A stretch of 64,000 bases of DNA from Roseburia hominis A2-183 (lineage in GTDB: Bacteria > Bacillota > Clostridia > Lachnospirales > Lachnospiraceae), in contig NC_015977.1 of assembly GCF_000225345.1 (NCBI RefSeq), positions 2,215,501-2,279,500 on the forward strand. Direction: 5' to 3'. Position 1 is the first letter of the stretch. Every line of letters starts with the position of its first letter. The notes beneath the pieces were generated by a model. That model saw nothing but the letters and a program-made list of their open reading frames with translations, did no database searches and was not told the origin of the DNA. Of the stretch, positions 1 through 64,000 are shown piece after piece. A program made the translations under genes and the position numbers.

Positions 1-148
1 CAGCCGCCGACTCCGTCCCTGACGTCTGCTGCACGCTCTCCGCTCCGGCATTTGTAGCATAATCATCAATCTGCGTATCTGCACCGCAGCCGGCAAGCAG
101 AAAACTTCCCATGGCTGCCGCAATCAGTCTGATCCATTTTTTTCTCAT
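1..148 (-). CDS. Lipoprotein, N-terminal fragment (runs off the window)
   Basis: The reading frame starts with ATG at 148 and is open to the window edge. The first residues are positively charged (MRKKWIRL), followed by a hydrophobic stretch and the lipobox LAGC, so the product should be exported, lipidated on Cys and anchored on the outer membrane face. The residues after the Cys are acidic and Ser/Thr/Ala rich, typical of a linker before a binding domain. Only about 49 residues are visible, so the function cannot be assigned; solute-binding proteins often begin this way. Confidence 0.75.
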   Translation of the reverse strand, partial: MRKKWIRLIAAAMGSFLLAGCGADTQIDDYATNAGAESVQQTSGTESAA

Positions 149-334
149 ATCCGGTACTCTCTTTCTGTATGCTATTATCTGCCAACTTTTTACATCTGCC
201 TTTATTATACACATTTTTTATTTTGTCATCAATAAATTTGTAAATTTTTGGAAATGTATCAGAATGTTTTCTCTGAAACTTTCATAGGAAAGTTCCACTT
301 TCACACATGAATGTATCACGGTATTTCCTATGAA

Positions 335-397
335 ATAAAAAAGCCTTCACAGTTCTGCCGCATTTTACTGCCAGTGGCAAATCTGTAAAGACTTTTC
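335..397 (-). terminator. Intrinsic terminator after the P-type ATPase gene
   Basis: On the minus strand a 14-bp stem (AAAAGTCTTTACAG pairing with CTGTGAAGGCTTTT, with G-U pairs only as exceptions) is followed directly by a T-rich run. It lies just downstream of the ATPase stop codon. Confidence 0.8.
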
Positions 398-412
398 AAA
401 ATACATATTCAG

Positions 413-2488
413 TTAGCTCAAAAGATTCTGCATGCTCTTTAAGCTGATGACCAGCGTAGAGGTGTTATGCAGAAGCGCTGATGTGGTCGGCTGTAAAACG
501 CCGCCGACTCCTAGCAGGATCAATCCGGTATTGAATCCGACAATCACGCGGTAATTCTTGCGAATCCGCTTCATCAGGCCGTCGCTCAACAGCTTTAAGG
601 TCACGATCTGATAGAGATCATCCGAGCTTACCATGATATCCGCGATCTCACGCGCAATCTCCGCACCGTCCGAAATCGCGATGCCGACATCCGCCGCAGA
701 GAGTGCCGGGGAATCGTTGATGCCGTCTCCGACCATGATAACCTTGCGTCCGGCTGCCTTTTCACGCTCGACAAAACCGGCTTTATCCTCCGGAAGCACC
801 TCGGAATAATACTCGTCCACACCGACGCGCTTTGCGATGGCGCTTGCCGTCCGCTCGCTGTCACCCGTCATCATGACGATCTTCTTGATACCGGAGCGGC
901 GCAGGGAATTGATAACTGCCTCCGCCTCCTCACGGAGCGGATCTTCAATACAGATCACGGCTGCAAGCTGTCCCTCGATGGCCAGATACAGATGGGAATA
1001 CTCCTCCGGCAGGCTCTCGAACAGTTCCTTCGTACCCTCAGGAAGGGCAGCTCCCTCATCCTCAAATACAAAATGATAGCTTCCAATCACGGCTTTCCTG
1101 CCGTTGATCGTGGTGGAAATACCATGTGCCACCACATACTCCACCTTGGAATGCATTTCCTCATGATCCAGACCTTTTTCCCTGGCTGCCTCAACAACCG
1201 CTTTTGCCATGGAATGTGGGAAATGCTCCTCCATGCAGGCTGCAATCCTAAGAAGTTCATCCGGGCTGTCCCCGTTAAAGGAAACCACTTTTGCCACGGT
1301 CGGCTTTGCCTTGGTCAGTGTGCCGGTCTTATCAAAGACGATTGTATCTGCCTCAGCCATTGCCTCTAAATATTTTCCGCCCTTGACCGTCACATTGTAA
1401 AAACTAGCCTCACGGATCGCCGACAATACGGAGATCGGCATGGCAAGTTTTAATGCGCAGGAGAAATCCACCATCAGAATCGACAACGCCTTCGTCACAT
1501 TCCGGGTCAGAAGGTATGTGAGCGCCGTGCCACCGAGGGAATACGGTACCAGACGGTCCGCCAGATGCTCTGCCCGGCTCTCAAGCCCGGACTTTAACTT
1601 CTGGGATTCCTCGATCATCTGCACAACCTTGTCGTAGCGGCTGGAGCCGCCTACCGCCTTCACGAGAATGGTAAGCTCCCCTTCCTCGACTACAGTTCCT
1701 GCATAGACATAATTCTCACTAATCCGGCGTACCGGCTCGGATTCTCCGGTTAAGGATGCCTGGTTGACCATCGCCTCGCCGTCTGTCACGACGCCGTCAA
1801 ACGGGATTACATTGCCCATATGGACAACCACCTCGTCTCCCTCACGGACTTCCTTCGCGCCGACAAGAACCTCCACGCCGTCCTTCTTCAGCCATACTTT
1901 GCCGACATTCAAAGACATGGTGCGCGCAAGGTCGCCGACGGACTTCTTGTGCGTCCACTCTTCTAACAGCTCGCCGATGCCAAGCAGGAACATGATCGAT
2001 CCCGCCGTCTCGGTATCACCGCGCAGAATAGACACTCCGATCGCCGTCGCATCGAGTACCGGTACTTCGATCTTTCGTGCCGCCAGTGTCTTTATGCCCT
2101 TCCAGATGTAGCGGAACGACTTGACCGTCGTCCAGCACGCCCGGATGGGATACGGCAGAAAAATCTTGGATGCATAGCGTCTCACCACTCTGCCGATCAG
2201 CTTCTCCTGGTAGCTTGCATTCAGCTCTCTTCCGGAATTCTCGATCAGCCCGTTCGGCACCTCCACATCTTCATAGTGGAAATGTCTGAGCTTGTCAATC
2301 AGTTCCGCTCTGCTGCCGTCATAACAGATGACTGCGTCACCCGTACGCTCATACACCTTGGCGCTTGAGACCTGTATATCATTTTGTAAAAAATACAGAA
2401 GCGTATCCGCCTGTGCACAACTCATGCGGTACTGTGCCACGTGAATCCGCATCCGCCCCTTAATCTCATGCTTGATTGCAAACTTCAC
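413..2488 (-). CDS. P1B-type heavy-metal translocating ATPase
   Basis: This 691-residue membrane pump should couple ATP hydrolysis to metal ion transport across the cytoplasmic membrane. Visible P-type landmarks are TGES near residue 246, the phosphorylation motif DKTGTLT near 382, an HP-like motif (FPHS) and GDGIND near 582. The N-terminal ~90 residues look like a metal-binding (HMA) fold but have no CxxC pair. The membrane motif is SCALKLAMP near residue 340, replacing the CPC or SPC motif of copper and zinc/cadmium pumps, so the metal cannot be deduced. It follows a small gene by 23 bp, probably as one operon, and ends at a good terminator. Confidence 0.93.
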   Translation of the reverse strand: MKFAIKHEIKGRMRIHVAQYRMSCAQADTLLYFLQNDIQVSSAKVYERTGDAVICYDGSRAELIDKLRHFHYEDVEVPNGLIENSGRELNASYQEKLIGRVVRRYASKIFLPYPIRACWTTVKSFRYIWKGIKTLAARKIEVPVLDATAIGVSILRGDTETAGSIMFLLGIGELLEEWTHKKSVGDLARTMSLNVGKVWLKKDGVEVLVGAKEVREGDEVVVHMGNVIPFDGVVTDGEAMVNQASLTGESEPVRRISENYVYAGTVVEEGELTILVKAVGGSSRYDKVVQMIEESQKLKSGLESRAEHLADRLVPYSLGGTALTYLLTRNVTKALSILMVDFSCALKLAMPISVLSAIREASFYNVTVKGGKYLEAMAEADTIVFDKTGTLTKAKPTVAKVVSFNGDSPDELLRIAACMEEHFPHSMAKAVVEAAREKGLDHEEMHSKVEYVVAHGISTTINGRKAVIGSYHFVFEDEGAALPEGTKELFESLPEEYSHLYLAIEGQLAAVICIEDPLREEAEAVINSLRRSGIKKIVMMTGDSERTASAIAKRVGVDEYYSEVLPEDKAGFVEREKAAGRKVIMVGDGINDSPALSAADVGIAISDGAEIAREIADIMVSSDDLYQIVTLKLLSDGLMKRIRKNYRVIVGFNTGLILLGVGGVLQPTTSALLHNTSTLVISLKSMQNLLS

Positions 2489-2511
2489 TTTACTCGCCTC
2501 TTATCAAAATC

Positions 2512-2832
2512 TTATTCTTCGGTGTTCTCTGCAGTCCCGGTCTTCTCTGCTGCTTCTGCCTCTGCATCTGCAAATGCCTCTGCCTCAGCCTTGGCTGCGC
2601 GCTCCTCATTGATCTCCTTTGCGCCTGCATAGATGTCTCCGGCATTCTCCTGTACGGTGCTTACGGTGTTCATCACACACTCTTTTGCTCTTAAGAAAGC
2701 TGCGGTACAGCTTGTGTAAACCTTCTTGGCATCCTTGCTGGAAAGTACCTTGATACCGGCTGTTCCAAATAATACGCCGCCTGCAAAAATTCCTGTCTTC
2801 TTCCAATCGATCTTCTCAAAACACTTTAACAT
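2512..2832 (-). CDS. Small membrane-associated partner of the P-type ATPase (DUF6110-like)
   Basis: The 106-residue product begins with a short charged segment, then a Gly-rich hydrophobic stretch (FAGGVLFGTAGIKVL) that could span or dip into the membrane. A helical middle with two Cys and an Ala/Glu-rich tail follow. The start follows GGAGG at good spacing. From memory it resembles small proteins called DUF6110 that sit directly before metal ATPases, and it does so here, which suggests a chaperone or regulatory role. Function is not known. Confidence 0.8.
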   Translation of the reverse strand: MLKCFEKIDWKKTGIFAGGVLFGTAGIKVLSSKDAKKVYTSCTAAFLRAKECVMNTVSTVQENAGDIYAGAKEINEERAAKAEAEAFADAEAEAAEKTGTAENTEE

Positions 2833-2907
2833 ATGTATCCTCCATTTCTATGCACAATCCCGTGCATCCTTTGCTGAACATGTTGTTCGCTCTTTACATT
2901 ATTGTGC

Positions 2908-2945
2908 ATTATAGTACCGCTTTTTGTATTTTTCCAGTATTTTTT
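2908..2945 (-). promoter_or_regulatory. Probable promoter of the ATPase operon
   Basis: On the minus strand a perfect TATAAT lies at 2913-2908, about 75 bp before the first start codon, with a weak CTGGAA-like -35 about 18 bp upstream. Between promoter and start are two short inverted repeats (GAACA...TGTTC and ATGCAC...GTGCAT) that could be regulator sites. The remaining intergenic DNA up to 3073 shows nothing else. Confidence 0.45.
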
Positions 2946-3073
2946 CGTTATTGATAAACTTCATCATTATCCACCATTTTCCATCCTGCTCCCGGTTTTT
3001 AATACCTCCGCCGGATGGCTGCGTTTTTTCCTTATTATAAACCGGTTCATACCGGCTGCAATAACCGATGGCA

Positions 3074-3116
3074 TCAAAAACCTGTAAAACAGCAGAGATT
3101 TACTCGATCCCTGCCA
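3074..3116 (-). terminator. Probable terminator of the suf operon
   Basis: On the minus strand a 9-bp stem (GGCAGGGAT with ATCTCTGCT, two G-U pairs) and a 7-nt loop are followed by interrupted T runs. It lies about 25 bp after the sufU stop. Confidence 0.5.
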
Positions 3117-3138
3117 CTCCTTTTATTTCTATATTTTT

Positions 3139-3576
3139 CTATTTCTCTTCCGGTTCGTCCCCAAGCATCTCCGTAAGCGTGTGCCAGCCGAGTACCGCGC
3201 ATTTGACACGCGCCGGCATGTGTGAAATGTCCACAAGCGCCGATGCCTCCTCGAGTTCTTCTAATTCCTCGTCCGATACCGTCCCTTTAATCATCCGAAA
3301 GAACAGATCCGCCAGGTGCATGGCCTCTTCCTTGGTCTTTCCGATGACCAGATCCAGCATGATATCCACGGAAGCCTGTGAGATGGCGCAGCCGTCGCCC
3401 GTAAAGGTTCCCTCCGCAATCCTGCCATCCTCCACGCGCAGCTGCAGCACAATATCATCCCCGCAGCTCGGATTCACACCCTCAAGCACCAGATTCGCAT
3501 CCGCAAGCTTCTCCTTGTGACCCGGATAGCGGTTGTGATCCGTCAGCACCTCATTATAAAATGTCCGGTTATTCAT
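3139..3576 (-). CDS. sufU: SufU iron-sulfur cluster assembly protein
   Basis: The 145-residue protein belongs to the SufU/IscU family. SufU accepts persulfide sulfur from SufS through its zinc site and passes it on for Fe-S assembly. Expected ligands are visible: Cys in NPSCGDD, Cys in GDGCAISQAS and Cys in RVKCAVLGW. The N-terminal NEVLTDHNRYPGHK is typical of the family. The start overlaps the end of sufS by 8 bases, so the two are translationally linked. It is the last gene of the operon. Confidence 0.95.
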   Translation of the reverse strand: MNNRTFYNEVLTDHNRYPGHKEKLADANLVLEGVNPSCGDDIVLQLRVEDGRIAEGTFTGDGCAISQASVDIMLDLVIGKTKEEAMHLADLFFRMIKGTVSDEELEELEEASALVDISHMPARVKCAVLGWHTLTEMLGDEPEEK

Positions 3577-4777
3577 ATCCCATCATCCTCCTGACTTGTG
3601 CCAGCTGATCCAGAAATCGTCCGACATCCTCTGGCGTATTATAAAATGCCACGCTCGCTCTGGCACAGGACGAAATGCCGAGCCATTCCAACAGCGGCTG
3701 GGCGCAGTGATGTCCCGCCCGCACCGCGACGTGCGCCTCATCTAAGATCGATGCAATATCATGCGGGTGTACATCATCCACGGTAAAGCTCACAATTCCG
3801 CAGTGCTCCTTTTCGTCCCCGCTTCCCAGAATATGCACGCCCGGAATTTTTTTCATTCCGGCAAGCAGCTGGGCGGTAAGCATCTCCTCGCGCTCCGTGA
3901 TTTCTTTCCAGCCGATGGATTCCAGATAATCGATCGCGGCGGCAAGCGCGGCCGCGCCTCCCGCATTGACCGTCCCTGCCTCAAACTTATGGGGAAGTTC
4001 GGCAAATACGGCTCCCTCTCTCGTCACACGGTCAATCATCTCCCCGCCGGTCAGAAACGGCGGCATCTCCTCTAAAAGTTCCTGTTTTCCATAGAGCACA
4101 CCGATCCCCATCGGCGCCATCAGCTTGTGTCCGGAAAATGCCAGAAAATCCACGTCAAGTGCCGTGACATCGATCGGCATATGCGGCGCTGCCTGTGCCG
4201 CATCCGCCAGTACCACACCGCCGTTTTCGTGTACCATCCCGATCAGTTTTTCTGCCGGGGTCGCCCGTCCAAGCACATTCGAGACAAGTGTCAGCGCGGC
4301 AAGCTTTGTGTGCGGTGTGACGGCGTCACGGATTTTCTCCTCCGTAAAACTGCCGTCCGGTTCACACTCCAGATATTTAAGTGTGGCTCCGGTTTGTCTC
4401 GCCGCCATCTGCCACGGAAGCAGGTTGCTGTGATGCTCCATGATCGTGACGAGGATCTCATCCCCGGGCTTTAACCGGGACAGCGCATAACTGTACGCCA
4501 CCAGATTGATGCCCTCGGTCGTATTTCTGGTAAAAATGATTTCTCTCTCACTCTTCGCATGTACAAACCGTGCGACGCGCTCTCTCGCATGCTCATACTG
4601 CTCTGTCGCCTCCACGCCCAGCTCATAGAGCCCGCGCAGCGGATTGGCATTCCAGCGCTCATAGAATTCCCGCTCCGCATCGAGCACGCACGCCGGCCGC
4701 TGTTCTGTCGCCGCGTTGTCGAGGTAAGCGATATCGCTTTCCGCAAGCAGCGGAAAATCTTTTTTATAATCTGTCAT
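3569..4777 (-). CDS. sufS: SufS cysteine desulfurase
   Basis: This 402-residue PLP enzyme (class V aminotransferase fold) takes sulfur from cysteine for Fe-S cluster assembly. The PLP lysine lies in SGHKLMAPMG near residue 218 and the catalytic cysteine in SSCARASVAFYNTPEDV near 371. I place the start at the ATG at 4777, which lies 8 nt after GGAG and overlaps the sufD stop as ATGA; an ATG 6 bases upstream is too close to the SD. It sits between sufD and sufU, the usual Firmicutes order. Confidence 0.95.
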   Translation of the reverse strand: MTDYKKDFPLLAESDIAYLDNAATEQRPACVLDAEREFYERWNANPLRGLYELGVEATEQYEHARERVARFVHAKSEREIIFTRNTTEGINLVAYSYALSRLKPGDEILVTIMEHHSNLLPWQMAARQTGATLKYLECEPDGSFTEEKIRDAVTPHTKLAALTLVSNVLGRATPAEKLIGMVHENGGVVLADAAQAAPHMPIDVTALDVDFLAFSGHKLMAPMGIGVLYGKQELLEEMPPFLTGGEMIDRVTREGAVFAELPHKFEAGTVNAGGAAALAAAIDYLESIGWKEITEREEMLTAQLLAGMKKIPGVHILGSGDEKEHCGIVSFTVDDVHPHDIASILDEAHVAVRAGHHCAQPLLEWLGISSCARASVAFYNTPEDVGRFLDQLAQVRRMMGYE

Positions 4778-5862
4778 ATGCATTGCTCCTTCAGATAAGT
4801 GTCAACAGCGCCGCGCACCTCCTCTGACGGGATCTGGCTGTTTATCGCTTCGATCTTCGCCAGTGTCAGAAGTCTCTGTGCCTCCTCCGGGGGAATGCCT
4901 CTCGTGGCGGCATAAAAGAGCATGTTCTCGTCGAGCTTACCGATGGAAGCGCCGTGATTGCCCTCCACATCCTCCTCCGCGCACAGGATTAACGGGATGG
5001 TCTGGTTGACCATATTGTCACCGACAAGAAGCACATCCTCCTTCTCGTCTCCCTTAGCTCCCACACAGCCGTGCACAAAATCGATCGTTCCGCGCAGCAG
5101 CTTCTTCGCCTCGTTCTTTAAGATGCCCGATATCTGCATATTGCTCTTCGTCTTTTTCCCGCGGTGTCTGGCGACATAATTCATATCAATCTTCTGCCTG
5201 CCGGTGCCCAGATATCCGCTTACGAGTTCTGCCGTGCTCTCTTCTCCGCTAAGTTCAAACAGTGTTCCCGTATAGACCTCGGCGCCACCCAGTTCCAGCT
5301 GCACTTCCTTCACAGCGGCATCTTTTTCACACGAGACACCCACATCATGCAGGCAGACGGCTTCCGCATTCATCGTCTGCACCACATACAGTTCTACTTT
5401 CGCGCCCTCCCCGGCATATACCTTCGTCTGGATGGCGGACATCATCCCGCCCGTCTCCTCGCTCTCGCAGAGCAGAATTATTTTTGCCCGGCTGTGCGCT
5501 CCGGCATAGATATGCAGGCGGTTATAGGCGTGCTGCCCGCTCCGGTAAGCAAAACGGTACACATACGGTTCGCCGCAGTCTGCATTTTCCGGAATCGTCA
5601 AAAGCTCGGTATCCCATGCCGCATCTGTCTCCGACGGCTGATCCATCGCCTCGCCCATCCCGGTTGTGATTTTATCCCAATCCGTCTGCTGCGCCATCCG
5701 CAGCTGCTCTGCCTCTGCCTGCCCTGCTTCTGCCACACTCTGTTTTATCGCTATACTGCCGTCGATCCGCGGCATCCCAATCACGGTTTCATTCATTTTC
5801 AGCCAGTTCCAGGTCTTTGCAGGAAGCCGGTTGACTGTGATCGTCTGATTCTGTTTTGTCAT
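4774..5862 (-). CDS. sufD: SufD, Fe-S scaffold subunit
   Basis: The 362-residue product has the SufBD core: beta-helix-like repeats rich in G, and a C-terminal segment with HGASIGKLDENMLFYAATRGI, the hallmark of SufB/SufD. It forms the SufBCD scaffold with SufB and the SufC ATPase in the cytosol. It follows sufB by 11 bp and overlaps sufS. The N-terminal ~100 residues are variable, as usual for SufD. Confidence 0.92.
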   Translation of the reverse strand: MTKQNQTITVNRLPAKTWNWLKMNETVIGMPRIDGSIAIKQSVAEAGQAEAEQLRMAQQTDWDKITTGMGEAMDQPSETDAAWDTELLTIPENADCGEPYVYRFAYRSGQHAYNRLHIYAGAHSRAKIILLCESEETGGMMSAIQTKVYAGEGAKVELYVVQTMNAEAVCLHDVGVSCEKDAAVKEVQLELGGAEVYTGTLFELSGEESTAELVSGYLGTGRQKIDMNYVARHRGKKTKSNMQISGILKNEAKKLLRGTIDFVHGCVGAKGDEKEDVLLVGDNMVNQTIPLILCAEEDVEGNHGASIGKLDENMLFYAATRGIPPEEAQRLLTLAKIEAINSQIPSEEVRGAVDTYLKEQCI

Positions 5863-5873
5863 AAGCTCCTCCT

Positions 5874-7280
5874 TTACCCGATGCTGCCCTTCATCTCAAG
5901 ATCAATCAGATTGTTCATCTCCACCGCATACTCTAACGGCAGTTCCTTTGACACGTTGCTTGCAAAACCGCTGACAATCATCGACCGCGCTTCCTCCTCG
6001 CTGATACCGCGGGACATCAGATAGAACACGGCGTCATCGCTGATGCGGCCGATTTTAGCCTCATGTCCCACATCCGCGTCTCCTGTGCGGATGTCCATCG
6101 CCGGAATCGTATCCGATCTTGAGATGTCATCGAGCATCAGCGACTGACAGGAAACTGCCGATTTGCTGCCGGCGGCTTCCTTTGTAATGCTCACGGAACT
6201 CCGGAACGTGCTGATACCGCCGTCCTTGGAGATCGACTTGGTGTTCATGTACGAGGAGGTATCCGGTGCGGCATGCACCACCTTTGCCCCGGTATCCAGA
6301 TTCTGACCTTTTCCGGCAAACGTGATGCCTGTAAATTCCATGTGCGCCCCTTTTCCCTTTAAGATACTCATCGGATAGAGATACGATACATGGGAGCCGA
6401 AGGAGCCGGACACCCACTCGATCCGTCCCCCCTCCTTGACCAGCGCCCGCTTGGTGTTCAGATTGTACATGTTTTTCGACCAGTTCTCGATCGTGGAATA
6501 GCGCAGTGTCGCGCCCTCCTCGACAAACAGTTCCACACAGCCCGCATGGAGGTTCGCCACATTGTATTTTGGTGCGGAACAGCCCTCGATAAAATGCAGA
6601 TACGCCCCTTTGTCCACGATGATGAGCGTGTGTTCAAACTGCCCTGCTCCCGGCGCATTGAGCCGGAAATAGGACTGCAGCGGAATCGTCACCGACACCC
6701 CCGGCGGCACATAGACAAACGATCCGCCTGACCAGACTGCTCCGTGCAGTGCGGCAAATTTGTGATCGTTCGGTTTGACCAGTTTCATAAAGTGGCTTTG
6801 CACCATATCCGCGTATTCGCCCTTTAACGCGCTCTCCATATCCGTGTAGACCACGCCCTGGGCTGCCACTTCTTCCCGCACATTGTGATACACCAGCTCC
6901 GAGTCATACTGCGCCCCGACACCTGCCAGCGACTTGCGCTCCGCCTGTGGGATACCGAGCCGCTCAAAGGTGTCCTTGATGTCCTGCGGCACATCCGACC
7001 ACTTTGCCGTCATCTTTGTATTCGGCCGCACATACGTCACGATATGGCTCATATCCAGCCCCTCAATCGACGGTCCCCAGTCCGGCACCGGCATCTCATT
7101 GTAAATCTGCAGTGCCTGAAGCCGAAACAGTTCCATCCACGGCGGATCCTTTTTTTCACGGGAGATCTGCTCGACGATCGCCTCGGTCAGTCCCTCATCG
7201 ACCTTGTAAGCATCCCGTTCCTCATCCTTCACATCGTATATGCTGCGGTCAATGTCTTCTACGTATGTCTTCTCTTTCAC
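5874..7280 (-). CDS. sufB: SufB, Fe-S scaffold subunit
   Basis: At 468 residues this is close to the family norm. Conserved SufB segments are present: VYVPPGVSVTIPLQSYFR, a Cys in EGCSAPKY, and the C-terminal GHEAKIGRISDDAVFYLMSRG. SufB is the subunit on which clusters are built in the SufBCD complex. Its start overlaps the sufC stop by 4 bases. Confidence 0.96.
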   Translation of the reverse strand: MKEKTYVEDIDRSIYDVKDEERDAYKVDEGLTEAIVEQISREKKDPPWMELFRLQALQIYNEMPVPDWGPSIEGLDMSHIVTYVRPNTKMTAKWSDVPQDIKDTFERLGIPQAERKSLAGVGAQYDSELVYHNVREEVAAQGVVYTDMESALKGEYADMVQSHFMKLVKPNDHKFAALHGAVWSGGSFVYVPPGVSVTIPLQSYFRLNAPGAGQFEHTLIIVDKGAYLHFIEGCSAPKYNVANLHAGCVELFVEEGATLRYSTIENWSKNMYNLNTKRALVKEGGRIEWVSGSFGSHVSYLYPMSILKGKGAHMEFTGITFAGKGQNLDTGAKVVHAAPDTSSYMNTKSISKDGGISTFRSSVSITKEAAGSKSAVSCQSLMLDDISRSDTIPAMDIRTGDADVGHEAKIGRISDDAVFYLMSRGISEEEARSMIVSGFASNVSKELPLEYAVEMNNLIDLEMKGSIG

Positions 7281-8050
7281 CGCTCATCCTCTCCTTTTTG
7301 TGCCAGCTTCTCATACTCCTCGTAACCTTCGCGGTTGATCTTATCCACCAGCGATGCATCCCCGGATGCCACAATATGCCCGTTCACCATGATATGGGTT
7401 GCGTCCACATGAAGCGCGTCCAGGATGCGCGTGCTGTGCGTGATGATTAAAAGTGCGCCGTCCGGATTCTCCTTCTGGTACTCGCGGATTCCCTCGGATG
7501 CAAGCCGCACCGCATCCACGTCCAGCCCGGAGTCTGTCTCGTCTAAAATGGCAAGATCCGGTTTTAACATCATCAACTGCAGGATCTCGGATTTCTTTTT
7601 CTCACCGCCGGAAAATCCCACGTTTAAATCCCGCCCGGCGTAGGAGGGATCCATGTGCAGCACTTCCATTGCCGCTTTTAATTCTTTTCTGAAATTCCAG
7701 ACGCGCATTTTATTTCTGCCCTGCTCGCTCAATGCACTGCGGATAAAGCTCTCGAGGGAGAGTCCCGGCACCTCGAGCGGTTCCTGAAACGACAGGAACA
7801 TTCCCGCCTTGGCGCGCTTGTCTGCCGCCTCCTCCGTGATGTCATTTCCCTTGAAAAGGATTTTTCCCTCTGTGACGCTGTATTTGGGATTGCCGGTCAG
7901 AACATACCCCAGTGTCGACTTTCCCGCACCGTTCGGTCCCATCAGCACATGCGTCTCTCCTTTTTTTATCGTAAGCCCGACCTCGTGCAGGATCACCTTA
8001 TCCTCCACGCGCGCCGTAAGCCCTTCTACCTGTAAAATCTGCTCTGCCAT
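7277..8050 (-). CDS. sufC: SufC, ABC-type ATPase of the Suf complex
   Basis: The 257-residue cytosolic ATPase energises SufBCD. It has a Walker A GPNGAGKST near residue 38, the SufC-specific signature FSGGEKKKSEILQ, and Walker B LAILDETDSGLD. It is the first gene of the operon and should follow the promoter near 8150-8190. A short acidic C-terminus is normal. Confidence 0.96.
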   Translation of the reverse strand: MAEQILQVEGLTARVEDKVILHEVGLTIKKGETHVLMGPNGAGKSTLGYVLTGNPKYSVTEGKILFKGNDITEEAADKRAKAGMFLSFQEPLEVPGLSLESFIRSALSEQGRNKMRVWNFRKELKAAMEVLHMDPSYAGRDLNVGFSGGEKKKSEILQLMMLKPDLAILDETDSGLDVDAVRLASEGIREYQKENPDGALLIITHSTRILDALHVDATHIMVNGHIVASGDASLVDKINREGYEEYEKLAQKGEDER

Positions 8051-8151
8051 AGCTGCCTCCGTTTCTGAAGCGTTTTCTGCAGACGGAATCCTCTTTCACG
8101 ATTCCCTCCGCTGCCCTTTTGGTTTTCTTTGCGACGCTCCCACACATCTTT

Positions 8152-8196
8152 CATATCCTAGTTGTAAGGTAGGATATGATTCAACCACATTCTAGA
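8152..8196 (-). promoter_or_regulatory. suf operon promoter with palindromic operator
   Basis: A perfect 9-bp inverted repeat, CATATCCTA (8152-8160) and TAGGATATG (8170-8178), lies about 100 bp before sufC. On the minus strand a TTGAAT -35-like hexamer sits just upstream and TAGGAT, 18 bp further, is a plausible -10 lying inside the palindrome. The geometry suits repression by an Fe-S sensing regulator of the Rrf2/IscR type; that assignment is inference. Confidence 0.5.
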
Positions 8197-8402
8197 ACGA
8201 AACCGTGAAGAAAGCAAGAGAGAAATCGCCCCGCTATTGAGATTGTTTCTCATTTTTACAGAAGGCGTGCGACCGCATTCCGGATAGAAGCAGGCGGGGA
8301 AATTCGGATCGCACAATACGGAATTTCTAACCCTGCCGCTTTTTACATCTGCGATAATCCGTGTTTTTCCAAGTTTTGAGCACTCCGCGGGTGTGTCCGC
8401 AG

Positions 8403-8602
8403 GCCGACAGACAATTCAAGGACTTTTGTGTGTTCCTTACATCACTAATGAACAAAACATAACCGCGCGAAGCCGATGTCTGAGTCGGCATCTGCCATGC
8501 TTTCAATAGCAGATGCCAACGAGTTTCGGTTCGCGCGGTTTTATATTGTCTGTGAAGCGGTGATGTTAGGAACACTAAAAAGTCCGCGTATTGTCTGTCG
8601 GC
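8403..8602. repeat. 200-bp nested palindromic element (MITE-like or structured RNA)
   Basis: The ends are perfect 13-bp inverted repeats, GCCGACAGACAAT (8403-8415) and its complement (8590-8602). Further paired segments nest inside: 8420-8427 with 8577-8584, 8430-8445 with 8560-8575 (one mismatch pair), and 8461-8471 with 8530-8540. The centre has two hairpins, 8472-8489 and 8488-8516. The whole can fold as one long arm. No target-site duplication is obvious and no coding potential is supported. It fills the space between suf and the small gene at 8619. The rest of 8200-8402 shows only short inverted repeats. Confidence 0.75.
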
Positions 8603-8618
8603 ACGCTCTCTTCCGAAT

Positions 8619-8855
8619 CTATGCCTCCGCAAAACGTGCGAATGAAAGTTCCGCTCCGTTTGCCACGCGGCTGCAGATATTGACTGCCCGGCTCATCACA
8701 TCCGAAAACTGTCCGTCCTTTGTGACGACAAAAAGCATCCGCTCGTCTGCTTTGATCGAGACGTCCTCCACGTCAGCGATTTCTCTCATCTCCCGCTGTA
8801 CTTCCCTGCTCTCATCCTCTGTCAGCTTTTTTGATAATCGATAATATCTTCCCAT
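8619..8855 (-). CDS. Small HMA-like protein, function unknown
   Basis: The 78-residue product (MGRYYRLSKKLTEDES...) alternates predicted beta strands and helices in the order of an HMA/ferredoxin-like fold, but has no CxxC metal site; its single Cys is in VNICSRV. I chose the ATG at 8855 because AAAGGA lies 8 nt upstream; the longer open frame upstream has no ribosome site. It is divergent from hcp, with about 210 bp between starts, and could share its regulation. Its function is not known. Confidence 0.65.
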   Translation of the reverse strand: MGRYYRLSKKLTEDESREVQREMREIADVEDVSIKADERMLFVVTKDGQFSDVMSRAVNICSRVANGAELSFARFAEA

Positions 8856-9066
8856 AATGCCATCCTTTCTGATCGTTGCATGTTCGGGGTTAGTTATATC
8901 TAATCCTGTTTTTATTATAGCACTGCGATCTGAAATGAAAACGGGGTTGCTGATAAGTTTTCTCATTATATCCGGCTCTGCCGCATCTTTTTTCCATATT
9001 CTGCACATACTGTGCCTGTCGCAATACGGATTACCCGGTATATCAATAAAAATAGGAGAAATCAAC

Positions 9067-10740
9067 ATGGGAAATAATATGGAACTCGATTACGAAATGT
9101 TCTGCTACCAGTGTGAGCAGACTGCTAACCAGAAAGGCTGCACCAAGCTCGGTGTATGCGGAAAAACTCCCGAAGTCGCAAATCTGCAGGATCTTTTAAT
9201 CTTTCAGATCAAGGGCATCAGCTGCTATGCCAGGCCTCTGATCGAAAAAGGCACTCCTATGGATAAAAGTGTTGTCAGCTTCATCGAAAATGTGCTATTT
9301 ACCACACTTACGAACGTTAATTTTGACGTGGAAGTACATGTCGAACTTTTGCGCGAATCCCAGCGCATCAAAGAAGAACTCCGGGCTTACGCAGGCGCTC
9401 CCAGTCAGCCCACGCTTCACGCCACCTACGATCTTCCGCAGACCAAAACCGAGATGCTGCGCGACGCGCCCATCGCCGGTATCATGTATGACAAGTCGCT
9501 CGATCCGGACATCCGGTCCCTGCGTCAGACCGTTCTCTACGGACTCAAAGGCATCAGCGCCTACGGGCATCAGGCGAGAGAGCTCGGCTATTACAGCGAT
9601 GAGGCGGATGATTTCTATATTCTCGCCCTGGAAGCCCTCACGGACGACCGGCTGTCGGTCGAGGAACTGATCCGCCTTACCATGCGCACCGGTGAGATGG
9701 CAATCGAAGTCATGAAAAAACTGGACGAAGCCAACACGACCATCTATCAGAACCCAGCCCCGCAAAAAGTCAATGTCCACCTGAAAAAAGGTCCGTTTAT
9801 CATCGTCTCCGGGCACGATTTAAAAGACCTTGAAATGCTTTTAAAGCAGACGGAGGGAACCGGCATCCATATCTACACCCACGGAGAGATGCTTCCCTGT
9901 CACGGTTATCCGGGGCTGAACAAATATCCGCACCTCGCCGGGAATTTCGGCGGTGCCTGGCAGGATCAGCAGAAACAGTTCGACAATCTTCCCGGCTGTA
10001 TTCTCATGACCACCAACTGCCTGATGCGCCCGCGCGACTCCTACAAAGACCGCATCTACAGCACAAATGTGGTCGGCTGGGACGGTGTGAAGCACATTGG
10101 CAAAAACGAGAACGGCGAAAAGGATTTTAGCGCCATCATAGAGCAGGCACTGGAACTCGGCGGCTATCCCGAAGACCAGGACGTACAGGAAATCCTCGTC
10201 GGCTTCGGTCACCACGCCACACTGGGCTATGCTGATGCGATCGTGGATGCCGTAAAATCCGGAAAACTGCGCCATTTCTTCCTCATCGGCGGCTGCGACG
10301 GAGCGCGCCCCGGACGCAACTATTACACCGAATTCGCCGAGATGGTTCCACAGGACTGCCTCATTATGACCCTCGCCTGCGGCAAGTACCGCTTCAACAA
10401 GCTGGACTTCGGGGAGGTGGCGGGTCTTCCGAGGCTCCTCGACATCGGACAGTGCAACGATGTCTACTCTGCCATCCGCATTGCCACTGCTCTCGCCGAT
10501 GCATTTGGCACGGATGTCAACGGTCTTCCGCTCTCGCTGATTATTTCCTGGTATGAACAGAAAGCCGTCGCTGATCTTCTCGCTCTGTTAAGTCTCGGCA
10601 TCCATGACATTTATCTCGGTCCCACTCTGCCCGCCTTTTTGAGTCCGAATGTCCTGCAATACCTGACAGACACGTTCCACTTAAAATCCATCAGCAACGC
10701 CAGGGACGACATCCGCACCTGCCTCGGACAGGCAGTCTGA
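9067..10740 (+). CDS. hcp: Hybrid cluster protein (hydroxylamine reductase)
   Basis: The 557-residue enzyme carries a [4Fe-4S] and a hybrid Fe-S-O cluster. It reduces NO and hydroxylamine and serves in nitrosative stress. The N-terminal cysteines follow the Hcp pattern CYQCEQTANQKGCTKLGVC. Hybrid-cluster ligands are visible in PCHGYP, TTNCLMRP, IGGCDGARPGR and LACGKY. The ATG at 9067 follows AGGAG; an in-frame start at 8857 lacks a ribosome site and adds non-conserved sequence. It is the only plus-strand gene in this part of the window, and no partner reductase (hcr) is nearby. Confidence 0.96.
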   Translation: MGNNMELDYEMFCYQCEQTANQKGCTKLGVCGKTPEVANLQDLLIFQIKGISCYARPLIEKGTPMDKSVVSFIENVLFTTLTNVNFDVEVHVELLRESQRIKEELRAYAGAPSQPTLHATYDLPQTKTEMLRDAPIAGIMYDKSLDPDIRSLRQTVLYGLKGISAYGHQARELGYYSDEADDFYILALEALTDDRLSVEELIRLTMRTGEMAIEVMKKLDEANTTIYQNPAPQKVNVHLKKGPFIIVSGHDLKDLEMLLKQTEGTGIHIYTHGEMLPCHGYPGLNKYPHLAGNFGGAWQDQQKQFDNLPGCILMTTNCLMRPRDSYKDRIYSTNVVGWDGVKHIGKNENGEKDFSAIIEQALELGGYPEDQDVQEILVGFGHHATLGYADAIVDAVKSGKLRHFFLIGGCDGARPGRNYYTEFAEMVPQDCLIMTLACGKYRFNKLDFGEVAGLPRLLDIGQCNDVYSAIRIATALADAFGTDVNGLPLSLIISWYEQKAVADLLALLSLGIHDIYLGPTLPAFLSPNVLQYLTDTFHLKSISNARDDIRTCLGQAV

Positions 10741-10802
10741 TTTCCGCAGCTTTAACCGAATTGTTGAATTATATTCTGATTATATACTATATCCTTCTGT
10801 CA

Positions 10803-11804
10803 CTACAGCGTCTCTCCCTCCAGGTAGCGATGAGGTAAAATCCGCTGACTGTCTCCTGTCATCTGCTCCACTTCCGGTTCAGCGTCTATCATGGCAAAAA
10901 GCATCTCAACGGCACTTTTTGCCACCTCATCCACCACATTGGAGATCGTGGAAAGCTGCGGTGTCACATATGCCAGCGTATCGATATTGTCAAATCCGGT
11001 AATGCCGTAATCCACCGGCGCCTTTCTTTTTGCCCGCTTCTGATCCTTCATGATCTCAAGTGCATACTCATCTGCGGTACAGACAAACGCCGTCCGCTTT
11101 CCTTCTTTTAATATGGCATCCACTTTCTGCAGGTAATCCCAGGAGAGAATACACTCCGGCCGGAGCGCGGGATAGCGTTTCATCTCTTCCTCATACCCCA
11201 GCAGACGCTCCTTGTGAACATACAGATTCTGCCGGTTTTTTGTATCTAACGGCGGGCAGACAAACACGATGCGCTCATAGCCCTTCTCTGCCGCTCTCTG
11301 CACTGCCTCCCGCACTGCTGCCCGCTGGTCGATCCCAACAAACGGGATGCCGTCCGCAATCCGGTTATCCACAGAGACAATCGGGCGGTGCAGGGACTCC
11401 AGGAATGTCCGGTACGCCTCCCCCTCGTTGACCGAGGAGAGGATGATCCCGTCAACCCGGTAATCCGCAAGTCTTGTCAGCTGCTCGCGCTCCGTCCCGG
11501 CATCCCCGCCGTGCAGCGTAATGTTGACGCCGTAGCCGCGGGCATATGCCTCCGTGCTGATCGTCGAGAGCATCTGGGCAAAATAGCGGTTCTTCACGTC
11601 CAGCACGACGACACCGATGTTGTACGTCTGTCCCTTAGCCAGTCCGGTGGCAAGGAGATCCGGCCGGTAGCCGTGTTCCTTTGCCACCTGAAGGATCATC
11701 TCCTTTGTCTCCGGCTTAATCCGCCCGGTTCCATTTAATGCCCGGTGTATCGTTGTTCTGGAAACGCCGCACAACTGCGCCAGATCTTTTGTCGTGATCG
11801 CCAT
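10803..11804 (-). CDS. LacI-family transcriptional regulator of the arabinoside operon
   Basis: The 333-residue protein has an N-terminal LacI helix-turn-helix (DLAQLCGVSRTTIHRALNG), a hinge helix near residues 50-58, and a periplasmic-binding-protein-like ligand domain with an NRIADGIPFVGIDQ segment. It lies 43 bp after the GH51 gene in the same direction, so it is probably the last gene of the operon it controls. The paired GTACACG-type sites at 16,719-16,775 are its likely operators. The effector is probably arabinose or an arabino-oligosaccharide, by context. Confidence 0.92.
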   Translation of the reverse strand: MAITTKDLAQLCGVSRTTIHRALNGTGRIKPETKEMILQVAKEHGYRPDLLATGLAKGQTYNIGVVVLDVKNRYFAQMLSTISTEAYARGYGVNITLHGGDAGTEREQLTRLADYRVDGIILSSVNEGEAYRTFLESLHRPIVSVDNRIADGIPFVGIDQRAAVREAVQRAAEKGYERIVFVCPPLDTKNRQNLYVHKERLLGYEEEMKRYPALRPECILSWDYLQKVDAILKEGKRTAFVCTADEYALEIMKDQKRAKRKAPVDYGITGFDNIDTLAYVTPQLSTISNVVDEVAKSAVEMLFAMIDAEPEVEQMTGDSQRILPHRYLEGETL

Positions 11805-11847
11805 ATTTTCCTGCTCCCCGTTTTCTTTCTTTTCAAAAAACTTTCTT

Positions 11848-13356
11848 CTATTTTAATCGAATCTGAACCATTTGAAAAGAGAGAGGTACAAGTTCCACTG
11901 AAATTTCGTTTCCGCTGCAGGAGACGTTTTCCAGTTCCACAGGTGTTACACAGTCATGTTCCTTTTGATTTGTCGCTTTCTTATCCTCGTGAAACAGTGC
12001 AATACTTTTTAAAACCGCCTCCGGCTCCATGCCCTGTAAAGAAACGGTCGCCTCGGCACTCTCCTCCATACGGTTTACAAAGAAAACCGTCACTTCATGC
12101 TTTTGCCCGTCATAGACGAGCACATGATCCACACAGGGTACCGTCTCAAACGTGCTGCACGCGTAGGTGTCTCCCGTATACCGTGTATCTAACGTCACGC
12201 CGTGCGCATACTTCGCCATCAGGGCAAACGGATAATACACCGGCTGCACCCACACACCGCCGTCCTTCTCTGTCATAATGCAGGAGCTGATATTCGTAAG
12301 AAGCGACTGGCAGGCGATCTTCACACGATCCGCCCGTTTTATGAAATTCATCAGCATACTTGCAAACAGAAGCGCATCCTCCATGGTATAGATCTGCTCG
12401 CTGATCGCAGGTGCCGTCTGCCACGGTGCATCCTCCACCGATTTCTGCACCTGCACGTCGCTCATCGACCAGACGCCCCACTCATCAAAACAGATGTTGA
12501 TCTTATGTGACATTTTCTTTTTTACCCTCACATAGTCGCAGATGTTTAAGACCGTCTCGATATAGCGCTCCATATCCAGCGACTGTGCCAGAAACTCTGA
12601 CGTGCCCTTCTCCTGTCCCCCGTAATACTGGTGCAGGGAAATGTAATCGAGGCAGGGATAACAATGTTCCAGTACGGTCTGTTCCCAGTCACCGAACGTC
12701 GGATTCGTGGACATCGAACTTCCGCACGCCACCAGCTCGATGGATGGATCTAAGATTTTCATCGCCTTTCCGGTCTCATAGGCAATCCTGCCGTATTCCT
12801 CCGCCGTCTTGTGCCCGATCTGCCAGTCTCCGTCCATCTCATTGCCCAGACACCAGGTCCGGATGCCGTACGGCTTTTCATGTCCATTTGCCGCCCGGAG
12901 ATCACTGTAGTATGTGCCGGTCTCCATATTACAATATTCCAGCACCGCAAGCGCTTCCTCGATTCCCTTGGTCCCAAGATTCACTGCATAGATCGGTGCA
13001 ACCTCTGCCGCATCCGCCCACTTCATAAATTCATCCAGACCGACCTCGTTTGTCTCAATACTTTTCCACGCCAGATCCCGCTTCCTCGGGCGTTTCTCCA
13101 CAGGTCCGATCCCGTCCCGCCAGTCATAGTTGGAGACAAAATTGCCCCCAGGATAGCGCACCGCCGTGACCCCCATCTGCCTTACCTTCTGCAGCACATC
13201 GCCCCGGAATCCGTTTTCATCTGCAGTCTTATGCGATGGCTCGTAGATGCCGGTGTACACCACTCTTCCCATGTGCTCCACGAAGGAGCCGTAGATACGG
13301 TCGTCAATCCTGCCTTTTGTAAATGCCGTATCAGCTTTAATTGTCACATGTCTCAT
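11848..13356 (-). CDS. abfA: GH51 alpha-L-arabinofuranosidase
   Basis: At 502 residues it matches intracellular GH51 enzymes that remove terminal arabinofuranose from arabinan and arabinoxylan oligosaccharides. The acid/base Glu is in WCLGNEMDG near residue 171 and the nucleophile Glu in CFDEWGVW near 294; RYPGGNFVSNYDWRDG is a family hallmark. No signal peptide is present, so it acts on imported oligosaccharides. It follows the transporter genes by 18 bp in one operon. Confidence 0.94.
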   Translation of the reverse strand: MRHVTIKADTAFTKGRIDDRIYGSFVEHMGRVVYTGIYEPSHKTADENGFRGDVLQKVRQMGVTAVRYPGGNFVSNYDWRDGIGPVEKRPRKRDLAWKSIETNEVGLDEFMKWADAAEVAPIYAVNLGTKGIEEALAVLEYCNMETGTYYSDLRAANGHEKPYGIRTWCLGNEMDGDWQIGHKTAEEYGRIAYETGKAMKILDPSIELVACGSSMSTNPTFGDWEQTVLEHCYPCLDYISLHQYYGGQEKGTSEFLAQSLDMERYIETVLNICDYVRVKKKMSHKINICFDEWGVWSMSDVQVQKSVEDAPWQTAPAISEQIYTMEDALLFASMLMNFIKRADRVKIACQSLLTNISSCIMTEKDGGVWVQPVYYPFALMAKYAHGVTLDTRYTGDTYACSTFETVPCVDHVLVYDGQKHEVTVFFVNRMEESAEATVSLQGMEPEAVLKSIALFHEDKKATNQKEHDCVTPVELENVSCSGNEISVELVPLSFQMVQIRLK

Positions 13357-13374
13357 CTTCTCTCTCCTCTGCCT

Positions 13375-14199
13375 CTATTCTTTCATTCCCGATGTTGCGA
13401 TTCCTTCCATGAAAAACTTCTGTCCGAACAAAAACAGCAGTAACAGCGGCAGAATCGCAATCACCGTAGCAGCAAGTGTCGGACCATATTTGATCGAATT
13501 ACTTCCAACCAGAATTGCAAGTCCTGCTGACAGCGTCCGCATTTCCACCGAACTTGTCAGCATCATCGGATAAAGCAGATCGTTCCAGTTATTCATGAAA
13601 TGATAGATTCCCAGTGTCACAAGTGCCGGCTTTGCAAGCGGCAGAATGATTTTCAGATATATTTTCCACTCTCCCATACCATCAATTTTCGCAGCCTCAT
13701 CCAGCGATTTTGGTATGCCCGAGAAGAAGGAGGTCAGCATGAAAATACCGTAGGCACTCGCTGCGCGTGGTAGAATCAGTCCTAAGAACGTATTTAAAAT
13801 TCCAAGCTTATATTCTTCCATATAGAGTGGAATCATCACCACCTGAAACGGAATCATCATCGTGAGCAGGATGATTCCAAAGAGCAGTTTTCTTCCTGTA
13901 AATTTCATTCGGGCAAATGCATATGCTGCCATAGAATCAAAAAACAGACTGATGATGGTGACACCCCCTGCAAACACAACCGTGTTAAGCAGCATTCTGG
14001 CAATCGGGAGCACTTTCCACACATAGGCAAACTGTGTTGTGACCCACTCTGTCGGGAAAAAGATTGGCGGCCACTTGATGACGTCCGCATCCGACTTGAA
14101 GGCGGATACGCCGAGCCAGAACAGTGGAAGCAGCACCAGCGCTGCAAACAACAGAAGTACCAATGTTCCGATCACCCGCTGCGCACTTATTTTTCTCAT
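13375..14199 (-). CDS. Sugar ABC transporter permease (MalG type)
   Basis: The 274-residue protein has about six membrane segments and the cytoplasmic EAA loop (SLDEAAKIDGMGEWKIYLKIILPLAKPAL). This is the inner-membrane half of a CUT1 carbohydrate importer. It overlaps the upstream permease by 4 bases. The ATPase subunit is not encoded here; such operons usually share a MsmX-type ATPase encoded elsewhere. Confidence 0.93.
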   Translation of the reverse strand: MRKISAQRVIGTLVLLLFAALVLLPLFWLGVSAFKSDADVIKWPPIFFPTEWVTTQFAYVWKVLPIARMLLNTVVFAGGVTIISLFFDSMAAYAFARMKFTGRKLLFGIILLTMMIPFQVVMIPLYMEEYKLGILNTFLGLILPRAASAYGIFMLTSFFSGIPKSLDEAAKIDGMGEWKIYLKIILPLAKPALVTLGIYHFMNNWNDLLYPMMLTSSVEMRTLSAGLAILVGSNSIKYGPTLAATVIAILPLLLLFLFGQKFFMEGIATSGMKE

Positions 14200-15098
14200 G
14201 TCTCGTCACCTCCCTGGGGGAAAGCATATTTTCTTAAGATCACGGTTATAATCGCAATCATGCAGAACAAATAAACGGCGATTGCTGACGCATATCCGAG
14301 ATCATACGGCGCTGTCTGAAATCCCCGGTTGTAGATATAACCCACGAGCGTCTCGGTCGCGTACTGCGGGCCGCCTCCCGTCATGACGTAGATCTGATCG
14401 AATACCTGCAGCGCCATAATTAACGTCGTCACCACGCAAAAACCGATCGTATCCCGTATACCGGGTATTGTGACATAGAAAAATTTCTGCAGCCCGGTCG
14501 CGCCGTCAATCTCCGCCGCCTCATATAACGACTCAGAGACGCCGAGCGCCGCCGCCGAAAGGATGGTAAGCGTATATCCGAACCCTTTCCACACCGTAAC
14601 AAAAATCACCGTAGGCATCGCCCATGTCGTACTTGAGAGCATGTTTGGCATCGTGATACCGATTTTTCCAAGCAGATATGGCAGCATTCCGTAGTGCGTA
14701 TTGAGCAGCATCGACCACATGATGCTGACTGCCGTCATAGAACACACATAGGGCAGGTAAAATACGGTTCTCAAAAGCTTGTGCAGTTTTGTATTGCGCA
14801 GCATAAACATGAGCAGCAGCAACGCCACGATCATCTGGAGGGGTACCTCAAGCAGTGCGAAATAAAATGTATGAAACGTAGCATTTGCCACACGCTCATC
14901 CTGAAACATTTTGATGTAGTTGGCGATTCCGGCGAACGAGATATTTTTCATATAAATATCAATATTCATCAGACTGATCCCGATCGCTCCCGCCAGCGGT
15001 ATAAATACAAATACGGTAAGTATGAGCAGGGAAGGCGCGATAAACGCATACGCCTTCACCTGATGCTCCATACGGTGTTGTCTCTTTTTTACTTTCAT
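14196..15098 (-). CDS. Sugar ABC transporter permease (MalF/UgpA type)
   Basis: This 300-residue CUT1 permease has six predicted membrane segments and an EAA loop (ESLYEAAEIDGATGLQKFFYVTIPGI). I prefer the ATG at 15098 (MKVKKRQ), 9 nt after AAAGG; an ATG nine bases upstream abuts the SD. It pairs with the next permease and the lipoprotein at 15152, probably for arabino-oligosaccharides given the adjacent GH51 gene. Confidence 0.92.
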   Translation of the reverse strand: MKVKKRQHRMEHQVKAYAFIAPSLLILTVFVFIPLAGAIGISLMNIDIYMKNISFAGIANYIKMFQDERVANATFHTFYFALLEVPLQMIVALLLLMFMLRNTKLHKLLRTVFYLPYVCSMTAVSIMWSMLLNTHYGMLPYLLGKIGITMPNMLSSTTWAMPTVIFVTVWKGFGYTLTILSAAALGVSESLYEAAEIDGATGLQKFFYVTIPGIRDTIGFCVVTTLIMALQVFDQIYVMTGGGPQYATETLVGYIYNRGFQTAPYDLGYASAIAVYLFCMIAIITVILRKYAFPQGGDET

Positions 15099-15151
15099 AA
15101 TTTCCATCCTTTACAGCTTGCAGCTATTTTTGCGTCAGTGACCGTCAGACA

Positions 15152-16483
15152 TCAGTCGGAGATCACCGCGTCCAGCGCGTCCGAAGCCTCCTGTACACTC
15201 TGCGTCACGTCTGCCCCGGATAAAATTTTCTCCATCATCGGTTTCATGACATCATTGTCAATCATGCTTCCGCATTCCAGTCCCAGATGCCAGTCACGTC
15301 CGATCTCGGATGCCTTGGATACTGCACTTAAGATCTCGTTGTTCTGAATGTCCGCATCCTCAAGAACAGAGTAAGACCATACCGGGAAGCCGTTCCGGTT
15401 CGACCACTCTTTTAACACATCATCAGACAGCCAGTATGCCATAAATTTATACACTGCCTCTTTGGTCTGTTCGTCGGCCCCTTTCGTCAGCATGTAAGAG
15501 CATCCGCCCTCCGGGGAGTACGCGCCGTCGCTTCCGCCCGGGATCGCCGTGATTCCATAATTCAAACCAAGCTGTGTCAACCCGTTGATGTTCCATGGAC
15601 CGCTGGTATACATTGCAAGCTGGCCGGACTGGAACATCGTGTCCGCATCCGCTGCGGTGAGTCCCTCCGGGGATACCCCATCCTCCGTCGCAAGCTTCTG
15701 AATCCACTCCAGGGTTGCAATATTTTCTTCGGAATTTAAAAGGTTCTGTGTTGCATCCTCATTGATGACATCTCCGCCGTTCGCCCACAGGTACTCGCAG
15801 TAATAACCGTAATCGGTCGGAAGTCCCAGTCCATACTGATTCTTAGACGGATCGGTGCAGGCGATCGCCGCCTCGCGCAATTCATCGAGCGTGGTCGGCG
15901 GGTTCTCCGGATCAAGACCTGCCTCCGTGAAAAGATCCTTGTTGTAATACAGATACTGCACATTGTACTGCATTGGTACGCCGTAGAGCGCATCGTCTAT
16001 GTAGGATTTTGCAAGTACATTTTCATAGAAATTACTCTTGTCAATGCCCATCGTATCCCAGAAATCGCTGATATCCTCGATCAGTCCATTCTCCTCATAC
16101 TGATGAAGATACTCAATGCCCACCAGCACAAACGACGGTCCTGTACCGGTCGATACTGCCGTTGCAAATTTTGTCTGCAAGGTATCATTGTCCATAATAT
16201 CAATCTGCACCGTAATATTGTCCGTATTGGTTTCATTGTAGTTGTCGATGATTTCACGCAGCACATCTCCGTCTGATCCGGTAAATGGTGCCCACACAGT
16301 CAATGTGATTCCTTCTCCCGCAGCACTTCCGCTGTCTTTTTCTGTCTTTGCTGCCTCTGTTGCCGTGCCTGCACTCCCCTGTGCATCCGCTGTCTGGCTG
16401 TCTGCTGCTGTGCTGCCGCACCCTGCAAACATGGTCGCTGCCATTGTCATTGCCAGTAATCCCGCCATTGCTCTTTTTTTCAT
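15152..16483 (-). CDS. Extracellular sugar-binding lipoprotein of the ABC importer
   Basis: The 443-residue precursor begins MKKRAMAGLLAM and carries the lipobox FAGC, a Ser/Ala/Gly-rich linker, then an SBP family 1 domain (LTVWAPFTGSDGD, VPMQYNVQYLYYNKDLF, GQLAMYTSGPWNI). It captures sugar outside and delivers it to the two permeases downstream. The ATG at 16483 has GGAGG 6 nt upstream; the longer frame to 16609 covers promoter-proximal DNA. It is the first gene of the arabinoside operon. Confidence 0.94.
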   Translation of the reverse strand: MKKRAMAGLLAMTMAATMFAGCGSTAADSQTADAQGSAGTATEAAKTEKDSGSAAGEGITLTVWAPFTGSDGDVLREIIDNYNETNTDNITVQIDIMDNDTLQTKFATAVSTGTGPSFVLVGIEYLHQYEENGLIEDISDFWDTMGIDKSNFYENVLAKSYIDDALYGVPMQYNVQYLYYNKDLFTEAGLDPENPPTTLDELREAAIACTDPSKNQYGLGLPTDYGYYCEYLWANGGDVINEDATQNLLNSEENIATLEWIQKLATEDGVSPEGLTAADADTMFQSGQLAMYTSGPWNINGLTQLGLNYGITAIPGGSDGAYSPEGGCSYMLTKGADEQTKEAVYKFMAYWLSDDVLKEWSNRNGFPVWSYSVLEDADIQNNEILSAVSKASEIGRDWHLGLECGSMIDNDVMKPMMEKILSGADVTQSVQEASDALDAVISD

Positions 16484-16718
16484 GTTATCCTCCATTCTGC
16501 AGACACTTTGTGTCGAGGCAACCACAGATGCAACCTCTGATTTGCACGGGCAATGAATCTGCACCCGTAACGTGTCTTCCATCTCGTTTGCTCTGCGATA
16601 AGGGCTCATTTTGTGGTGTCTGCCGCATCAAACAGCCCTGTGCAAAATGCAGTATCGTCCGCATTTTTGCACTACTTCCTCCCCATACATTGTTTTGTTG
16701 TGATTTTTTCTGTTTTGC

Positions 16719-16798
16719 GTACACGTGTACATTTTTGTGTAAAAATATCGTCCGCGCATTTGCGGACTCGTGTACTCAACACACTATTTATTATACCA
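16719..16798 (-). promoter_or_regulatory. Arabinoside operon promoter with two LacI-type operators
   Basis: On the minus strand an extended -10 (TGGTATAAT, 16798-16790) lacks a good -35. Downstream are a perfect 12-bp palindrome GTACACGTGTAC (16719-16730) and a 10/12 match (16764-16775), with centres 45 bp apart. Their position after the promoter suits repression by the operon's own LacI protein. The leader from 16,718 to 16,484 also holds a GTCCGC...GCGGAC hairpin (16,747-16,766) but no gene. Confidence 0.55.
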
Positions 16799-16857
16799 AC
16801 AGCATATGATTAGCGCCTATTAGGAAAACACACTGTCAAAGGGGTTTGTAGCGGGGG

Positions 16858-18540
16858 TTAGCCCGCTACTGCGGTATCTTCCGTAGTGTTGATTTCAATG
16901 TACTCGGCAATCTTGCGGAGCTCGTCAGCGAATTTGAATTTCACGCTGATATTGCCGTTTTCATAGACCTTGATATAGTCCACAAGTTCAACCAAGATTT
17001 CACGGTTGAGGGCTTCAATGTTCTGATACTTCATAAAGGCTACCAGTGCAGGATGCTCGTTGTCCACACCGTTTGCCAGTTCTGCGCGTTCAGCGTTCAG
17101 CCGGGTAAGCACCGCGGAAATATCAGAAGTCTGCCGTTCATAGTCAGCCTTCATATCCCGGTATTCCTGCTGGGTGATTTCACCGTCTTTCCAGTCCTGA
17201 TAAAGAGATTGCTTGTAGCGTGTTATCTTTGTCAGTTCCCGCTCTTTTGCAGCTATCAGATCGTCCAGTCGGTAGGACTGGCTTTTTTTGATTGGAGCGG
17301 AATTGATCTGCGTGACGATTTCCGAGTAGGAAACAGCCAAATGTACCTGATGCTGTACAGCGAACAAAACAGCAGCCTCCAGCCGTTCATGCTTGATTGA
17401 GTGCATGGTGCAGGCTGTCCGGGAACGGTTCTTGTAGGTTGAGCAAGAATAATATACATTGTTGTTCTTGCCAACGCATCGGGTAATGGCCCGCCCGCAA
17501 TCGGCACATTTCAGAAAGCCGCTGAATAAATGTACCTCACGGCCTTTCGGGGAAGTACGGGTATCACGCTGTAAGAGAGCCTGTACCTTGTCGAAAGTTT
17601 CATAGTCGATAATGGCCTCATGCGTTCCAGCCACTTCCACCCATTCCTCGCGTGGAACAGCTTCAATCTGGTGTACCTTGTAGCTTTTCACCCGGCTTCG
17701 GCCTTGGGCTAAATCCCCGGTGTAGGTCGGATTGGTAAGAATGGAGTGGATCATGCGGACTCCCCACATAGGATCGTCATACCCTCTTGTCGAAACAGGC
17801 AAGCCCTTTTGTACCTTGTAAGCCGAGGGGCTCGGTACGCCGTGTTCGTTCAGGTACAGCGCGATAGCACGTTTTGATGACCCTTGAATAAGCATTGTGA
17901 AAATGAGTTTGACATTTTCAGCAGCATCGGGATCAACAATCAGCCTGTGCTTGTCCTTTGGGTGCTTTACATAGCCGTAAGGAGCAAATGCTCCGATATA
18001 CTGGCCGTTGCGCCGTTTGTAATCAAATACCTGCCGGATCTTTTTGGAAGTCTGATAGCAGTAATTATCGTTCATCACGTTTGTAATGGGAACGATGATA
18101 TTTGAAACGCTGTCGGGGTTCTTGTAGCTGTCCACATTCTCAGCAAGGCTGATAAAGCGAACACCCATTTGAACAAACAGGTTATCGATCAAACTTCCGG
18201 CATCGCTATAATTTCGTGCGAAGCGGGACAGGTCTTTTACTATAACGCAGTTGATTTTACCACTCATGACATCCGCCAAGAGCCGTTGAAAATCTTCACG
18301 GTTGGCGTCCGTTCCAGTATGACCATCATCCACATATTCCGTGATGCTTTCAAACTCGTCAATGTTTCGTCGGTAAAAATCGTTCAGTAGGTCACGCTGG
18401 TTCTTTACGCTGTTGCTATCGTCTTTTCCTTTTTTCAAATCTTCCTTTGAAAGCCGGATATAGATGCCCAGCCGCCAGCGGCGGATTGTGTAAGAGGGAG
18501 AGAAACTCTGCTGATACCCTCTGTTTTTTGCTCGTGCCAT
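16858..18540 (-). CDS. Large serine recombinase of the outer ICE
   Basis: This 560-residue site-specific recombinase should excise and integrate the ICE. The catalytic serine lies in IYIRLSKEDL near residue 31 of the resolvase domain, and DLSRFARNY is the conserved Arg motif. A recombinase domain and a zinc ribbon (CADCG...C...C, near residues 350-390) follow, with a coiled coil near 430-490. The stop codon lies inside a GTAGCGGG/CCCGCTAC hairpin. The start follows AAGGAGG. It is quite different from the two satellite recombinases. Confidence 0.95.
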   Translation of the reverse strand: MARAKNRGYQQSFSPSYTIRRWRLGIYIRLSKEDLKKGKDDSNSVKNQRDLLNDFYRRNIDEFESITEYVDDGHTGTDANREDFQRLLADVMSGKINCVIVKDLSRFARNYSDAGSLIDNLFVQMGVRFISLAENVDSYKNPDSVSNIIVPITNVMNDNYCYQTSKKIRQVFDYKRRNGQYIGAFAPYGYVKHPKDKHRLIVDPDAAENVKLIFTMLIQGSSKRAIALYLNEHGVPSPSAYKVQKGLPVSTRGYDDPMWGVRMIHSILTNPTYTGDLAQGRSRVKSYKVHQIEAVPREEWVEVAGTHEAIIDYETFDKVQALLQRDTRTSPKGREVHLFSGFLKCADCGRAITRCVGKNNNVYYSCSTYKNRSRTACTMHSIKHERLEAAVLFAVQHQVHLAVSYSEIVTQINSAPIKKSQSYRLDDLIAAKERELTKITRYKQSLYQDWKDGEITQQEYRDMKADYERQTSDISAVLTRLNAERAELANGVDNEHPALVAFMKYQNIEALNREILVELVDYIKVYENGNISVKFKFADELRKIAEYIEINTTEDTAVAG

Positions 18541-18611
18541 TGTTCCTCCTTCCCTATCACATTACACTTATATTATAACTCTGTCCGGGGAGGACAACAA
18601 GGATGCCTCCG

Positions 18612-18634
18612 CTTCGGGACACTTTGTCTCGAAG
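18612..18634. repeat. ICE palindrome copy 1
   Basis: CTTCGGGACA, CTT, TGTCTCGAAG. It sits about 70 bp upstream of the recombinase start, in the gap after the DUF6870-like gene. Confidence 0.85.
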
Positions 18635-18658
18635 AAGCAAAACGAGCTGTAACCGAAG

Positions 18659-18925
18659 TTACAGCCCGCTTCTTTGCCGCAGCAGGAAATCCGTCAGCTT
18701 ATCTTGGAGAGATGGCCCGCTTTCAGCAAATTCAATTTTCACGCCAACACCACCGATGCAAAAGCAGTATGGATTTTTGACAGTCTGCAAAAATCGAGTG
18801 ATGCGCTCCTTTCGGGAAAGCGCATTGTCAAAGGTCATACCGCTCACATCAGGCAGGGACTCGGCAGCCACCGCGCCAATGTCAACGCTTCTCATTTGTT
18901 CAAGTTCCTGTGTAGTTAATTTCAC
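18659..18925 (-). CDS. DUF6870-like small protein
   Basis: The 88-residue product (KLTTQELEQMRSVDI...) has a middle segment NPYCFCIGGVGVKIEF typical, from memory, of DUF6870 proteins of Firmicutes ICEs. The start is a GTG at 18925, placed 6 nt after AAGGAGG; the ATG-initiated longer frame to 19111 has no support. It lies between the sigma-like gene and the recombinase and may help control excision, but function is unknown. Confidence 0.75.
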   Translation of the reverse strand: MKLTTQELEQMRSVDIGAVAAESLPDVSGMTFDNALSRKERITRFLQTVKNPYCFCIGGVGVKIEFAESGPSLQDKLTDFLLRQRSGL

Positions 18926-19025
18926 GGTAAACCTCCTTCGCAGATTGATAGAACGCCTCCCTCTGTTTGGTAGGGAAACGCAACAGGCCAGCACCACTGG
19001 GATGCTGGCCTGTTGCCTTACTCCA

Positions 19026-19048
19026 CCTTGGGACACTTTGTCTCGAGG
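19026..19048. repeat. ICE palindrome copy 2
   Basis: CCTTGGGACA, CTT, TGTCTCGAGG. It lies about 100 bp upstream of the DUF6870-like gene. Confidence 0.85.
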
Positions 19049-19071
19049 TTTATTATAGTTTTTGAATATTA

Positions 19072-19136
19072 GAGAGCGCCGCACATATTTACTTGGCCTG
19101 TCCAAAGACAATCTTTATTTTCTGTGCGGCGCTCTC
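19072..19136. repeat. Long perfect inverted repeat
   Basis: The 14-bp arms GAGAGCGCCGCACA (19072-19085) and TGTGCGGCGCTCTC (19123-19136) flank a 37-nt loop. No T run follows on either strand, so it is not a standard terminator. It lies in a gene-free stretch (18,926-19,394) after the sigma-like gene; the remainder of that stretch shows only palindrome copy 2. Confidence 0.75.
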
Positions 19137-19394
19137 AACGCAAGTAAAGCGACACGCCCGGAGGAACAGGCAGCCAACCTGTTCAGCGCCGGATCATGGC
19201 CTTGGGATGGCCGGGCTCATTTACGATGTTGGTGTTGTTCGCTCAATCTCTTTTTGGAAATGTCACCGCGCACCCACCGTCTGGCTCCCCGAACTTACTC
19301 AGGGTTGCCGTTATTCCCTTGCGTTAGGAAGAAAACCTCCTCTCATAAACCGAGACATTTTTTCATCAATTCCAAGTGGGTTAAGATGAAAAAA

Positions 19395-19805
19395 TCAAAA
19401 AGTTTTTTTCATGCGTTCAAGGCCACGCTTGATCGACTGGCGAATAGACTCCTCATGTACGCCCTCGGCCTCGGCAATTTCCTTAATCGACTTGCCAAGA
19501 ATGATATGTGCGTCAATTCTGCGGCCCTGAATCTCCGGCAGAGAATTGAGAGCGTTCCACAGACGAAGAAAGGTTTCCATTCGTTCAAGGAGCTCCTGCG
19601 GGGTCGGCTCATGCAGGCAAGCGGAATATTCAATCCCGTCATCGCAGTCCAAAGAATACTGCGCCTTGTGCCGGGAGAGCCGCCGCTGGTAGGCCATTTC
19701 ATAGCGGGCATCGGCCTTGAATACCTCGGCCACCTCGTCAGAAACTTCGATAAGCTGATCCTGCGTGTACCAATAATAAAAATCTTTCAGATTGATAGTA
19801 GTCAT
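19395..19805 (-). CDS. Sigma-70-like regulatory factor of the ICE
   Basis: The 136-residue protein has an N-terminal TTINLKDFYYWYTQDQLIEVSDEV segment and a C-terminal sigma region 4-type helix-turn-helix (GKSIKEIAEAEGVHEESIRQSIKRGLERM). Proteins of this type are common in Firmicutes mobile elements and are thought to drive element genes. I start it at the ATG at 19805 after GGAGG. It is preceded by a leader peptide, a terminator-like hairpin and a palindrome copy, so its expression is likely controlled by premature termination. Confidence 0.85.
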   Translation of the reverse strand: MTTINLKDFYYWYTQDQLIEVSDEVAEVFKADARYEMAYQRRLSRHKAQYSLDCDDGIEYSACLHEPTPQELLERMETFLRLWNALNSLPEIQGRRIDAHIILGKSIKEIAEAEGVHEESIRQSIKRGLERMKKTF

Positions 19806-19880
19806 CGTAAAATCCTCCATTTCAGTTTGTTCGGGGTTGGTCGGAAACGAAATGGAGTAACGGCGGAGAACGGCACCGCA

Positions 19881-19903
19881 CCTCGGGACACTTTGTCTCG
19901 AAG
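19881..19903. repeat. ICE palindrome copy 3
   Basis: CCTCGGGACA, CTT, TGTCTCGAAG. It lies between the attenuator hairpin and the sigma-like gene. Confidence 0.85.
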
Positions 19904-19907
19904 TCTG

Positions 19908-19951
19908 GAAAGCAAAATGCGCCTGCGCGACACAAAGCCGCACAAGCGCAT
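19908..19951 (-). terminator. Attenuator-like terminator before the sigma-like gene
   Basis: On the minus strand a 13-bp stem with two G-U pairs (ATGCGCTTGTGCG with CGCGCAGGCGCAT), a 9-nt loop and a T-rich tail lie between the leader peptide and the sigma-like gene. The equivalent position in IME-B (54,041-54,077) also holds a terminator hairpin of different sequence. Confidence 0.7.
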
Positions 19952-20018
19952 GAAAATATATTATCGGTTATGTACTGTTTAATTTCACATTCAAAGCCGG
20001 ACTGCTCCGATGGAGGGG

Positions 20019-20075
20019 CTACGCTTTTTTTAGCTGGTGCAGATCATGGATACTGCGAAACAAAAAGAAGGACAC
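20019..20075 (-). CDS. Leader peptide, 18 residues
   Basis: A GTG start at 20075 lies 10 nt after GGAGG and encodes an 18-residue peptide with the core DLHQLKKA near its end. IME-B has the same core at the same place in a 35-residue peptide. The peptide is basic and very short; its role is probably to let ribosome position govern the downstream terminator. This is inferred from layout and from conservation between the two elements. Confidence 0.6.
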   Translation of the reverse strand: MSFFLFRSIHDLHQLKKA

Positions 20076-20107
20076 GGTAAATTAACCTCCAATCGGCTAC
20101 CGTGTCC
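20070..20107 (-). promoter_or_regulatory. Hairpin masking the leader-peptide start
   Basis: Perfect 10-bp arms GGACACGGTA and TACCGTGTCC enclose the SD sequence in the loop and put the GTG start in the 3' arm. In IME-B the same fold is made from a different stem sequence, so pairing rather than sequence is conserved. Confidence 0.65.
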
Positions 20108-20141
20108 CTGCAAGTCGTCATAGGATTGTGTAAACGCAAAG

Positions 20142-20230
20142 AAACGGCGGCTCTGAAAATCAAAGCCGCCGTTTCATAGGCGCGTGAAAATGTGTCTGCT
20201 CTGCGACGGCTTTTTTTCTTTTGCCGTCGC
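20142..20230 (-). terminator. Conserved double-hairpin block after the cargo ABC genes
   Basis: A perfect stem AAACGGCGGCT/AGCCGCCGTTT (20142-20174) and a second hairpin GCGACGGC/GCCGTCGC with a T-rich loop (20203-20230) lie directly after the ABC permease stop. On the minus strand the first stem is followed by TTTCTTTG. Almost the same ~90 bp stands at 54,290-54,376 in IME-B after an unrelated cargo. Confidence 0.7.
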
Positions 20231-20251
20231 GCGGCAGATTAACATATGAAA

Positions 20252-22060
20252 CTATAATTCATTGATGGTTGCAGTAATCGACATATTGCGAATTCGTTTT
20301 GCCGGAGCATATACAGCTGCGATTGCCGCAATCGAGACAAACAGAAGAATAATGCCCAAAGAGATAATTGGGAACTGCCACACAGCAGATGGAAAATGCC
20401 CTGCAATAAGGAAATCATACAGCGATTTGCTAAGCGGCAAGCCAATAGCACAACCAACAACGCACCCCAAAACAGCATAGGTGAAGGCTTCACAGGCAAT
20501 CATTTTCGTCATTTGCCGTTCATCCATTCCTACTGCCCGCATAGCTCCATATTGCTTCATTCTGGCAGACACACTCATGGAAATGCTATTGACAATGTTC
20601 ATTACCGTTACCAGTGCAATAATTGCCAAAAACGCATAAACACAGAAAACAAAAGCCATATAAGTTCCCGTAGTGCGCTCGTCGCGTTTATCTCGAAAGC
20701 TATATGTTTGATCTACGGAATTCTGGATTGCCTGAACATTTTCGTCCGTAACATCTCCCGTTGTTTGTATCAGCACAAGAGAATAACCTTCCTCTCCTGT
20801 CAAACGGACAAATGTTTCATCAGAGGTAATCAATGTGAGCTTTCCATTTGTCAATCCATTCTCACTAAATGGGTCGTTTTTTAACAGTCCGGCTATGGTA
20901 AGGGTTTCATCCCCAATCTGAACAGTGTCACCGATTTTCCATGTGCTGTCCTGATCGGATGTTGCCAAAACAAAATTGCTGTCCCCAAAAACTTTGGACA
21001 GATCACTCCCCCTTTTCAAAGCACTGTCTTTTTTCAGACATTGTAAATCAAAATCATCATAAGAAATCATGTCGGTTGTACCGGAAAATCCGGTATCGCT
21101 ATTTAATCTGGCAGGAACATCAAACGCGCTACGCCGCCCGTAAACCTCTCTCACTCCATCCATTGCACGGATGGATGTAAGCAATTCCCGAGGAATCGCA
21201 TTACCGTCATCACTTGCAATATCAATATCTGATGTGGCAGCTGACTGAGGTATCAAATAATCCACAAAATCGATCATAACGGAAAAACTCAAAAATAAGA
21301 TGATACTAAGTGCAAAAGAACCTGTCATCAGAAATAAATTTTTCTTCCCGGAGACCGCATGGTCGATACCGAGAAGCGCTTCAATCTTTCCGAATCCTGT
21401 ATACTGGCAATGATGCATTGTTTTTCCGTGGTCTGCATTTCCAGACACCGCTGTGATAGGAGATACTTTCGCGGCATGTTTCGCCGGAGCATTTGCGGCA
21501 ATCAGTACAGTAATCAGTCCCACAAAGATACCGCAAGCAATGCCAAAAATACTAATGCCAAAGAGAGGAATATCAGAAAATTCTTCTTTGACTACAAAAC
21601 GCAGTACCGCGCAAAGTCCCCATGTAGTAACAACCCCTAAAACAAGACCGATGGGTACAGCCGTTTTGCACCAGTTCAATGCCTCCAGACGAACAAACCG
21701 AATAATCTGCTGCTTACTCATACCAATGCAACGCATCATTCCAAAAAATTTAGTTCTCTGGGCAACGCTGCTGTTCATGCTGCTGGAAATCATCAAAACG
21801 CCTGCAATCAAAATCAGCAGGAACAGAACAACCGCAACAGAAAGAAGGGTTTGCCCCATGGAACTGCCGAGCAAGTCTCCAATAGAGAAACTTCCATGCT
21901 TACCAACCAATCGGGCCTGTTCCATCCGAAAACCCATTTCTGCCATACTGAATACTGCTGTTACCATAAACACAGCAAATACAATGCAAAGCAGCGTCAT
22001 ACGATTTTGTCGGCGGTGAACTTTAGCGGAGATGGGAATAAGACTAAGATAGCTTTTCAT
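20252..22060 (-). CDS. FtsX-type ABC transporter permease
   Basis: The 602-residue membrane protein contains two FtsX-like units of about four membrane segments each; the second carries a large extracellular domain (about residues 255-455). Each unit ends with the family-typical APAK motif. Together with the ATPase upstream it forms a MacB-like transporter, a class often used in Firmicutes for peptide-antibiotic resistance or peptide export. It overlaps the ATPase stop by 4 bases and is the last gene of the cargo operon. Confidence 0.9.
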   Translation of the reverse strand: MKSYLSLIPISAKVHRRQNRMTLLCIVFAVFMVTAVFSMAEMGFRMEQARLVGKHGSFSIGDLLGSSMGQTLLSVAVVLFLLILIAGVLMISSSMNSSVAQRTKFFGMMRCIGMSKQQIIRFVRLEALNWCKTAVPIGLVLGVVTTWGLCAVLRFVVKEEFSDIPLFGISIFGIACGIFVGLITVLIAANAPAKHAAKVSPITAVSGNADHGKTMHHCQYTGFGKIEALLGIDHAVSGKKNLFLMTGSFALSIILFLSFSVMIDFVDYLIPQSAATSDIDIASDDGNAIPRELLTSIRAMDGVREVYGRRSAFDVPARLNSDTGFSGTTDMISYDDFDLQCLKKDSALKRGSDLSKVFGDSNFVLATSDQDSTWKIGDTVQIGDETLTIAGLLKNDPFSENGLTNGKLTLITSDETFVRLTGEEGYSLVLIQTTGDVTDENVQAIQNSVDQTYSFRDKRDERTTGTYMAFVFCVYAFLAIIALVTVMNIVNSISMSVSARMKQYGAMRAVGMDERQMTKMIACEAFTYAVLGCVVGCAIGLPLSKSLYDFLIAGHFPSAVWQFPIISLGIILLFVSIAAIAAVYAPAKRIRNMSITATINEL

Positions 22061-22740
22061 TCACGGCACCTCCCAAAATCAGTCAAAGTACCATCCGATA
22101 CCTGTAATACCCGGTCTGCCGTTTGCGCAATACTGCGGTTGTGGGTAATCATAATGATGGTCTGCTCGTATTTTTTCGATGTTTCTTTGAGCAATGCTAT
22201 GACCTCACTGCTGTTTTGTGAGTCCAAATTTCCTGTTGGCTCGTCTGCCAGAATCAGAGAAGGACGGGTAATCAATGCGCGGCCAATCGCCACTCTCTGC
22301 TGCTGGCCGCCGGATAACTGGCTCGGCAAATGGTTACGGCGTTCTTTCAGATTAAGAACAGTAAGCAGTTCTTCCAGATATTTTTTGTCCGGCTTCTGAT
22401 AGTCAAGCAGTACAGGAAAAATAATATTTTGCTCTACCGTAAGCTCTGGCACAAGGTTGAACGCCTGAAAAATAAATCCGATATTTCTGCGACGGAAGAC
22501 GGTCAACTTCTTGTCGTTCATAGAAAAAATATCCTTGCCGTCAATCAATACCTTACCCGACGTAGGCGTGTCCAATGCGCCGATCATATTCAGCAACGTA
22601 CTTTTACCAGAACCGGATTCTCCAACGATTGCCACATATTCTCCTTTGGGAACAGAAAAACTAACATCTTTCAAAGCCTTGACTGTGGTTTCTCCGCTGC
22701 CATAGGTTTTACAAATATTTTTGACTTCTAATAAGTTCAT
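22057..22740 (-). CDS. MacB/LolD-type ABC ATPase
   Basis: The 227-residue ATPase has Walker A GESGSGKST near residue 40, signature LSGGQQQRVAIGRAL near 140 and Walker B LILADEPTGNLDS. It belongs to the family that works with FtsX-type permeases and partners the gene it overlaps. Direct repeats upstream suggest that the adjacent response regulator controls it. Confidence 0.95.
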   Translation of the reverse strand: MNLLEVKNICKTYGSGETTVKALKDVSFSVPKGEYVAIVGESGSGKSTLLNMIGALDTPTSGKVLIDGKDIFSMNDKKLTVFRRRNIGFIFQAFNLVPELTVEQNIIFPVLLDYQKPDKKYLEELLTVLNLKERRNHLPSQLSGGQQQRVAIGRALITRPSLILADEPTGNLDSQNSSEVIALLKETSKKYEQTIIMITHNRSIAQTADRVLQVSDGTLTDFGRCRE

Positions 22741-22812
22741 CGTGCAAACACCTCTTTCTCAATGATTTTGCTGTCGTAAACGGGTAAACTTTCGTTCCTG
22801 TTTACGATGGAA

Positions 22813-22857
22813 AGAATAGCACCCTAATATTACTGTAGCCCTACAACCAGCCTACAA
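22813..22857 (-). promoter_or_regulatory. Promoter of the cargo ABC genes with regulator boxes
   Basis: On the minus strand TTGTAGG occurs twice with an 11-bp period (22857-22851 and 22846-22840), as expected for an OmpR-type regulator dimer, about 21 bp before a TATTCT -10 (22818-22813). The boxes overlap the stop of the kinase gene. The untranslated leader holds an 8-bp inverted repeat TCGTAAAC/GTTTACGA. Confidence 0.5.
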
Positions 22858-23889
22858 TTTTGTAGGAATTGGGAAGTTCATTATAAAACTCGTTCCAATT
22901 CCTAATTCACTTTCCACTTCTATTAGGCCTCCATGAGCTTCGATAATCGCTTTTGCCAACGGCAGGCCAAGCCCGATCCCCTGTGTATCCTTTGAAAAAC
23001 GGCTGCGATAAAACCTTTTGAAGATATGGTGTAAATCTTCTGGATGAATTCCGCACCCGTTATCCTTTATTGTGATTTGAACAGCGGAGGGTAGTGCCGT
23101 CCATTTGATGTAAATGGTATCGCCCTTTCCTGTATGGTCAAGTGCATTTTTTACAATATTGCCAATCGCTTCGCCCAACCAATCACGGTCACAGAAAAGA
23201 GAAATATCATCTGCACCAGATAATACGATTTCTTTCTGTTCCTGCTTGGCACGATATGCAAAGTGTAGCTCCAAATCCTGCATCATATCCGCTACATTTT
23301 CTATTTCCTTTTCAAATGCAATAGAACCAGCGTCCAACTTTGTGATTTTGAGAAGGTTTTGCACCAGCACTTCAATACGGTCCAACTCCTGCTCGGACAG
23401 ATTAGCAAATTCTTTCACAGAGGACACTTCTATATCCTCGTCCTGAAGCAGTCCGTTATAAATGTTCAGAGCTGCCAGTGGTGTTTTCAGTTGGTGTGAA
23501 ATGTCGGAGATTGTATTTTTCAAAAACTCTTTCTCTCGCAACTCGTTATCTGCATGGGCATTTAACACTGCCGCTAAAGAATTGATGGAATGAAACAGAC
23601 GGTACAATTCGCCCTCATTGTCACATTCAATACGGGCATTGCGATCACCATCAAGATACGCATTGATTTGTAATATCGCCTGCTCCATGATCTGATTTTG
23701 CCGATTAAAATATACAAAGCAGACTGCCCATACAGCACCGCCAGCCAATAGAAAAAGGATTAGCAATAACAGAGAAAGCCGGCGATATGACAGCCACAGA
23801 AAAACCTCGGCTAAGAGAAATGTAATCCCAAAAACCAGTGAAAGCGAAAGAAATAGATTTTTGATTTCTTTATTTGCCAGTATCTTCAT
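22852..23889 (-). CDS. Sensor histidine kinase of the ICE cargo module
   Basis: The 345-residue kinase has two closely spaced membrane helices near the N-terminus with almost no extracellular loop, an H box (ISDISHQLKTPLAAL), an N box (IGNIVKNALDHT) and G boxes (KDNGCGI, GIGLGLPLA). The short sensor suggests intramembrane sensing or signalling through the transporter. The ATG at 23889 follows GAGGTG; the regulator gene ends 8 bp upstream. Confidence 0.92.
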   Translation of the reverse strand: MKILANKEIKNLFLSLSLVFGITFLLAEVFLWLSYRRLSLLLLILFLLAGGAVWAVCFVYFNRQNQIMEQAILQINAYLDGDRNARIECDNEGELYRLFHSINSLAAVLNAHADNELREKEFLKNTISDISHQLKTPLAALNIYNGLLQDEDIEVSSVKEFANLSEQELDRIEVLVQNLLKITKLDAGSIAFEKEIENVADMMQDLELHFAYRAKQEQKEIVLSGADDISLFCDRDWLGEAIGNIVKNALDHTGKGDTIYIKWTALPSAVQITIKDNGCGIHPEDLHHIFKRFYRSRFSKDTQGIGLGLPLAKAIIEAHGGLIEVESELGIGTSFIMNFPIPTKL

Positions 23890-23897
23890 TCTGCACC

Positions 23898-24584
23898 TCA
23901 CCCGATAATATTCCATTTATATCCCATACCTCGAACAGTCAGGAGCATTTGTGGTTCACTTGGATTATCCTCGATCTTCATACGAAGCCGACGCATATAG
24001 ACCGTAAGGGTACTACTGTCGATATAATTCCCGTCGCAATCCCATAGCTTATCTAAAATTTGTCCCTTTGTCAGCACCATGCTTGGGTTTCGCATAAACA
24101 AGCACAGTAGCTTGTATTCCGCGGCAGTCAAATCCAACAGCACCCCATTTTTGAAAACCTGTCCTTGCAGCAAAAGAACCTTGATGCCATTCGACTGCAA
24201 TTCTGTGTCTGCTGCTTGAAAAGAATTTGCACGTCGAAGTAAGGCGTTAATCCTTGAAACGAGAACCCCCAGTTTGAACGGTTTTGTGATATAGTCATCA
24301 CCTCCAATATCCAGCCCCATAATAATACTTGTTTCCTCATCCGAAGCCGTCAGAAAAATAATTGGCACCTTTGATGTAAGTCGAACTCTTTTGCAAAAGT
24401 CAAAGCCAGACCCATCTGGCAGAGATATGTCCAACACCAACAAATCATATTTTCCGTCTGTCCACAATTTCTCCGCTTCTTTGAGCGTTCTGGCGATATT
24501 TAATTCAAATCCCTGCTTTTTGAAAGCAAAAGAAAGCCCGTTGATCAGGCTTAGATCATCTTCAAGAAGTAATATATTACTCAT
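23898..24584 (-). CDS. OmpR-family response regulator of the ICE cargo module
   Basis: The 228-residue protein has a receiver domain with acidic pocket (LEDD), phospho-acceptor Asp in LLVLDISLPDGSG and Lys in YITKPF, followed by a winged-helix DNA-binding domain (LTVYMRRLRMKIEDNP). The start is the ATG at 24584, overlapping the end of the helix-turn-helix gene by 8 bases. It should bind the TTGTAGG repeats near 22,850 and switch on the ABC genes. Confidence 0.93.
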   Translation of the reverse strand: MSNILLLEDDLSLINGLSFAFKKQGFELNIARTLKEAEKLWTDGKYDLLVLDISLPDGSGFDFCKRVRLTSKVPIIFLTASDEETSIIMGLDIGGDDYITKPFKLGVLVSRINALLRRANSFQAADTELQSNGIKVLLLQGQVFKNGVLLDLTAAEYKLLCLFMRNPSMVLTKGQILDKLWDCDGNYIDSSTLTVYMRRLRMKIEDNPSEPQMLLTVRGMGYKWNIIG

Positions 24585-24765
24585 ACTTTTCTGCCTTTCC
24601 TTGTTTTGTTCGACCATCAATCGGCTTTTCCGCATCCTTTGGAATTAGCCAGATAGTTGCCATCTTTACAGCGCCGGGGATACGCCCAGCAGCGCAATAG
24701 TAATTTACTCTACGAGGTGTCACGCCCCATTTTTCGGCGGCCTCTTTTAGTGTCATATAATCCAT
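24577..24765 (-). CDS. Small helix-turn-helix (excisionase-fold) protein
   Basis: The 62-residue protein (MDYMTLKEAAEKWGVTP...) has a MerR/excisionase-type winged helix with the core EAAEKWGVTPRRVNYYC. It is followed in an overlapping frame by the response regulator. A near-identical protein occupies the same spot in IME-B. It may regulate the operon or act as a directionality factor; being at the cargo rather than next to the recombinase favours regulation. Confidence 0.85.
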   Translation of the reverse strand: MDYMTLKEAAEKWGVTPRRVNYYCAAGRIPGAVKMATIWLIPKDAEKPIDGRTKQGKAEKYE

Positions 24766-24785
24766 TCTGCACCTCCATAGAGTAT

Positions 24786-24814
24786 ATTATAGTTCTTCGA
24801 CTCGAACAATACAA
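24786..24814 (-). promoter_or_regulatory. Cargo-module promoter
   Basis: On the minus strand TTGTAT and TATAAT are 17 bp apart and the spacer contains GTTC...GAAC half-sites. The same promoter layout precedes the equivalent gene in IME-B (59,346-59,374). The divergent XRE gene starts 102 bp away and its product is the likely repressor. Confidence 0.65.
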
Positions 24815-24915
24815 GTTTGGGAAGAAAAGAATATGAAATTAAATAGTCAGTAGTATGAAATACACAATCGTTCAAATAATATCACATGAAATGTAAAATC
24901 ATATCAGGTGATGTT

Positions 24916-25275
24916 ATGAAGATAGAACGAGATGAAAGACGCTTTGATTTTCACGATATAGGGCTCGCCATCAAGCGTGCAAGAGAAGCCAGCGGCATGA
25001 CACAGGAGCAACTGGCCTATATTGTTGACCGCGCTCCGCGTACCATTATGTATAACGAAAATGACGGCCAGCATCCAAGCCTCAACACCTTTTATCAGAT
25101 GGTCACAATGTTTGATATATCGGTGGATCAATACTTTTACCCGTCCCAAAATAGCGGGAGCGAGTGCAGAAAGCGGATTGATGCCATGTTGAACGCCTTG
25201 GACGAAAGAGAATTGAAAATCGTTGAAGCTACAATCCAAGCAATGAAAGCATCGAAAGAAACGGAGGAAACGTAA
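24916..25275 (+). CDS. XRE-family transcriptional regulator
   Basis: The 119-residue protein has an N-terminal HTH (AIKRAREASGMTQEQLAYIVDRAPRTI) and a helical C-terminus. It is transcribed away from the helix-turn-helix/regulator operon and probably binds the promoter between them. The start ATG at 24916 follows AGGTG. A perfect terminator stem lies at its stop codon. Confidence 0.9.
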   Translation: MKIERDERRFDFHDIGLAIKRAREASGMTQEQLAYIVDRAPRTIMYNENDGQHPSLNTFYQMVTMFDISVDQYFYPSQNSGSECRKRIDAMLNALDERELKIVEATIQAMKASKETEET

Positions 25276-25299
25276 AAGAAAGCGTAACCTCCGTTTTTT
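25260..25299 (+). terminator. Terminator of the XRE gene
   Basis: The 8-bp stem AACGGAGG/CCTCCGTT is followed by six T. The 5' arm overlaps the last codons of the gene. Confidence 0.75.
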
Positions 25300-25319
25300 G
25301 CGCCATGTTGCGGGTTGCG

Positions 25320-25410
25320 CGTTTTGGCAAGCAATTCGGGTGTGGCCACACTCCGAAATTTTTGCAGGGCGCAGGGCCCGCAAAAATGCTTGTTGGGGAG
25401 CTCCCCAAAC
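25320..25410. other. Candidate oriT region of the outer ICE
   Basis: A cluster of inverted repeats next to the relaxase gene includes GTGTGGCCACAC, TTTTTGC...GCAAAAA and the perfect palindrome TTGGGGAGCTCCCCAA (25393-25408). The segments CTTGTTGGGGAG and CCCCAAACCC recur in IME-A, also next to mobilization genes. No nick site can be named from sequence alone. Confidence 0.45.
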
Positions 25411-25417
25411 CCGCTGT

Positions 25418-25442
25418 ACTTCGGGACAAATTGTCCCAAAGT
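25418..25442. repeat. ICE palindrome copy 4
   Basis: ACTTCGGGACA, AAT, TGTCCCAAAGT. It lies 35 bp after the relaxase stop and next to the candidate oriT. Confidence 0.85.
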
Positions 25443-25476
25443 CCCGGTGCGCTGCACCGTAGTCTGCGGCCCGTCA

Positions 25477-26883
25477 CTATCGTTCCTGGGCCTTATTTTC
25501 ACGCTCGTCTGTTATGCCGAGCAGATGATCAATGTTCGCTTTTACCGCCACGGCCTCCCGCATTTGCCGCTGGGCTTCCCGGTATTCTGCATAAAGCTCT
25601 TTCTTTTGTCCCGCCAGCTCACGGCGGGATTTTTTTAGTATTTCAATCTTAGGGAGTTTTGCGCCGTTCAGTATGGTGTTCATAGTATCCTTTGCCGCCC
25701 GGTAAGTGGCAAGCTCCGCTTCGTGCTGGGCCAGATACTTTTTGCTGTACCGCGCAGCTTTGTATCCATCAAACACCGGGCGAGTCTTGGCATAGTCCAC
25801 CGTGGCAGCCATCAGCTCCGAGGTTTTGGAAAGAGCCTCCTCCGTTGTGCGGAGCTCGTCAGACAGCTTGTGAAAGTGATCCACCGCAGCCTCGGTGCTG
25901 GCCGTCAGTGCCGCATAGTCTGTCAGATGATGCTCCTGCAAATACTGGAGCGCGGCGGCCATTTGTTTTAGGTTGTAGACCTTGGCCCATCGTTCATAGG
26001 CCGGGCCCTTGCCTTGGGCCATACGCTCTTGAATGTCGATGATGAGATTAACTCGCCGTGGCGGAACCGTGGGCTCCTCGGGCAGTTCGGGGAGTGGACG
26101 TTCCCCGGCAATTACCGCCTTGATGTCCTCCGGGTCAAATCCAACTCCAAGTGTAGAAGCCCGGAGCCGGGTCGGTTTTTCCTGCCCGGGTGCAAGGAAT
26201 GAGATGACACCGCCCCGCCCATGTTTCACCGCAAAGCCGGACTCCTCCATGAGACGAAGAAAGTCGGCAAAGTCCGTGGGCTTTTTCTCCAAAGCGGCGA
26301 GAACAGCCAGCCGCACCCGCTGCTTGGCAGAGGGTGGCTTTTCTCCGATCCACTGTCCATAGTGGAGAAAACGACCCTTGCTGTGCTGGCACGGATTTTG
26401 GATAACAGACAATTCATGTTCGATGCACACGCGGTCAGAGAGCCGCCGCAGGGCAAAGGACGAACCAATGAAATTATGAAATTTCCGGGAGCGGTCAAAG
26501 GCCGTTGCGTTAAAATAAATGTGATTGTGGATATGGGCCTTATCGGTATGCGTACAGACAAAGAATTGATGCTTTCCCTTTGTCCAGCGCATCGCCGTTT
26601 CATAACCGATACGGTTTGCTTCTTCCACCGTAACCTCCCCGGGCAGAAACGCCTGCCGGATCTGAAAGAACAGTGCCCCGCGAGATACGGCCCGGCCTGT
26701 CTCTGCATGGTATTGACTTTTTACCAGAAGAAACTCGGCGGGAGCCGTGTTCGGATCGCAGAGATAGGAAGATACGGCTCCCAGCTTTTCCGGGTTCAGG
26801 CCATAGGTGAAACGATCCTCCATCGTTTGAATTGCACTTTTTCCCGCCGCTGTTTTATAAGGGCGGATGTAGGTGGTCGCCGT
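25477..26883 (-). CDS. Relaxase of the outer ICE (MobP-like)
   Basis: The protein nicks oriT and leads the strand during conjugation. It has the three-His metal motif THTDKAHIHNHIYFNA near residue 125 and a long helical C-terminal half. A strong SD (AAGGAGG, 26891-26897) is followed after 7 nt by ACG at 26883, and the frame from there reads TATTYIRPYK, matching the usual relaxase start if ACG encodes Met. The next upstream candidate, TTG at 26904, lies before the SD. So the start is probably ACG, giving 468 residues; a sequencing error or a defunct start is the alternative. Confidence 0.85.
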   Translation of the reverse strand, partial: TATTYIRPYKTAAGKSAIQTMEDRFTYGLNPEKLGAVSSYLCDPNTAPAEFLLVKSQYHAETGRAVSRGALFFQIRQAFLPGEVTVEEANRIGYETAMRWTKGKHQFFVCTHTDKAHIHNHIYFNATAFDRSRKFHNFIGSSFALRRLSDRVCIEHELSVIQNPCQHSKGRFLHYGQWIGEKPPSAKQRVRLAVLAALEKKPTDFADFLRLMEESGFAVKHGRGGVISFLAPGQEKPTRLRASTLGVGFDPEDIKAVIAGERPLPELPEEPTVPPRRVNLIIDIQERMAQGKGPAYERWAKVYNLKQMAAALQYLQEHHLTDYAALTASTEAAVDHFHKLSDELRTTEEALSKTSELMAATVDYAKTRPVFDGYKAARYSKKYLAQHEAELATYRAAKDTMNTILNGAKLPKIEILKKSRRELAGQKKELYAEYREAQRQMREAVAVKANIDHLLGITDERENKAQER

Positions 26884-26915
26884 AGAAATCCCTCCTTCCG
26901 GCAAACAGTATTTTT

Positions 26916-26940
26916 ACTTTGGGACACTTTGTCCCGAAGT
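26916..26940. repeat. ICE palindrome copy 5
   Basis: ACTTTGGGACA, CTT, TGTCCCGAAGT. It fills the gap between mobC and the relaxase gene. Confidence 0.85.
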
Positions 26941-26981
26941 AGAAAAAGCCGGGGAGCGGTATCAACCACTCCCCGGATGGG

Positions 26982-27329
26982 TCAGAGCTCTACCAGCGCG
27001 GAGAGCTGTTTCAAAAGATCAGACAGCGGCCCCCACAACGCGGCATAGTCCCGCTGTAAGGCTGCGAGTTCTTCGGGATAAATCGCGCCGTAGGTGTTGG
27101 CTTGAATTGCCACTTGGTTCAGATTGTTGGAGCATCGCCGCTGGAGCGAAACCAGCTCACGAACAGGCGAAAGGTCAACATGAAGCACATACCCACTCAG
27201 GGCCATTTTCCGCATATAGGCTCCCATGTTACGGATGCCAGCCTCCGCCATACGTTCTTGAATCAGGGCCTGCTCCTCCTCCGACACCATCACATGAAGA
27301 TGGATCGGACGGCGGCGTTTCTTTGTCAT
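26982..27329 (-). CDS. mobC: MobC-like relaxosome accessory protein
   Basis: The 115-residue protein has an N-terminal basic ribbon-helix-helix-like segment (RPIHLHVMVSEEEQALIQERM) and the conserved NLNQVAIQANTYG motif of MobC proteins, which help the relaxase open oriT. It lies just before the relaxase gene and overlaps the stop of a 54-residue gene upstream. Confidence 0.9.
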   Translation of the reverse strand: MTKKRRRPIHLHVMVSEEEQALIQERMAEAGIRNMGAYMRKMALSGYVLHVDLSPVRELVSLQRRCSNNLNQVAIQANTYGAIYPEELAALQRDYAALWGPLSDLLKQLSALVEL

Positions 27330-27490
27330 CGCTCCTCACGCTCCCGGCTGCGGCAGGCGCGGGGCGGCTCCTTTACCTTATCCAGCGGCTTTTCCTGTTC
27401 GTCTGCCGGAACAGGGTGCGGCAAATGAAATTCACGGTGCAGGCGCAGCACCTCCAGTACAGACAATTCCTGTTCACGTTTCTTTTCCAT
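27326..27490 (-). CDS. Small conserved-looking ICE protein, 54 residues
   Basis: The frame starts MEKKREQELSVLEVLRLHRE and ends in a TGA that overlaps the mobC ATG; GGAGG stands 7 nt before the ATG. The product is charged, helical at the N-terminus and has a Pro-rich middle (HLPHPVPADEQEKP). Tight coupling to mobC suggests a relaxosome or regulatory role. No family recognised. Confidence 0.6.
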   Translation of the reverse strand: MEKKREQELSVLEVLRLHREFHLPHPVPADEQEKPLDKVKEPPRACRSREREER

Positions 27491-27502
27491 ATACGTACCT
27501 CC

Positions 27503-28087
27503 TTATCTATCGCCACGGTCAGGCTGCCTCCGTTGGGGAGCCGGAGCCTCCGAGCCGCGATCTGCCTCCGCCAACTTTGCCGCATTTTTCATCTGCTCGG
27601 CAATCGGACGGGGCCTGTCGGGATTATCAGGCGCAGGACGCAGCTCATAGTCGGATGCCTGTTTTTCCGTTAGCGGGCGGGTATAGGTAAGATAGCCCCA
27701 AGCCAAGAACGAGCCATTTTCCACCGGGATGCGCTGATCGTAATTGAAGATTTCATCCGGCTTGTTATAAGGCGGCTTCGGGAATGTCCCGATGTCCACA
27801 GGCCGCTGGGTCGAATAATACTTGTAAAGGCCGGGAGCCTCGGTCTGCCTGATCCCGACGTTATAAATACGCTGATAGTCCTGCACCCGGTCTGTGAAAT
27901 CCTGTTCCATCGCGGTGCGGTCATTTCCATAGTGACCCCATTCATACTGCCGCTGGCCGTCCCTGTCATCATAGCAGGCCCATGTGACATAGCGGGATGG
28001 CGCGGTGGGATGTTCGCCCAATGCAAATCCTCGTCCATTTTCCAGCATGACCGCCTTCAAAATGGCGTAGCCTTGATTTTTGTCCAT
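27503..28087 (-). CDS. ICE accessory protein of unknown function
   Basis: The 194-residue soluble protein has an N-terminal region rich in aromatic residues (NGRGFALGEHPTAPSRYVTW) that resembles proteins annotated as YodL-like or DUF4316 in CTn elements, and a charged Pro/Arg-rich C-terminus. It lies between the mobilization genes and the 319-residue gene at 28101. I cannot assign a role; protection of incoming DNA is one possibility. Confidence 0.7.
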   Translation of the reverse strand: MDKNQGYAILKAVMLENGRGFALGEHPTAPSRYVTWACYDDRDGQRQYEWGHYGNDRTAMEQDFTDRVQDYQRIYNVGIRQTEAPGLYKYYSTQRPVDIGTFPKPPYNKPDEIFNYDQRIPVENGSFLAWGYLTYTRPLTEKQASDYELRPAPDNPDRPRPIAEQMKNAAKLAEADRGSEAPAPQRRQPDRGDR

Positions 28088-28100
28088 AGTACACCTCCCA

Positions 28101-29060
28101 TCATCGAGACATTTCTTTGTTTTCTCTTTTCACAAACGGCTGGAGCTGATAGGGGCTTGTACCGTCCTCGGGCCGCAGAAAGTCTATCCGGGCCGCAGCA
28201 CGGATGGCGTTCTGGTTAAGCTGCCGCTGCCATGCCCCTTGGCTGGGAGCCCACTTAAAGCCGTTGCTTTTCAGTTCCTGCCGCTGATTGGCATCGGGCT
28301 TTTCCTCAAAAATAAGCTGCAAACGATTTTCAGCCTCGTTGATTTTTGCCTCGCCTCCGGGGAATGTCCAGCCTGCAAACTCGGAGCGGCTGCTCAGTTC
28401 CTCAATGCGCTGGCGTACACGGCGGATGTTGGCGTTGTTGTTGGAAAGCAGATAGGCGGGGTACGGCTTACTTTTGTCCAAGTGCCATGACTGCGCCATA
28501 TCTGCCTTGAGCTTTTCTGCCTGCTCCGGCGTAAGCTCCGGGCAACCGTCCAGCGTTTTGTGTTTCCGAAAATACGCATTGACCTCCTTCATGGTGGTCT
28601 GCTGGGACTCCAGCCCCTCCAGCTTTTTTGTCAGTTTTTCCACGGCAAGATCATCGTCTGCGCTGATCCCACCCATACCAACAGAGCGGATTTTATCAAG
28701 CAGCTTTGAAATCTCCGCATACTCTCCATAGTTGCGATCCCGGGCGGCGTTCTGCTTGTGCTTTTTTGTCACAGGGAAATTGCCGCCCCCGGAGATCAGA
28801 ATAGAGGGCACCCGGGCATCAATCACATTGCGTTCATTCAGATTTTCCGCAAGTTTCCGGGCATAGCGATCCACCAGCGCGTCAATCTTATCGTGGTACA
28901 TGGGATCGACACGGACTTTCTGGCGTTCTGCCGCCGCATACGCTTCATCGACCATTGCCCGGTAGCCCGCCGTAGCGGAGCCCGGCTGATAGTCAGAAAA
29001 GCTGTTCATATCCTTTGCCCGCTTTGCGGCTTCTTCATTGATCGGATAATATTTCGGCAT
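28101..29060 (-). CDS. ICE accessory protein with C-terminal GFKWAP motif
   Basis: The 319-residue soluble protein is highly charged. A middle segment (ILISGGGNFPVTKKHKQNAARDRNYGEY) looks nucleic-acid related, and the C-terminus carries ELKSNGFKWAPSQGAWQRQL, a motif shared with many phage and ICE proteins of unknown role. The ATG at 29060 has AAGGAGG upstream, with a palindrome copy 26 bp further; the longer frame upstream runs through that palindrome. Function unknown. Confidence 0.75.
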   Translation of the reverse strand: MPKYYPINEEAAKRAKDMNSFSDYQPGSATAGYRAMVDEAYAAAERQKVRVDPMYHDKIDALVDRYARKLAENLNERNVIDARVPSILISGGGNFPVTKKHKQNAARDRNYGEYAEISKLLDKIRSVGMGGISADDDLAVEKLTKKLEGLESQQTTMKEVNAYFRKHKTLDGCPELTPEQAEKLKADMAQSWHLDKSKPYPAYLLSNNNANIRRVRQRIEELSSRSEFAGWTFPGGEAKINEAENRLQLIFEEKPDANQRQELKSNGFKWAPSQGAWQRQLNQNAIRAAARIDFLRPEDGTSPYQLQPFVKRENKEMSR

Positions 29061-29085
29061 AGTACCTCCTTCCACAAAAGCCGGA

Positions 29086-29110
29086 ACTTTGGGACAAATT
29101 GTCCCAAAGC
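29086..29110. repeat. ICE palindrome copy 6
   Basis: ACTTTGGGACA, AAT, TGTCCCAAAG(C); the arms pair perfectly over 10 bp. It lies 26 bp upstream of the start at 29060. The gap up to 29,239 otherwise holds only a wide TGTTGACA/TGTCAACA repeat. Confidence 0.85.
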
Positions 29111-29239
29111 CCCGGCAGCTAAAATGTTGACAGCATCTCACGGAAACAGGGGCAGACGTAGAAACATACGCCTCCCGCAGAAAAGGGCCTTAAAAAGCCT
29201 TGTCACAGGCGGGTTTGGGGTGTCCTAATTGTCAACACA

Positions 29240-29593
29240 TCAGCCCCGCTTTTTTCGCATATATTCCCGCTGCTGTCTGCGGTGTGCCGCCTTTGCACAG
29301 GCCGCCGAACAATAGGTTTGCCGTCCATCAGGAGCCACGGCTCTGCCGCATACCGGGCAAACCTTGAAATCCGGCCTTGGCCCTTCTGCCAGCAGCGCAG
29401 CCTCCAGCGCCGGATCAAGGGGCAGAACTGCCTCGCGGAAGTAGCGGCAATAAGCCCCCGTCCAGCATTTCCCAAACATATAGCACTCGCAATCCAGCGG
29501 CAGGCAGCCGCAGTCCCGGTCATAGTTGGCACACCATTTTGATACCAGCCTGCGGATTGCCGTTTTTTCTGTCCGGGTCAGTTCTCGGCCCAC
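29240..29593 (-). CDS. Cysteine-rich VLP-type zinc protein
   Basis: The 117-residue product has a Cys-rich N-terminal half (WCANYDRDCGCLPLDCECYMF) and a C-terminal zinc ribbon (VCPVCGRAV...YCSAACAKAAHRRQQREYMRKKRG). The VLPLDPALEAALL segment is shared with two satellite homologues (42,011 and 49,341). I use the GTG at 29593, which has GGGAGGTG 5 nt upstream. These proteins are common in Firmicutes ICEs; the role is unknown, probably nucleic-acid binding. Confidence 0.8.
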   Translation of the reverse strand: MGRELTRTEKTAIRRLVSKWCANYDRDCGCLPLDCECYMFGKCWTGAYCRYFREAVLPLDPALEAALLAEGPRPDFKVCPVCGRAVAPDGRQTYCSAACAKAAHRRQQREYMRKKRG

Positions 29594-29597
29594 AGCA

Positions 29598-29774
29598 TCA
29601 CCTCCCGTTGCCCGGTGGTTTGAGTTGCTCCCGGTAGCAGAACACGCAGCCGATCCCGCGCCAGTAAGGGCAGCCGTCACAACGGGAGCCCTTCGGCGGC
29701 AGGCTGGGCGGCACACCCTTAAAGTAGCTTTTTTCTTTCATAAATCCCTCATAGGGGTTGTTGGTAAATCTCAT
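29598..29774 (-). CDS. Small zinc-finger-like protein, 58 residues
   Basis: The frame begins MRFTNNPYEGF, overlaps the DUF4366 stop as ATGA, and carries two Cys pairs in CDGCPYWRGIGCVFCY that could bind zinc. Position and overlap support translation. It is shorter than most annotation cut-offs. Function unknown. Confidence 0.65.
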   Translation of the reverse strand: MRFTNNPYEGFMKEKSYFKGVPPSLPPKGSRCDGCPYWRGIGCVFCYREQLKPPGNGR

Positions 29775-30520
29775 TCATTATCCTCGCTTTCGGTATCGTC
29801 CTCGTCCCAAGGCGGCCCATCGTCCTCGGGATCGTCATAATCAGCCAGTTCCTCGCTGTAATCCTCTTCGGGTACAGCAGCTTTTTCATGCTTCGGGCGG
29901 TAAATTTTGAAGTACCAGCCTGCACCGCTGCCCAGAACAGCCACAGCCAAAATCAGCAGAAGCGTCCCGGTATTACTTTTCTGCTGGGGCTCGGGTTCCG
30001 GCTCCTCCGCAGGTTCCGTCACCGGAGCGGGTTCGGGAGCTGTGCCAGCACACTCGGTCATATTGACCGCGCAGACCTCGCAATCCGTATGGATGGCTCC
30101 GGGCGCACATTTTTCTGTGCAGGAGCAGGCCGGAAGTTCTCCGCCAGCGGCCTCCAGTGCCGCCAGCAGATCGGCTTCATCCACCATGTTCAAAAAGTAG
30201 GTGTGATACTGTTCGCCGTCCTCGTCCACAGGCTTGTCATAGTCAATGACAATGTAAAAGGTGTTGCCGCCGCTGGTTTCCACCGTGATGAACTGTTTGT
30301 TGGTTGCGGCATCGTAGAGCAGATCGCGGGTCACAAGGTTTCCATCCTCCGAAAAGCCCTCGCCCGGGGTAATGGTAGGCGCTGGCTCCGGGGCCGGAGT
30401 TTCTTCCACAACAGGCGGTTCCTCATTCCCGCCGTCCGAATAGGCATAGGCCGGGATTGCAAAGCCGCATAAAAGAACGGCGGAGCAAAGCCCCGCTGCC
30501 AACATACGAAAGTGTTTCAT
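29771..30520 (-). CDS. DUF4366 (CD1107-like) surface protein of the transfer module
   Basis: The 249-residue precursor has a signal peptide (first ~26 residues), a Pro/Glu-rich stretch, a domain with a Cys cluster (CSCTEKC...DCEVC), a second Glu/Pro stretch and a C-terminal membrane helix near residue 190 with a long acidic tail. It should be exposed outside and anchored in the membrane. In CTn elements it always accompanies the NlpC/P60 and VirB4 genes and is presumed part of the transfer apparatus. Confidence 0.88.
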   Translation of the reverse strand: MKHFRMLAAGLCSAVLLCGFAIPAYAYSDGGNEEPPVVEETPAPEPAPTITPGEGFSEDGNLVTRDLLYDAATNKQFITVETSGGNTFYIVIDYDKPVDEDGEQYHTYFLNMVDEADLLAALEAAGGELPACSCTEKCAPGAIHTDCEVCAVNMTECAGTAPEPAPVTEPAEEPEPEPQQKSNTGTLLLILAVAVLGSGAGWYFKIYRPKHEKAAVPEEDYSEELADYDDPEDDGPPWDEDDTESEDNE

Positions 30521-30522
30521 AT

Positions 30523-30777
30523 TCAGTTTTCCTCCTTCTTTTCTTCTTCGGACTTCGGGACACTTTGTCCCAAAGTACCTCCGTCCTTCAGCTTTTCAAA
30601 CAGCAGCGGGAGCTCCGTAAGGGAAATGCTCATACCGCGCACAATGTCCACGATCTCGCTGTTTTCCGCCTCCAGCTTTTTTTGCTCCAGCTCCTTGAGC
30701 CGGGCCTGCTGTTCACTGATTTTGGCCTTGACCTTATCAATCTCGGCCTGAATTTTCATGCTTTTGGTAGTTGCCAT
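30523..30777 (-). CDS. DUF4315 small coiled-coil protein
   Basis: The 84-residue protein is one long helix/coiled coil (IQAEIDKVKAKISEQQARLK) with a short tail. Palindrome copy 7 is embedded in the C-terminal codons and is translated as TLGQSVPK. It lies 2 bp before DUF4366 and 14 bp after the NlpC/P60 gene, as in related ICEs. Confidence 0.85.
   Translation of the reverse strand: MATTKSMKIQAEIDKVKAKISEQQARLKELEQKKLEAENSEIVDIVRGMSISLTELPLLFEKLKDGGTLGQSVPKSEEEKKEEN
30552..30576. repeat. ICE palindrome copy 7 (inside DUF4315 gene)
   Basis: ACTTCGGGACA, CTT, TGTCCCAAAGT, near the 3' end of the coding region. Confidence 0.85.
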
Positions 30778-30791
30778 TTCAAAACCTCCTG

Positions 30792-32510
30792 TCACGGTAA
30801 ACGCCCGTAGGCGTAAAAATGAGATTGCCAGTAGCTTGTATTCAAATTTGCGTAGCCGATGGGATCTCCGCAATGCAGCATTTTCCCGTCACCGACATAA
30901 ATCCCGCAATGGCTCACGCCCGGCGTGTCATAGGTGCCTTTGAAGAACACCAGATCACCGGGTTTGGGAGAGCTGGTCGGCGTACAGATGTTATAGAGCC
31001 CCTGGGCTCCCAGCCTGCCAACATTCCAGCCGGAGTGATTGATGACCCATGAAACATAGCCCGAGCAATCAAAGGAAGTAGCCGGAGAACTGCCGCCCCA
31101 CACATAGGGATAGCCGATGTATTTCTGCGCCTCGGCAAGCATCGCGGCAAAGATTTCATCGTCCAGATATTCTCCTGGCACCTCGTAGTCACCGGGTTTC
31201 CCGGTAATGTACTTGTTCACATAGGGAGAATCCGGGAACAGATCAGGGCGGTTCCCCAGCGTTGCCATATAGATGGCATATCGGGAAAGCTGATCCTCGC
31301 CCATAACGTACACAGGTACATGGGACAAATCAAAGTTTTCCAGCGTGACCGTACAGATGTAATAATCGTAAGGCACCTGATAGGTGTCCGTATGGGAGTT
31401 GCCGTCCTCGTCCGTCCATGTGTCGGTTTCTGTGCGATACCGGGTTTCCACCACCACATCCTCCGTGAGAATGTACTGGCGGTCAAAGAGCATTTGCAGC
31501 GTTCCCTGTACCTCGCCTATTGTCCATTGTCCCTCATGGAGCGCACACAAAAGAGAAAGCAGCACATAGGGATCATGTTCGATTTCGTCCAGATCGAAGT
31601 GGTATTCGTCATAGTCGTGGGTGCTTTCATAGGTGTCCAGATAATGCTGTAAATCATCTTCCAGCGCACAATAGGCGGCTTCGGCGGCCAGCATATCACG
31701 ATCCTCGCAAGGATAGGTGCTGGCTCCTAATGCACCGGCCCCGGCGTTCCCCAGCATAAGCATGGTAGAGGAACAGGACTGCATAGCAAACAGGAGTAAC
31801 ACACAGAGCACCGCAATCACGGCACCTGCGGGATGACTTTTGACAAATTCCACTGCCCGGGCAGTCAGGCGTTCTGTGGCTGTGGCAGTTTTCCCAGCCG
31901 CAGCCGCGCTCTGCTTTGCAGCCTCCTTTGCCTGCTTGCGGTATTGCCTGCGGAGCCGTTGCTTCTGCCAGTAGCGGGTAAGGGTATTTTTCGTCAGCTC
32001 CGGGTGCTCCTGTGCGGCGGTGTGAAAATGGTAGTCCGCTGTGTACTTGGTATAGCGGGCCTCGGCCTTGCGTACCACTTTTGCCGGATGTTCCCGGACT
32101 TTACGGCGCACAAAGCGAGAGCCATGCCGTAGCGCGGTTTCTCCCACAAGCTCAGAACGGTGTGCGCCTTCCGTGCCGACATTTTCCTGTTCCACTTCAA
32201 AAATCTTGCCATGCACGAAGCTGTGAACGGAACCGCTGGCAACACGGCCTATGCGTTTTACCGGGCCGGGCTTTTTCGGCGGCTTTTGCTTTGCCAGCTT
32301 CTCCCGGGCCTGTTCCAGTTTTTCGCCTTGGGACTCCATGTGGAGCTTTGCCGCCGCAGCCTGTTCCTGCTGGCTCTTTTTGCGGAACTTGGACTTCGGG
32401 ACACTTTGTCCCGAAGTGTCGGAAGCCTCCGGCCCGGGCTGTTCCCCGTCAGGGGCGTGGGCGGTCTGCGACCAAGCCTCCTCCTTGGTTTTATTCGTTT
32501 TTCGTTTCAT
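30792..32510 (-). CDS. NlpC/P60 cell-wall hydrolase of the transfer module (CD1108-like)
   Basis: The 572-residue protein has a basic cytoplasmic N-terminus, one membrane helix near residues 228-246 (AGAVIAVLCVLLLFAM) and an extracellular C-terminal NlpC/P60 domain with the catalytic Cys in FDCSGYVSW and His in VSHCGIYVG. It should open peptidoglycan locally for the conjugation channel (VirB1-like role). Palindrome copy 8 lies near the N-terminus and is translated as GQSVPKS. The start overlaps the VirB4 stop region by 20 bp. Confidence 0.92.
   Translation of the reverse strand: MKRKTNKTKEEAWSQTAHAPDGEQPGPEASDTSGQSVPKSKFRKKSQQEQAAAAKLHMESQGEKLEQAREKLAKQKPPKKPGPVKRIGRVASGSVHSFVHGKIFEVEQENVGTEGAHRSELVGETALRHGSRFVRRKVREHPAKVVRKAEARYTKYTADYHFHTAAQEHPELTKNTLTRYWQKQRLRRQYRKQAKEAAKQSAAAAGKTATATERLTARAVEFVKSHPAGAVIAVLCVLLLFAMQSCSSTMLMLGNAGAGALGASTYPCEDRDMLAAEAAYCALEDDLQHYLDTYESTHDYDEYHFDLDEIEHDPYVLLSLLCALHEGQWTIGEVQGTLQMLFDRQYILTEDVVVETRYRTETDTWTDEDGNSHTDTYQVPYDYYICTVTLENFDLSHVPVYVMGEDQLSRYAIYMATLGNRPDLFPDSPYVNKYITGKPGDYEVPGEYLDDEIFAAMLAEAQKYIGYPYVWGGSSPATSFDCSGYVSWVINHSGWNVGRLGAQGLYNICTPTSSPKPGDLVFFKGTYDTPGVSHCGIYVGDGKMLHCGDPIGYANLNTSYWQSHFYAYGRLP
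32393..32417. repeat. ICE palindrome copy 8 (inside NlpC/P60 gene)
   Basis: ACTTCGGGACA, CTT, TGTCCCGAAGT; perfect 11-bp arms. It lies about 30 codons into the gene, in a poorly conserved linker. Confidence 0.88.
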
Positions 32511-34851
32511 TCTTCATATCCTCCGGGCGGGTAGTCAGCAGGTCATAGATTTCTCCGCGAGGGAACCGATCCACAAACGGAATGGTTACATTTCCATAGA
32601 ACAACAGCCCCTCGCCGGAATTGCTGTGTGTGATATAGGAAAGCTGATGCTCGGAAATACCGAGCTGTTTTGCCAGAATGGTACGGTCACTCTGCGCCTG
32701 CGAAAGCAGAATCATAAAATCCGTGTTGTCCAAAATGTTCTCGATTTCCCGGCTGGCCAAAAGGTCTTTGACGTTCTGCGTCAAAGCAGACGGCACACAT
32801 CCTTTTTTACGTAGCATTTTCCAGACTGCCACAAAGTAGCTGGCTGTCAGCGGATCGCGGAGCAGGATATGAAACTCGTCAAAGTAGCACCAAGTCGCCG
32901 CACCCTCGTGGAAGTTCTGATCCACCGCCTGCGAAACAAACTCATTTGTGATGTGCATTGCAATCTTTCTAAGGTTTTCGCCCATGTTTTTCAGAACGAT
33001 GCACACCACACGGCTGTCCGTCTTGACGTTGGTAGGATGGTTAAAGAGATTGAGGGAGCCTGTGCAATAAAGCTCTAAGGCAGTTGCCACGCGCCGGGCT
33101 TCGGGCTCCGGCTGGCGTAAGAGCTCTTCGTACAAATCCTGCAACAGCGGTGTTTTTGCAGTTTCCAGTCCGAGCGCCTGTTCCCGGTACACCAAACGCA
33201 CACAGCGGTCAATGACCGTCTTTTCAATGGGCTGCAAGCCTTCCTTGCCGCCGACCACCAGCTCGCATAGGGACAAAAGAAAATCCGCCTTCATGGAAAG
33301 CGGGCTTTCTCCGGCGGCCATATTGAGCTCCACATCCATCGGATTGAGGTGGTGCGGGCTGTCCGGGGCAATCTCGATCACCTGGCCGCCCAGCCTTCGC
33401 ACCAGCGGAGCGTATTCGCCCATCGGGTCAACCACGATGATCCGATCCTGCGGGATGGTGAGAAACACATTCAAGAGCTCGCGCTTTGCGGCAAAGCTCT
33501 TGCCGGAGCCCGTAGAGCCCAAATACATCCCGTTTGCCGATTTCAGCTTTTTGCGGTCAGCCATGATGACATTGTGAGAAAGTGCGTTCATGCCATAGTA
33601 GAGGGCCTGCCCAGCCATGCGGAGCTCCCTTGTCATAAAAGGAATAAAGATGGCTGTGGAGCTGGTGGTCATACCGCGCTGGATTTCTACCTCGTTGTAA
33701 CCAAGGGCCAACGAGGAAACAAAGCCCTGTTCCTGTTGCCAGTCCAGACGGCGCAGAGCGCAGTTGTATTTCTGCGCGATACCGCCCACGGTAAACACAT
33801 CGTTTTCCAGCCGCTGGCGGTTAGGAGCAAGGTTTACCACCGTAAAGGTCAGCAGAAACATTCGCTCATTGCGGGATTGCAAATCAGCCAGAAGCTCCGC
33901 TGCGTCCTTGCTGAATGTAATCAGGTCAGGGGGAAGAATATCCGGGTCATAGCCGGAGCGCACAGCCTTTCTCTGTTCCTCCACTTTCATTTTTCCGATG
34001 TCCGAGATTTTCCCCTTGATGGTCTTAATTGCCTTGAGCTGATCCACGGTCTGAATGTGCATGGTCACGGTCATTTCCGCATCCAGCTCCAAGATTTCTG
34101 CCAACAACTTATCCGAAAGCTCCGATGCCATAATCTGTAAGTAGGACACCGCGCCCCAATACTGGCCGATACGGAATGTGCGGGACTGGCGGAAGTCGAG
34201 ACTGTCCGGGGCAATAAAGTCTTTTGTGCCAAGCCCGGTCTGTGGGATGTCTTTCCACGAAAAGCGGAACGCCTCGCGGCTCCCCGGATGCATCTGGCTA
34301 TGAAGCAGCGCAAGGCGGGCCCGCCCGTCCATAGGCTCCGAGGGAACGCCCAGCCGCTTAAAGTTTCCCATGACATCAGCCTCCACACGCTCCAGACGGG
34401 GCCGAGCCTCCGCAATCCCCTCGGCGGGTATGCCAAAGGTGATGTATTTTGAGCGTTCAATGCCGTTATTGCTTTTGGCAATCTGATTTTTCAGCATCCC
34501 GGTAAACTCGTCCCGGACGCTGTTATAGTTGTCATCCGCTTTCGGGATATTGACTTGATAGCGGCTGCGGGAATGGGAACGGCGATTGATAAAGGAAAGC
34601 TGGAACGGCAGCGAACTGTCAAAGTAGTTGAGAAATGAACTCCATCCGCTGAATATGGCAGTCTGATCCTCGGTGGATGCCACGGAGTAATTGATGTCCT
34701 CATATTCCACAGTTTTTGTATAGAGCCCACCCGGGAGCTTGCACACACCGTCCGGGTGCATGGACAGATACGGGATTGTCTGCTGGGCAGACAGGGCCGC
34801 CCGGCCTTTACCCTTGGCGGCGGCTCCGTTTTTCTTCTTTGTGTTTTTCAA
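32491..34851 (-). CDS. VirB4-like conjugation ATPase
   Basis: The 786-residue cytosolic ATPase powers the type IV secretion channel. Walker A is GSTGSGKSFA near residue 443 and Walker B IIVVDPMGEY follows at about 475; WCYFDEFHILL lies in the C-terminal third. The start is a TTG at 34851, 6 nt after AAGGAGG, and overlaps the PrgI gene. It is complete despite the disruption of neighbouring transfer genes. Confidence 0.95.
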   Translation of the reverse strand: MKNTKKKNGAAAKGKGRAALSAQQTIPYLSMHPDGVCKLPGGLYTKTVEYEDINYSVASTEDQTAIFSGWSSFLNYFDSSLPFQLSFINRRSHSRSRYQVNIPKADDNYNSVRDEFTGMLKNQIAKSNNGIERSKYITFGIPAEGIAEARPRLERVEADVMGNFKRLGVPSEPMDGRARLALLHSQMHPGSREAFRFSWKDIPQTGLGTKDFIAPDSLDFRQSRTFRIGQYWGAVSYLQIMASELSDKLLAEILELDAEMTVTMHIQTVDQLKAIKTIKGKISDIGKMKVEEQRKAVRSGYDPDILPPDLITFSKDAAELLADLQSRNERMFLLTFTVVNLAPNRQRLENDVFTVGGIAQKYNCALRRLDWQQEQGFVSSLALGYNEVEIQRGMTTSSTAIFIPFMTRELRMAGQALYYGMNALSHNVIMADRKKLKSANGMYLGSTGSGKSFAAKRELLNVFLTIPQDRIIVVDPMGEYAPLVRRLGGQVIEIAPDSPHHLNPMDVELNMAAGESPLSMKADFLLSLCELVVGGKEGLQPIEKTVIDRCVRLVYREQALGLETAKTPLLQDLYEELLRQPEPEARRVATALELYCTGSLNLFNHPTNVKTDSRVVCIVLKNMGENLRKIAMHITNEFVSQAVDQNFHEGAATWCYFDEFHILLRDPLTASYFVAVWKMLRKKGCVPSALTQNVKDLLASREIENILDNTDFMILLSQAQSDRTILAKQLGISEHQLSYITHSNSGEGLLFYGNVTIPFVDRFPRGEIYDLLTTRPEDMKNETKNE

Positions 34852-35197
34852 TCACATCCTCCTTTCCAGCGCCCGGCCCGGTAAAGGGCGCATAAATGTT
34901 TTCGGTTCGGTAGGCCCTGATCCCCGGCCTTAGAAACTTGACCCGGATGATATTCCGCACAACCTTTTCAAAGGGTAAGCCGTCCTTTTCATACATCGCC
35001 AGCAAGAACGCCGGGAGCATAATTCCAAGCATGAGAAACATCGCCCCGGTATTGCCGAGGGTGGCACGGGTCAGCAGATAGGCCGGAATCCCCACCGCGC
35101 CCGCGCTGCCGAAGCAGACAAGCTGGCGTTTGGTGAGGTTGAAAGCCATCTTTGTTTTGATTTTGGATAAATCGTTTGGTACGTTTACATAGGGCAT
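34808..35197 (-). CDS. PrgI-family membrane protein (VirB3-like)
   Basis: The 129-residue protein starts MPYVNVPNDLSKIKTK, typical of PrgI, and has two adjacent membrane helices (about residues 28-70). PrgI proteins sit next to VirB4 in Gram-positive transfer operons and are the VirB3 counterpart. It overlaps VirB4 by 44 bases in another frame. Confidence 0.92.
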   Translation of the reverse strand: MPYVNVPNDLSKIKTKMAFNLTKRQLVCFGSAGAVGIPAYLLTRATLGNTGAMFLMLGIMLPAFLLAMYEKDGLPFEKVVRNIIRVKFLRPGIRAYRTENIYAPFTGPGAGKEDVIEKHKEEKRSRRQG

Positions 35198-35200
35198 GGA

Positions 35201-35770
35201 TCACACTCCTTTCTGCACTTCGGGACAATGTGTCCCAAAGTCCGGGATGGTTGGTGTTACTTCATTTCCCCATACAGCCCAGCCGCGCGGGGTCTGTCTG
35301 GCAAAGAGCTCCACGCGGGGCAGATCGCCCATCAGGGAAATGATTTTGTCGCGGGCCTCGTCCGGCTTTTTGCTGTGGGCCTCAATCGGGGAAATGATAA
35401 ATTGATGAATATTGGTAGCCTGCCGCTTCGGATGTCCCTTGGTAGCCAGCAGACAAATTTCCGCGTTGCCCCTTGTCCAGAAGCCAAGGCCATAAAACCA
35501 GCTATCTGCTTTCTTGTTCTTTTTCAGCCAGACGAAAGCAACGCTTTTGTAGGTGAAGCCCCAAGCCTCAATCAGCCGGAGCGCCTCCGGGAGCTGCGGG
35601 AAAGTAGCCCATAAAAAGAGTGCGCTGTCCGGGGCCGCAAGATCAGCCACAGGCAACGCACATAACTCTTCAATGCTCATAGTGGGATAATGATTTTCCG
35701 CCGCGCCCTGTACTTTCTTAGCCGAGTAGCGCCAAGGGGGATCGGCGTAAATGATAGAATACTGCTGGAT
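35201..35770 (-). CDS. MT-A70-type DNA adenine methyltransferase
   Basis: The frame encodes YADPPWRYSAKK, the DPPW catalytic motif of MT-A70 enzymes, then ALFLWATFPQLP and an RGNAEICLLATKG segment. The first ATG in frame lies after DPPW, so it would give an inactive protein. AAGGAG is followed after 7 nt by ATC at 35770 (ATT at 35773 is the alternative), so translation likely starts at a near-cognate codon coupled to the upstream stop. About 189 residues. Palindrome copy 9 is translated near the C-terminus. It probably protects ICE DNA from restriction. Confidence 0.8.
   Translation of the reverse strand: MQQYSIIYADPPWRYSAKKVQGAAENHYPTMSIEELCALPVADLAAPDSALFLWATFPQLPEALRLIEAWGFTYKSVAFVWLKKNKKADSWFYGLGFWTRGNAEICLLATKGHPKRQATNIHQFIISPIEAHSKKPDEARDKIISLMGDLPRVELFARQTPRGWAVWGNEVTPTIPDFGTHCPEVQKGV
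35217..35241. repeat. ICE palindrome copy 9 (inside MT-A70 gene)
   Basis: ACTTCGGGACA, ATG, TGTCCCAAAGT, at the 3' end of the coding region and just before the PrgI gene. Confidence 0.85.
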
Positions 35771-35772
35771 AA

Positions 35773-36552
35773 TTACACTCCTTTCTCGCCGGAGCTTTTT
35801 ACTGCCTGCGCCGCACGGATGCGCTCACTGGCGGCGGCATAAAAGGACGGGGCCGTTTCAAAGCATACAAAGCGGCGTTCTGTGTTGATGGCTGCAATCG
35901 CGGTTGTGCCGGAGCCAACGCAAATGTCCGCGACCAGTTCTCCGGGACGGGTGTAGGTGCGGATCAGATACTCGCAGAGCTCCACAGGCTTCTGTGTAGG
36001 ATGGATGCCGCCGGACACCGTAGGCACAAATAGTACATTTCCGGGATAGCGGCGGCCATCGTTGGACTCGGAGCCCTGCCGTTCAAATTTCCCATAGTTG
36101 GAGCTTGTACCGCTTCGGGAATGAACACGGGTATAAGGCTTGCCATAAGTAAACTGCGGATTGTAGACCGGGGACTTCTGGTAAAACACCAAGATATTCT
36201 CGGACTTTTTCAGTGGAGCCCGGTTTGCATTGAGAAAGCCCGTTCCGCGCTCCTTGTACCAAATCCACTCATAGCGGAGCATGGCGAGGTTGGATGCGCC
36301 CAGCACCTTGTCAAAGGGGCACTGTGCGAAAAACAGCACTGCGCCATTCGGCTTGACCGCCCATTTCACCGCCTCCCACAGCTCCGGGAGCGGCAGGGGC
36401 ACATCCCAATAATTCCGGGTTGTGCCGTAGGGCGGATCAGTCAGCAGCATATCCACGCTATGTTTTGGCAAAGAACGCAGGCCCTCGATGCCGTCCATGA
36501 GAAACAAGCCCTCCTTCGGGACACTTTGTCCCAAAGTGCGGCTATCGGTCAT
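35773..36552 (-). CDS. Type II-like DNA methyltransferase (N6-A or N4-C)
   Basis: The 259-residue enzyme has the catalytic motif LLTDPPYGTT near residue 37 and the AdoMet motif VADICVGSGTTA near 225; this order fits the beta class. HPTQKPVELCEYLI is a classic preceding element. The start ATG at 36552 overlaps the SpoVG-domain gene by 11 bases. The first residues (TLGQSVPK) come from palindrome copy 10. No restriction gene is nearby, so it is an orphan methylase. Confidence 0.9.
   Translation of the reverse strand: MTDSRTLGQSVPKEGLFLMDGIEGLRSLPKHSVDMLLTDPPYGTTRNYWDVPLPLPELWEAVKWAVKPNGAVLFFAQCPFDKVLGASNLAMLRYEWIWYKERGTGFLNANRAPLKKSENILVFYQKSPVYNPQFTYGKPYTRVHSRSGTSSNYGKFERQGSESNDGRRYPGNVLFVPTVSGGIHPTQKPVELCEYLIRTYTRPGELVADICVGSGTTAIAAINTERRFVCFETAPSFYAAASERIRAAQAVKSSGEKGV
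36513..36537. repeat. ICE palindrome copy 10 (5' end of methyltransferase gene)
   Basis: CCTTCGGGACA, CTT, TGTCCCAAAGT. It covers codons about 6-13 of the methyltransferase. Confidence 0.85.
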
Positions 36553-37273
36553 TGCGGGCCTCCTTTGCTTTGGCAGGTGCAGGCCGGGCGGCATTTTCTT
36601 TTCCAGCTTGTTTCGCGGCCTCGGCCATCTGCTCCTTGATCGGGGCAGGCCGTACCGCCTGGGCCCGTGCAACAAGCTGTTCCACCGCCGCATGATACGC
36701 CTCCACACCAGCCGCATTGATCCGTTCCTGTATGGCACGGTCAGGAATCCGAACCGTAGCCCGGTATCCCGTCCGGCTGGCAGGATCGGGCTTAGAGGGA
36801 GCACCGAGGAAAATCCCGTTTTTCCCATCCACAACCTTAAAATCGTCGATGACCACACCGCCAAAGTTGACGCTGGCGAAGCCGATCAGTTTACCCTGCG
36901 GCTCAATCGGGCGGACAGATACTGTGATCGGAACAACCGCCTCTTGCAAGACGGCATCCGTCCGCATTTTTACCGCCTCGTCAATACTAACGCCCTTGAC
37001 TTCCGCAAGCTCCGCGATGGGAGCATCAAACAGCCAGCGCCGCTCCTCCGCAGCAATCTGCTCCGGGGTCAGCAATACATCGTCTTTCTTACTCAGATAA
37101 AATTCCTCCTTTCCGCTTGCCGGAGCAGGCTGGGCGGGATCGTCCATCAGCTCTTTCCTTTGCAGGACGGCCTCTGTTTCCACCATAAAGCGGTAAGCAT
37201 CCGCCTCAGTAAACTCCTCCGGCGTTTTTCCATTCCATAAGCGCGTTCCATCCGCCCCGTATCTTCTCGGCAT
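36542..37273 (-). CDS. SpoVG-domain ICE protein
   Basis: The 243-residue protein has an N-terminal region of unknown fold (MPRRYGADGTRLWNG) and a SpoVG-like domain at about residues 114-190 (ITVSVRPIEPQGKLIGFASV, GIFLGAPSKPD), a nucleic-acid-binding fold. A basic Ala/Pro-rich tail follows. The ATG at 37273 lies 5 nt after GGAGGAGG. It links the VirB6-like gene with the two methyltransferases. Likely regulatory, by the domain only. Confidence 0.85.
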   Translation of the reverse strand: MPRRYGADGTRLWNGKTPEEFTEADAYRFMVETEAVLQRKELMDDPAQPAPASGKEEFYLSKKDDVLLTPEQIAAEERRWLFDAPIAELAEVKGVSIDEAVKMRTDAVLQEAVVPITVSVRPIEPQGKLIGFASVNFGGVVIDDFKVVDGKNGIFLGAPSKPDPASRTGYRATVRIPDRAIQERINAAGVEAYHAAVEQLVARAQAVRPAPIKEQMAEAAKQAGKENAARPAPAKAKEARNDR

Positions 37274-37288
37274 AAGCACCTCCTCCTG

Positions 37289-38155
37289 TTAATGAGCGCC
37301 AAAGATACGCTGGGCAATGCTCCCGGTCTTAAAGAGCATGAAGCAAAGCAAAACCGTGTAGCCCACAGTTCCCCAAATCGCCCCGATGGGATCGCCGCTT
37401 GTTGCGATGCCTTGAATGAGCACCGCGTAAATTGCAACACATACAAGAATCAGCAGCCCTTGAAAGCCCACGGCAAACAGGGACTTGATGTAGTTTTGCC
37501 CGGTGCTGCCAAGCTCCCGGTTGGAAAGCGTAGCAACGGGGATGGGGGCCAGACTGGTCAGCAGATAGATTTCCAGCATCCTGCCATACACCAAAACGAA
37601 AATGATAATCCCCATCGCCTTCATCGTAAATCCAATGAGCGCAGACTGCAGCCAAAGCCCCAAAAGCGGCCCTAAGTCCATCGCCTCCAGCGAGGTTTCC
37701 AGTTCGGCAAGCATATCCGCCGAAACATCGGTAGAGCCTTGAATCAGCCCGCCTGCCTGCGCGATAACGCTCTGCGACACATCGAACACAGCCATGACGA
37801 TATTGAATGTGTTTGACAGGATTAAGATTGCACAGGCCGTTTTGAACATCCATTTATAGAGGTTCGCAACGTCAACCTCGTGCATATTGTTCTTTTCCAA
37901 AAGCATCTGTATGAGCTCATAAGTGGCAACAAAGGTCAGCACCATTCCGGCAATCGGCAGGATCACCGTTTCGGAAAGCTGTCGGATCAGGGAGAAAACC
38001 CCGGCGTGCCACGCCGCCGGGGTAGTCCCTACCTGTGCCGCAATCTCTCCGACTTGGGTATTGACAGTATCAAAAAGACCTTCGAGGTTCCCCATGATGC
38101 CGCCAATCAGAAGCTCTTTGAGCCAGTTTGTGAGCCAGTCGGTGAGAAAATCCAT
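37289..38155 (-). CDS. VirB6/TrbL-like conjugation membrane protein
   Basis: The 288-residue protein has about six to seven membrane segments and the segment YLLTSLAPIPVATLSNRELG, typical of VirB6-like proteins of Tn1549-family elements, which form part of the inner-membrane channel. It follows the maff2-like gene by 11 bp and precedes the SpoVG-domain gene. It is intact. Confidence 0.88.
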   Translation of the reverse strand: MDFLTDWLTNWLKELLIGGIMGNLEGLFDTVNTQVGEIAAQVGTTPAAWHAGVFSLIRQLSETVILPIAGMVLTFVATYELIQMLLEKNNMHEVDVANLYKWMFKTACAILILSNTFNIVMAVFDVSQSVIAQAGGLIQGSTDVSADMLAELETSLEAMDLGPLLGLWLQSALIGFTMKAMGIIIFVLVYGRMLEIYLLTSLAPIPVATLSNRELGSTGQNYIKSLFAVGFQGLLILVCVAIYAVLIQGIATSGDPIGAIWGTVGYTVLLCFMLFKTGSIAQRIFGAH

Positions 38156-38166
38156 AAGCGCCTACC

Positions 38167-38257
38167 TTAAAACAGGCCAGACAGCAGAGGGATCAGTGTG
38201 GTGCCAATGACGATGATGCCGCCACCCGCCATGAGCTGCTTCATGCCCTGGGACTTT
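38167..38257 (-). pseudogene. Maff2-type small membrane protein, 3' half (split by IME-A)
   Basis: This fragment encodes AKSQGMKQLMAGGGIIVIGTT and a short end, the C-terminal membrane helix of a Maff2-family protein of conjugative elements. Joined to 45,735-45,860 with one copy of GC it gives an open 72-residue frame with no stop or shift. The gene is thus interrupted, not decayed. Confidence 0.88.
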
Positions 38258-38299
38258 GCTTATGTGTGATAAAGAAGTAATAGAAGTGTAAAAAATTTT

Positions 38300-38340
38300 G
38301 CCGTTCCTATCCGGCACATGAGGTATGTCGGATAGGTCGG
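38300..38340 (-). terminator. Probable terminator of the IME-A recombinase gene
   Basis: CCTATCCG and CGGATAGG flank an inner CACAT/ATGT pairing, and on the minus strand a run of T follows after about 10 nt. Confidence 0.45.
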
Positions 38341-38344
38341 GCGG

Positions 38345-39970
38345 TTAGGTGTCGGGCAGTTCTACCTTGCCGACAAAAGAATAATAGATTTCGATTTCCT
38401 GTCTGCGTAACTTGCCCCGGCGTTTCCCGTCAAGGGCAACGCTTTCATGGACAACGATTTTCTCCACAAACTCCCGCAGCAGAGTAGGGGTAAGTTCTTC
38501 AATGGTAGTGTGCCTGCGTACCACATTCATAAACTTTTCAGCGTTTGCGGTGGCTTCCTGCGCTTTGGAAAGTTCTTCCCGCAGTCTGGCGGCACGTTCT
38601 TTCAGTTCTTTCTGCTCGGCTTCATAGTCTGCCGACAGCTCTGTGAAACGCTCGTCCGATATGCGCCCGGTTACGCTGTCCTCATACAGCCGCTTGAAGA
38701 TAGCAGATAACTCGGCTATGCGTTTCTCGGCGGCTTCCAGCTCCTTTTTCTTGGCGGCGTTCCTGCGTCTGTCCCCGTCCTCATTCTGCTCGATTAAAAG
38801 CTTCATAAACCGGGCTTCATGCTTTGCCGCATAGCTGGTAACTTTCCGCAGATTGGAGAGTACGCCAGCGGTCAAGAGGTCAGTGCGGATAAAGTGCGCT
38901 GTGCAGTCGGCGGTGCGTTTCTTGTAGCTTCCGCAGATATAACAGTCCTGCTTGCGCTTGTCCGTCTGGTATCGCTGCTGGTACATGACGCTGCCGCAGT
39001 CGGCACAAAAGAGTATGCCGGAGAACAAGCCCACTTCGTCATAACGGTTGGGGCGTTTGCGCTGCTTGCGTAACTCCTGCACCCGTTCCCACGTTTCCCG
39101 GTCAATGATAGGCTCATGGTGGTTCTCAAAAACCGCCTGCTTTTCCGGGGGATTTTCTATGCTGTGTTTCAGCTTGTAGGACGGCTTCTCGGTCTTAAAG
39201 TTTACCAGACAGCCCGTATATTCCCGGTTTTCCAGCAGATGAACCACGGTATTGGTCGCCCACTTGCACTCATAGCCGGGGTGGTAGCGGCGGGTGCTGC
39301 CCGTCCTGCGGTATTCCAGCGTCCCCGGCGTGGGGATTTGCTGCTCGGTCAGCATACGGGCTATCTTGGTCGGACCGTTCCCGGCAAGGCAAAGGCTGTA
39401 AATCTGCCGTACCACCGGGGCGGCTTCCTCGTCAATGATAAAGTTTTCGTCCTCGTCCATGAGGTAGCCATAGACGGGCTTGCTTGTGATGGGCTTTCCG
39501 CTCATGCCCTTAGAGCGTTTTACTGCCTTGATTTTCTTGCTCGTATCTCTCACCAGCCATTCGTTAAAAATGTTCCGCAGCGGGGCAAAATCATTTTCCC
39601 CCTGTGCGCTGTCCACTCCGTCATTGATAGCGATGAAGCGGACACCTTTCTGTGGGAAAATCATTTCTGTGTACATTCCCACCTGTAAGTAGTTTCGCCC
39701 TAACCTCGACATATCCTTGACGATAACTGTCCCGACTTTCCCTGCTTCAATGTCTGCAAGCATGGCTTGAAATCCGGGTCTTTGAAAGTTCGCACCGGAA
39801 TAACCGTCGTCGGTGTACCAGCGCAGATTAGAAAATCCATTCTGTTTGGCATAGGTTTCCAAAATCCTCTTTTGGTTGGAAATGGAATTGCTCTCGCCTT
39901 GCAGCTCGTCCTCATGGGACAGTCTTGGGTAAAGGGCGGTAATGAGTTGCTGGGTGGTCTGTCTTAACAT
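38345..39970 (-). CDS. Large serine recombinase of IME-A
   Basis: The 541-residue enzyme has the resolvase-type catalytic serine in LYPRLSHEDELQGESNSI near residue 18, the Arg motif KDMSRLGRNYLQVG, a recombinase domain and a zinc ribbon (FCADCG...CYICGSYKKRTADC) followed by a coiled coil. It should cut at maff2-like targets and restore the gene on excision. It is close in type to the IME-B enzyme but not to the outer ICE enzyme. Confidence 0.95.
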   Translation of the reverse strand: MLRQTTQQLITALYPRLSHEDELQGESNSISNQKRILETYAKQNGFSNLRWYTDDGYSGANFQRPGFQAMLADIEAGKVGTVIVKDMSRLGRNYLQVGMYTEMIFPQKGVRFIAINDGVDSAQGENDFAPLRNIFNEWLVRDTSKKIKAVKRSKGMSGKPITSKPVYGYLMDEDENFIIDEEAAPVVRQIYSLCLAGNGPTKIARMLTEQQIPTPGTLEYRRTGSTRRYHPGYECKWATNTVVHLLENREYTGCLVNFKTEKPSYKLKHSIENPPEKQAVFENHHEPIIDRETWERVQELRKQRKRPNRYDEVGLFSGILFCADCGSVMYQQRYQTDKRKQDCYICGSYKKRTADCTAHFIRTDLLTAGVLSNLRKVTSYAAKHEARFMKLLIEQNEDGDRRRNAAKKKELEAAEKRIAELSAIFKRLYEDSVTGRISDERFTELSADYEAEQKELKERAARLREELSKAQEATANAEKFMNVVRRHTTIEELTPTLLREFVEKIVVHESVALDGKRRGKLRRQEIEIYYSFVGKVELPDT

Positions 39971-39986
39971 AAATTCCTCCGTTTCC

Positions 39987-40039
39987 GACAGCCAGCCCCA
40001 CTATTCCGTACCTTGATTGTACCACATGGGGCGGCTGTC
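39987..40039. repeat. Inverted repeat upstream of the IME-A recombinase
   Basis: GACAGCCAGCCCCA (39987-40000) pairs with TGGGGCGGCTGTC (40027-40039) except for one extra base. It lies between the recombinase start and the TnpW-like gene and could be an operator or untranslated-leader hairpin. Confidence 0.55.
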
Positions 40040-40097
40040 TGTATAGCGGCAAAAGCGTCAAATCTGCTTCTTTACGGTCGGTAAAAATGACGGTTTT

Positions 40098-40292
40098 TCA
40101 ATCAGGCTTATCACAGGTCAAATATCCGGCGGCGGCTTCTGCTTCCAGCACTTTCATCATCTTGTCAGCGGCGGTGTCGGTCGCCCCCTCCTTGAAAAAG
40201 CCAGACACCACAAGGATTGTGTTGCCTATCCTCGTTTCGGTCACGCAGTCCGGGCGGCGGGCAGGGCGTTTGTTTCTCTGGGTGTCGGTCAT
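40098..40292 (-). CDS. TnpW-like small transposon protein
   Basis: The 64-residue protein has the segment TRIGNTILVVSGFFKEGATDTAADKM, which fits the TnpW family found in Tn4451-like elements. It overlaps the DnaC-like gene by 4 bases. Its role is unknown. Confidence 0.75.
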   Translation of the reverse strand: MTDTQRNKRPARRPDCVTETRIGNTILVVSGFFKEGATDTAADKMMKVLEAEAAAGYLTCDKPD

Positions 40293-41143
40293 AGGCAAAT
40301 CTCCTTTCCGGCAAGCAGCCGTTTCAGCTGTTCCATTTTTCCCTGTGCGGCGGCTTTCCTCAAATTCTCCCCGGTAAAGCAGAGAGGGGAACACATTTCA
40401 AGCAGGCGGTCATAAATCCGGGCGTGGGCGGTGTCCTCCGGGTGCTGCAATTCCTCCAGCGTGAGGTTGGTCGTCACAATCAGCGGCTTCCTGCTCCGGT
40501 AGCGGCTGTCAATCACATTGTAGACCTGTTCCAGACCGTATTCTGTGCCACGCTCCATTCCAAAATCGTCAATGATGAGCAGGGGGAAGCTGCAAAGGCG
40601 GGAAATATATTCGTTCCTGCCCGCAAAGCTGGCGGCAAGGTCGTTTAATATTGCTGCAAAGTTTGTCATGCACACCGGGACTTCCTGCTCCATGAGGGCG
40701 TTTGCAATACACCCGGCAAAATAGCTTTTCCCAGTGCCTACCCTGCCCCACAAGAGCAGCCCGTAGTTCCCGTCCTTTATCTGTTCCCAGCGTGCCACAT
40801 ATCCGGCGGCGTTCTTCATCTGCGGGCAGCTGCCGTTATCGTTGGCAAATGTCCAGTCCTGCATGGTCTTGTCTGTAAAGCCCTGCCGTTTCAGCCGTTC
40901 CACCGTTTCAAGGTGGCTGCGCCGCTTCTCGGCGGCTTCCCGTTCCTTACGGGCTGCCCGCTGGCAGTCGCACTCTGACGGGTGGCGGTCACGCCCGAAA
41001 AAGGTCTTGCCCTCTGGGAAATAGGCTTCTTTGGGTTTCCGGCATTTGCCGCAGTATAAAAGCCCGTCCTCCCCGGTGTAATCCTCCGGCTCGGCTGTGG
41101 TGTCGGTCATAGGCAGTATGGTGTTGTGGATTGTATCGGTCAT
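40289..41143 (-). CDS. DnaC/IstB-like ATPase
   Basis: The 284-residue AAA+ protein has an N-terminal zinc site (YCGKCRKPKE...CDC), Walker A WGRVGTGKSYFA and Walker B LLIIDDFGMERGTEYG. It resembles helicase loaders and probably loads the replicative helicase at the element's origin. The ATG at 41143 follows GGAGGG; the upstream extension lacks support. It overlaps the Rep gene. Confidence 0.9.
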   Translation of the reverse strand: MTDTIHNTILPMTDTTAEPEDYTGEDGLLYCGKCRKPKEAYFPEGKTFFGRDRHPSECDCQRAARKEREAAEKRRSHLETVERLKRQGFTDKTMQDWTFANDNGSCPQMKNAAGYVARWEQIKDGNYGLLLWGRVGTGKSYFAGCIANALMEQEVPVCMTNFAAILNDLAASFAGRNEYISRLCSFPLLIIDDFGMERGTEYGLEQVYNVIDSRYRSRKPLIVTTNLTLEELQHPEDTAHARIYDRLLEMCSPLCFTGENLRKAAAQGKMEQLKRLLAGKEICL

Positions 41144-41892
41144 AGGCTTTCTCCCTCCTTGAATGAATAGTCCGGTATGCCTTTCTTTGGCTTCTCTTTG
41201 GCAGCGTCCTCCTGCGCCCACTTGTAAATGGTGGCTGCATGGCTCTGGTACTGCTTCCCGGTGGAAGCGATGTGGCAGGAAAGGCGGTCAAGGTAATACT
41301 CCCACTTGCCGGGGAAGTCCTGTTCCAGCTCCAAAAGTTCTGTGTCAGAAAGAAATACATTTTTATATCTGCCATAAGCGGCGGGGGGCTGCCCCTCACT
41401 CGCTCCTTTTGTTTGGCTCTCTATTAGGTTGTTTATATTAGTTTGGTTAGGGGACGGTTTTCCGACCGTCATAAGGTCAGTTTTCCGGCTGTCAGTTGGT
41501 CGGTTTCCCGCCCTTATGAGGGGCGGTTTTCCGTCCGTCAGTTGGTCGGAAAACTGTACCACTGGGATAGGCGGCACTTTCACATACAGACGGTTGGCGG
41601 CAGAAAAGCCCGTCCGTCTGCGTTCCAGCAGCCCGGCAGCGTCCAGTTCGTTCAGTGCGCCCTTTATGGTGGTGCAGCCTTTATCCAGCATTTCCGCTAT
41701 CTCTGCTATGGGGTAGACAATGTATGTCCGTCCCTCGCTGTCCTGCCAGCCGTTCTTCTGCGAAAGGGTGGAACGGTCTAACAGCAGCGCATATAACTCT
41801 CTTGCGGTGTGGGATAGGTCTGTTTCCAGCAGGAAACGGGGGTAAGGCAGGTAAGCGGGCAGCTCCGTTCCTGCGGTCATATAATCAGCGAT
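41140..41892 (-). CDS. Replication initiator-like protein (RepA_N/DUF6017 type)
   Basis: The ~250-residue protein has an N-terminal winged-helix initiator domain (LPYPRFLLETDLSHTARELYALL) and a C-terminal domain (YQSHAATIYKWAQED). The SD AAGGAGG (41901-41907) is followed after 8 nt by ATC at 41892; the only canonical candidate nearby, GTG at 41901, overlaps the SD, and the first ATG lies 20 nt away. So translation probably begins at ATC. The pair with the DnaC-like protein implies that IME-A can replicate after excision. Confidence 0.8.
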   Translation of the reverse strand: MADYMTAGTELPAYLPYPRFLLETDLSHTARELYALLLDRSTLSQKNGWQDSEGRTYIVYPIAEIAEMLDKGCTTIKGALNELDAAGLLERRRTGFSAANRLYVKVPPIPVVQFSDQLTDGKPPLIRAGNRPTDSRKTDLMTVGKPSPNQTNINNLIESQTKGASEGQPPAAYGRYKNVFLSDTELLELEQDFPGKWEYYLDRLSCHIASTGKQYQSHAATIYKWAQEDAAKEKPKKGIPDYSFKEGESL

Positions 41893-42010
41893 AGGGTTCA
41901 CCTCCTTGTGGTGTCTGTCTGTGGGTTCTGTTACGCTTTTAGGGGGCGTTTTTAAGGGAAAAGGATAAATGTATCACGCACCCTTTGACACCCTCCAAAA
42001 AAGCCTTGAT

Positions 42011-42397
42011 TTATGCGGGTTTGAAATGCCCTAAAGCGTGACATTTCTCCCTTTGTTTCCGCTTCCGTTTGGCGGCGTTTATCCGCTTCATGCGTCCGGC
42101 GCAGTCCGGGCAGTATTTCCCCCGGTTGGATTTTGGGAAGAAGAACGCCCCGCAGACAGCGCAGCGTTTCCGGCTTCCCCGGCGCAAGAGGGCGGCTTCC
42201 AGTGCTTCATCAAGGGGCAGGACAGCGGCGGTAAACCAGCGGCAGAGCAGCGAATAGCTGATACTCTGTACACACACGCAAGGCTCGCCGTCCTCCAACA
42301 GCAGGCAGTTCCCGCTGTCATAGTTGCAGCACTCATGCACAAGGCGGCGGGCTGCCCGGTACTGGCGGTAGTCCATGCGGGGGATATTACCGTTCAT
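42011..42397 (-). CDS. Cysteine-rich VLP-type zinc protein of IME-A
   Basis: The 128-residue protein has HECCNYDSGNC and CVCVQ in the N-terminal part and a zinc ribbon (CAVCGAFFFPKSNRGKYCPDC) before a very basic tail (AAKRKRKQREKCH). It is homologous to 49,341 in IME-B and, more distantly, 29,240. It overlaps the end of the relaxase gene by 11 bases. Role unknown, likely nucleic-acid binding. Confidence 0.8.
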   Translation of the reverse strand: MNGNIPRMDYRQYRAARRLVHECCNYDSGNCLLLEDGEPCVCVQSISYSLLCRWFTAAVLPLDEALEAALLRRGSRKRCAVCGAFFFPKSNRGKYCPDCAGRMKRINAAKRKRKQREKCHALGHFKPA

Positions 42398-44012
42398 GGC
42401 TCTGCTCCTTTCTGCGCTGCGGCTCGCTCCGGCGTAAAATCTGGTCGATATTGCCCTTGACAGTCTGCAAGCGGCGGTACTCCTCCCGTTTTGCCCGGTA
42501 ATCGTTGTAGCCGCTGTTTTTCTCTTTGATAAGGCTTTCAATCTCTGCTTGCAGGGATTTATAGCTCGGCAGCTTGGAAATGCCGTTCTCCCTGAAATAG
42601 CGGGCGGCTGCGTCTGCTATGATAAAGTCACTTTCATGCTTCTGACGGTAGGCTGCTTTTGCTTTGGCGTTTTTCTGCTGTTTCAGCCCGTCCCGGACAG
42701 GGCGGGTCTTGGAATAGGCAAGCACCTGCCGTTGCAGCTCCTTTTTCCCGTTCAGCGTCTTTTCCACCTGCTTCAACCACGCAAGGCTTTCCTGCATGGC
42801 GGCATAGGCGGCAGAACAGGCTTCGTCCAGTTCCTCCGGGGAGGAAAAGCCGTACTGCTGATAGGCGGTAACGGTAGCTGCCATTTGCTTTAGGTTGTGC
42901 TTTGCCGCCCAGCGGTCATAGCCCACGCCCTTGCCCTCGGCTCGCTTGGCTTCCCGGTCAACCATGCGCTGCAAGGTGTTGTCTGCCGGGGTGGTTTTTG
43001 CAGCTTTTTCCCCTTGTAACGGCTTTTTAACTGCGGCAGGGTATTCGGGTATGGCTTTGGTCTGTTCGGCAGCTCTGTGGGCGTTCTGCGTGAGCAGGGC
43101 AAGGACAGCAGCCTTGTCAAAATCGTCCCCCAGCTTTCGGGCTGTGATAGGCTTTGTCCTGTCCGGCGTGAGGTAGGAAAGCCGCCCCCGGCTCTCCTTG
43201 ACGGTCACACCCTCCCGCAGCAAAAGGGAAGAAAACTCGTCAAAGCTGCCAGCTTGGGAAAGTGCCTGCCGTATCGTCCGGCGCAGCTTCGCCTTGTCCG
43301 TTTCAAACTTGGTGGGCTTGGTCGGCTGTCCGGCGGCTTCTCTGGCGGCGTTCTCTTTGTCAAGGGCAAGCTGCCCTTTCTTTGCCGCCCAGTATTCCCG
43401 TTCGGTTATCCGTTCCTTGCTGCCGTTCAAGAGGTCGATTTGGTAAAGCCCCTCCCGGTGGCACATTTCCATGACTTCGCTCTTGAAATATTCCATAGCG
43501 GCGTTGGTGCAGCGGTGCTTGCAGCCCTCCAGCGTGTCGGCTGGTCTGTCCATGTAGGGCAGAAGCGGGACTTCGTAAATCCGCAGGGAGTTGATGACGA
43601 TATGCACATGGATATTCCCGCTGTGGTTATGCCCGTCCGGGTGGGTGCAGATTAGGGCTTGGTGTCCGGGGAAATGCTCCTTGCAGAACTGCTCGCCCAG
43701 CTCCTGCGCCCGGTCTACGGTCAAGCCGTTGTCTGTCCCGTCCCGTGGGTCAAAGCTGATGATATAGTGGTGGCTTTTCACATCTTCCCGTTTTTGGTTT
43801 TTCTCATAGCGGAGATTGGCTCGCATACAGGCAACAGCGAAATCCTCGCCCCCGCAGTTGAGGGAAGAAATGCGGTAATCCTCCCTCGGTATCAGCCGCC
43901 CGTTTTCATCAAGGGTGGGCTTCATGGTAAACTCGTCATGCTCAAATGTGAGGTAGGCTTCCGCTGCGCCATAGTCCGCATTTTTAGAGCTGATATGTTT
44001 GAATGTTGCCAA
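42387..44012 (-). CDS. Relaxase of IME-A (MobP-like)
   Basis: The 541-residue relaxase begins ATFKHISSKNADYG after a TTG start at 44012 and has the three-His motif HNHSGNIHVHIVIN near residue 135. The C-terminal half is helical. It should nick the element's own oriT so the element can travel through the ICE channel. It overlaps mobC, so the two are co-translated. The longer frame to 44042 has no ribosome site. Confidence 0.92.
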   Translation of the reverse strand: MATFKHISSKNADYGAAEAYLTFEHDEFTMKPTLDENGRLIPREDYRISSLNCGGEDFAVACMRANLRYEKNQKREDVKSHHYIISFDPRDGTDNGLTVDRAQELGEQFCKEHFPGHQALICTHPDGHNHSGNIHVHIVINSLRIYEVPLLPYMDRPADTLEGCKHRCTNAAMEYFKSEVMEMCHREGLYQIDLLNGSKERITEREYWAAKKGQLALDKENAAREAAGQPTKPTKFETDKAKLRRTIRQALSQAGSFDEFSSLLLREGVTVKESRGRLSYLTPDRTKPITARKLGDDFDKAAVLALLTQNAHRAAEQTKAIPEYPAAVKKPLQGEKAAKTTPADNTLQRMVDREAKRAEGKGVGYDRWAAKHNLKQMAATVTAYQQYGFSSPEELDEACSAAYAAMQESLAWLKQVEKTLNGKKELQRQVLAYSKTRPVRDGLKQQKNAKAKAAYRQKHESDFIIADAAARYFRENGISKLPSYKSLQAEIESLIKEKNSGYNDYRAKREEYRRLQTVKGNIDQILRRSEPQRRKEQSHER

Positions 44013-44379
44013 CAGCGTCACCCACTTTCTGCAAGACTTCAAACTTTAGGGCGGCAAGGTCGGAAACCGCCGCCCGTATTTCCCCGGCAAGCTGCGGATA
44101 GGGACTGTGCCACTCGTTCAGCGTCCGGGCTATCTGGTTTAAGTTGCCGCCGATCCTCCCGTATTCGGCGGTCAGCTTCCCGACAGCGGCAAGCAGCTCG
44201 TCATTGATGGGGGAAACGGTTATGATGGGGCGTATGGCTGCCCCGGTTATGGCTTGCCGGATAAACTCGGCTTGGCTCATGTGGTAAGCAGAAAGCCGCT
44301 GGGCAAACTCGGCGTATTCTTCCTCGGTCATGCGTGTTTTGACTACCCGGCTGCGGTGCGGCGTGTTGTATCGTTTCAT
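43984..44379 (-). CDS. mobC: MobC-like relaxosome protein of IME-A
   Basis: The 131-residue protein has a ribbon-helix-helix-like N-terminal half (VVKTRMTEEEYAEFAQRLSA) and the MobC signature GGNLNQIARTLN. The ATG at 44379 follows AAGGAGG. The candidate oriT lies just upstream. Confidence 0.9.
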   Translation of the reverse strand: MKRYNTPHRSRVVKTRMTEEEYAEFAQRLSAYHMSQAEFIRQAITGAAIRPIITVSPINDELLAAVGKLTAEYGRIGGNLNQIARTLNEWHSPYPQLAGEIRAAVSDLAALKFEVLQKVGDAVGNIQTYQL

Positions 44380-44439
44380 AGGTGGTTGACCTCCTTTCTG
44401 TGCGTGGTGTCCTCTCACTAATAGGAGAAAAACAGGGTG

Positions 44440-44610
44440 TGAAGCGGAACTGTTTTTGAAAAATCCGAAAAATATTTTGAGGGGTTTTTCAGCGGCGCAA
44501 GCCGCATAAGCAGGGTTTGGGGAAGGCACTCCCCAACAAGATTCCCGCAGGGGCAAAATGAGCGATAAGCGAATTTTGGCACCTCGGTAGAATCTTGCTC
44601 TAAGAAACTG
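44440..44610. other. Candidate oriT region of IME-A
   Basis: Upstream of mobC are several inverted repeats, including TTGGGGAAG...CTCCCCAA and GCGGC...GCCGC. On the minus strand the segments CTTGTTGGGGAG and CCCCAAACCC match the outer ICE candidate at 25,390-25,410. From here to 44,888 no other feature is evident. Confidence 0.45.
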
Positions 44611-44888
44611 CCGGCCTGCCGTTCACTTGCTACTGCCACTTTTTCAGAAAATCTATAACCAGCTTTTTTTATAAAAGGCTGCGGGCTGGCGTTTTTCCCT
44701 TACTCCCTACAAACCACAAAAGAGCAGAATGGACGGACTTTCCGGCAAGAACTTTTCCGGCGGCTCGGTCTTTCCCGACAATAAGGCGTTTCGGAAGCTG
44801 CGTTTTGCCCGCTGTCTGAAAAAAATGGCAGCCTTTTTTGGTTTCACTGTCTAATACGGAACTTTTGGAAATTTGCCAAAAATGGACG

Positions 44889-44923
44889 CAAAAAAAGCAG
44901 CAAATCTTTTTCGGATTTACTGC
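44889..44923 (-). terminator. Terminator after the IME-A lipoprotein gene
   Basis: On the minus strand a 10-bp stem GCAGTAAATC/GATTTGCTGC is followed directly by seven T. It lies about 85 bp after the lipoprotein stop. Confidence 0.8.
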
Positions 44924-45006
44924 TTCATGTGCCGCTGCGGTGCGGCGGGATGGATATTCAGTTGAAATAAAAGAGGATGGTGGTACTTTAGTCTATCGAC
45001 TCTTTA

Positions 45007-45495
45007 CTAACTATTAGGTAATCTTGAAAGATTTTCCTTGAATTTATCTAAAGAATGTTCATTGTTTCCCGCAAAAATAAGTGGAATTGTATATTCATAT
45101 GATATGCCATTTTCATAGTCCGATAATTGTATTTTTATAGTATCATCCCTCTCATCTTTAGGTGCTATATATATGAATGAATTTTTATTTATATCAGATA
45201 TTTTCCCTTTTTCAGAAGAAACAGTATAACCCCAGTCTGTTAAATTTGTCTTTATTGTAACTTCTGTTTCTGTTTCTTTTCTAGTCTGCAATGCTGTTTT
45301 ATCGATTTGGATATCAAAAGGAGTCGAACCTAACAATTCACTGTTTATATTTACAAGTTCTTCTCCATTTGTTTTAGAAATATTAGATTCATCTTCATAA
45401 TTTTGTTGAGATTCATCTTTTGGTGTTTCTCTGTTACATCCTAATAAAAAGCATAAAATAATTAGTACTAATACAGAAAGTTGTTTTTTTTGCAT
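45007..45495 (-). CDS. Lipoprotein of unknown function, AT-rich cargo
   Basis: The 162-residue precursor has a signal peptide and lipobox (FLLGC), then a Glu/Asn/Ser-rich linker and a beta-rich domain with no recognised family. Its base composition is clearly AT-rich, unlike the GC-rich genes around it, so it was gained separately. It may protect the host or modify the cell surface; nothing in the sequence decides. Confidence 0.75.
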   Translation of the reverse strand: MQKKQLSVLVLIILCFLLGCNRETPKDESQQNYEDESNISKTNGEELVNINSELLGSTPFDIQIDKTALQTRKETETEVTIKTNLTDWGYTVSSEKGKISDINKNSFIYIAPKDERDDTIKIQLSDYENGISYEYTIPLIFAGNNEHSLDKFKENLSRLPNS

Positions 45496-45522
45496 TTATT
45501 TCTCCTTTCATATTATCAAAGA

Positions 45523-45571
45523 AAGCACTGAGAGTACTTTCAAGAAATTTTGAAATATTCTCAATGCTTTC
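45523..45571 (-). promoter_or_regulatory. Leader hairpin of the lipoprotein gene
   Basis: Arms of about 20 bp with few mismatches (GAAAGCACTGAGAGTACTTTC and GAAATATTCTCAATGCTTTC) lie in the presumed 5' untranslated region, 28 bp before the start. The remaining 45,572-45,732 is AT-rich and shows no gene. Confidence 0.55.
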
Positions 45572-45732
45572 TATAAAAATACATAGCTCTTTGTTACATT
45601 GTCATTTTAACATAATAATTGGTAAAATGCAATAATTTATTTTCTATTTACGAGAAAATACTGTGCATATTATCTTATTTAGGAATAGTTAAGGCGGCTA
45701 CCTAAATCTTTTTATTACTTTACCGCACATGA

Positions 45733-45860
45733 GCATTGGAGCCCGGGTTATCCGAGCCGTAGCCCTCCAGCAGATTGACCACACCCCATACGCCAAGGCC
45801 AGCGCCGAGAGCGATAACGAGGGTCTGTAAAGTGTCGATTGCAGATGAGAAAAATGCCAT
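45733..45860 (-). pseudogene. Maff2-type small membrane protein, 5' half (split by IME-A)
   Basis: The ATG at 45860 follows GGAGG and encodes MAFFSSAIDTLQTLVIALGA, a membrane helix, then LLEGYGSDNPG, the typical first half of Maff2. After the core GC the native frame stops and an element-derived tail (HVR, stop) follows. The missing half is at 38,167-38,257. Confidence 0.88.
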
Positions 45861-45928
45861 ATAAGCCTCCATTTCTCCGGGATTTTTCCGGTAACAAAAA
45901 AGCCGCCCATGCAGGCGGCAGGTTACAA

Positions 45929-45952
45929 ACTTCGGGACACTTTGTCTCGAAG
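45929..45952. repeat. ICE palindrome copy 11
   Basis: ACTTCGGGACA, CTT, TGTCTCGAAG. It lies 3 bp after the virD4 stop and upstream of the maff2-like gene. Confidence 0.85.
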
Positions 45953-45955
45953 CGT

Positions 45956-46838
45956 TTATGCAAAGGCGTCTGGATCGTCGATGTCATCATAGTTGAGGAT
46001 GTCCTCGTCCTCTTCCGTGAGTGCATCGTCCGGCACAGCCACCTCATACATCGTACACGCCTCGTTCAGCCCGGGCCGCCTGCGGCGGTTAATGAGCCTG
46101 TCGAGGTCAAAAGCGTTTTTCTGTTTATCGGCCTCCGCCGTATAACGGTAGTTCGGATGCCGTTTCAGATCATACTTGGGAGAGAAGAACGGGGGCAGGC
46201 CCCGAAGCTGCAAAATACATTTGTCTCCCGGCATGGTTGCAAGCTCGGCTGGGGTCATCAGTTCCCGGCCCAGCCGCTGGGTGTTTTGGCTGTAGCTTTC
46301 CGACTGGCCACGGGAGCGGCTGTCGGTCTGCATACTGATTGTGGCTTTTCCCAGCCAGTTCTCGGAGATTTCCTTGATAGTGCTGGCTTCGCGGCCACCG
46401 AGGAACACCACGCTGTCCATGTTGCCGAGGATTGTCTCGGCGTGCTTATCGTAAATGGCCTTGCACTGTGCCAACTGTTGATACAGCAGGCAAAGACTCA
46501 CCTCGCGGGAGCGGATAACCGCGACCAGCTTTTCGAGCTGGGGCACCTGTCCCGTGTTGGCTGCCTCGTCCCACAGCACCCGTACATGGTGCGGCAGGCG
46601 GCCACCGTGAACATTGTCCGCCCGTTCACACAGGAGGTTGAACATCTGCGAAAATGCAAGTGCCACTAAAAAGTTGTAGGTCTGCGTGGTATCGGAAATA
46701 ATGAAGAATACCGCCGTTTTCCGATCTCCGATGCGGTCAAGCTCCAATTCGTCATAGGCCATGACCTCACGAAGCTGCGGGATGTCAAAGGGAGCCAGTC
46801 GCGCACCGCAGGAAATCAAAATGCTTTTTGCCGTCTTG
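45956..46838 (-). pseudogene. VirD4/TraG coupling protein, 3' part (split by IME-B)
   Basis: The frame reads KTAKSILISCGARLAPFDIP at its start and continues through the ATPase core (VLWDEAANTGQVPQLEKLVAVI is the Walker B region) to a normal C-terminus. Joined to 62,534-63,486 it gives one 611-residue frame. Alone it lacks Walker A and the membrane anchor, so it cannot be active. Confidence 0.93.
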
Positions 46839-46887
46839 CCAGAGACAAATTGTCAAGGACTTTTTAATCAAATTCACAGAAAACTCA

Positions 46888-46925
46888 CAAAAGGTGCCAG
46901 AAGCACTGTATGGCTCCTGACACCT
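46888..46925 (-). terminator. Terminator near the left end of IME-B
   Basis: On the minus strand a perfect 13-bp stem (AGGTGTCAGGAGC/GCTTCTGGCACCT, with G-U pairs) and an 8-nt loop precede TTTTGTGAGTTTT. It ends the operon whose last gene is at 46,937 and insulates virD4. Confidence 0.85.
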
Positions 46926-46936
46926 CATTTAACAGA

Positions 46937-47302
46937 TTACATTTTTCCGTTCAGCAGGTCTTTGCAGAGATACGCATAGTCTGGCAGCTGGTTGATATAT
47001 GGCTCCCAGAGCCGCTTGATTTCGGCTAACTCCAGCGGGTCGGCTGCTTCCAGTGCATGATCGTTGCCAGTCATATATAAAACATCCGTAGCAACATCAT
47101 CCAAACACTTGCCGCAGAGATCGGCGGCAGATTCTATCCTGATACCGGTATCCACATAGACTGGATTTACGCCAATCGTCAGCCAGACATAGCCCACCTT
47201 GTCCGACCAGAGCAATTCAAAATCAGGGCTTTGCCGCAGATGTTCCGCAAAGACTTCCTTTACTCGCTCAATTTCATGTTTCTCTTTTTCTGTGTAAAGC
47301 AT
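46937..47302 (-). CDS. IME-B protein of unknown function, 121 residues
   Basis: The acidic soluble protein starts MLYTEKEKHEIERVKE after GGAGG 8 nt upstream (an ATG 6 bases earlier is too close to the SD). A segment VGYVWLTIGVNPVYVDTG and a C-terminal LWEPYINQLPDYAYL stand out. It is the last gene before the left end. I recognise no family. Confidence 0.75.
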   Translation of the reverse strand: MLYTEKEKHEIERVKEVFAEHLRQSPDFELLWSDKVGYVWLTIGVNPVYVDTGIRIESAADLCGKCLDDVATDVLYMTGNDHALEAADPLELAEIKRLWEPYINQLPDYAYLCKDLLNGKM

Positions 47303-47379
47303 TTTCATGTCCTCCTTGACAAAAATTTTGGTGCGTACCATCATCAGTTTAGCACAAGGCGGCTTAGTTTATCAGTCTG

Positions 47380-47574
47380 TCACATCTGCTGAATTTCATT
47401 TTTGAGCATACGCTTGATTTTATCGCTCATGGTTTCTGTGCTGGTATTGCTGAAATGGACATGAACCTTGTAGGTCGTCTTGCCGATTTTCTTTACCATC
47501 GCTGGCGTGTTTTCCGGCGCTCTGGCCGCAGCAGCGGCGTCTGCCATCTGCATAGTACGGGGTTCTTTGTTCAT
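47380..47574 (-). CDS. TnpW-like small transposon protein of IME-B
   Basis: The 64-residue protein contains IGKTTYKVHVHFSNTSTETM and KIKRMLKNEIQ, matching TnpW-type proteins of Tn4451-like elements. It lies next to the DnaC-like gene, as in IME-A. Role unknown. Confidence 0.8.
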   Translation of the reverse strand: MNKEPRTMQMADAAAAARAPENTPAMVKKIGKTTYKVHVHFSNTSTETMSDKIKRMLKNEIQQM

Positions 47575-47617
47575 AGCGCTCCTTTCTCCGAACGGGTCTG
47601 TGCCGCCCGGTAAAAAA

Positions 47618-48481
47618 TCAATCGTGCTTACTGTTTACAATGTCTTTTGCTGCCTGTCGGGTGACACCGGCATTTTCTTCCCGGAAATTCTTCCCGTCAA
47701 AGAGGATCGGCGCACACCGTTCCAAAATACGGTCATAGATACGGGCGTGGGCCAGATCAGGCGGATTTTTCAGCTCGGACAGTTTCAAGTTTGTTGTGAT
47801 AATCATGGGTCTTCGGCTGCGATAGCGGCTGTCGATGACGAAAAACATCTGCTCCATAGCATATTCGGTACTGCGCTCTACACCCAGATCGTCAATGATA
47901 AGCAGGTCATATTCGTCAAAGCTGGCAATAAACTCTGACCTGTCCTCAGAGAACATCCCTGTCAGGCGGTTCAGAATGGTGGGGAAGTTCGTCATCAGCA
48001 CCGGCACATCCTGGTCAAGTAGAGCGTTGGCAATACATCCGGCGAAAAAAGACTTGCCGGTTCCCACATCTCCAAACAGTAAAAGCCCGATATTGCTCTT
48101 ATATGCCTCTTTCCAGTTCTCCACATAGGCATGAGCCTTGTCCATCAATGGGTTTTGCCTGTTATCATTGGAAAATGTGTAGTCGTACAGATAACGGTCT
48201 TGCAGGCCCTGTGCCTTTCGGCGTTTGATACGCTCCATGCGGCGCTGCCGTTCTTCAGCAGCCTTGCGCTGCTCCTCAGCCTCCCGCTGGCACTGGCAGA
48301 TGCAGTGCGGCATAAAGTAGCCGGATTTCCCGAAGCATGGCACAACGGTCTGCCTCTGGCCGCCGCATTTCTTACAGTGAATGAGCCCGTCTGACGGGTC
48401 TATATACTCGTCCTCAGCCAATTCCACACCGGCAGCTGCCTTGTCGATGAATGCCCGGATTTCTGCGGTAATCTCAATCAT
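47618..48481 (-). CDS. DnaC/IstB-like ATPase of IME-B
   Basis: The 287-residue AAA+ ATPase has a zinc site (HCKKCGG...CICQC), Walker A FGDVGTGKSFFA and Walker B LLIIDDLGVERSTEYA. It resembles the IME-A protein at 40,289 and should load helicase on the excised element. It overlaps the Rep gene by 4 bases. Confidence 0.92.
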   Translation of the reverse strand: MIEITAEIRAFIDKAAAGVELAEDEYIDPSDGLIHCKKCGGQRQTVVPCFGKSGYFMPHCICQCQREAEEQRKAAEERQRRMERIKRRKAQGLQDRYLYDYTFSNDNRQNPLMDKAHAYVENWKEAYKSNIGLLLFGDVGTGKSFFAGCIANALLDQDVPVLMTNFPTILNRLTGMFSEDRSEFIASFDEYDLLIIDDLGVERSTEYAMEQMFFVIDSRYRSRRPMIITTNLKLSELKNPPDLAHARIYDRILERCAPILFDGKNFREENAGVTRQAAKDIVNSKHD

Positions 48482-49227
48482 ACAGTTTCATCCTCCTTTA
48501 CGCTGTAATCCCGGTTGCGTGAGGGTGTGACCGTTTTTTTAGCGTCCTCACCGGCCCAACGCCGGATGGTCGCTGCATGGCTCTGATAACGCTTGCCAGT
48601 AGAAGCCATGTACTCGGACAGCTTTTCGATGTACTGTTCCCATACAGCAGGAAAGCTGACCTGCAAGTCTGCCAGTTCTTCATCCGTCAGGAAAACATTC
48701 TGGTAACGGCCATAGGTGTGGGAAGGGTGCCCCGTTTCAGGGCGTACCTTCTCTATCTCTCTCTTTATCTCTATCTCTTTCTCTAACTCTATCTCTATCT
48801 CTGGTGGACGAATGTCGGACAAATGTCCGCCACTTGTCCGGAGCGCAGAAAGAGCCTTATTTTGAAGCCTTGCAGCCCGCTTTCGCTCGGCCTCGGTAGA
48901 GGACTGGCCTATTAAAAGTTCGATGTTGCTCATGTAGAATGTGCCGCTGTCCAGCACTTCCACAAGACCCAGCTTCAAAAAGATCTGCAAGGCTCTCTCC
49001 ACAGTGCCGATCTGCTGGCGGGTAATGGTAGCGATCATCTGCGCTGTGTAAGGGATGTCCTCGTCAAGCTGGAGCCGCCCGCCATGTTTCAGCGATTTCA
49101 GGTACAGCTTGAGCAGAATGTTGGAATACAGCACACCGTCCTGCATACTTTCCAGCAGCACGATGGAATCATCATCAAAATAGTTTTCTTTGAGTTTCAG
49201 GTAATAATATTTTCGATTGTCTGACAT
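48478..49227 (-). CDS. Replication initiator-like protein of IME-B
   Basis: The 249-residue protein begins with a phage-replisome-organizer-type domain (YYLKLKENYFDDDSIVLLES) and ends with the same YQSHAATIRRWAGED domain as the IME-A Rep protein. Between them a TCTATC-type short tandem repeat (about 48,750-48,805) encodes an acidic-basic helix (EIEIELEKEIEIKREIEK). With the DnaC-like protein it forms the element's replication unit. Confidence 0.85.
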   Translation of the reverse strand: MSDNRKYYYLKLKENYFDDDSIVLLESMQDGVLYSNILLKLYLKSLKHGGRLQLDEDIPYTAQMIATITRQQIGTVERALQIFLKLGLVEVLDSGTFYMSNIELLIGQSSTEAERKRAARLQNKALSALRTSGGHLSDIRPPEIEIELEKEIEIKREIEKVRPETGHPSHTYGRYQNVFLTDEELADLQVSFPAVWEQYIEKLSEYMASTGKRYQSHAATIRRWAGEDAKKTVTPSRNRDYSVKEDETV

Positions 49228-49340
49228 AGGGTTCCTCCTTAGGGGTTCTTTTGGGATTCTGTACGCATTTTAAGGCTATTTTAGGGGTCAGAGGATAAAT
49301 CTATCAGACTGCCTTTGACACCCTCAAAAAAAGCCTTGAT

Positions 49341-49739
49341 TTACAAGGGTTTTTCAGCCCCTAAAGCGTGACATTTCTCCCGTTGTTTCCGCTTGCGCTT
49401 TGCGGCGTTAATCCGCTTCATGCGTGCGGCACATTCCGGGCAGTATTTAGCCCGGTTAGAACCGGGGGTAAACAGCGCCCCGCATACGGCGCATTTCTTA
49501 GCATTCAGCCGGTGGAACAGCGCCGTTTCCAGTTCCTTATCCTGCGGCAATACCGCCGCCCGAAACCACCTGCACAACAGGGAGTAGGAAATGGACTGGA
49601 CACAGATACATTCCTCCCCATCGTCCAGGGCGATACAGTTTCCGGCAATGTAGTTGCAGCACTCATGCACCAGTTTCCGCGCTCTGCGGTACTGGCGGTA
49701 ATCCATGACAGGGATAGGTTCAGTCTTGTTGTTCTTCAT
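49341..49739 (-). CDS. Cysteine-rich VLP-type zinc protein of IME-B
   Basis: The 132-residue protein shares MDYRQYR.ARKLVHECCNY, the VLPQDKELETALF segment and the zinc ribbon CAVCGALFTPGSNRAKYCPEC with the IME-A homologue. Its basic tail ends in KRKQREKCHALG, as in IME-A. Role unknown. Confidence 0.8.
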   Translation of the reverse strand: MKNNKTEPIPVMDYRQYRRARKLVHECCNYIAGNCIALDDGEECICVQSISYSLLCRWFRAAVLPQDKELETALFHRLNAKKCAVCGALFTPGSNRAKYCPECAARMKRINAAKRKRKQREKCHALGAEKPL

Positions 49740-49794
49740 AAATGATTTCTTTCATAAAGCAGGTAACCTCCTTGAATGAATTTATTGTTAAATA

Positions 49795-49841
49795 TTCGTG
49801 CAAAGTATTGTTTTCTTCGTGCAAATGGCATATACTATAAT
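49795..49841 (+). promoter_or_regulatory. Promoter and operator of the toxin-antitoxin operon
   Basis: TTGTTT (49808-49813) and TATACT (49831-49836) are 17 bp apart. The sequence TTCGTGCAAA occurs at 49795-49804 and 49816-49825, one copy on each side of the -35, two helical turns apart, and is the likely antitoxin binding site. Confidence 0.65.
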
Positions 49842-49865
49842 TGCCAGCAGAAAGGGGTTGATCGT

Positions 49866-50144
49866 ATGGCTGGAAATACCACAAACATCAGTATCCGCAT
49901 GGACGCAGATTTGAAAGCGCAGGCGGACGCACTGTTTACGGAACTTGGCATGAACCTGACTACGGCGTTTAACATCTTTGTGCGCCAGTCGCTTCGTGAA
50001 GGCGGCATTCCCTTTGAAGTAAGGCTGGAACAGCCGAACAAAGAAACGGTTGCTGCCATGCTGGAAGCGGAAAGGATTGCAAAAGACCCGTCTGTAAAGG
50101 GCTACAATGACCTTGACGAGTTATTTGCTGACCTGAAAAGATGA
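49866..50144 (+). CDS. relB: RelB/DinJ-type antitoxin
   Basis: The 92-residue protein has a ribbon-helix-helix domain (TTNISIRMDADLKAQADALF, GMNLTTAFNIFVRQSL) that binds the operon promoter, and a C-terminal tail that should wrap the toxin. The ATG at 49866 follows AAGGGG. It overlaps the toxin gene by 4 bases. It is one of very few plus-strand genes in IME-B. Confidence 0.93.
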   Translation: MAGNTTNISIRMDADLKAQADALFTELGMNLTTAFNIFVRQSLREGGIPFEVRLEQPNKETVAAMLEAERIAKDPSVKGYNDLDELFADLKR

Positions 50145-50431
50145 AAGAAACCAAATATACCGTCAAGTACACGACCAGTTTCAAAAAGGACTACAAACGA
50201 GCCATCAAGCGTGGCTTGAAGATTGAGCTGCTGGAGCAGGTCGTAGCATTGCTGGCAATGGGCGAACCGCTGCCGGATAAGAACCGTGACCATGACCTGT
50301 CCGGCGATTGGGCAGGTCATCGGGAATGTCATATTCTCCCGGACTGGCTGCTTGTCTATCGCATAGAGGATGATGTTCTGGTGCTGACGCTGGCCCGCAC
50401 CGGCACACACAGCGACTTGTTCGGCAAATAA
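50141..50431 (+). CDS. yafQ: YafQ/RelE-type mRNA interferase toxin
   Basis: The 96-residue toxin has the YafQ pattern: FKKDYKRAIKRG, DHDLSGDWAGHRECHILPDW, LARTGTHSDLF, including the His and Asp residues of the RNase site. It cleaves mRNA on the ribosome when the antitoxin is lost, so it should select for retention of IME-B. A terminator follows. Confidence 0.93.
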   Translation: MKETKYTVKYTTSFKKDYKRAIKRGLKIELLEQVVALLAMGEPLPDKNRDHDLSGDWAGHRECHILPDWLLVYRIEDDVLVLTLARTGTHSDLFGK

Positions 50432-50439
50432 ACAGTCTG

Positions 50440-50472
50440 CCGCCGTATGGGGAAACCTGTACGACGGTTTTT
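50440..50472 (+). terminator. Terminator of the toxin-antitoxin operon
   Basis: A 7-bp stem CCGCCGT/ACGACGG with one mismatch is followed by five T. Confidence 0.6.
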
Positions 50473-50538
50473 CTGTATGCAAAAGTATGTCGTGAAACGC
50501 GACGCACTTGACAGGGGTACGCCAAAACGCGGTAGCCT

Positions 50539-51975
50539 TTACCGCTCCGGCCCACGGTCGTGAGACTTATCCCTTTCCTGTCGGGACAGCTGATCGGCGG
50601 TTTTGCGGAGCCGTTCCACTGCTTTCAAATCCTCCCGCATGGATTTCATGGAAAGCGTGTCCGTCTGCTTTCCGGCGGTCAGCTGGTCGATTTCCCGCTG
50701 CCATGCCTTCGGGGTAATTGCCTCACCGCTGTCTTTCAATTCTTTCAGATACCGGGCTGCTGCGTCATACAGGATCAGTTCCCTGCTGTGGCGCTGCTCA
50801 AACTGTTCCCGCTTTTCCGGCTTTACTTTGGCAAGCTGTTTGTGGATGGACTTGTACTGATTGTACTGTTCCCACATCTCCCCGCGCTCGGTAAGAGCGG
50901 CGATCCGGCGTTCTGCCTTGACGATCTTTCCCCGCAGGTCATAGTAACGGATGTTCATATCAGCGATTTTTTCATGGAGCTGCTGCATAGATTGGATGCC
51001 GTTTGCCTGCAAAAAGCTGAATAGTGCAGCGCTTTCCTGCAAGGCCCGGATTTTGCCGGTGCGGGTGCGGGAAGTGTTCAGCTGCTGCTGGGCCTCCCAC
51101 AAGGCGGTCAAGCTGCTTTGCTGTGTTTGTGGTTTTTCCGCTTCATCTTTCGACCAGCGATAAAGACGGGTAATGCGGGCTTTGATTTCTTTCAGCAGCT
51201 TGTTGTCAGCGGCAATCTGCCGGTTTACTTCTCCCTTGTCGGTGCGGATGCCGCGCTTTTCCATTTGGCTGGCGGCTGGCCCCAGATGGACAGAGGGAAT
51301 CTTATCAATGCCCTGCCGCTTGTAGCTGCGGTGGTCAATGCGCTCCGGTCTGCCGGCAGATTCCAGCGCCCGATTGGTGTAGGCCGCCCACGCTGCCCGC
51401 CAAATCTCCACATTTCCTTTATCGTTCCAGTTGGTCGTATCCTCTCTGTGATTTTTCCAGCCGCCTTTCCCATCCGGGATACGCTGTCCATTCTCGTCCA
51501 GATCGTATGCCTTGCGGCACTTTGCGCCCCACTGTCCATTTTCTTTCAGAGGCCGGAGCGTCAGCATGATATGGACATGAGGGTTACCGGTTCCCTTGTC
51601 ATGGATAGCAAAGTCAGCACACATTCCTTTGTCTACAAAGTTGTCCTTCACATAGGTGCGCACAAGGGCAAGCTGCTGTTCACCGGACAGTTCACGGGGC
51701 AGAGCTGCCTCGATCTCACGGGCAAGCTGGCTGTCCCTTGCTTTCTCGATTTGCTCCACGCTGTTCCAGAGGATAGAACGGTCTGCAAATTCCGGCGGGG
51801 CGTGGGCAGGAAGCATGATCTCCGCATGGACAATGCCGCCTTTCCGGGTGTAGTCGTGGGTCATTCCGTCCCATTCATTTGTCAACTTGGTTCCGCTGCG
51901 GTAAGCAGCTGCGGCAACGGCAGAACGGCCTGCGCTGCGCTTGATGATACTGACGGGGATATGACAGAAATCTAT
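50539..51975 (-). CDS. mobA: MobA/MobL relaxase of IME-B (MobQ type)
   Basis: The 478-residue relaxase has the MobQ features: KRSAGRSAVAAAAYRSG near the N-terminus and the His motif DKGTGNPHVHIMLTLRPL. A helical C-terminal half follows. The SD AAGGAGG (51984-51990) is followed after 8 nt by ATA at 51975; the only GTG (51984) overlaps the SD. The start is therefore uncertain and may be near-cognate. An oriT typical for this family lies upstream. Confidence 0.9.
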   Translation of the reverse strand: MDFCHIPVSIIKRSAGRSAVAAAAYRSGTKLTNEWDGMTHDYTRKGGIVHAEIMLPAHAPPEFADRSILWNSVEQIEKARDSQLAREIEAALPRELSGEQQLALVRTYVKDNFVDKGMCADFAIHDKGTGNPHVHIMLTLRPLKENGQWGAKCRKAYDLDENGQRIPDGKGGWKNHREDTTNWNDKGNVEIWRAAWAAYTNRALESAGRPERIDHRSYKRQGIDKIPSVHLGPAASQMEKRGIRTDKGEVNRQIAADNKLLKEIKARITRLYRWSKDEAEKPQTQQSSLTALWEAQQQLNTSRTRTGKIRALQESAALFSFLQANGIQSMQQLHEKIADMNIRYYDLRGKIVKAERRIAALTERGEMWEQYNQYKSIHKQLAKVKPEKREQFEQRHSRELILYDAAARYLKELKDSGEAITPKAWQREIDQLTAGKQTDTLSMKSMREDLKAVERLRKTADQLSRQERDKSHDRGPER

Positions 51976-52127
51976 GGGGAACACCTCCTTTCAGTGAGGG
52001 ATAACAGGCTCTGTGGAGCCGGACAAACGCAAAGTGGGTGTTTGGCTGCGCAGAGCGCACAAGGGGTTTGGGGAGCGTAGCTTCCCATCGCGGACGAAGT
52101 ACGCAACGCCCCCGGCAGGGCGCACAG

Positions 52128-52170
52128 CACCGGCAACGGTGTATAAGTGCGCCCTTGTAAACAAGGGACT
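52128..52170. other. oriT of IME-B (MobQ type)
   Basis: The inverted repeat CACCG/CGGTG (52128-52141) stands just before TAAGTGCGCCCTT (52144-52156), the nick-region pattern of RSF1010/MobQ oriTs as I know it. CCTTGT/ACAAGG and ATAAGT/ACTTAT add further dyad symmetry. It is upstream of the MobQ relaxase gene. Confidence 0.75.
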
Positions 52171-52460
52171 TATGGCGTATCCCCGGATTTTGACAGGTTT
52201 GCAGTCAATTCCGCAGCCCCCGGAAGATGGGACAGGGCAATCAAAAATGCTTTGACCTCTGCGCCGGAAAGGTTGGGAGCCAGCGGAAAAATCCCCTCCA
52301 AAATGGCTCCGCGCTCAATCAGGCGGCGGGTGCGAACCCTGCGTTCTTCGTTTCGCTGCTTGTTCTCCAAAATCTTCTTTCGGTTTTCAAGCTGCCGAAT
52401 CTCCTTCAGAACTTCCTCTTGTTCCTCACTTTTTGTTTGGGCTGTATTCTGTTCGTTCAT
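52170..52460 (-). CDS. DUF3847 family protein
   Basis: The 96-residue protein is a charged coiled coil (EEVLKEIRQLENRKKILENK) with a C-terminal segment ILEGIFPLAPNLSGAEVKAF. DUF3847 proteins accompany MobQ relaxases in Firmicutes elements and are probably relaxosome accessories. The ATG at 52460 follows GAGGTG. Confidence 0.85.
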   Translation of the reverse strand: MNEQNTAQTKSEEQEEVLKEIRQLENRKKILENKQRNEERRVRTRRLIERGAILEGIFPLAPNLSGAEVKAFLIALSHLPGAAELTANLSKSGDTP

Positions 52461-52488
52461 GTCATGCACCTCTTTTCTTTGGAAATAC

Positions 52489-52950
52489 TCATAGATTGAC
52501 CGTCCATTTCTGACGCACAAAGTACCGGCGCAGCCTCCGCAGTGCGGCATGGATGGATTTTCCCGCCTGTGATGGCGTGATACCCTCCATTGCGGCAATA
52601 TCTTTCACTTTCATACCCAGCATATAGCGGGCGTGGACACGGCGGGCCTGCATAGGCGGCAGGGAAGAAATGGCTTCATACAATCGCCGTATCAGTTCTT
52701 CGTATTCGGCTAATTCTTCTTTTTCTATCAGATGATCCTCCGGCGATGGCTGTGCCCAGCCGATTGCGGCATTTTCGATTCCGTCGTTACAATCGAGGGA
52801 ATAAAACGCCTTATACCGGAACATCTTGCGCTCTCTGGCGGCCTCGGCTCTCTTATCCAGAAGAAACGCTTCGACGATCTCATCGGACACCTCCACAAAA
52901 ATGTCCTCTTTGCAAAATGGATAATATTGTTTGAGATTGATGGTCTGCAT
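52489..52950 (-). CDS. Sigma-70-like factor 3 of IME-B
   Basis: The 153-residue protein (MQTINLKQYYPFC...) shares the layout of the ICE sigma-like factor at 19,395: N-terminal motif, YSLDCNDGIENA, and a C-terminal region-4 HTH (GMKVKDIAAMEGITPSQAGKS). It is the third of three tandem homologues and lies 28 bp before the DUF3847 gene. Confidence 0.85.
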   Translation of the reverse strand: MQTINLKQYYPFCKEDIFVEVSDEIVEAFLLDKRAEAARERKMFRYKAFYSLDCNDGIENAAIGWAQPSPEDHLIEKEELAEYEELIRRLYEAISSLPPMQARRVHARYMLGMKVKDIAAMEGITPSQAGKSIHAALRRLRRYFVRQKWTVNL

Positions 52951-52960
52951 AGGCACGCCC

Positions 52961-53413
52961 TCACTCTGTTTGAAAAAGGTCATCATAGCAGCGGCGCATA
53001 TTCCGCAGACCCCGACGGATGGAAACGCTGACCTTGCTGCTGTGGACGCCCTCTCTCCGGGAGATTTCCGGCTGCTTGATACCGGCAATGTAGTAGGCGT
53101 GAACACGGCGGGCCTGTGTCGGAGTGGCATGAGTCAGAGCCACCAGCAGAGCTGCTATCAGGTGCAGGCGGGTGGTCATTTCTTCTCGTTCCAGCAAAAT
53201 ATCTTCCGGCGATCTGCTGTGTTCCAGTGCGTAATTTTCCAGCCAGCTGTATGCGTCCAGAGAGTAGTAGGCGCGGTGGTAGACTTTCCGACGCTCATAG
53301 TTCTCCATCTCCCGCTGGGCCTGATACATCGCTGCCCATACCTCGTCCGTAACATCCACAAACTCGTCATGCCGGTAGTGGGGATACATCCACCGCAGAT
53401 TGATTGTTTTCAT
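52961..53413 (-). CDS. Sigma-70-like factor 2 of IME-B
   Basis: The 150-residue paralogue (MKTINLRWMYPHYRHDEFVD...) has an HTH with EISRREGVHSSKVSVSIRRG. It ends 10 bp before the next sigma-like gene, so the two are co-transcribed. Divergence from its neighbours is high, so this is an old duplication or the proteins have separate promoters to serve. Confidence 0.85.
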   Translation of the reverse strand: MKTINLRWMYPHYRHDEFVDVTDEVWAAMYQAQREMENYERRKVYHRAYYSLDAYSWLENYALEHSRSPEDILLEREEMTTRLHLIAALLVALTHATPTQARRVHAYYIAGIKQPEISRREGVHSSKVSVSIRRGLRNMRRCYDDLFQTE

Positions 53414-53516
53414 AGGCTTACCTCCTGAAAATCGGAGAGGCGGGCAGCTCGTCCGCTGTCCGCCCCTCGCTGAGATAAGGGAAATGATCCCTTTCACTTG
53501 GTAGCCAGAAAACAGG

Positions 53517-53930
53517 TCATTCGTTAAGCCTGTTCTCAAAGAAATTTATAAATTTTTTTCTGACCGCCTCCACACTTTGATACACAGCCACTTTGGAGCA
53601 GCCGCACAGCACACCGATCTCTGCAAGGCTCAGCCCGTCAAGCGCATAGAGCAGGAACCGGCGGCGCTGAGCCTCGGTACAGGTGTCCAGAACCGCCATC
53701 AGCTCATGCAGCGTTTCCATGCGGCAAAGGTATTCTTCCGGCGTTTCACCGTAGGCTCCTACACCCTCGGTGGTAATGATGTACTCGTCAAACTCCCGGC
53801 CATCCCAATGCCGCCGCTGTTCATGAAACAGGTTCTCCGTTTTGTGATCGGCCCGGTCAAGAAATTCATAGACTTCCAGCGTGACCTCCACGGCCACAAC
53901 TTGTCCGTTATAATTGATGGTAACTTCCAT
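53517..53930 (-). CDS. Sigma-70-like factor 1 of IME-B
   Basis: The 137-residue protein (MEVTINYNGQVVAVEVTLEV...) has a C-terminal HTH (LSLAEIGVLCGCSKVAVYQSV). It is the first gene after the leader-peptide/attenuator region, so it is the direct target of that control. The ATG at 53930 follows GGAGG. Confidence 0.85.
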   Translation of the reverse strand: MEVTINYNGQVVAVEVTLEVYEFLDRADHKTENLFHEQRRHWDGREFDEYIITTEGVGAYGETPEEYLCRMETLHELMAVLDTCTEAQRRRFLLYALDGLSLAEIGVLCGCSKVAVYQSVEAVRKKFINFFENRLNE

Positions 53931-54040
53931 CTGCCTTTCCTCCATTCAGATTTTTTGGGTAAATCTGAATGAGGCGGCGGGGAGCGGCACCGGGGATAAA
54001 GTTCGGGCCATGCTGACCCGATGTTCCGGCTCCATAAGGA

Positions 54041-54077
54041 CAAAAAAGCGCCCGGACGGCATAAAGCCATACGAGCG
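54041..54077 (-). terminator. Attenuator terminator of IME-B
   Basis: On the minus strand a 12-bp stem with one mismatch (CGCTCGTATGGC/GCCGTCCGGGCG) and a 5-nt loop is followed by CTTTTTTG. It lies between the 35-residue leader and the first sigma-like gene. Confidence 0.75.
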
Positions 54078-54102
54078 TAATAGAGTATATTTTGTTGTTC
54101 AG

Positions 54103-54210
54103 TTACATGGTATAGTGCATACTGCTGACCGCATTGCTCCGCTGCTGGGAACAGGCTTTTTTTAGCTGGTGCAGATCACGGGCACTGTGAAAAAAGGCAA
54201 AAATAGACAC
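54103..54210 (-). CDS. Leader peptide of IME-B, 35 residues
   Basis: A GTG start at 54210 lies 8 nt after AGGAGG and encodes SIFAFFHSARDLHQLKKA followed by a 16-residue extension ending in MHYTM. The DLHQLKKA core and the preceding aromatic stretch match the ICE leader at 20,019. Together with the masking hairpin and the downstream terminator it looks like a translational attenuator. Confidence 0.65.
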   Translation of the reverse strand: MSIFAFFHSARDLHQLKKACSQQRSNAVSSMHYTM

Positions 54211-54238
54211 GGCGGCAATCCTCCTATGTGCCGCCGTG
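54208..54238 (-). promoter_or_regulatory. Hairpin masking the IME-B leader start
   Basis: Perfect 9-bp arms CACGGCGGC and GCCGCCGTG enclose the AGGAGG in the loop and include the GTG start. The stem differs in sequence from the ICE version but keeps the same arrangement. Confidence 0.7.
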
Positions 54239-54289
54239 GATTTACACGGTGTTAGGTCGTCGTTGGTTTAGGATAAACGAAAAGAAACG

Positions 54290-54376
54290 GCGGCTCTGCA
54301 AATCAAAGCCGCCGCTTCATAGGCGCGTGGAAATGTGTCTGCTTTACGACGGCTTTTTTTCTTTTGCCGTCGTCCG
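54290..54376 (-). terminator. Conserved double-hairpin block after the IME-B cargo
   Basis: GCGGCGGCTTTG-type and GACGGC/GCCGTC hairpins stand just after the lipoprotein gene. The sequence is nearly the same as 20,142-20,230 in the ICE (shared stretches such as TTCATAGGCGCGTG and AAATGTGTCTGCT). Confidence 0.7.
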
Positions 54377-54384
54377 GCAGAATG

Positions 54385-54846
54385 TTACTCCATATTCAAT
54401 TCAATGCTTCCAGTGAAATTTTCACATTCAATGCCGATATAGTTTCCACCTTCAGGGAGTGTAATTGTATCACTATATGTTCCGGTTGTTTCAAGCAAAG
54501 TGACTTCTTCATCAGCTTCAGAAATCCAAAATACTTTTGCAGTTCCATCCGTAACCTCCAGCGCGCAGTCAATAGACAGATCCTTACCCGCTTCACGCTT
54601 TATGGAAGTTCCGCCGAACAAATACTCTGTATCTGAAAAATCCTCATAGTTGGCTGTATAGCTTCCTGTATAATCATCAATTCCTTTTTCTTTCGTACCT
54701 TGTAAGGATGAATTTCCGGTAAGTGCTATGGAACCAGCAGACTGAACAATATTGTTATACTGATCGAGAACTTCATCTTTTGTACAACCGGAAAGCACAG
54801 AAGCGCCCAACAGTATCAAGCATAATGATAGAACTATTTTCTTCAC
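54385..54846 (-). CDS. Lipoprotein of the IME-B ABC operon (LanI-like by position)
   Basis: The 153-residue precursor starts at a GTG (54846), 6 nt after AAGGTG, and has a signal peptide with lipobox LSGC. The mature part is beta-rich (TLPEGGNYIGIECENFTGSI). It is the last gene of the LanFEG-like operon, where lantibiotic operons carry an immunity lipoprotein; the role here is inferred from that position. Confidence 0.8.
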   Translation of the reverse strand: MKKIVLSLCLILLGASVLSGCTKDEVLDQYNNIVQSAGSIALTGNSSLQGTKEKGIDDYTGSYTANYEDFSDTEYLFGGTSIKREAGKDLSIDCALEVTDGTAKVFWISEADEEVTLLETTGTYSDTITLPEGGNYIGIECENFTGSIELNME

Positions 54847-54851
54847 AGGTA

Positions 54852-55667
54852 TCACCTTCCTTTCCTGCGTACAGCACGCTTTCCTTTTCCCTTGGAATTT
54901 GCCTGTTTACGGGATTTTATTTCTTTTTTGTTACTGGACATCAGTAACAACAGCACCGCCCAGAGAACCATGATGCCAACCCCAATGACTGCCAGCAAAG
55001 GATTCGGGGCTGTGGTTGTTCCGGCATATCCACTCATGTCAAAGCCCACTAAAATCAGCGCAGCAGAAAACGGATAGATGCTGGCAAGGATACCGCCTTT
55101 GAAGAACAGCATGCTATATCCAAGGAAAAACGCCAGAATGGAACCTCCCAGATATGCCCCTCGGATCTGCCCAAAAATCAAGATCAGCGGCATACAGACC
55201 AAATAGGTCGTCAGAGCTGCCAACACGATCTGTGTACCTCCATGAAAAAACACTTCCACTGTCAGTCCCGATAATCCAACCGTCAATCCAGTAATCAAGG
55301 TAACGCCAACGCTGTATATTCCCAGCAGGACTGCAAAAATCCCGACCCAAAAGAGCTTAGCTCCCAGCATTTTCGGCATGGAAACAGGAATTGTCATGAT
55401 GTTTTTCAGCGTATCATGGGTGGATTCTCTGTCAATCAGCCAGCTGCCAATCATCACCAGTGAAATCGGAAAAAACATCTGCGTATTGCCCCAGACAACA
55501 TTCTCAAACAGAGTGGAAAAATCATAGTTTGGATTTCGGTACTCCGCCTCCACAATCAGCTGGCTCCCATATTGCACCAACGGACAGAGTGCAAGCGCCA
55601 CCAGCCCCACCCAAAGTATTTGGCACCGGCGTAGCTTGAGCAATTCTGCTTTTAATAAATCCCACAT
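54852..55667 (-). CDS. ABC-2 type permease, LanG-like
   Basis: The 271-residue protein has six predicted membrane segments and starts MWDLLKAELLKLRRCQ, the usual amphipathic N-terminus of lantibiotic-immunity permeases. A basic tail (KSRKQANSKGKGKRAVRRKG) is unusual. It works with the permease and ATPase upstream, probably to expel a peptide from the membrane. Confidence 0.88.
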   Translation of the reverse strand: MWDLLKAELLKLRRCQILWVGLVALALCPLVQYGSQLIVEAEYRNPNYDFSTLFENVVWGNTQMFFPISLVMIGSWLIDRESTHDTLKNIMTIPVSMPKMLGAKLFWVGIFAVLLGIYSVGVTLITGLTVGLSGLTVEVFFHGGTQIVLAALTTYLVCMPLILIFGQIRGAYLGGSILAFFLGYSMLFFKGGILASIYPFSAALILVGFDMSGYAGTTTAPNPLLAVIGVGIMVLWAVLLLLMSSNKKEIKSRKQANSKGKGKRAVRRKGR

Positions 55668-55679
55668 AATTACACCCCC

Positions 55680-56474
55680 TTAGATTTCCTGGCGCCGGTA
55701 AACCAACGCAATCAGCGCAAGAAATACAACGGCTTCCACAACAATCACACCGAACACCTGAACACCATTCAGAAAATACGGACTGATCCGTTCCAACAAG
55801 TCTGCCAATTCCGCACTGGTCTGGCTTTGGTCATAAAATTGGAAGGTCCAGCGGAAAGCCAGCGGTCCCGGAAACAGGGTTCCGATATTCAAACCAAAAG
55901 GCTGTGTGAGGAACGCATCGCTCATCGAAAGGATATAATTTGCAGTCGTATAGAAAAAGGTAATCACGACCGACACGATATAGTTTTTATTAAGAAGAAC
56001 AACGAGCAGGATACATGGAAGTGCGCCTACCCACATAATCAGCCCTTCTTCTATCCCAACGCCAAACAAGATCCAAAACCCAACCGGCTCCCAGCCCTGA
56101 AACAGCAAAACCGCAAGATTTACCAATCCTCCAACTGCCATAAAGCCAACGGCAAACAATAGCAAAACCAGCATCTTGGACAGCACCAACTTGGTTCTGT
56201 TTATCGGTATGGTAACAAGGTTTTTTAGTGTGTCATTGTCCAGCTCCTCAAACAGCAGATTGGAAGCCAGTATCACAAGGAGCGGCATCAAAAGCAAATA
56301 AGCACTGAGCTGGAACAGGCTGGACATCACTCCATTTACAGCATCCACATCAGTGTTTACATCTGCCAGAAAGAAAGCATAAGCCAATGGCATGAAAACA
56401 GAAAGCAGCAGAGAAATAAATACCAAGGGCTTCCGTTTTAATTTCAAAAATTCGCATTTGATTAGTTTAAGCAA
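55680..56474 (-). CDS. ABC-2 type permease, LanE-like
   Basis: This 264-residue six-helix membrane protein starts MLKLIKCEFLKLKRKPLVF, with TLKNLVTIPINRTKLVLSKM in the first loop, both typical of LanE/MutE permeases. It overlaps the ATPase stop by 8 bases and is followed by LanG after 12 bp. Confidence 0.88.
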   Translation of the reverse strand: MLKLIKCEFLKLKRKPLVFISLLLSVFMPLAYAFFLADVNTDVDAVNGVMSSLFQLSAYLLLMPLLVILASNLLFEELDNDTLKNLVTIPINRTKLVLSKMLVLLLFAVGFMAVGGLVNLAVLLFQGWEPVGFWILFGVGIEEGLIMWVGALPCILLVVLLNKNYIVSVVITFFYTTANYILSMSDAFLTQPFGLNIGTLFPGPLAFRWTFQFYDQSQTSAELADLLERISPYFLNGVQVFGVIVVEAVVFLALIALVYRRQEI

Positions 56475-57393
56475 TTCCTTCGCCCCCTGTCACACGCTTG
56501 AAGTAATCTTCAAGACTTTCTTCACAAGTATGCGCCTCCGATACCTCCAATCCGTTTTCTACAAAGGCAGTTACAATTTTCCCCACAGGCAGATCAAGGT
56601 TGTGCAGGCGCAGATTGTGGTCGTCCTGTATGGAAAAATGGTTTTCATGGAAATTGCGTTCCAAAATTCTTGCCGCCTGTGCAGTATCAGAGAGTGTAAA
56701 CCGGATATGCTTACTGCTTTTTTGCTCCAGTTCAGCAAGGCTTTCTTCTTCCAGCAATGCGCCGTGATCGATAATTCCAATATCGTCAGCCAGCAGGGAA
56801 ATCTCCGAAAGAATGTGACTGGAAATCAAAATGGTTTTTCCTCTTGCGTCGCAAAGCTCCCGAATAAAAGAGCGTACTTCTGCAATACCGATAGGATCGA
56901 GACCGTTGATCGGTTCATCCAAAATCAAAAGTTCTGGATCGTGCATAACGGCAAGGGCGATGGCAAGCCGCTGCTTCATACCAAGAGAATACTGAGAAAA
57001 GAGTTTTTTATCTTTGTAGGGAAGTCCTACCAAATCCAGAGCATCTTTGATGGCATGATTGTTTGGTACACCCCGCAGAGTAGCAAAAATACGCAGGTTT
57101 TCTGTGCCGGTCAGATTGGGATAAAAACCGGGGGACTCAATCAAGCTGCCGATACGGGGCAGCAATTTCTTTTCATTCCCCTGTAAAGACTTTCCCCAGA
57201 TTTTGACCTCTCCGGAAGTCGGCTTCGTTAAGCCCAACAGCATTTTCATGGTAGTGGTTTTTCCGGCTCCGTTTCTGCCAAGCAGACCATAAATTCTCCC
57301 ACGCTTCACATGGATATTTAAGTCAGCCACACTCTTTTGCGAGCCATATTGCTTCGTCAGATTTTTTGTTTCAATGATGTAATTTGTATCCAT
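56467..57393 (-). CDS. ABC ATPase, LanF-like (BcrA family)
   Basis: The 308-residue ATPase has Walker A GRNGAGKTTTMK near residue 40, signature YSLGMKQRLAIA, Walker B LLILDEPINGLDP, and a C-terminal extension typical of BcrA/LanF. With LanE and LanG it forms a peptide-antibiotic immunity transporter. The ATG at 57393 follows GGAGG; tandem regulator boxes lie upstream. Confidence 0.93.
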   Translation of the reverse strand: MDTNYIIETKNLTKQYGSQKSVADLNIHVKRGRIYGLLGRNGAGKTTTMKMLLGLTKPTSGEVKIWGKSLQGNEKKLLPRIGSLIESPGFYPNLTGTENLRIFATLRGVPNNHAIKDALDLVGLPYKDKKLFSQYSLGMKQRLAIALAVMHDPELLILDEPINGLDPIGIAEVRSFIRELCDARGKTILISSHILSEISLLADDIGIIDHGALLEEESLAELEQKSSKHIRFTLSDTAQAARILERNFHENHFSIQDDHNLRLHNLDLPVGKIVTAFVENGLEVSEAHTCEESLEDYFKRVTGGEGIA

Positions 57394-57419
57394 ATTCAAA
57401 ACCTCCTGTTCTGTAAGGT

Positions 57420-57473
57420 ATTCTATCACGCCAACCTTGCATTAACCTTGCCGCAACCTTGCATTAACCTTGC
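57420..57473 (-). promoter_or_regulatory. Response-regulator-dependent promoter of the LanFEG-like operon
   Basis: On the minus strand four copies of GCAAGGTT stand at an exact 11-bp period (57473-57433), ending 7 bp before TAGAAT (57425-57420). They replace a normal -35, so transcription should need the OmpR-type regulator encoded upstream. Confidence 0.75.
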
Positions 57474-57528
57474 AATTTGAAATCCGGCAAAAATGACAAA
57501 GGTTCCCGCCATAAAGACGGGAACCCGC

Positions 57529-58446
57529 TTAAATCTCCAAAGGAAAAAGCAACATAAATTCAGTTCCTTTTCCCGGCAAACTTTCAACTGTTATACTCCC
57601 ACCCATCTTTTCTACAAGCTGATGGACAATAGAAAGACCAAGTCCGCTGCCTTTTTCAGAGCGTCCTTTGTCACACTTATAGAGCCGTTCAAAAATGTGT
57701 TTCAAATCTTCCTTCTCAATTCCCACTCCATTATCCGCCAGCAGCAGCTCCATGTTATTTTCCTTCTTTGACAGGGCAATTTTGATTTTGTCTGCATGGC
57801 TGTGAGCAATTACATTTTGAATGAGATTGTTGACGATCCTCATATAGCTGTCCATATCCAATCTTACCCGGACAGGCTGTTCGGGAATATCGATGTCATA
57901 CTCAACCTGTTTATCCTCAAAAATCGGTATCCAGTCAATGAGGATATTTCTTGTCAGCTCTGCGGCCTCAACGCTCTGGATCTCCAAAGCAAACTCGTTT
58001 GAATTTAACTTGAACCAGTCAAAGAGTACATCAATATATTCTTTCAGATCATGGGCTTTCCGGCGGGCGGTTTCAATATAATCATCCCGGTCTTTTCCTG
58101 TGACCAGTCCTTTGTGTGCAGCGTCAAGATACCCAATCAGAGTAGTAAGGGGCGTTCGCACATCGTGGGAAAGGCTCGTCATAAGCTGGCGGTTGGTTTC
58201 TTCTGTCTGCCGTACAGTTGAAAGTCTGCTTTCATAGGCCACAACGATCTCGTTGATTTCATAGGCAAGAGGTGCTGTCAGTTCATTTGTTGCAGATAGA
58301 ATACGCCGGTTGCCATTTCCGTCTTTCACATCAACCAGTGCATCGGTCATTTCTGCGATTTGCTTTTTTACGCGCCGAATGAGAACGATGGAAGTCAATA
58401 CAGCCACAACAGCAATCACAATGGACAAGAATACGATAATTTCCAT
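57529..58446 (-). CDS. Sensor histidine kinase of the IME-B cargo
   Basis: The 305-residue kinase has one strong N-terminal membrane helix (residues 2-22), almost no sensor domain, a HAMP-like linker, an H box (MTSLSHDVRTPLTTL), an N box (IVNNLIQNVIAHS) and G boxes (LADNGVGI, GSGLGLSIVHQL). It is unlike the ICE kinase. It probably senses through the ABC transporter or inside the membrane. Confidence 0.92.
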   Translation of the reverse strand: MEIIVFLSIVIAVVAVLTSIVLIRRVKKQIAEMTDALVDVKDGNGNRRILSATNELTAPLAYEINEIVVAYESRLSTVRQTEETNRQLMTSLSHDVRTPLTTLIGYLDAAHKGLVTGKDRDDYIETARRKAHDLKEYIDVLFDWFKLNSNEFALEIQSVEAAELTRNILIDWIPIFEDKQVEYDIDIPEQPVRVRLDMDSYMRIVNNLIQNVIAHSHADKIKIALSKKENNMELLLADNGVGIEKEDLKHIFERLYKCDKGRSEKGSGLGLSIVHQLVEKMGGSITVESLPGKGTEFMLLFPLEI

Positions 58447-58451
58447 GCTGA

Positions 58452-59144
58452 CTACACCTCCTTATTAAACCGGTAGCCAATCCCTTTGACCGTTTGTATA
58501 TACTTTGGGCTTGAAGGATTGACTTCTAATTTTTTACGAAGTCGGCTGATAATCGCCATAATGTTACTGTCATCATAGAAATATTCTTCGCCCCAAACTT
58601 CCTCATAAATCTGCTGTTTTGTCAAAATTTTCCCTTGATGCTTTGCACAGTACAGGAGCAAATCAAATTCCTTTGGTGGAAGTTCAAAAGTGCCATTTTC
58701 CGTCGTAACAGAACGATTTTCAAGGTCAATTTGCAATCCATCAAAATCCAGTTTTTGCACAGCTCCGGCTTGATGATTAAAACGGGTGTAGCGGCGAATG
58801 AGGGACGCAATACGGGCAATCAGTTCGTCCATATCAAACGGTTTTGTCAGATAATCGTCCGCCCCGGCTCGTAAGCCCCGCACTTTAGAAATGCTGTCAT
58901 TTTTGGATGTGAACATCAAAATCGGCAGGCTGTTCTCTTTGCGGATTTCTTCCAGCGTTTCAAAGCCATCCATACCGGGCATCATCACATCCAGCACTAC
59001 AAGCTGGTATTCCTGCTCTTTTAATTTCTGTAAACCCTCTTTTCCAGTATTACAAAAATCAGCTTCTATGTTTTCTGCTTGTACGCTGCGTTTAATCAAA
59101 GCACACAGTTCTCTGTCATCATCTATAATCAGGATTTTATTCAT
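58452..59144 (-). CDS. OmpR-family response regulator of the IME-B cargo
   Basis: The 230-residue protein has a receiver domain (IIDDDRE, VVLDVMMPGMDG, YLTKPFD) and a winged-helix DNA-binding domain (SNIMAIISRLRKKLEVN). The ATG at 59144 overlaps the helix-turn-helix gene by 8 bases, exactly as in the ICE module. Its likely target is the GCAAGGTT array at 57,433-57,473. Confidence 0.93.
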   Translation of the reverse strand: MNKILIIDDDRELCALIKRSVQAENIEADFCNTGKEGLQKLKEQEYQLVVLDVMMPGMDGFETLEEIRKENSLPILMFTSKNDSISKVRGLRAGADDYLTKPFDMDELIARIASLIRRYTRFNHQAGAVQKLDFDGLQIDLENRSVTTENGTFELPPKEFDLLLYCAKHQGKILTKQQIYEEVWGEEYFYDDSNIMAIISRLRKKLEVNPSSPKYIQTVKGIGYRFNKEV

Positions 59145-59325
59145 GGCGCAACTCCTTCCCTTGTTTTGTCCTTCCGTCAATCGGCTTTTCTGTGTTCTTT
59201 GGGATCAGCCAAACACCAGCCATCTTCACAGCGCCGGGGATGCGCCCTCCGGCGCAATAATAATTTACCCTACGAGGTGTCACGCCCCACTTTTCGGCGG
59301 CCTCTTTCAATGTCATATAGTCCAT
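59137..59325 (-). CDS. Small helix-turn-helix protein of IME-B
   Basis: The 62-residue protein differs from the ICE copy (24,577) in only about ten positions; EAAEKWGVTPRRVNYYC is unchanged. It overlaps the response regulator in the same way. Such close similarity between genes feeding unrelated two-component systems points to recent exchange of the frame around the cargo. Confidence 0.85.
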   Translation of the reverse strand: MDYMTLKEAAEKWGVTPRRVNYYCAGGRIPGAVKMAGVWLIPKNTEKPIDGRTKQGKELRHE

Positions 59326-59345
59326 TTCGCACCTCCACAGAGTAC

Positions 59346-59374
59346 ATTATAGTTCTCTTTCTCGAACAATGCAA
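59346..59374 (-). promoter_or_regulatory. Cargo-module promoter of IME-B
   Basis: On the minus strand TTGCAT and TATAAT are 17 bp apart and enclose GTTC...GAAC half-sites, as at 24,786-24,814. The divergent XRE gene starts at 59,470. Confidence 0.65.
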
Positions 59375-59469
59375 GGAACGAAATGTGAATTATAAACTTC
59401 AACCAACCTGCATATAGCAACATTCCACGGACAAAGTATGAATTATACAATGTAACTGGGTGATGTTAT

Positions 59470-59838
59470 ATGGCGAAAGTTGAAGATTGTCCCGGTTTTG
59501 AAACCTTCGGTGCAGATGTCAAAGCCGCACGAGAGGCAAAGCGTTTGGCACGAAAAACATTGGCAGAAATGGTTGGGATTGAATGGCGGTATCTTGCCAA
59601 CATTGAGAATCAAGGTGCGATTCCGAGCCTGCCTGTGATGATCCAGTTGATTAAGGTCTGCGGACTTCCCGTAGAGCGATATTTTAACCCGGAGATCATG
59701 CGGGAAGAAAGCGCACAGCGGCAGCGGGTCAGCCACAAGCTGAAGCTCTGTCCTGAACAATACCTGCCGATTATCGAAGGTGCCATAGACGGGGCGCTCA
59801 AAATGGAACAGACTGCGAAGCAGAAGGAGGACGCATAA
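59470..59838 (+). CDS. XRE-family transcriptional regulator of IME-B
   Basis: The 122-residue protein has an N-terminal HTH (REAKRLARKTLAEMVGIEWRYLANIEN) and a helical C-terminus. It is divergent from the helix-turn-helix/regulator operon and is the positional counterpart of the ICE gene at 24,916, although the two proteins are only distantly related. Confidence 0.9.
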   Translation: MAKVEDCPGFETFGADVKAAREAKRLARKTLAEMVGIEWRYLANIENQGAIPSLPVMIQLIKVCGLPVERYFNPEIMREESAQRQRVSHKLKLCPEQYLPIIEGAIDGALKMEQTAKQKEDA

Positions 59839-59858
59839 TCGCGGCCTCCTTCTGGCAT
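59822..59858 (+). terminator. Probable terminator of the IME-B XRE gene
   Basis: AGAAGGAGG pairs with CCTCCTTCT across a 14-nt loop at the end of the gene; only a weak T stretch follows. Confidence 0.45.
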
Positions 59859-59865
59859 TTCTATA

Positions 59866-60165
59866 TCAAGGTTCCCGGCACTTTTCCAAAAGTTCCCGAC
59901 ACCTCTGCTGGATTTCTCCGGTTTCTGTCACAGTCAGCTCGCGGTCATTTCCGGTAATCTTATCTTCCAGAAAGTTAGCGTATGTACTCAACAAAGCGTT
60001 CCGTAAATCCTCCGGGGTTTTCTGTATCTCGGCGCTGTACCAGTCATTCCGGTGGAGCTCCCATGCCATCAATGTATAACCGTGGCTGGTCTGAACCACC
60101 TCATACAAAGGGTCATCATCCAGATATGCCTGAAACACTTTCAAAACCTTTTCAAAGGTCAGCAT
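59866..60165 (-). CDS. IME-B protein of unknown function, 99 residues
   Basis: The acidic protein starts MLTFEKVLKVFQAYLDDDP after GGAGG and contains TSHGYTLMAWELHRNDWYS. It is followed by nothing on the same strand until the XRE gene and preceded by tnpV by 16 bp. I recognise no family, though similar small proteins sit next to tnpV in other elements. Confidence 0.75.
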   Translation of the reverse strand: MLTFEKVLKVFQAYLDDDPLYEVVQTSHGYTLMAWELHRNDWYSAEIQKTPEDLRNALLSTYANFLEDKITGNDRELTVTETGEIQQRCRELLEKCREP

Positions 60166-60181
60166 TTCCCGCACCTCCCAT

Positions 60182-60535
60182 TCAGCTGCAAATCAGTTCC
60201 CTGATTAAAATTTCCTCAATCTGTGCCGTTAATGTGTTCATCAGCCCCACCCAACGCATAGGGTGACAGGCTTTCAGTTCTTCCGTGACACCCGCAACTT
60301 CCATCATGTGAGGCAACATGGTTTCCACACGCCCCTGTGCTGTCCGCTCAATCTCTAACAGGTGTGGATACAGCTTCTCGCTCATCAGCAGATGGTTGTA
60401 GAGAATGGGGCGATGTTCCTTTAGGTAGGATTTTCGCATTCTGCCGTACTTGCCGATAGAAGTTTCCGGCTGTTCAGAAAGTTTTAGGTTGGGTATATCA
60501 TAATCTCCACAACGAATGTAAGTCAACTTACTCAT
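60182..60535 (-). CDS. tnpV: TnpV-like transposon protein
   Basis: The 117-residue protein (MSKLTYIRCGDYDIPNLKL...) matches TnpV of Tn4451-like elements: GKYGRMRKSYLKEHRPILYN and the C-terminal MRWVGLMNTLTAQIEEI. The ATG at 60535 follows AAAGGAG at 7 nt. It lies 26 bp after the recombinase gene. Its role is not known. Confidence 0.88.
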   Translation of the reverse strand: MSKLTYIRCGDYDIPNLKLSEQPETSIGKYGRMRKSYLKEHRPILYNHLLMSEKLYPHLLEIERTAQGRVETMLPHMMEVAGVTEELKACHPMRWVGLMNTLTAQIEEILIRELICS

Positions 60536-60561
60536 ATTCATTCTCCTTTGCTTCGTGATGA

Positions 60562-62442
60562 TTAGACTGCTGCGCTGGCTGCTATGCTGCCTTTGCGTGG
60601 TTCTTCTTTCGGCAGCTGTCCGACAGTAGAAAAAACGCCTTTTTTCATATCCTCAGCCCGGATCAGGGCTTTCTTAGCGTCCATTTCCGCTTTTTTCTTC
60701 GCCTTGATTTTGTCCTCATACCGTTTCTGTGCGCCGCTGGCTTTCCGCTTCAAATAATTCTGATGAAGCCTGTCCTTGCGTTCTTCTTTTTTCCGCAGTT
60801 CTTCCTGTTCCTCCGGGGTTAAAGGAACCGGCTGTAAGGATGGTGGGATATAGCGTCCTAAAAAATTGAAGTAGATTTCAATTTCCTGCGTGGTGTCCTG
60901 ACTGCCTTTTCGGGCGCGTTCGTGGACAAGGATTTTCTCTACAAACTCATTGAGCATGGTGTTTGTCAGCGTGTCAAAATTCTCGTATTTATCAATCAGG
61001 GCTATAAATTTCTCCGCTGATTTCTGGCTTTGCTCGTAGCCGGTAACAGCCTTTTCCAGCTCCGCAATTTCAATCTCAAGTGCGTCCTGCTCTTTGGCAT
61101 ACTGTGCATCAAGCGCCCTATATCGTGCATCCGGCAGCTTGCCGAGGACATTGTCCTCATAGATTTTGCAAATCAGTTTTTCCAGTTCTCCGGCTCTCTT
61201 TTGAGCAGCGGCCAGACGCCTGCGCTTTTTCGCTATATCGGCACTCTGTTGGGCAACCTGCGTTTCCTGAACGGTGTGAATAAATTCCGTCCGGTCATTT
61301 TTGGAATATTCAGCGATAGCCCGGAGCGTGTCGGAAACCAATGTCAGAACAGCACTCTCATTGATACGGTGTTGTGTATGGCATAGTGTCCCACACGGAA
61401 CTTTGGTATAATTGGAACAGGTATATTGAGAAATCCTCTTGCCATTGTTGGTGCGGTGGACATACATCTTGCCGCCGCAATCGGCACAATAGAGCAATCC
61501 TGTGAGGGGAGCCGCTTCGCCCCAGCCGTTTGGATAACGCCGTACATTGCTGCGGATTTTCTGCGCCAAATCAAAGGTCTGCTGGTCGATAATGGCTTCA
61601 TGGGTATTCTCAAAGATCGTCCATTCGTCCTCAGAAACATAGTGGCTTTTCTTGTCCTTAAAGTGCTTGCGGGTCTTGAAATTGATGGTGTGCCCCAAAT
61701 ACTCTCGTTTTTTCAAAATGTTCACGATGGTAGATGATCCCCATCCATAGGGGTCTTTGACCGGCTTTGAACGGTTCACACCCTCGTTGAAGCGGGCAAG
61801 GTGTACGACGGGAATTTCAATCCGATCTGCGGATAATTTGCAGGCAATCTGATAAGGCCCATATCCCTCCAGCGTGAGGGAGAAGATACGGCGTACCACT
61901 TCGGCGGCTTCCTCATCTACCAGCCAATGCTCCCGTTTTTCGTCCCATAAGTAGCCGTAAATCACAGTGCCGGTCAGGTGCTTGCCGCTCATACCTTTTG
62001 CCTTAAACACAGAACGGATTTTCCTGCTGGTATCACGGGCGTAAAATTCATTCATGATGTTGCGGAATGGGGTAAAATCGTCATCGCCTTTCAGACTGTC
62101 CACACCGTCGTTGATGGCGATCAGACGAACACCGCGTTGCCGCAAAACCTCCATGACCTGACCGACCTTCAGATAGTCGCGCCCCAACCGGCTCATGTCC
62201 TTGATGACGATTGCCTCTACACGCCCTGCCTCCACTTCCTCCATCATCGCCAAAAATCCGGGGCGGTCAAAACGGGTGCCTGAGATACCATCATCTGTAA
62301 AGTGCGTAGGGTTTGGCAGCCCATTCCGGCGGGCAAAATCCTCTAACATCTGTTTTTGGTTGGATATGGAATTGCTCTCGCCCTGTAACTCGTCGTCCCG
62401 GCTCAGGCGCTCGTACAGTGGGGTAATTTTTTCATTTCTCAT
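60562..62442 (-). CDS. Large serine recombinase of IME-B
   Basis: The 626-residue enzyme has the catalytic serine in LYERLSRDDELQGESNSI near residue 14, KDMSRLGRDYLKVG, a zinc ribbon (YCADCGGKMYVH...CSNY) and a long basic C-terminal helix (KKEERKDRLHQNYLKRKASG). It is encoded at the right end and reads inward. It should catalyse precise excision from virD4. Confidence 0.95.
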   Translation of the reverse strand: MRNEKITPLYERLSRDDELQGESNSISNQKQMLEDFARRNGLPNPTHFTDDGISGTRFDRPGFLAMMEEVEAGRVEAIVIKDMSRLGRDYLKVGQVMEVLRQRGVRLIAINDGVDSLKGDDDFTPFRNIMNEFYARDTSRKIRSVFKAKGMSGKHLTGTVIYGYLWDEKREHWLVDEEAAEVVRRIFSLTLEGYGPYQIACKLSADRIEIPVVHLARFNEGVNRSKPVKDPYGWGSSTIVNILKKREYLGHTINFKTRKHFKDKKSHYVSEDEWTIFENTHEAIIDQQTFDLAQKIRSNVRRYPNGWGEAAPLTGLLYCADCGGKMYVHRTNNGKRISQYTCSNYTKVPCGTLCHTQHRINESAVLTLVSDTLRAIAEYSKNDRTEFIHTVQETQVAQQSADIAKKRRRLAAAQKRAGELEKLICKIYEDNVLGKLPDARYRALDAQYAKEQDALEIEIAELEKAVTGYEQSQKSAEKFIALIDKYENFDTLTNTMLNEFVEKILVHERARKGSQDTTQEIEIYFNFLGRYIPPSLQPVPLTPEEQEELRKKEERKDRLHQNYLKRKASGAQKRYEDKIKAKKKAEMDAKKALIRAEDMKKGVFSTVGQLPKEEPRKGSIAASAAV

Positions 62443-62464
62443 GGCTGTACCTCCTGAAACAAAA

Positions 62465-62527
62465 ATGCTCTAAGTGATTGCTTCACTAACCATGACAAAA
62501 TCATGATTAAGAAGTCACTTAGAGCAT
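62465..62527. repeat. Inverted repeat between the recombinase gene and the right end of IME-B
   Basis: Perfect 13-bp arms ATGCTCTAAGTGA and TCACTTAGAGCAT flank 37 bp, ending 7 bp before the element boundary. It also contains TCATGATT/AACCATGA symmetry. It is probably the recombinase binding region of the right attachment site, perhaps also an autoregulatory operator. Confidence 0.7.
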
Positions 62528-62533
62528 ATATCA

Positions 62534-63486
62534 CCGCTGGCCAATTTGTACTTTTTATACTGTTTGACCGCGAAGCAATCCGGCTTACGCTTTTCGAGCC
62601 CGGCAAACATATAGTCCACCGCGTTCATAAAATCCTCGTCATCCTCCTTGACCTCCATGCCGGAAATCATATCCACAAGGGTATTCATGTTCCGATCCTC
62701 GGCAGGCCCCTCGAAAATGATGTAGGCGATCAGAGCACAGTACAAAAGCGTTTCCGATTTCGTCCAGAATGGATCGCCTTCCTTGCCTTCGCCCTTGGTG
62801 TTGGAAATCAGGGCATCCACGAATTTCAGAATATCGGCCTCGTTGCGGATATACGCCAGCGGGTTATAGTGCATGGATTTTGAAAAATCTATGCTGTTGA
62901 ATACCTTGATTTTGTACCCGCGTTTTTGCAGGAAACCCCCGACCTGTCCCAGCACACCGCCTTTCGGATCGACCACCACATAAGAGGAATGAGCCTGTAA
63001 AAGCTGGGGCGTGAGCCAGAAGCGGGTTTTGCCGGAGCCGGACGAGCCGATAATGCAGCAATTCAAGTTTCTGGCATTTGCGGGGATTTTCGGGCGGGTG
63101 TTCATCGTGAGAAACTCTGTCCCGGTCAAAATCACGTTGTTTTCAAACCTTGGATCAACAAACGGTTTGATGTCTTTTTCCGTTCCCCACCGGGCGCTGC
63201 CATATTCTGCATCCCGCCGAAACTTCTTAGCGTTCTTGCTTTTGAAATAGATCAGCAGCCGGAAACCAACTGCGCCTACAATACCGACAAGCCAATCCAG
63301 CGGAGCAAGACCGGGTGCAAAGTCAGCAAAGGCCGGGCCAATCGTCTGGCCCAGCCCGATGAGCTTATGTGCAAAATCGTTACCCGCCGCCAGCCGGTAG
63401 GCCGTTCCCAGCTTGAGGAACGCCCACAGGATGAACAGATAGGGAATGTTCAGAATGAGATATTTTCTAATCTTATCTGTCCTCAT
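62534..63486 (-). pseudogene. VirD4/TraG coupling protein, 5' part (split by IME-B)
   Basis: The ATG at 63486 follows AAGGAGG. The fragment holds two N-terminal membrane helices and Walker A IIGSSGSGKTRFW near residue 145, then ends at LASG. From there the frame runs into the element and stops after five codons. The remainder is at 45,956-46,838. Confidence 0.93.
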
Positions 63487-63952
63487 GGGCCACCTCCTTT
63501 GCATGTTCTTTCTGTTTCGGCTTTTCTTTGGAAAGCTGATCCGCCGCCTGTTGCAGTTGTTCTCGGATGGGAACTCGGTTCGATTTTGCTTTGCTTAACA
63601 CCTTCCGGGAATACTCAGAAAAGCAGGCGGTCATTGCGTCTGCCTGTCCAGCCTTGAAAAACAACAGGTATTTGTCCGGCCCGGTTTTATAGAACGCATA
63701 GTCTACATTCCATTTCCGGGCCACACGGTCAAAGGACTTGGCATCCCCGGATAGCTCGATGCTGTTTGTGGATGTACCGTGTGCCATGAGCTTTCGCACA
63801 CTTTGCTTGCCGTGTGGTGTTTGCCGCCCACGGTATGCCTTGCGGATCTTCCGCCCCACCATACCCAGCACATACGCCAGTCCCCGCGCCGTCAGCTTGG
63901 TTGTTTTTACGGATATGGCTATCGTGCGCCGGGAAATATCTTCATCAATCAG
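63473..63952 (-). CDS. DUF3801 (PcfB-like) protein of the outer ICE
   Basis: The ~159-residue protein shows the DUF3801 pattern (ISRRTIAISVKTTKLTARGL, YAFYKTGPDKYLLFFKAGQADAM) and a basic tail. A strong SD (63961-63967) is followed after 8 nt by CTG at 63952; an in-frame stop lies just before that codon and the next canonical start (GTG at 63871) is far away. It is therefore likely to start at CTG. It overlaps virD4 by 14 bases; PcfB-like proteins assist the relaxosome or coupling protein. Confidence 0.82.
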   Translation of the reverse strand: MIDEDISRRTIAISVKTTKLTARGLAYVLGMVGRKIRKAYRGRQTPHGKQSVRKLMAHGTSTNSIELSGDAKSFDRVARKWNVDYAFYKTGPDKYLLFFKAGQADAMTACFSEYSRKVLSKAKSNRVPIREQLQQAADQLSKEKPKQKEHAKEVAHEDR

Positions 63953-63967
63953 TTACACCGCCTCCTT

Positions 63968-63991
63968 CCTTGGGACAATTTGTCTCGAAGT
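63968..63991. repeat. ICE palindrome copy 12
   Basis: CCTTGGGACA, ATT, TGTCTCGAAG. It lies upstream of the DUF3801 gene at the window edge. Confidence 0.85.
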
Positions 63992-64000
63992 ACCGTCACC

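Follow-up and report, generated by a model that had tools for sequence, protein, structure and literature searches.

What does a mobile element that has inserted itself into the coupling-protein gene of an ICE do to the transfer of both? The question is raised by IME-B (15,695 bp with one core), which splits virD4, the gene of a CD1115-family coupling protein, in Roseburia hominis A2-183. We analysed the stretch of 64,000 nucleotides around it (NC_015977.1, positions 2,215,501 to 2,279,500; hereafter the window). A preliminary description had placed a CC dinucleotide at each end of the element, and reading the sequence confirmed both (GG on the gene strand; Table 1). The 5' piece of virD4 ends in ...YKLASG and then continues into element DNA as DICSK and a stop codon, and the 3' piece reads GKTAKSILISCG...DAFA followed by a stop codon. 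Both pieces match NF045973, which identifies the host gene as virD4/traG of a Tn5252- or Tn1549-like ICE. The split also separates the two Walker motifs, leaving GSSGSGKT (Walker A) on the 5' piece and LWDEAAN (Walker B) on the 3' piece, so ATPase activity is not expected of either piece by itself. In attP order the ends of IME-B read GATTAAAAAGTC-17 nt-GG-17 nt-GACTTCTTAATC, a symmetric serine-recombinase site with 12-bp arms, 17 nt on each side of GG.

Table 1. Features of IME-B, its split host gene and the neighbouring IME-A (positions in the window)
Feature	Position	Strand	Basis or remark
Core dinucleotide, 5'-virD4 junction	62534..62535	.	CC on +, GG on gene strand; element ends symmetric about core
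Core dinucleotide, 3'-virD4 junction	46839..46840	.	Read from sequence
virD4 5' part, residues 1-324 plus five element-coded residues, with Walker A	62515..63504	-	PF02534 (Pfam) positions 48-196; NF045973 (NCBIfam) positions 1-207
virD4 3' part, with Walker B	45956..46840	-	PF02534 positions 232-440; PF12696; NF045973 positions 215-441
IME-B body, 15,693 bp	46841..62533	-	Missing from 70/80 relatives, virD4 contiguous there
Large serine recombinase (Resolvase, Recombinase, Zn ribbon, DUF4368)	60562..62442	-	Domain matches
TnpV, possible excision helper (predicted function)	60182..60541	-	PF14198, 138.5 bits, cut-off 27
Small protein, function not assigned, kept in L006, L009, L097	59866..60174	-	Sequence comparison
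Response regulator (cargo)	58452..59180	-	PF00072, PF00486
Sensor histidine kinase (cargo)	57529..58446	-	Every listed NCBIfam family below cut-off
ABC transporter ATPase	56467..57429	-	Best NCBIfam match lantibiotic-protection type, under cut-off (247 of 310 bits)
ABC permease	55680..56474	-	PF12730
ABC permease	54852..55667	-	PF12730
Lipoprotein-like cargo protein	54385..54855	-	Lipobox-like LLGASVLSGC by eye; no Pfam family
Sigma-70 region 4-like protein	53517..53945	-	PF08281
Sigma-like protein	52961..53539	-	~40% identical to 52489..53130 protein; no Pfam match itself
Sigma-70 region 4-like protein	52489..53130	-	PF08281
Putative oriT: hairpin CACCG-GCAA-CGGTG, then TAAGTGCGCCCT (52144-52155)	52127..52155	+	1 exact match in window, 0.02 expected
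MobQ/MobA-MobL relaxase	50539..51984	-	PF03389, 324.5 bits; NF041496 over cut-off
Cys-rich VLP protein	49341..49739	-	PF14194
Phage-type replisome organiser	48478..49227	-	PF09681
DnaC/IstB-like ATPase	47618..48481	-	PF01695
Small protein, no family match, with 92-96% identity in L037 and L097	46937..47344	-	Sequence comparison
IME-A, second precise insertion in same ICE, in maff2-like gene, separate from IME-B	38257..45735	-	Missing from L007 and L008; join shows 2-bp overlap

The preliminary description also held that removing the element restores the frame exactly, giving a gene of 1,836 nt. To examine the frame without joining the halves, each virD4 piece was placed separately on 80 relatives. 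The pieces met on one shared Gly codon, contiguous at this very position, in 70 of the 80, a count that is not a frequency, since the 80 were the top-ranking ones among 231 and five residues of the query came from the element. In eight relatives virD4 was interrupted at the same codon (L006, L009, L010, L017, L027, L039, L047 and L080), and the remaining two were decayed (L037) or stopped at a contig end (L085). Uninterrupted homologues that lacked the sequence LASG-KTAK had been named as a sign against the claim; the uninterrupted relatives do have LASG-KTAK there, and in two of them the protein halves are 98.8-100% identical to ours. The 1,836 nt agree with the intact gene of L007 when counted from an ATG six codons in (MRTDKI); from its first ATG that gene has 617 codons plus stop (1,854 nt). 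Relative to L007, the 5' part differs by 25 synonymous and 2 non-synonymous codon changes and the 3' part by none. This comparison was made on rows of equal length only (L006, L007, L008, L009 and L010 for the 5' part, L007 and L008 for the 3' part) and left out L011, L014, L035 and L100, whose 5' parts were out of register from indels, together with their 3' figures. The idea that the insertion site is simply the best-conserved DNA of virD4 was rejected, as the core-centred 40-bp segment ranks 355 of 441 (61 distinct sequences).

Pfam and NCBIfam matches bore out the recombinase and the relaxase that had been read from the letters, and no type IV channel family was found among the 17 element ORFs scanned (one strand only), in line with the claim that channel genes are lacking. 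Thus, IME-B has the traits of an IME: its own recombinase, defined ends, its own relaxase with an oriT-like site, and no channel family among the scanned ORFs. The claimed oriT, which is putative, corresponds to a single exact nic motif of the type found in MobQ plasmids. Its fold has a z of -2.28, and the same putative site is present in L006, L009, L097 and L110, and in L098 with a different hairpin.

IME-B closely parallels the published description of Tn6104 from Clostridioides difficile R20291, which lies inside Tn6103 and for which excision, a circle and a restored target with a 2-bp repeat are reported by PCR (PMC3158075); its target is given as an internal site of traG/VirD4 (PMC5704250). 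The two are alike in size (15.6 kb for Tn6104, 15.7 kb for IME-B), in G+C (48.2% and ~49%) and in the 2-bp direct repeat at their ends (GG/GG in IME-B). Both carry a serine recombinase, TnpV, a regulator, a two-component system, a three-gene ABC transporter, three sigma-like proteins and MobA/MobL, and the table in PMC5704250 adds a replisome organiser and DnaC. Tn6104 is also described with a putative toxin-antitoxin pair and a phage-associated protein, whereas no toxin-antitoxin Pfam family was found in the scanned ORFs of IME-B; such a pair is an accessory, not a defining trait. By comparison with the published gene plan, IME-B is a Tn6104-type element. Tn4451/Tn4453 likewise combine a TnpX-type recombinase with TnpV and a mobilisation gene, but Tn4451 is listed with numerous GA targets (PMC5704250, Table 1), in contrast to the GG core and mostly single codon of IME-B. 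That IMEs occur in traG/virD4 of streptococci, as the preliminary description stated, is in print, and so, since 2017, is the proposal that their excision from traG of streptococcal ICEs restores transfer (PMC5357655; PMC5704250); neither point is new. At the level of the target gene, IME-B resembles the serine-integrase IMEs in ICE VirD4 genes IME_Sco1050_traG_site1/site2 (Streptococcus constellatus) and Tn1549_traG (Streptococcus suis). IME_Rho_tet and the IMEs in maff2 also use serine recombinases and occupy a conserved ICE gene in gut Firmicutes, but their target differs, and IME_Rho_tet carries tet genes, none of which were seen in IME-B. In the window it is IME-A that sits in a maff2-like gene, recognised from an ORF of L007 (11938-12162).

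What is added here is the occupation of the same codon in three of the five virD4 genes of this genome (all three of the interrupted ones), its reuse across genomes, and a parasite within the recombinase gene of the third copy. The second copy of this genome (L097) shares backbone blocks with IME-B at 92.7-96.6% DNA identity and a recombinase at 98%, while its host VirD4 is just 51% and 56% identical in the two parts, indicating that the element moved between unlike ICEs. In 397 genomes, 21 of 24 right ends lay at the virD4 codon (the exceptions being L129, L140 and L146). Of six left ends, four lay there, three of these four being this genome's own (exceptions L104 and L105). Ends were searched with patterns drawn from virD4 insertions, and the right ends were found without virD4 as reference. 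The three split virD4 genes of this genome and the right ends put reuse of this codon beyond chance. The choice of site by the recombinase is not absolute: neither of the matches on viral contigs (L150 and L151) falls at the virD4 codon, and on a Campylobacter plasmid a related recombinase is located elsewhere. The recombinase of IME-B carries DUF4368, a domain described as common in multi-target recombinases (PMC10083194). Of the 120 top-ranking length-limited VirD4 proteins, 45 break off at the codon and finish in an IME-type tail (42 by script, with P0077, P0092 and P0118 added by eye). Across 398 genomes of the phylum (E <= 1e-180), the only matches to the recombinase were the three copies of this genome and a single copy in one other (62%), so close relatives are uncommon in species representatives; the protein search gave at least 120 records at 99-100% identity among the matches listed. 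We set aside OY725856.1 (L108, 8,501 bp, labelled circular) as an excised circle, although it spans a related IME exactly from GG to GG, because its wrap reads GGGG (two cores, not one) and its project labels other contigs plasmid or circular; its bearing on excision is suggestive only. Those other contigs include OY725853.1 (13.5 kb, with a virD4 5' part) and OY725736.1 (518 kb). For IME-B itself, neither a circle nor another product of excision was seen.

The junctions, the natural empty sites, the repeated use of the codon and the gene content are direct observations. With them in hand, we consider it highly probable that IME-B is a Tn6104-type IME that lands in virD4 of CD1115-family ICEs by its own serine recombinase, would excise, and would leave through a channel that supplies VirD4. 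The recombinase would recognise the codon ...Y-K-L-x-x-G^K-T-A/L-K-S and recombine it at GG with the symmetric site of the element, so that the gene is cut apart between the segments for Walker A and Walker B. The same enzyme, probably with the help of TnpV, would excise the element and leave a single GG with the frame as it was. Once free, IME-B would be nicked by its MobQ relaxase at the oriT-like site and could exit through a conjugation channel with VirD4, either that of the host ICE after excision or that of another ICE in the cell. Landing in a gene of the helper would harm no gene of the cell and would place the element where a helper is present. Excision of this very copy, the role of this ICE as helper and a tie to the induction of conjugation are steps that we infer.

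Can the insertion be called a control switch? The preliminary description rightly saw a precise satellite in virD4 with its own recombinase, relaxase and oriT-like site; its further claims, of a host ICE unable to transfer and of an insertion that acts as a control switch, were not borne out. Two uninterrupted CD1115-family virD4 genes remain in this genome (an intact copy lies at G000:C1:2964800-2966113), and one of the encoded proteins shares 88% identity with the split one over the 5' part and 94% over the 3' part, so complementation in trans is possible; sequence signs of regulated excision were looked for and none were found. A regulated switch is the proposal already in print and fits the exact natural empty sites: induction of ICE conjugation would lead to excision and a restored virD4, both elements would transfer, and the IME would insert again in the recipient. 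Moreover, in 19 of 21 occupied genes the 3' part stays open over 220 aa or more, which together with the 25 versus 2 codon changes indicates that the virD4 pieces are not decaying. This is expected just as much from recent insertion, however, and some insertions look locked, since the recombinase gene of the third copy is interrupted and L142 has just 27 open codons past the core. As ICESp2905 is also reported to transfer with its IMEs, in maff2 and an SNF2 gene, still aboard (PMC5704250), and no regulatory link was found in the sequence, we regard such a switch as unlikely.

The two intact virD4 genes and the five VirB4 genes fit a different reading, in which the VirD4 of another ICE serves both the split ICE and the IME, so that the insertion matters little as long as the cell has such a copy. 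We hold this reading tentatively, because cross-use of VirD4 between these ICEs is an assumption and a second copy was checked in some hosts only. It is quite improbable, by comparison, that the insertion is plain damage, leaving the ICE stuck and bound to decay with the IME as its sole moving part. The maff2 of this ICE is also interrupted, by IME-A, stacked or decayed cases are known (L098/L099, L037 and L142), and the composite Tn6103 of C. difficile, with its three IMEs, was reported to excise while its transfer went undetected (PMC3158075). Against damage, the frame is exact on both sides, the element appears whole with a full-length recombinase, and the pieces are undecayed.

Finally, the third copy of the element carries an insertion of its own. 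Its recombinase gene is split after ...ESNSISN (~codon 35), at a conserved codon and with a 2-bp CA overlap, by ~21 kb of other mobile DNA that encodes a serine recombinase and a MobQ relaxase of its own (G000:C1:337095-369126). The metagenomic proteins P0003, P0006 and P0070 follow the recombinase to the same codon and then continue into different sequence, a hint that this second target may be reused as well. It is possible, if doubtful, that these are nested locks, in which every mobile layer occupies the very gene on which movement of the layer beneath depends. Were both splits reversible, transfer would require the layers to excise in a set order starting from the top, and the uppermost element would control the whole stack.

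The use of one codon of a helper's coupling-protein gene as landing site in unlike ICEs is a measure of how exactly satellites exploit conjugative elements. Therefore, gut ICEs whose gene count suggests completeness may lack their own supply of coupling protein. With three virD4 genes occupied and two intact in one complete genome, and near-identical empty sites besides, the 2017 proposal of excision-restored conjugation would become directly testable.

IME-B, the 15,695-bp integrative and mobilizable element that splits virD4, is flanked on both sides by an identical dinucleotide, exactly at the bases named in the preliminary description (see the table), in a complete genome of 3.59 Mb in which the window spans G000:C1:2215501-2279500. 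The 5′ piece of virD4 reads ...YKLASG, then runs into element DNA with a stop after DICSK, and the 3′ piece resumes with GKTAKSILISCG. On the VirD4-like CD1115 family model (NF045973, 442 positions) the two pieces cover positions 1-207 and 215-441; the Walker A motif, GSSGSGKT, lies in the 5′ piece and the Walker B motif, LWDEAAN, in the 3′ piece. In attP order the element ends read GATTAAAAAGTC-17 nt-GG-17 nt-GACTTCTTAATC, with arms complementary at 11 of 12 positions. Large serine recombinases cut at a 2-bp core, leaving symmetry about the core and one core per junction. Thus the symmetry about GG and the single GG at each junction are as expected of such an enzyme.

Coordinates of the described features
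Feature	Sequence	Coordinates	Remark
IME-B, flanking dinucleotide	window	46839-46840	CC on the + strand, GG on the gene strand
IME-B, flanking dinucleotide	window	62534-62535	CC on the + strand, GG on the gene strand
IME-A	window	38257-45735	
maff2-like ORF	L007	11938-12162	
Copy 3 recombinase gene, part	L098	1762-1955	both parts together lie within G000:C1:337.8k-361.3k
Copy 3 recombinase gene, part	L099	5610-7765	both parts together lie within G000:C1:337.8k-361.3k
L109	Campylobacter coli plasmid pCOS502	714-2941	
Partial IME-B match	OY725878.1 (Subdoligranulum record)	39555-47245	

The virD4 halves were never joined; each piece was placed separately on the 80 relatives fetched for the 5′ piece, which are the best of 231. 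In 70 of these 80 the pieces are contiguous on one shared Gly codon, which bears out the restorable frame described earlier, and in 8 the gene is interrupted at this codon. The remaining two are L085, which ends with its contig, and L037 (Faecalibacterium sp. I4-3-84), where a decayed IME sits in virD4. The 5′ part of L037 stops at residue 296, the recombinase is cut, and the sequence after the break starts with GTGCG, as in group II introns.

Compared with the window VirD4, the protein pieces were 99.4% and 100% identical in relative L007 and 98.8% and 100% identical in L008. L007 DNA is continuous across the site (98.2% identity on one side, 99.8% on the other), and its uninterrupted virD4 of 617 codons agrees with the 1,836 nt predicted for the restored gene if an ATG six codons downstream is taken as the start. 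The 5′ piece differs from L007 by 25 synonymous and 2 non-synonymous changes in 324 codons, the 3′ piece by none in 294; against L008 the changes are 23 and 4 in the 5′ piece and 2 and 0 in the 3′ piece. L006, which is also occupied, differs from the 5′ piece by 20 synonymous and 1 non-synonymous changes. After the core, at least 220 codons remain open in 19 of 21 occupied genes, with 207 in L133 and 27 in L142. The split virD4 pieces are not decaying, which is explicable by recent insertion or by repeated excision.

IME-B encodes a serine recombinase with DUF4368, TnpV, a small protein, a response regulator, a histidine kinase, an ABC ATPase with two permeases, a lipoprotein-like protein, three sigma-like proteins, a MobQ relaxase, a Cys-rich VLP protein, a replisome organiser, a DnaC-like ATPase and a small protein. 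The top NCBIfam match of the ABC ATPase is a lantibiotic-protection type, under the cut-off (247 versus 310 bits). No type IV channel family was matched among the 17 IME-B ORFs scanned, in agreement with the earlier view of an element with its own recombinase and relaxase and lacking channel genes. TAAGTGCGCCCT, an exact match to the MobQ-type nic motif, occurs once in the window (0.02 expected by chance), 160 bp upstream of the relaxase gene and preceded by a hairpin; it is also found in L006, L009, L097 and L110, and in L098 with a different hairpin. The single motif, the hairpin and the recurrence in relatives therefore lend sequence support to the putative oriT.

Related elements were found elsewhere. 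L108 (OY725856.1, 8,501 bp), a record labelled circular, spans a related IME precisely from one core to the other, so that both cores meet where the record wraps around. On plasmid L109, from a host well beyond the Firmicutes, a recombinase sharing 76% identity with the IME-B enzyme is accompanied by TnpV and sits outside virD4, with an aminoglycoside phosphotransferase gene annotated just downstream. The Subdoligranulum record covers ∼32% of IME-B at 90% identity. IME-A, a second insertion in the same ICE and not part of IME-B, is precisely inserted in a maff2-like gene with a 2-bp overlap, and is missing from L007 and L008; it fits the maff2 IMEs described in PMC12904643.

The same virD4 codon has been used repeatedly. 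Searching this genome with NF045973 gave two uninterrupted virD4 genes, three split ones and one small fragment. Copy 2 (L097) shares blocks of 96.6, 94.2 and 92.7% DNA identity and a 98% identical recombinase with IME-B but has a different regulator and ABC cassette (proteins 30-40% identical), and the VirD4 that it splits shares only 51% identity with that of the window in the 5′ part and 56% in the 3′ part. Copy 3 (L098/L099) is a related element (recombinase 75%) with both ends at the same codon. In an independent search of 397 genomes of the family, the right-end sequence occurred at 24 places, spread over 21 genomes. In-frame virD4 follows directly at 21 of the 24 places (18 flagged by script, three with GKTLK by eye), or at 18 of 21 if this genome's own three are left out. 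The left end occurred at six places in four genomes among 391 of the class, four at virD4 (three in this genome) and two elsewhere. The two patterns derive from virD4 insertions and tolerate no mismatch, and are thus biased toward this site. Two matches lay in viral contigs, neither at virD4. Genome G271 (virD4 pieces 17.7 kb apart) and the Monoglobus record L110 are also occupied. Among the best 120 VirD4 proteins of 181-576 aa, a limit that enriches fragments so that the count is not a frequency, the protein stops at the codon with an IME-type tail in 45, continues past it in 62, lacks the motif in 9 and carries another kind of tail in 4 (P0014, P0026, P0077, P0092, P0118 and P0120 reclassified by eye). 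In P0029, VirD4 is interrupted ∼5 residues before the main site, possibly a second site.

The copy 3 recombinase gene is itself interrupted after about codon 35, with ∼21 kb between its halves. Against the related intact element L108, the left match runs to L108 base 194 and the right one starts at L108 base 193, a 2-bp CA overlap. The insert carries its own serine recombinase, a MobQ relaxase and type III restriction-like and SNF2-like proteins. With this gene interrupted, copy 3 would presumably be unable to excise unaided with its own recombinase until the inner DNA has left. The ESNSISN recombinase codon may be a repeated target; three fused metagenomic proteins (P0003, P0006 and P0070) show this codon followed by another sequence.

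What does IME-B do? Most likely it is a parasite of conjugation that lands in the coupling-protein gene of its helper and restores the gene on leaving. The earlier interpretation is partly supported, with a control switch on ICE transfer as a possible reading that had already been proposed in print: PMC5704250 and PMC5357655 describe IMEs with serine integrases lodged in the traG/VirD4, maff2 and snf2 genes of ICEs of the Tn5252 superfamily, and propose that induction of conjugation leads to IME excision and restored ICE transfer. For virD4 insertions this link is a proposal in the open-licence papers searched. According to PMC3158075, Tn6104 resembles IME-B (15.6 kb, 48.2% G+C, same gene plan, 2-bp repeat), its circle and restored target were proven by PCR, and no transfer was detected for Tn6103, the element that hosts it. 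Further papers list Tn1549_traG insertions in Streptococcus suis (PMC7168690) and treat Tn6104 in C. difficile (PMC4430133, PMC3547915), class 5 IMEs (PMC13214566) and, more generally, gut elements and serine recombinases (PMC6907783, PMC10083194).

Alternatively, VirD4 could be supplied in trans by another copy in the cell. As this genome holds an intact VirD4 that shares 88% identity with the split one in the 5′ part and 94% in the 3′ part, and five VirB4 genes, this is a live alternative to a switch that depends on excision. The better leads are the occupation of several virD4 genes within a single genome and the stack of three mobile layers at copy 3.
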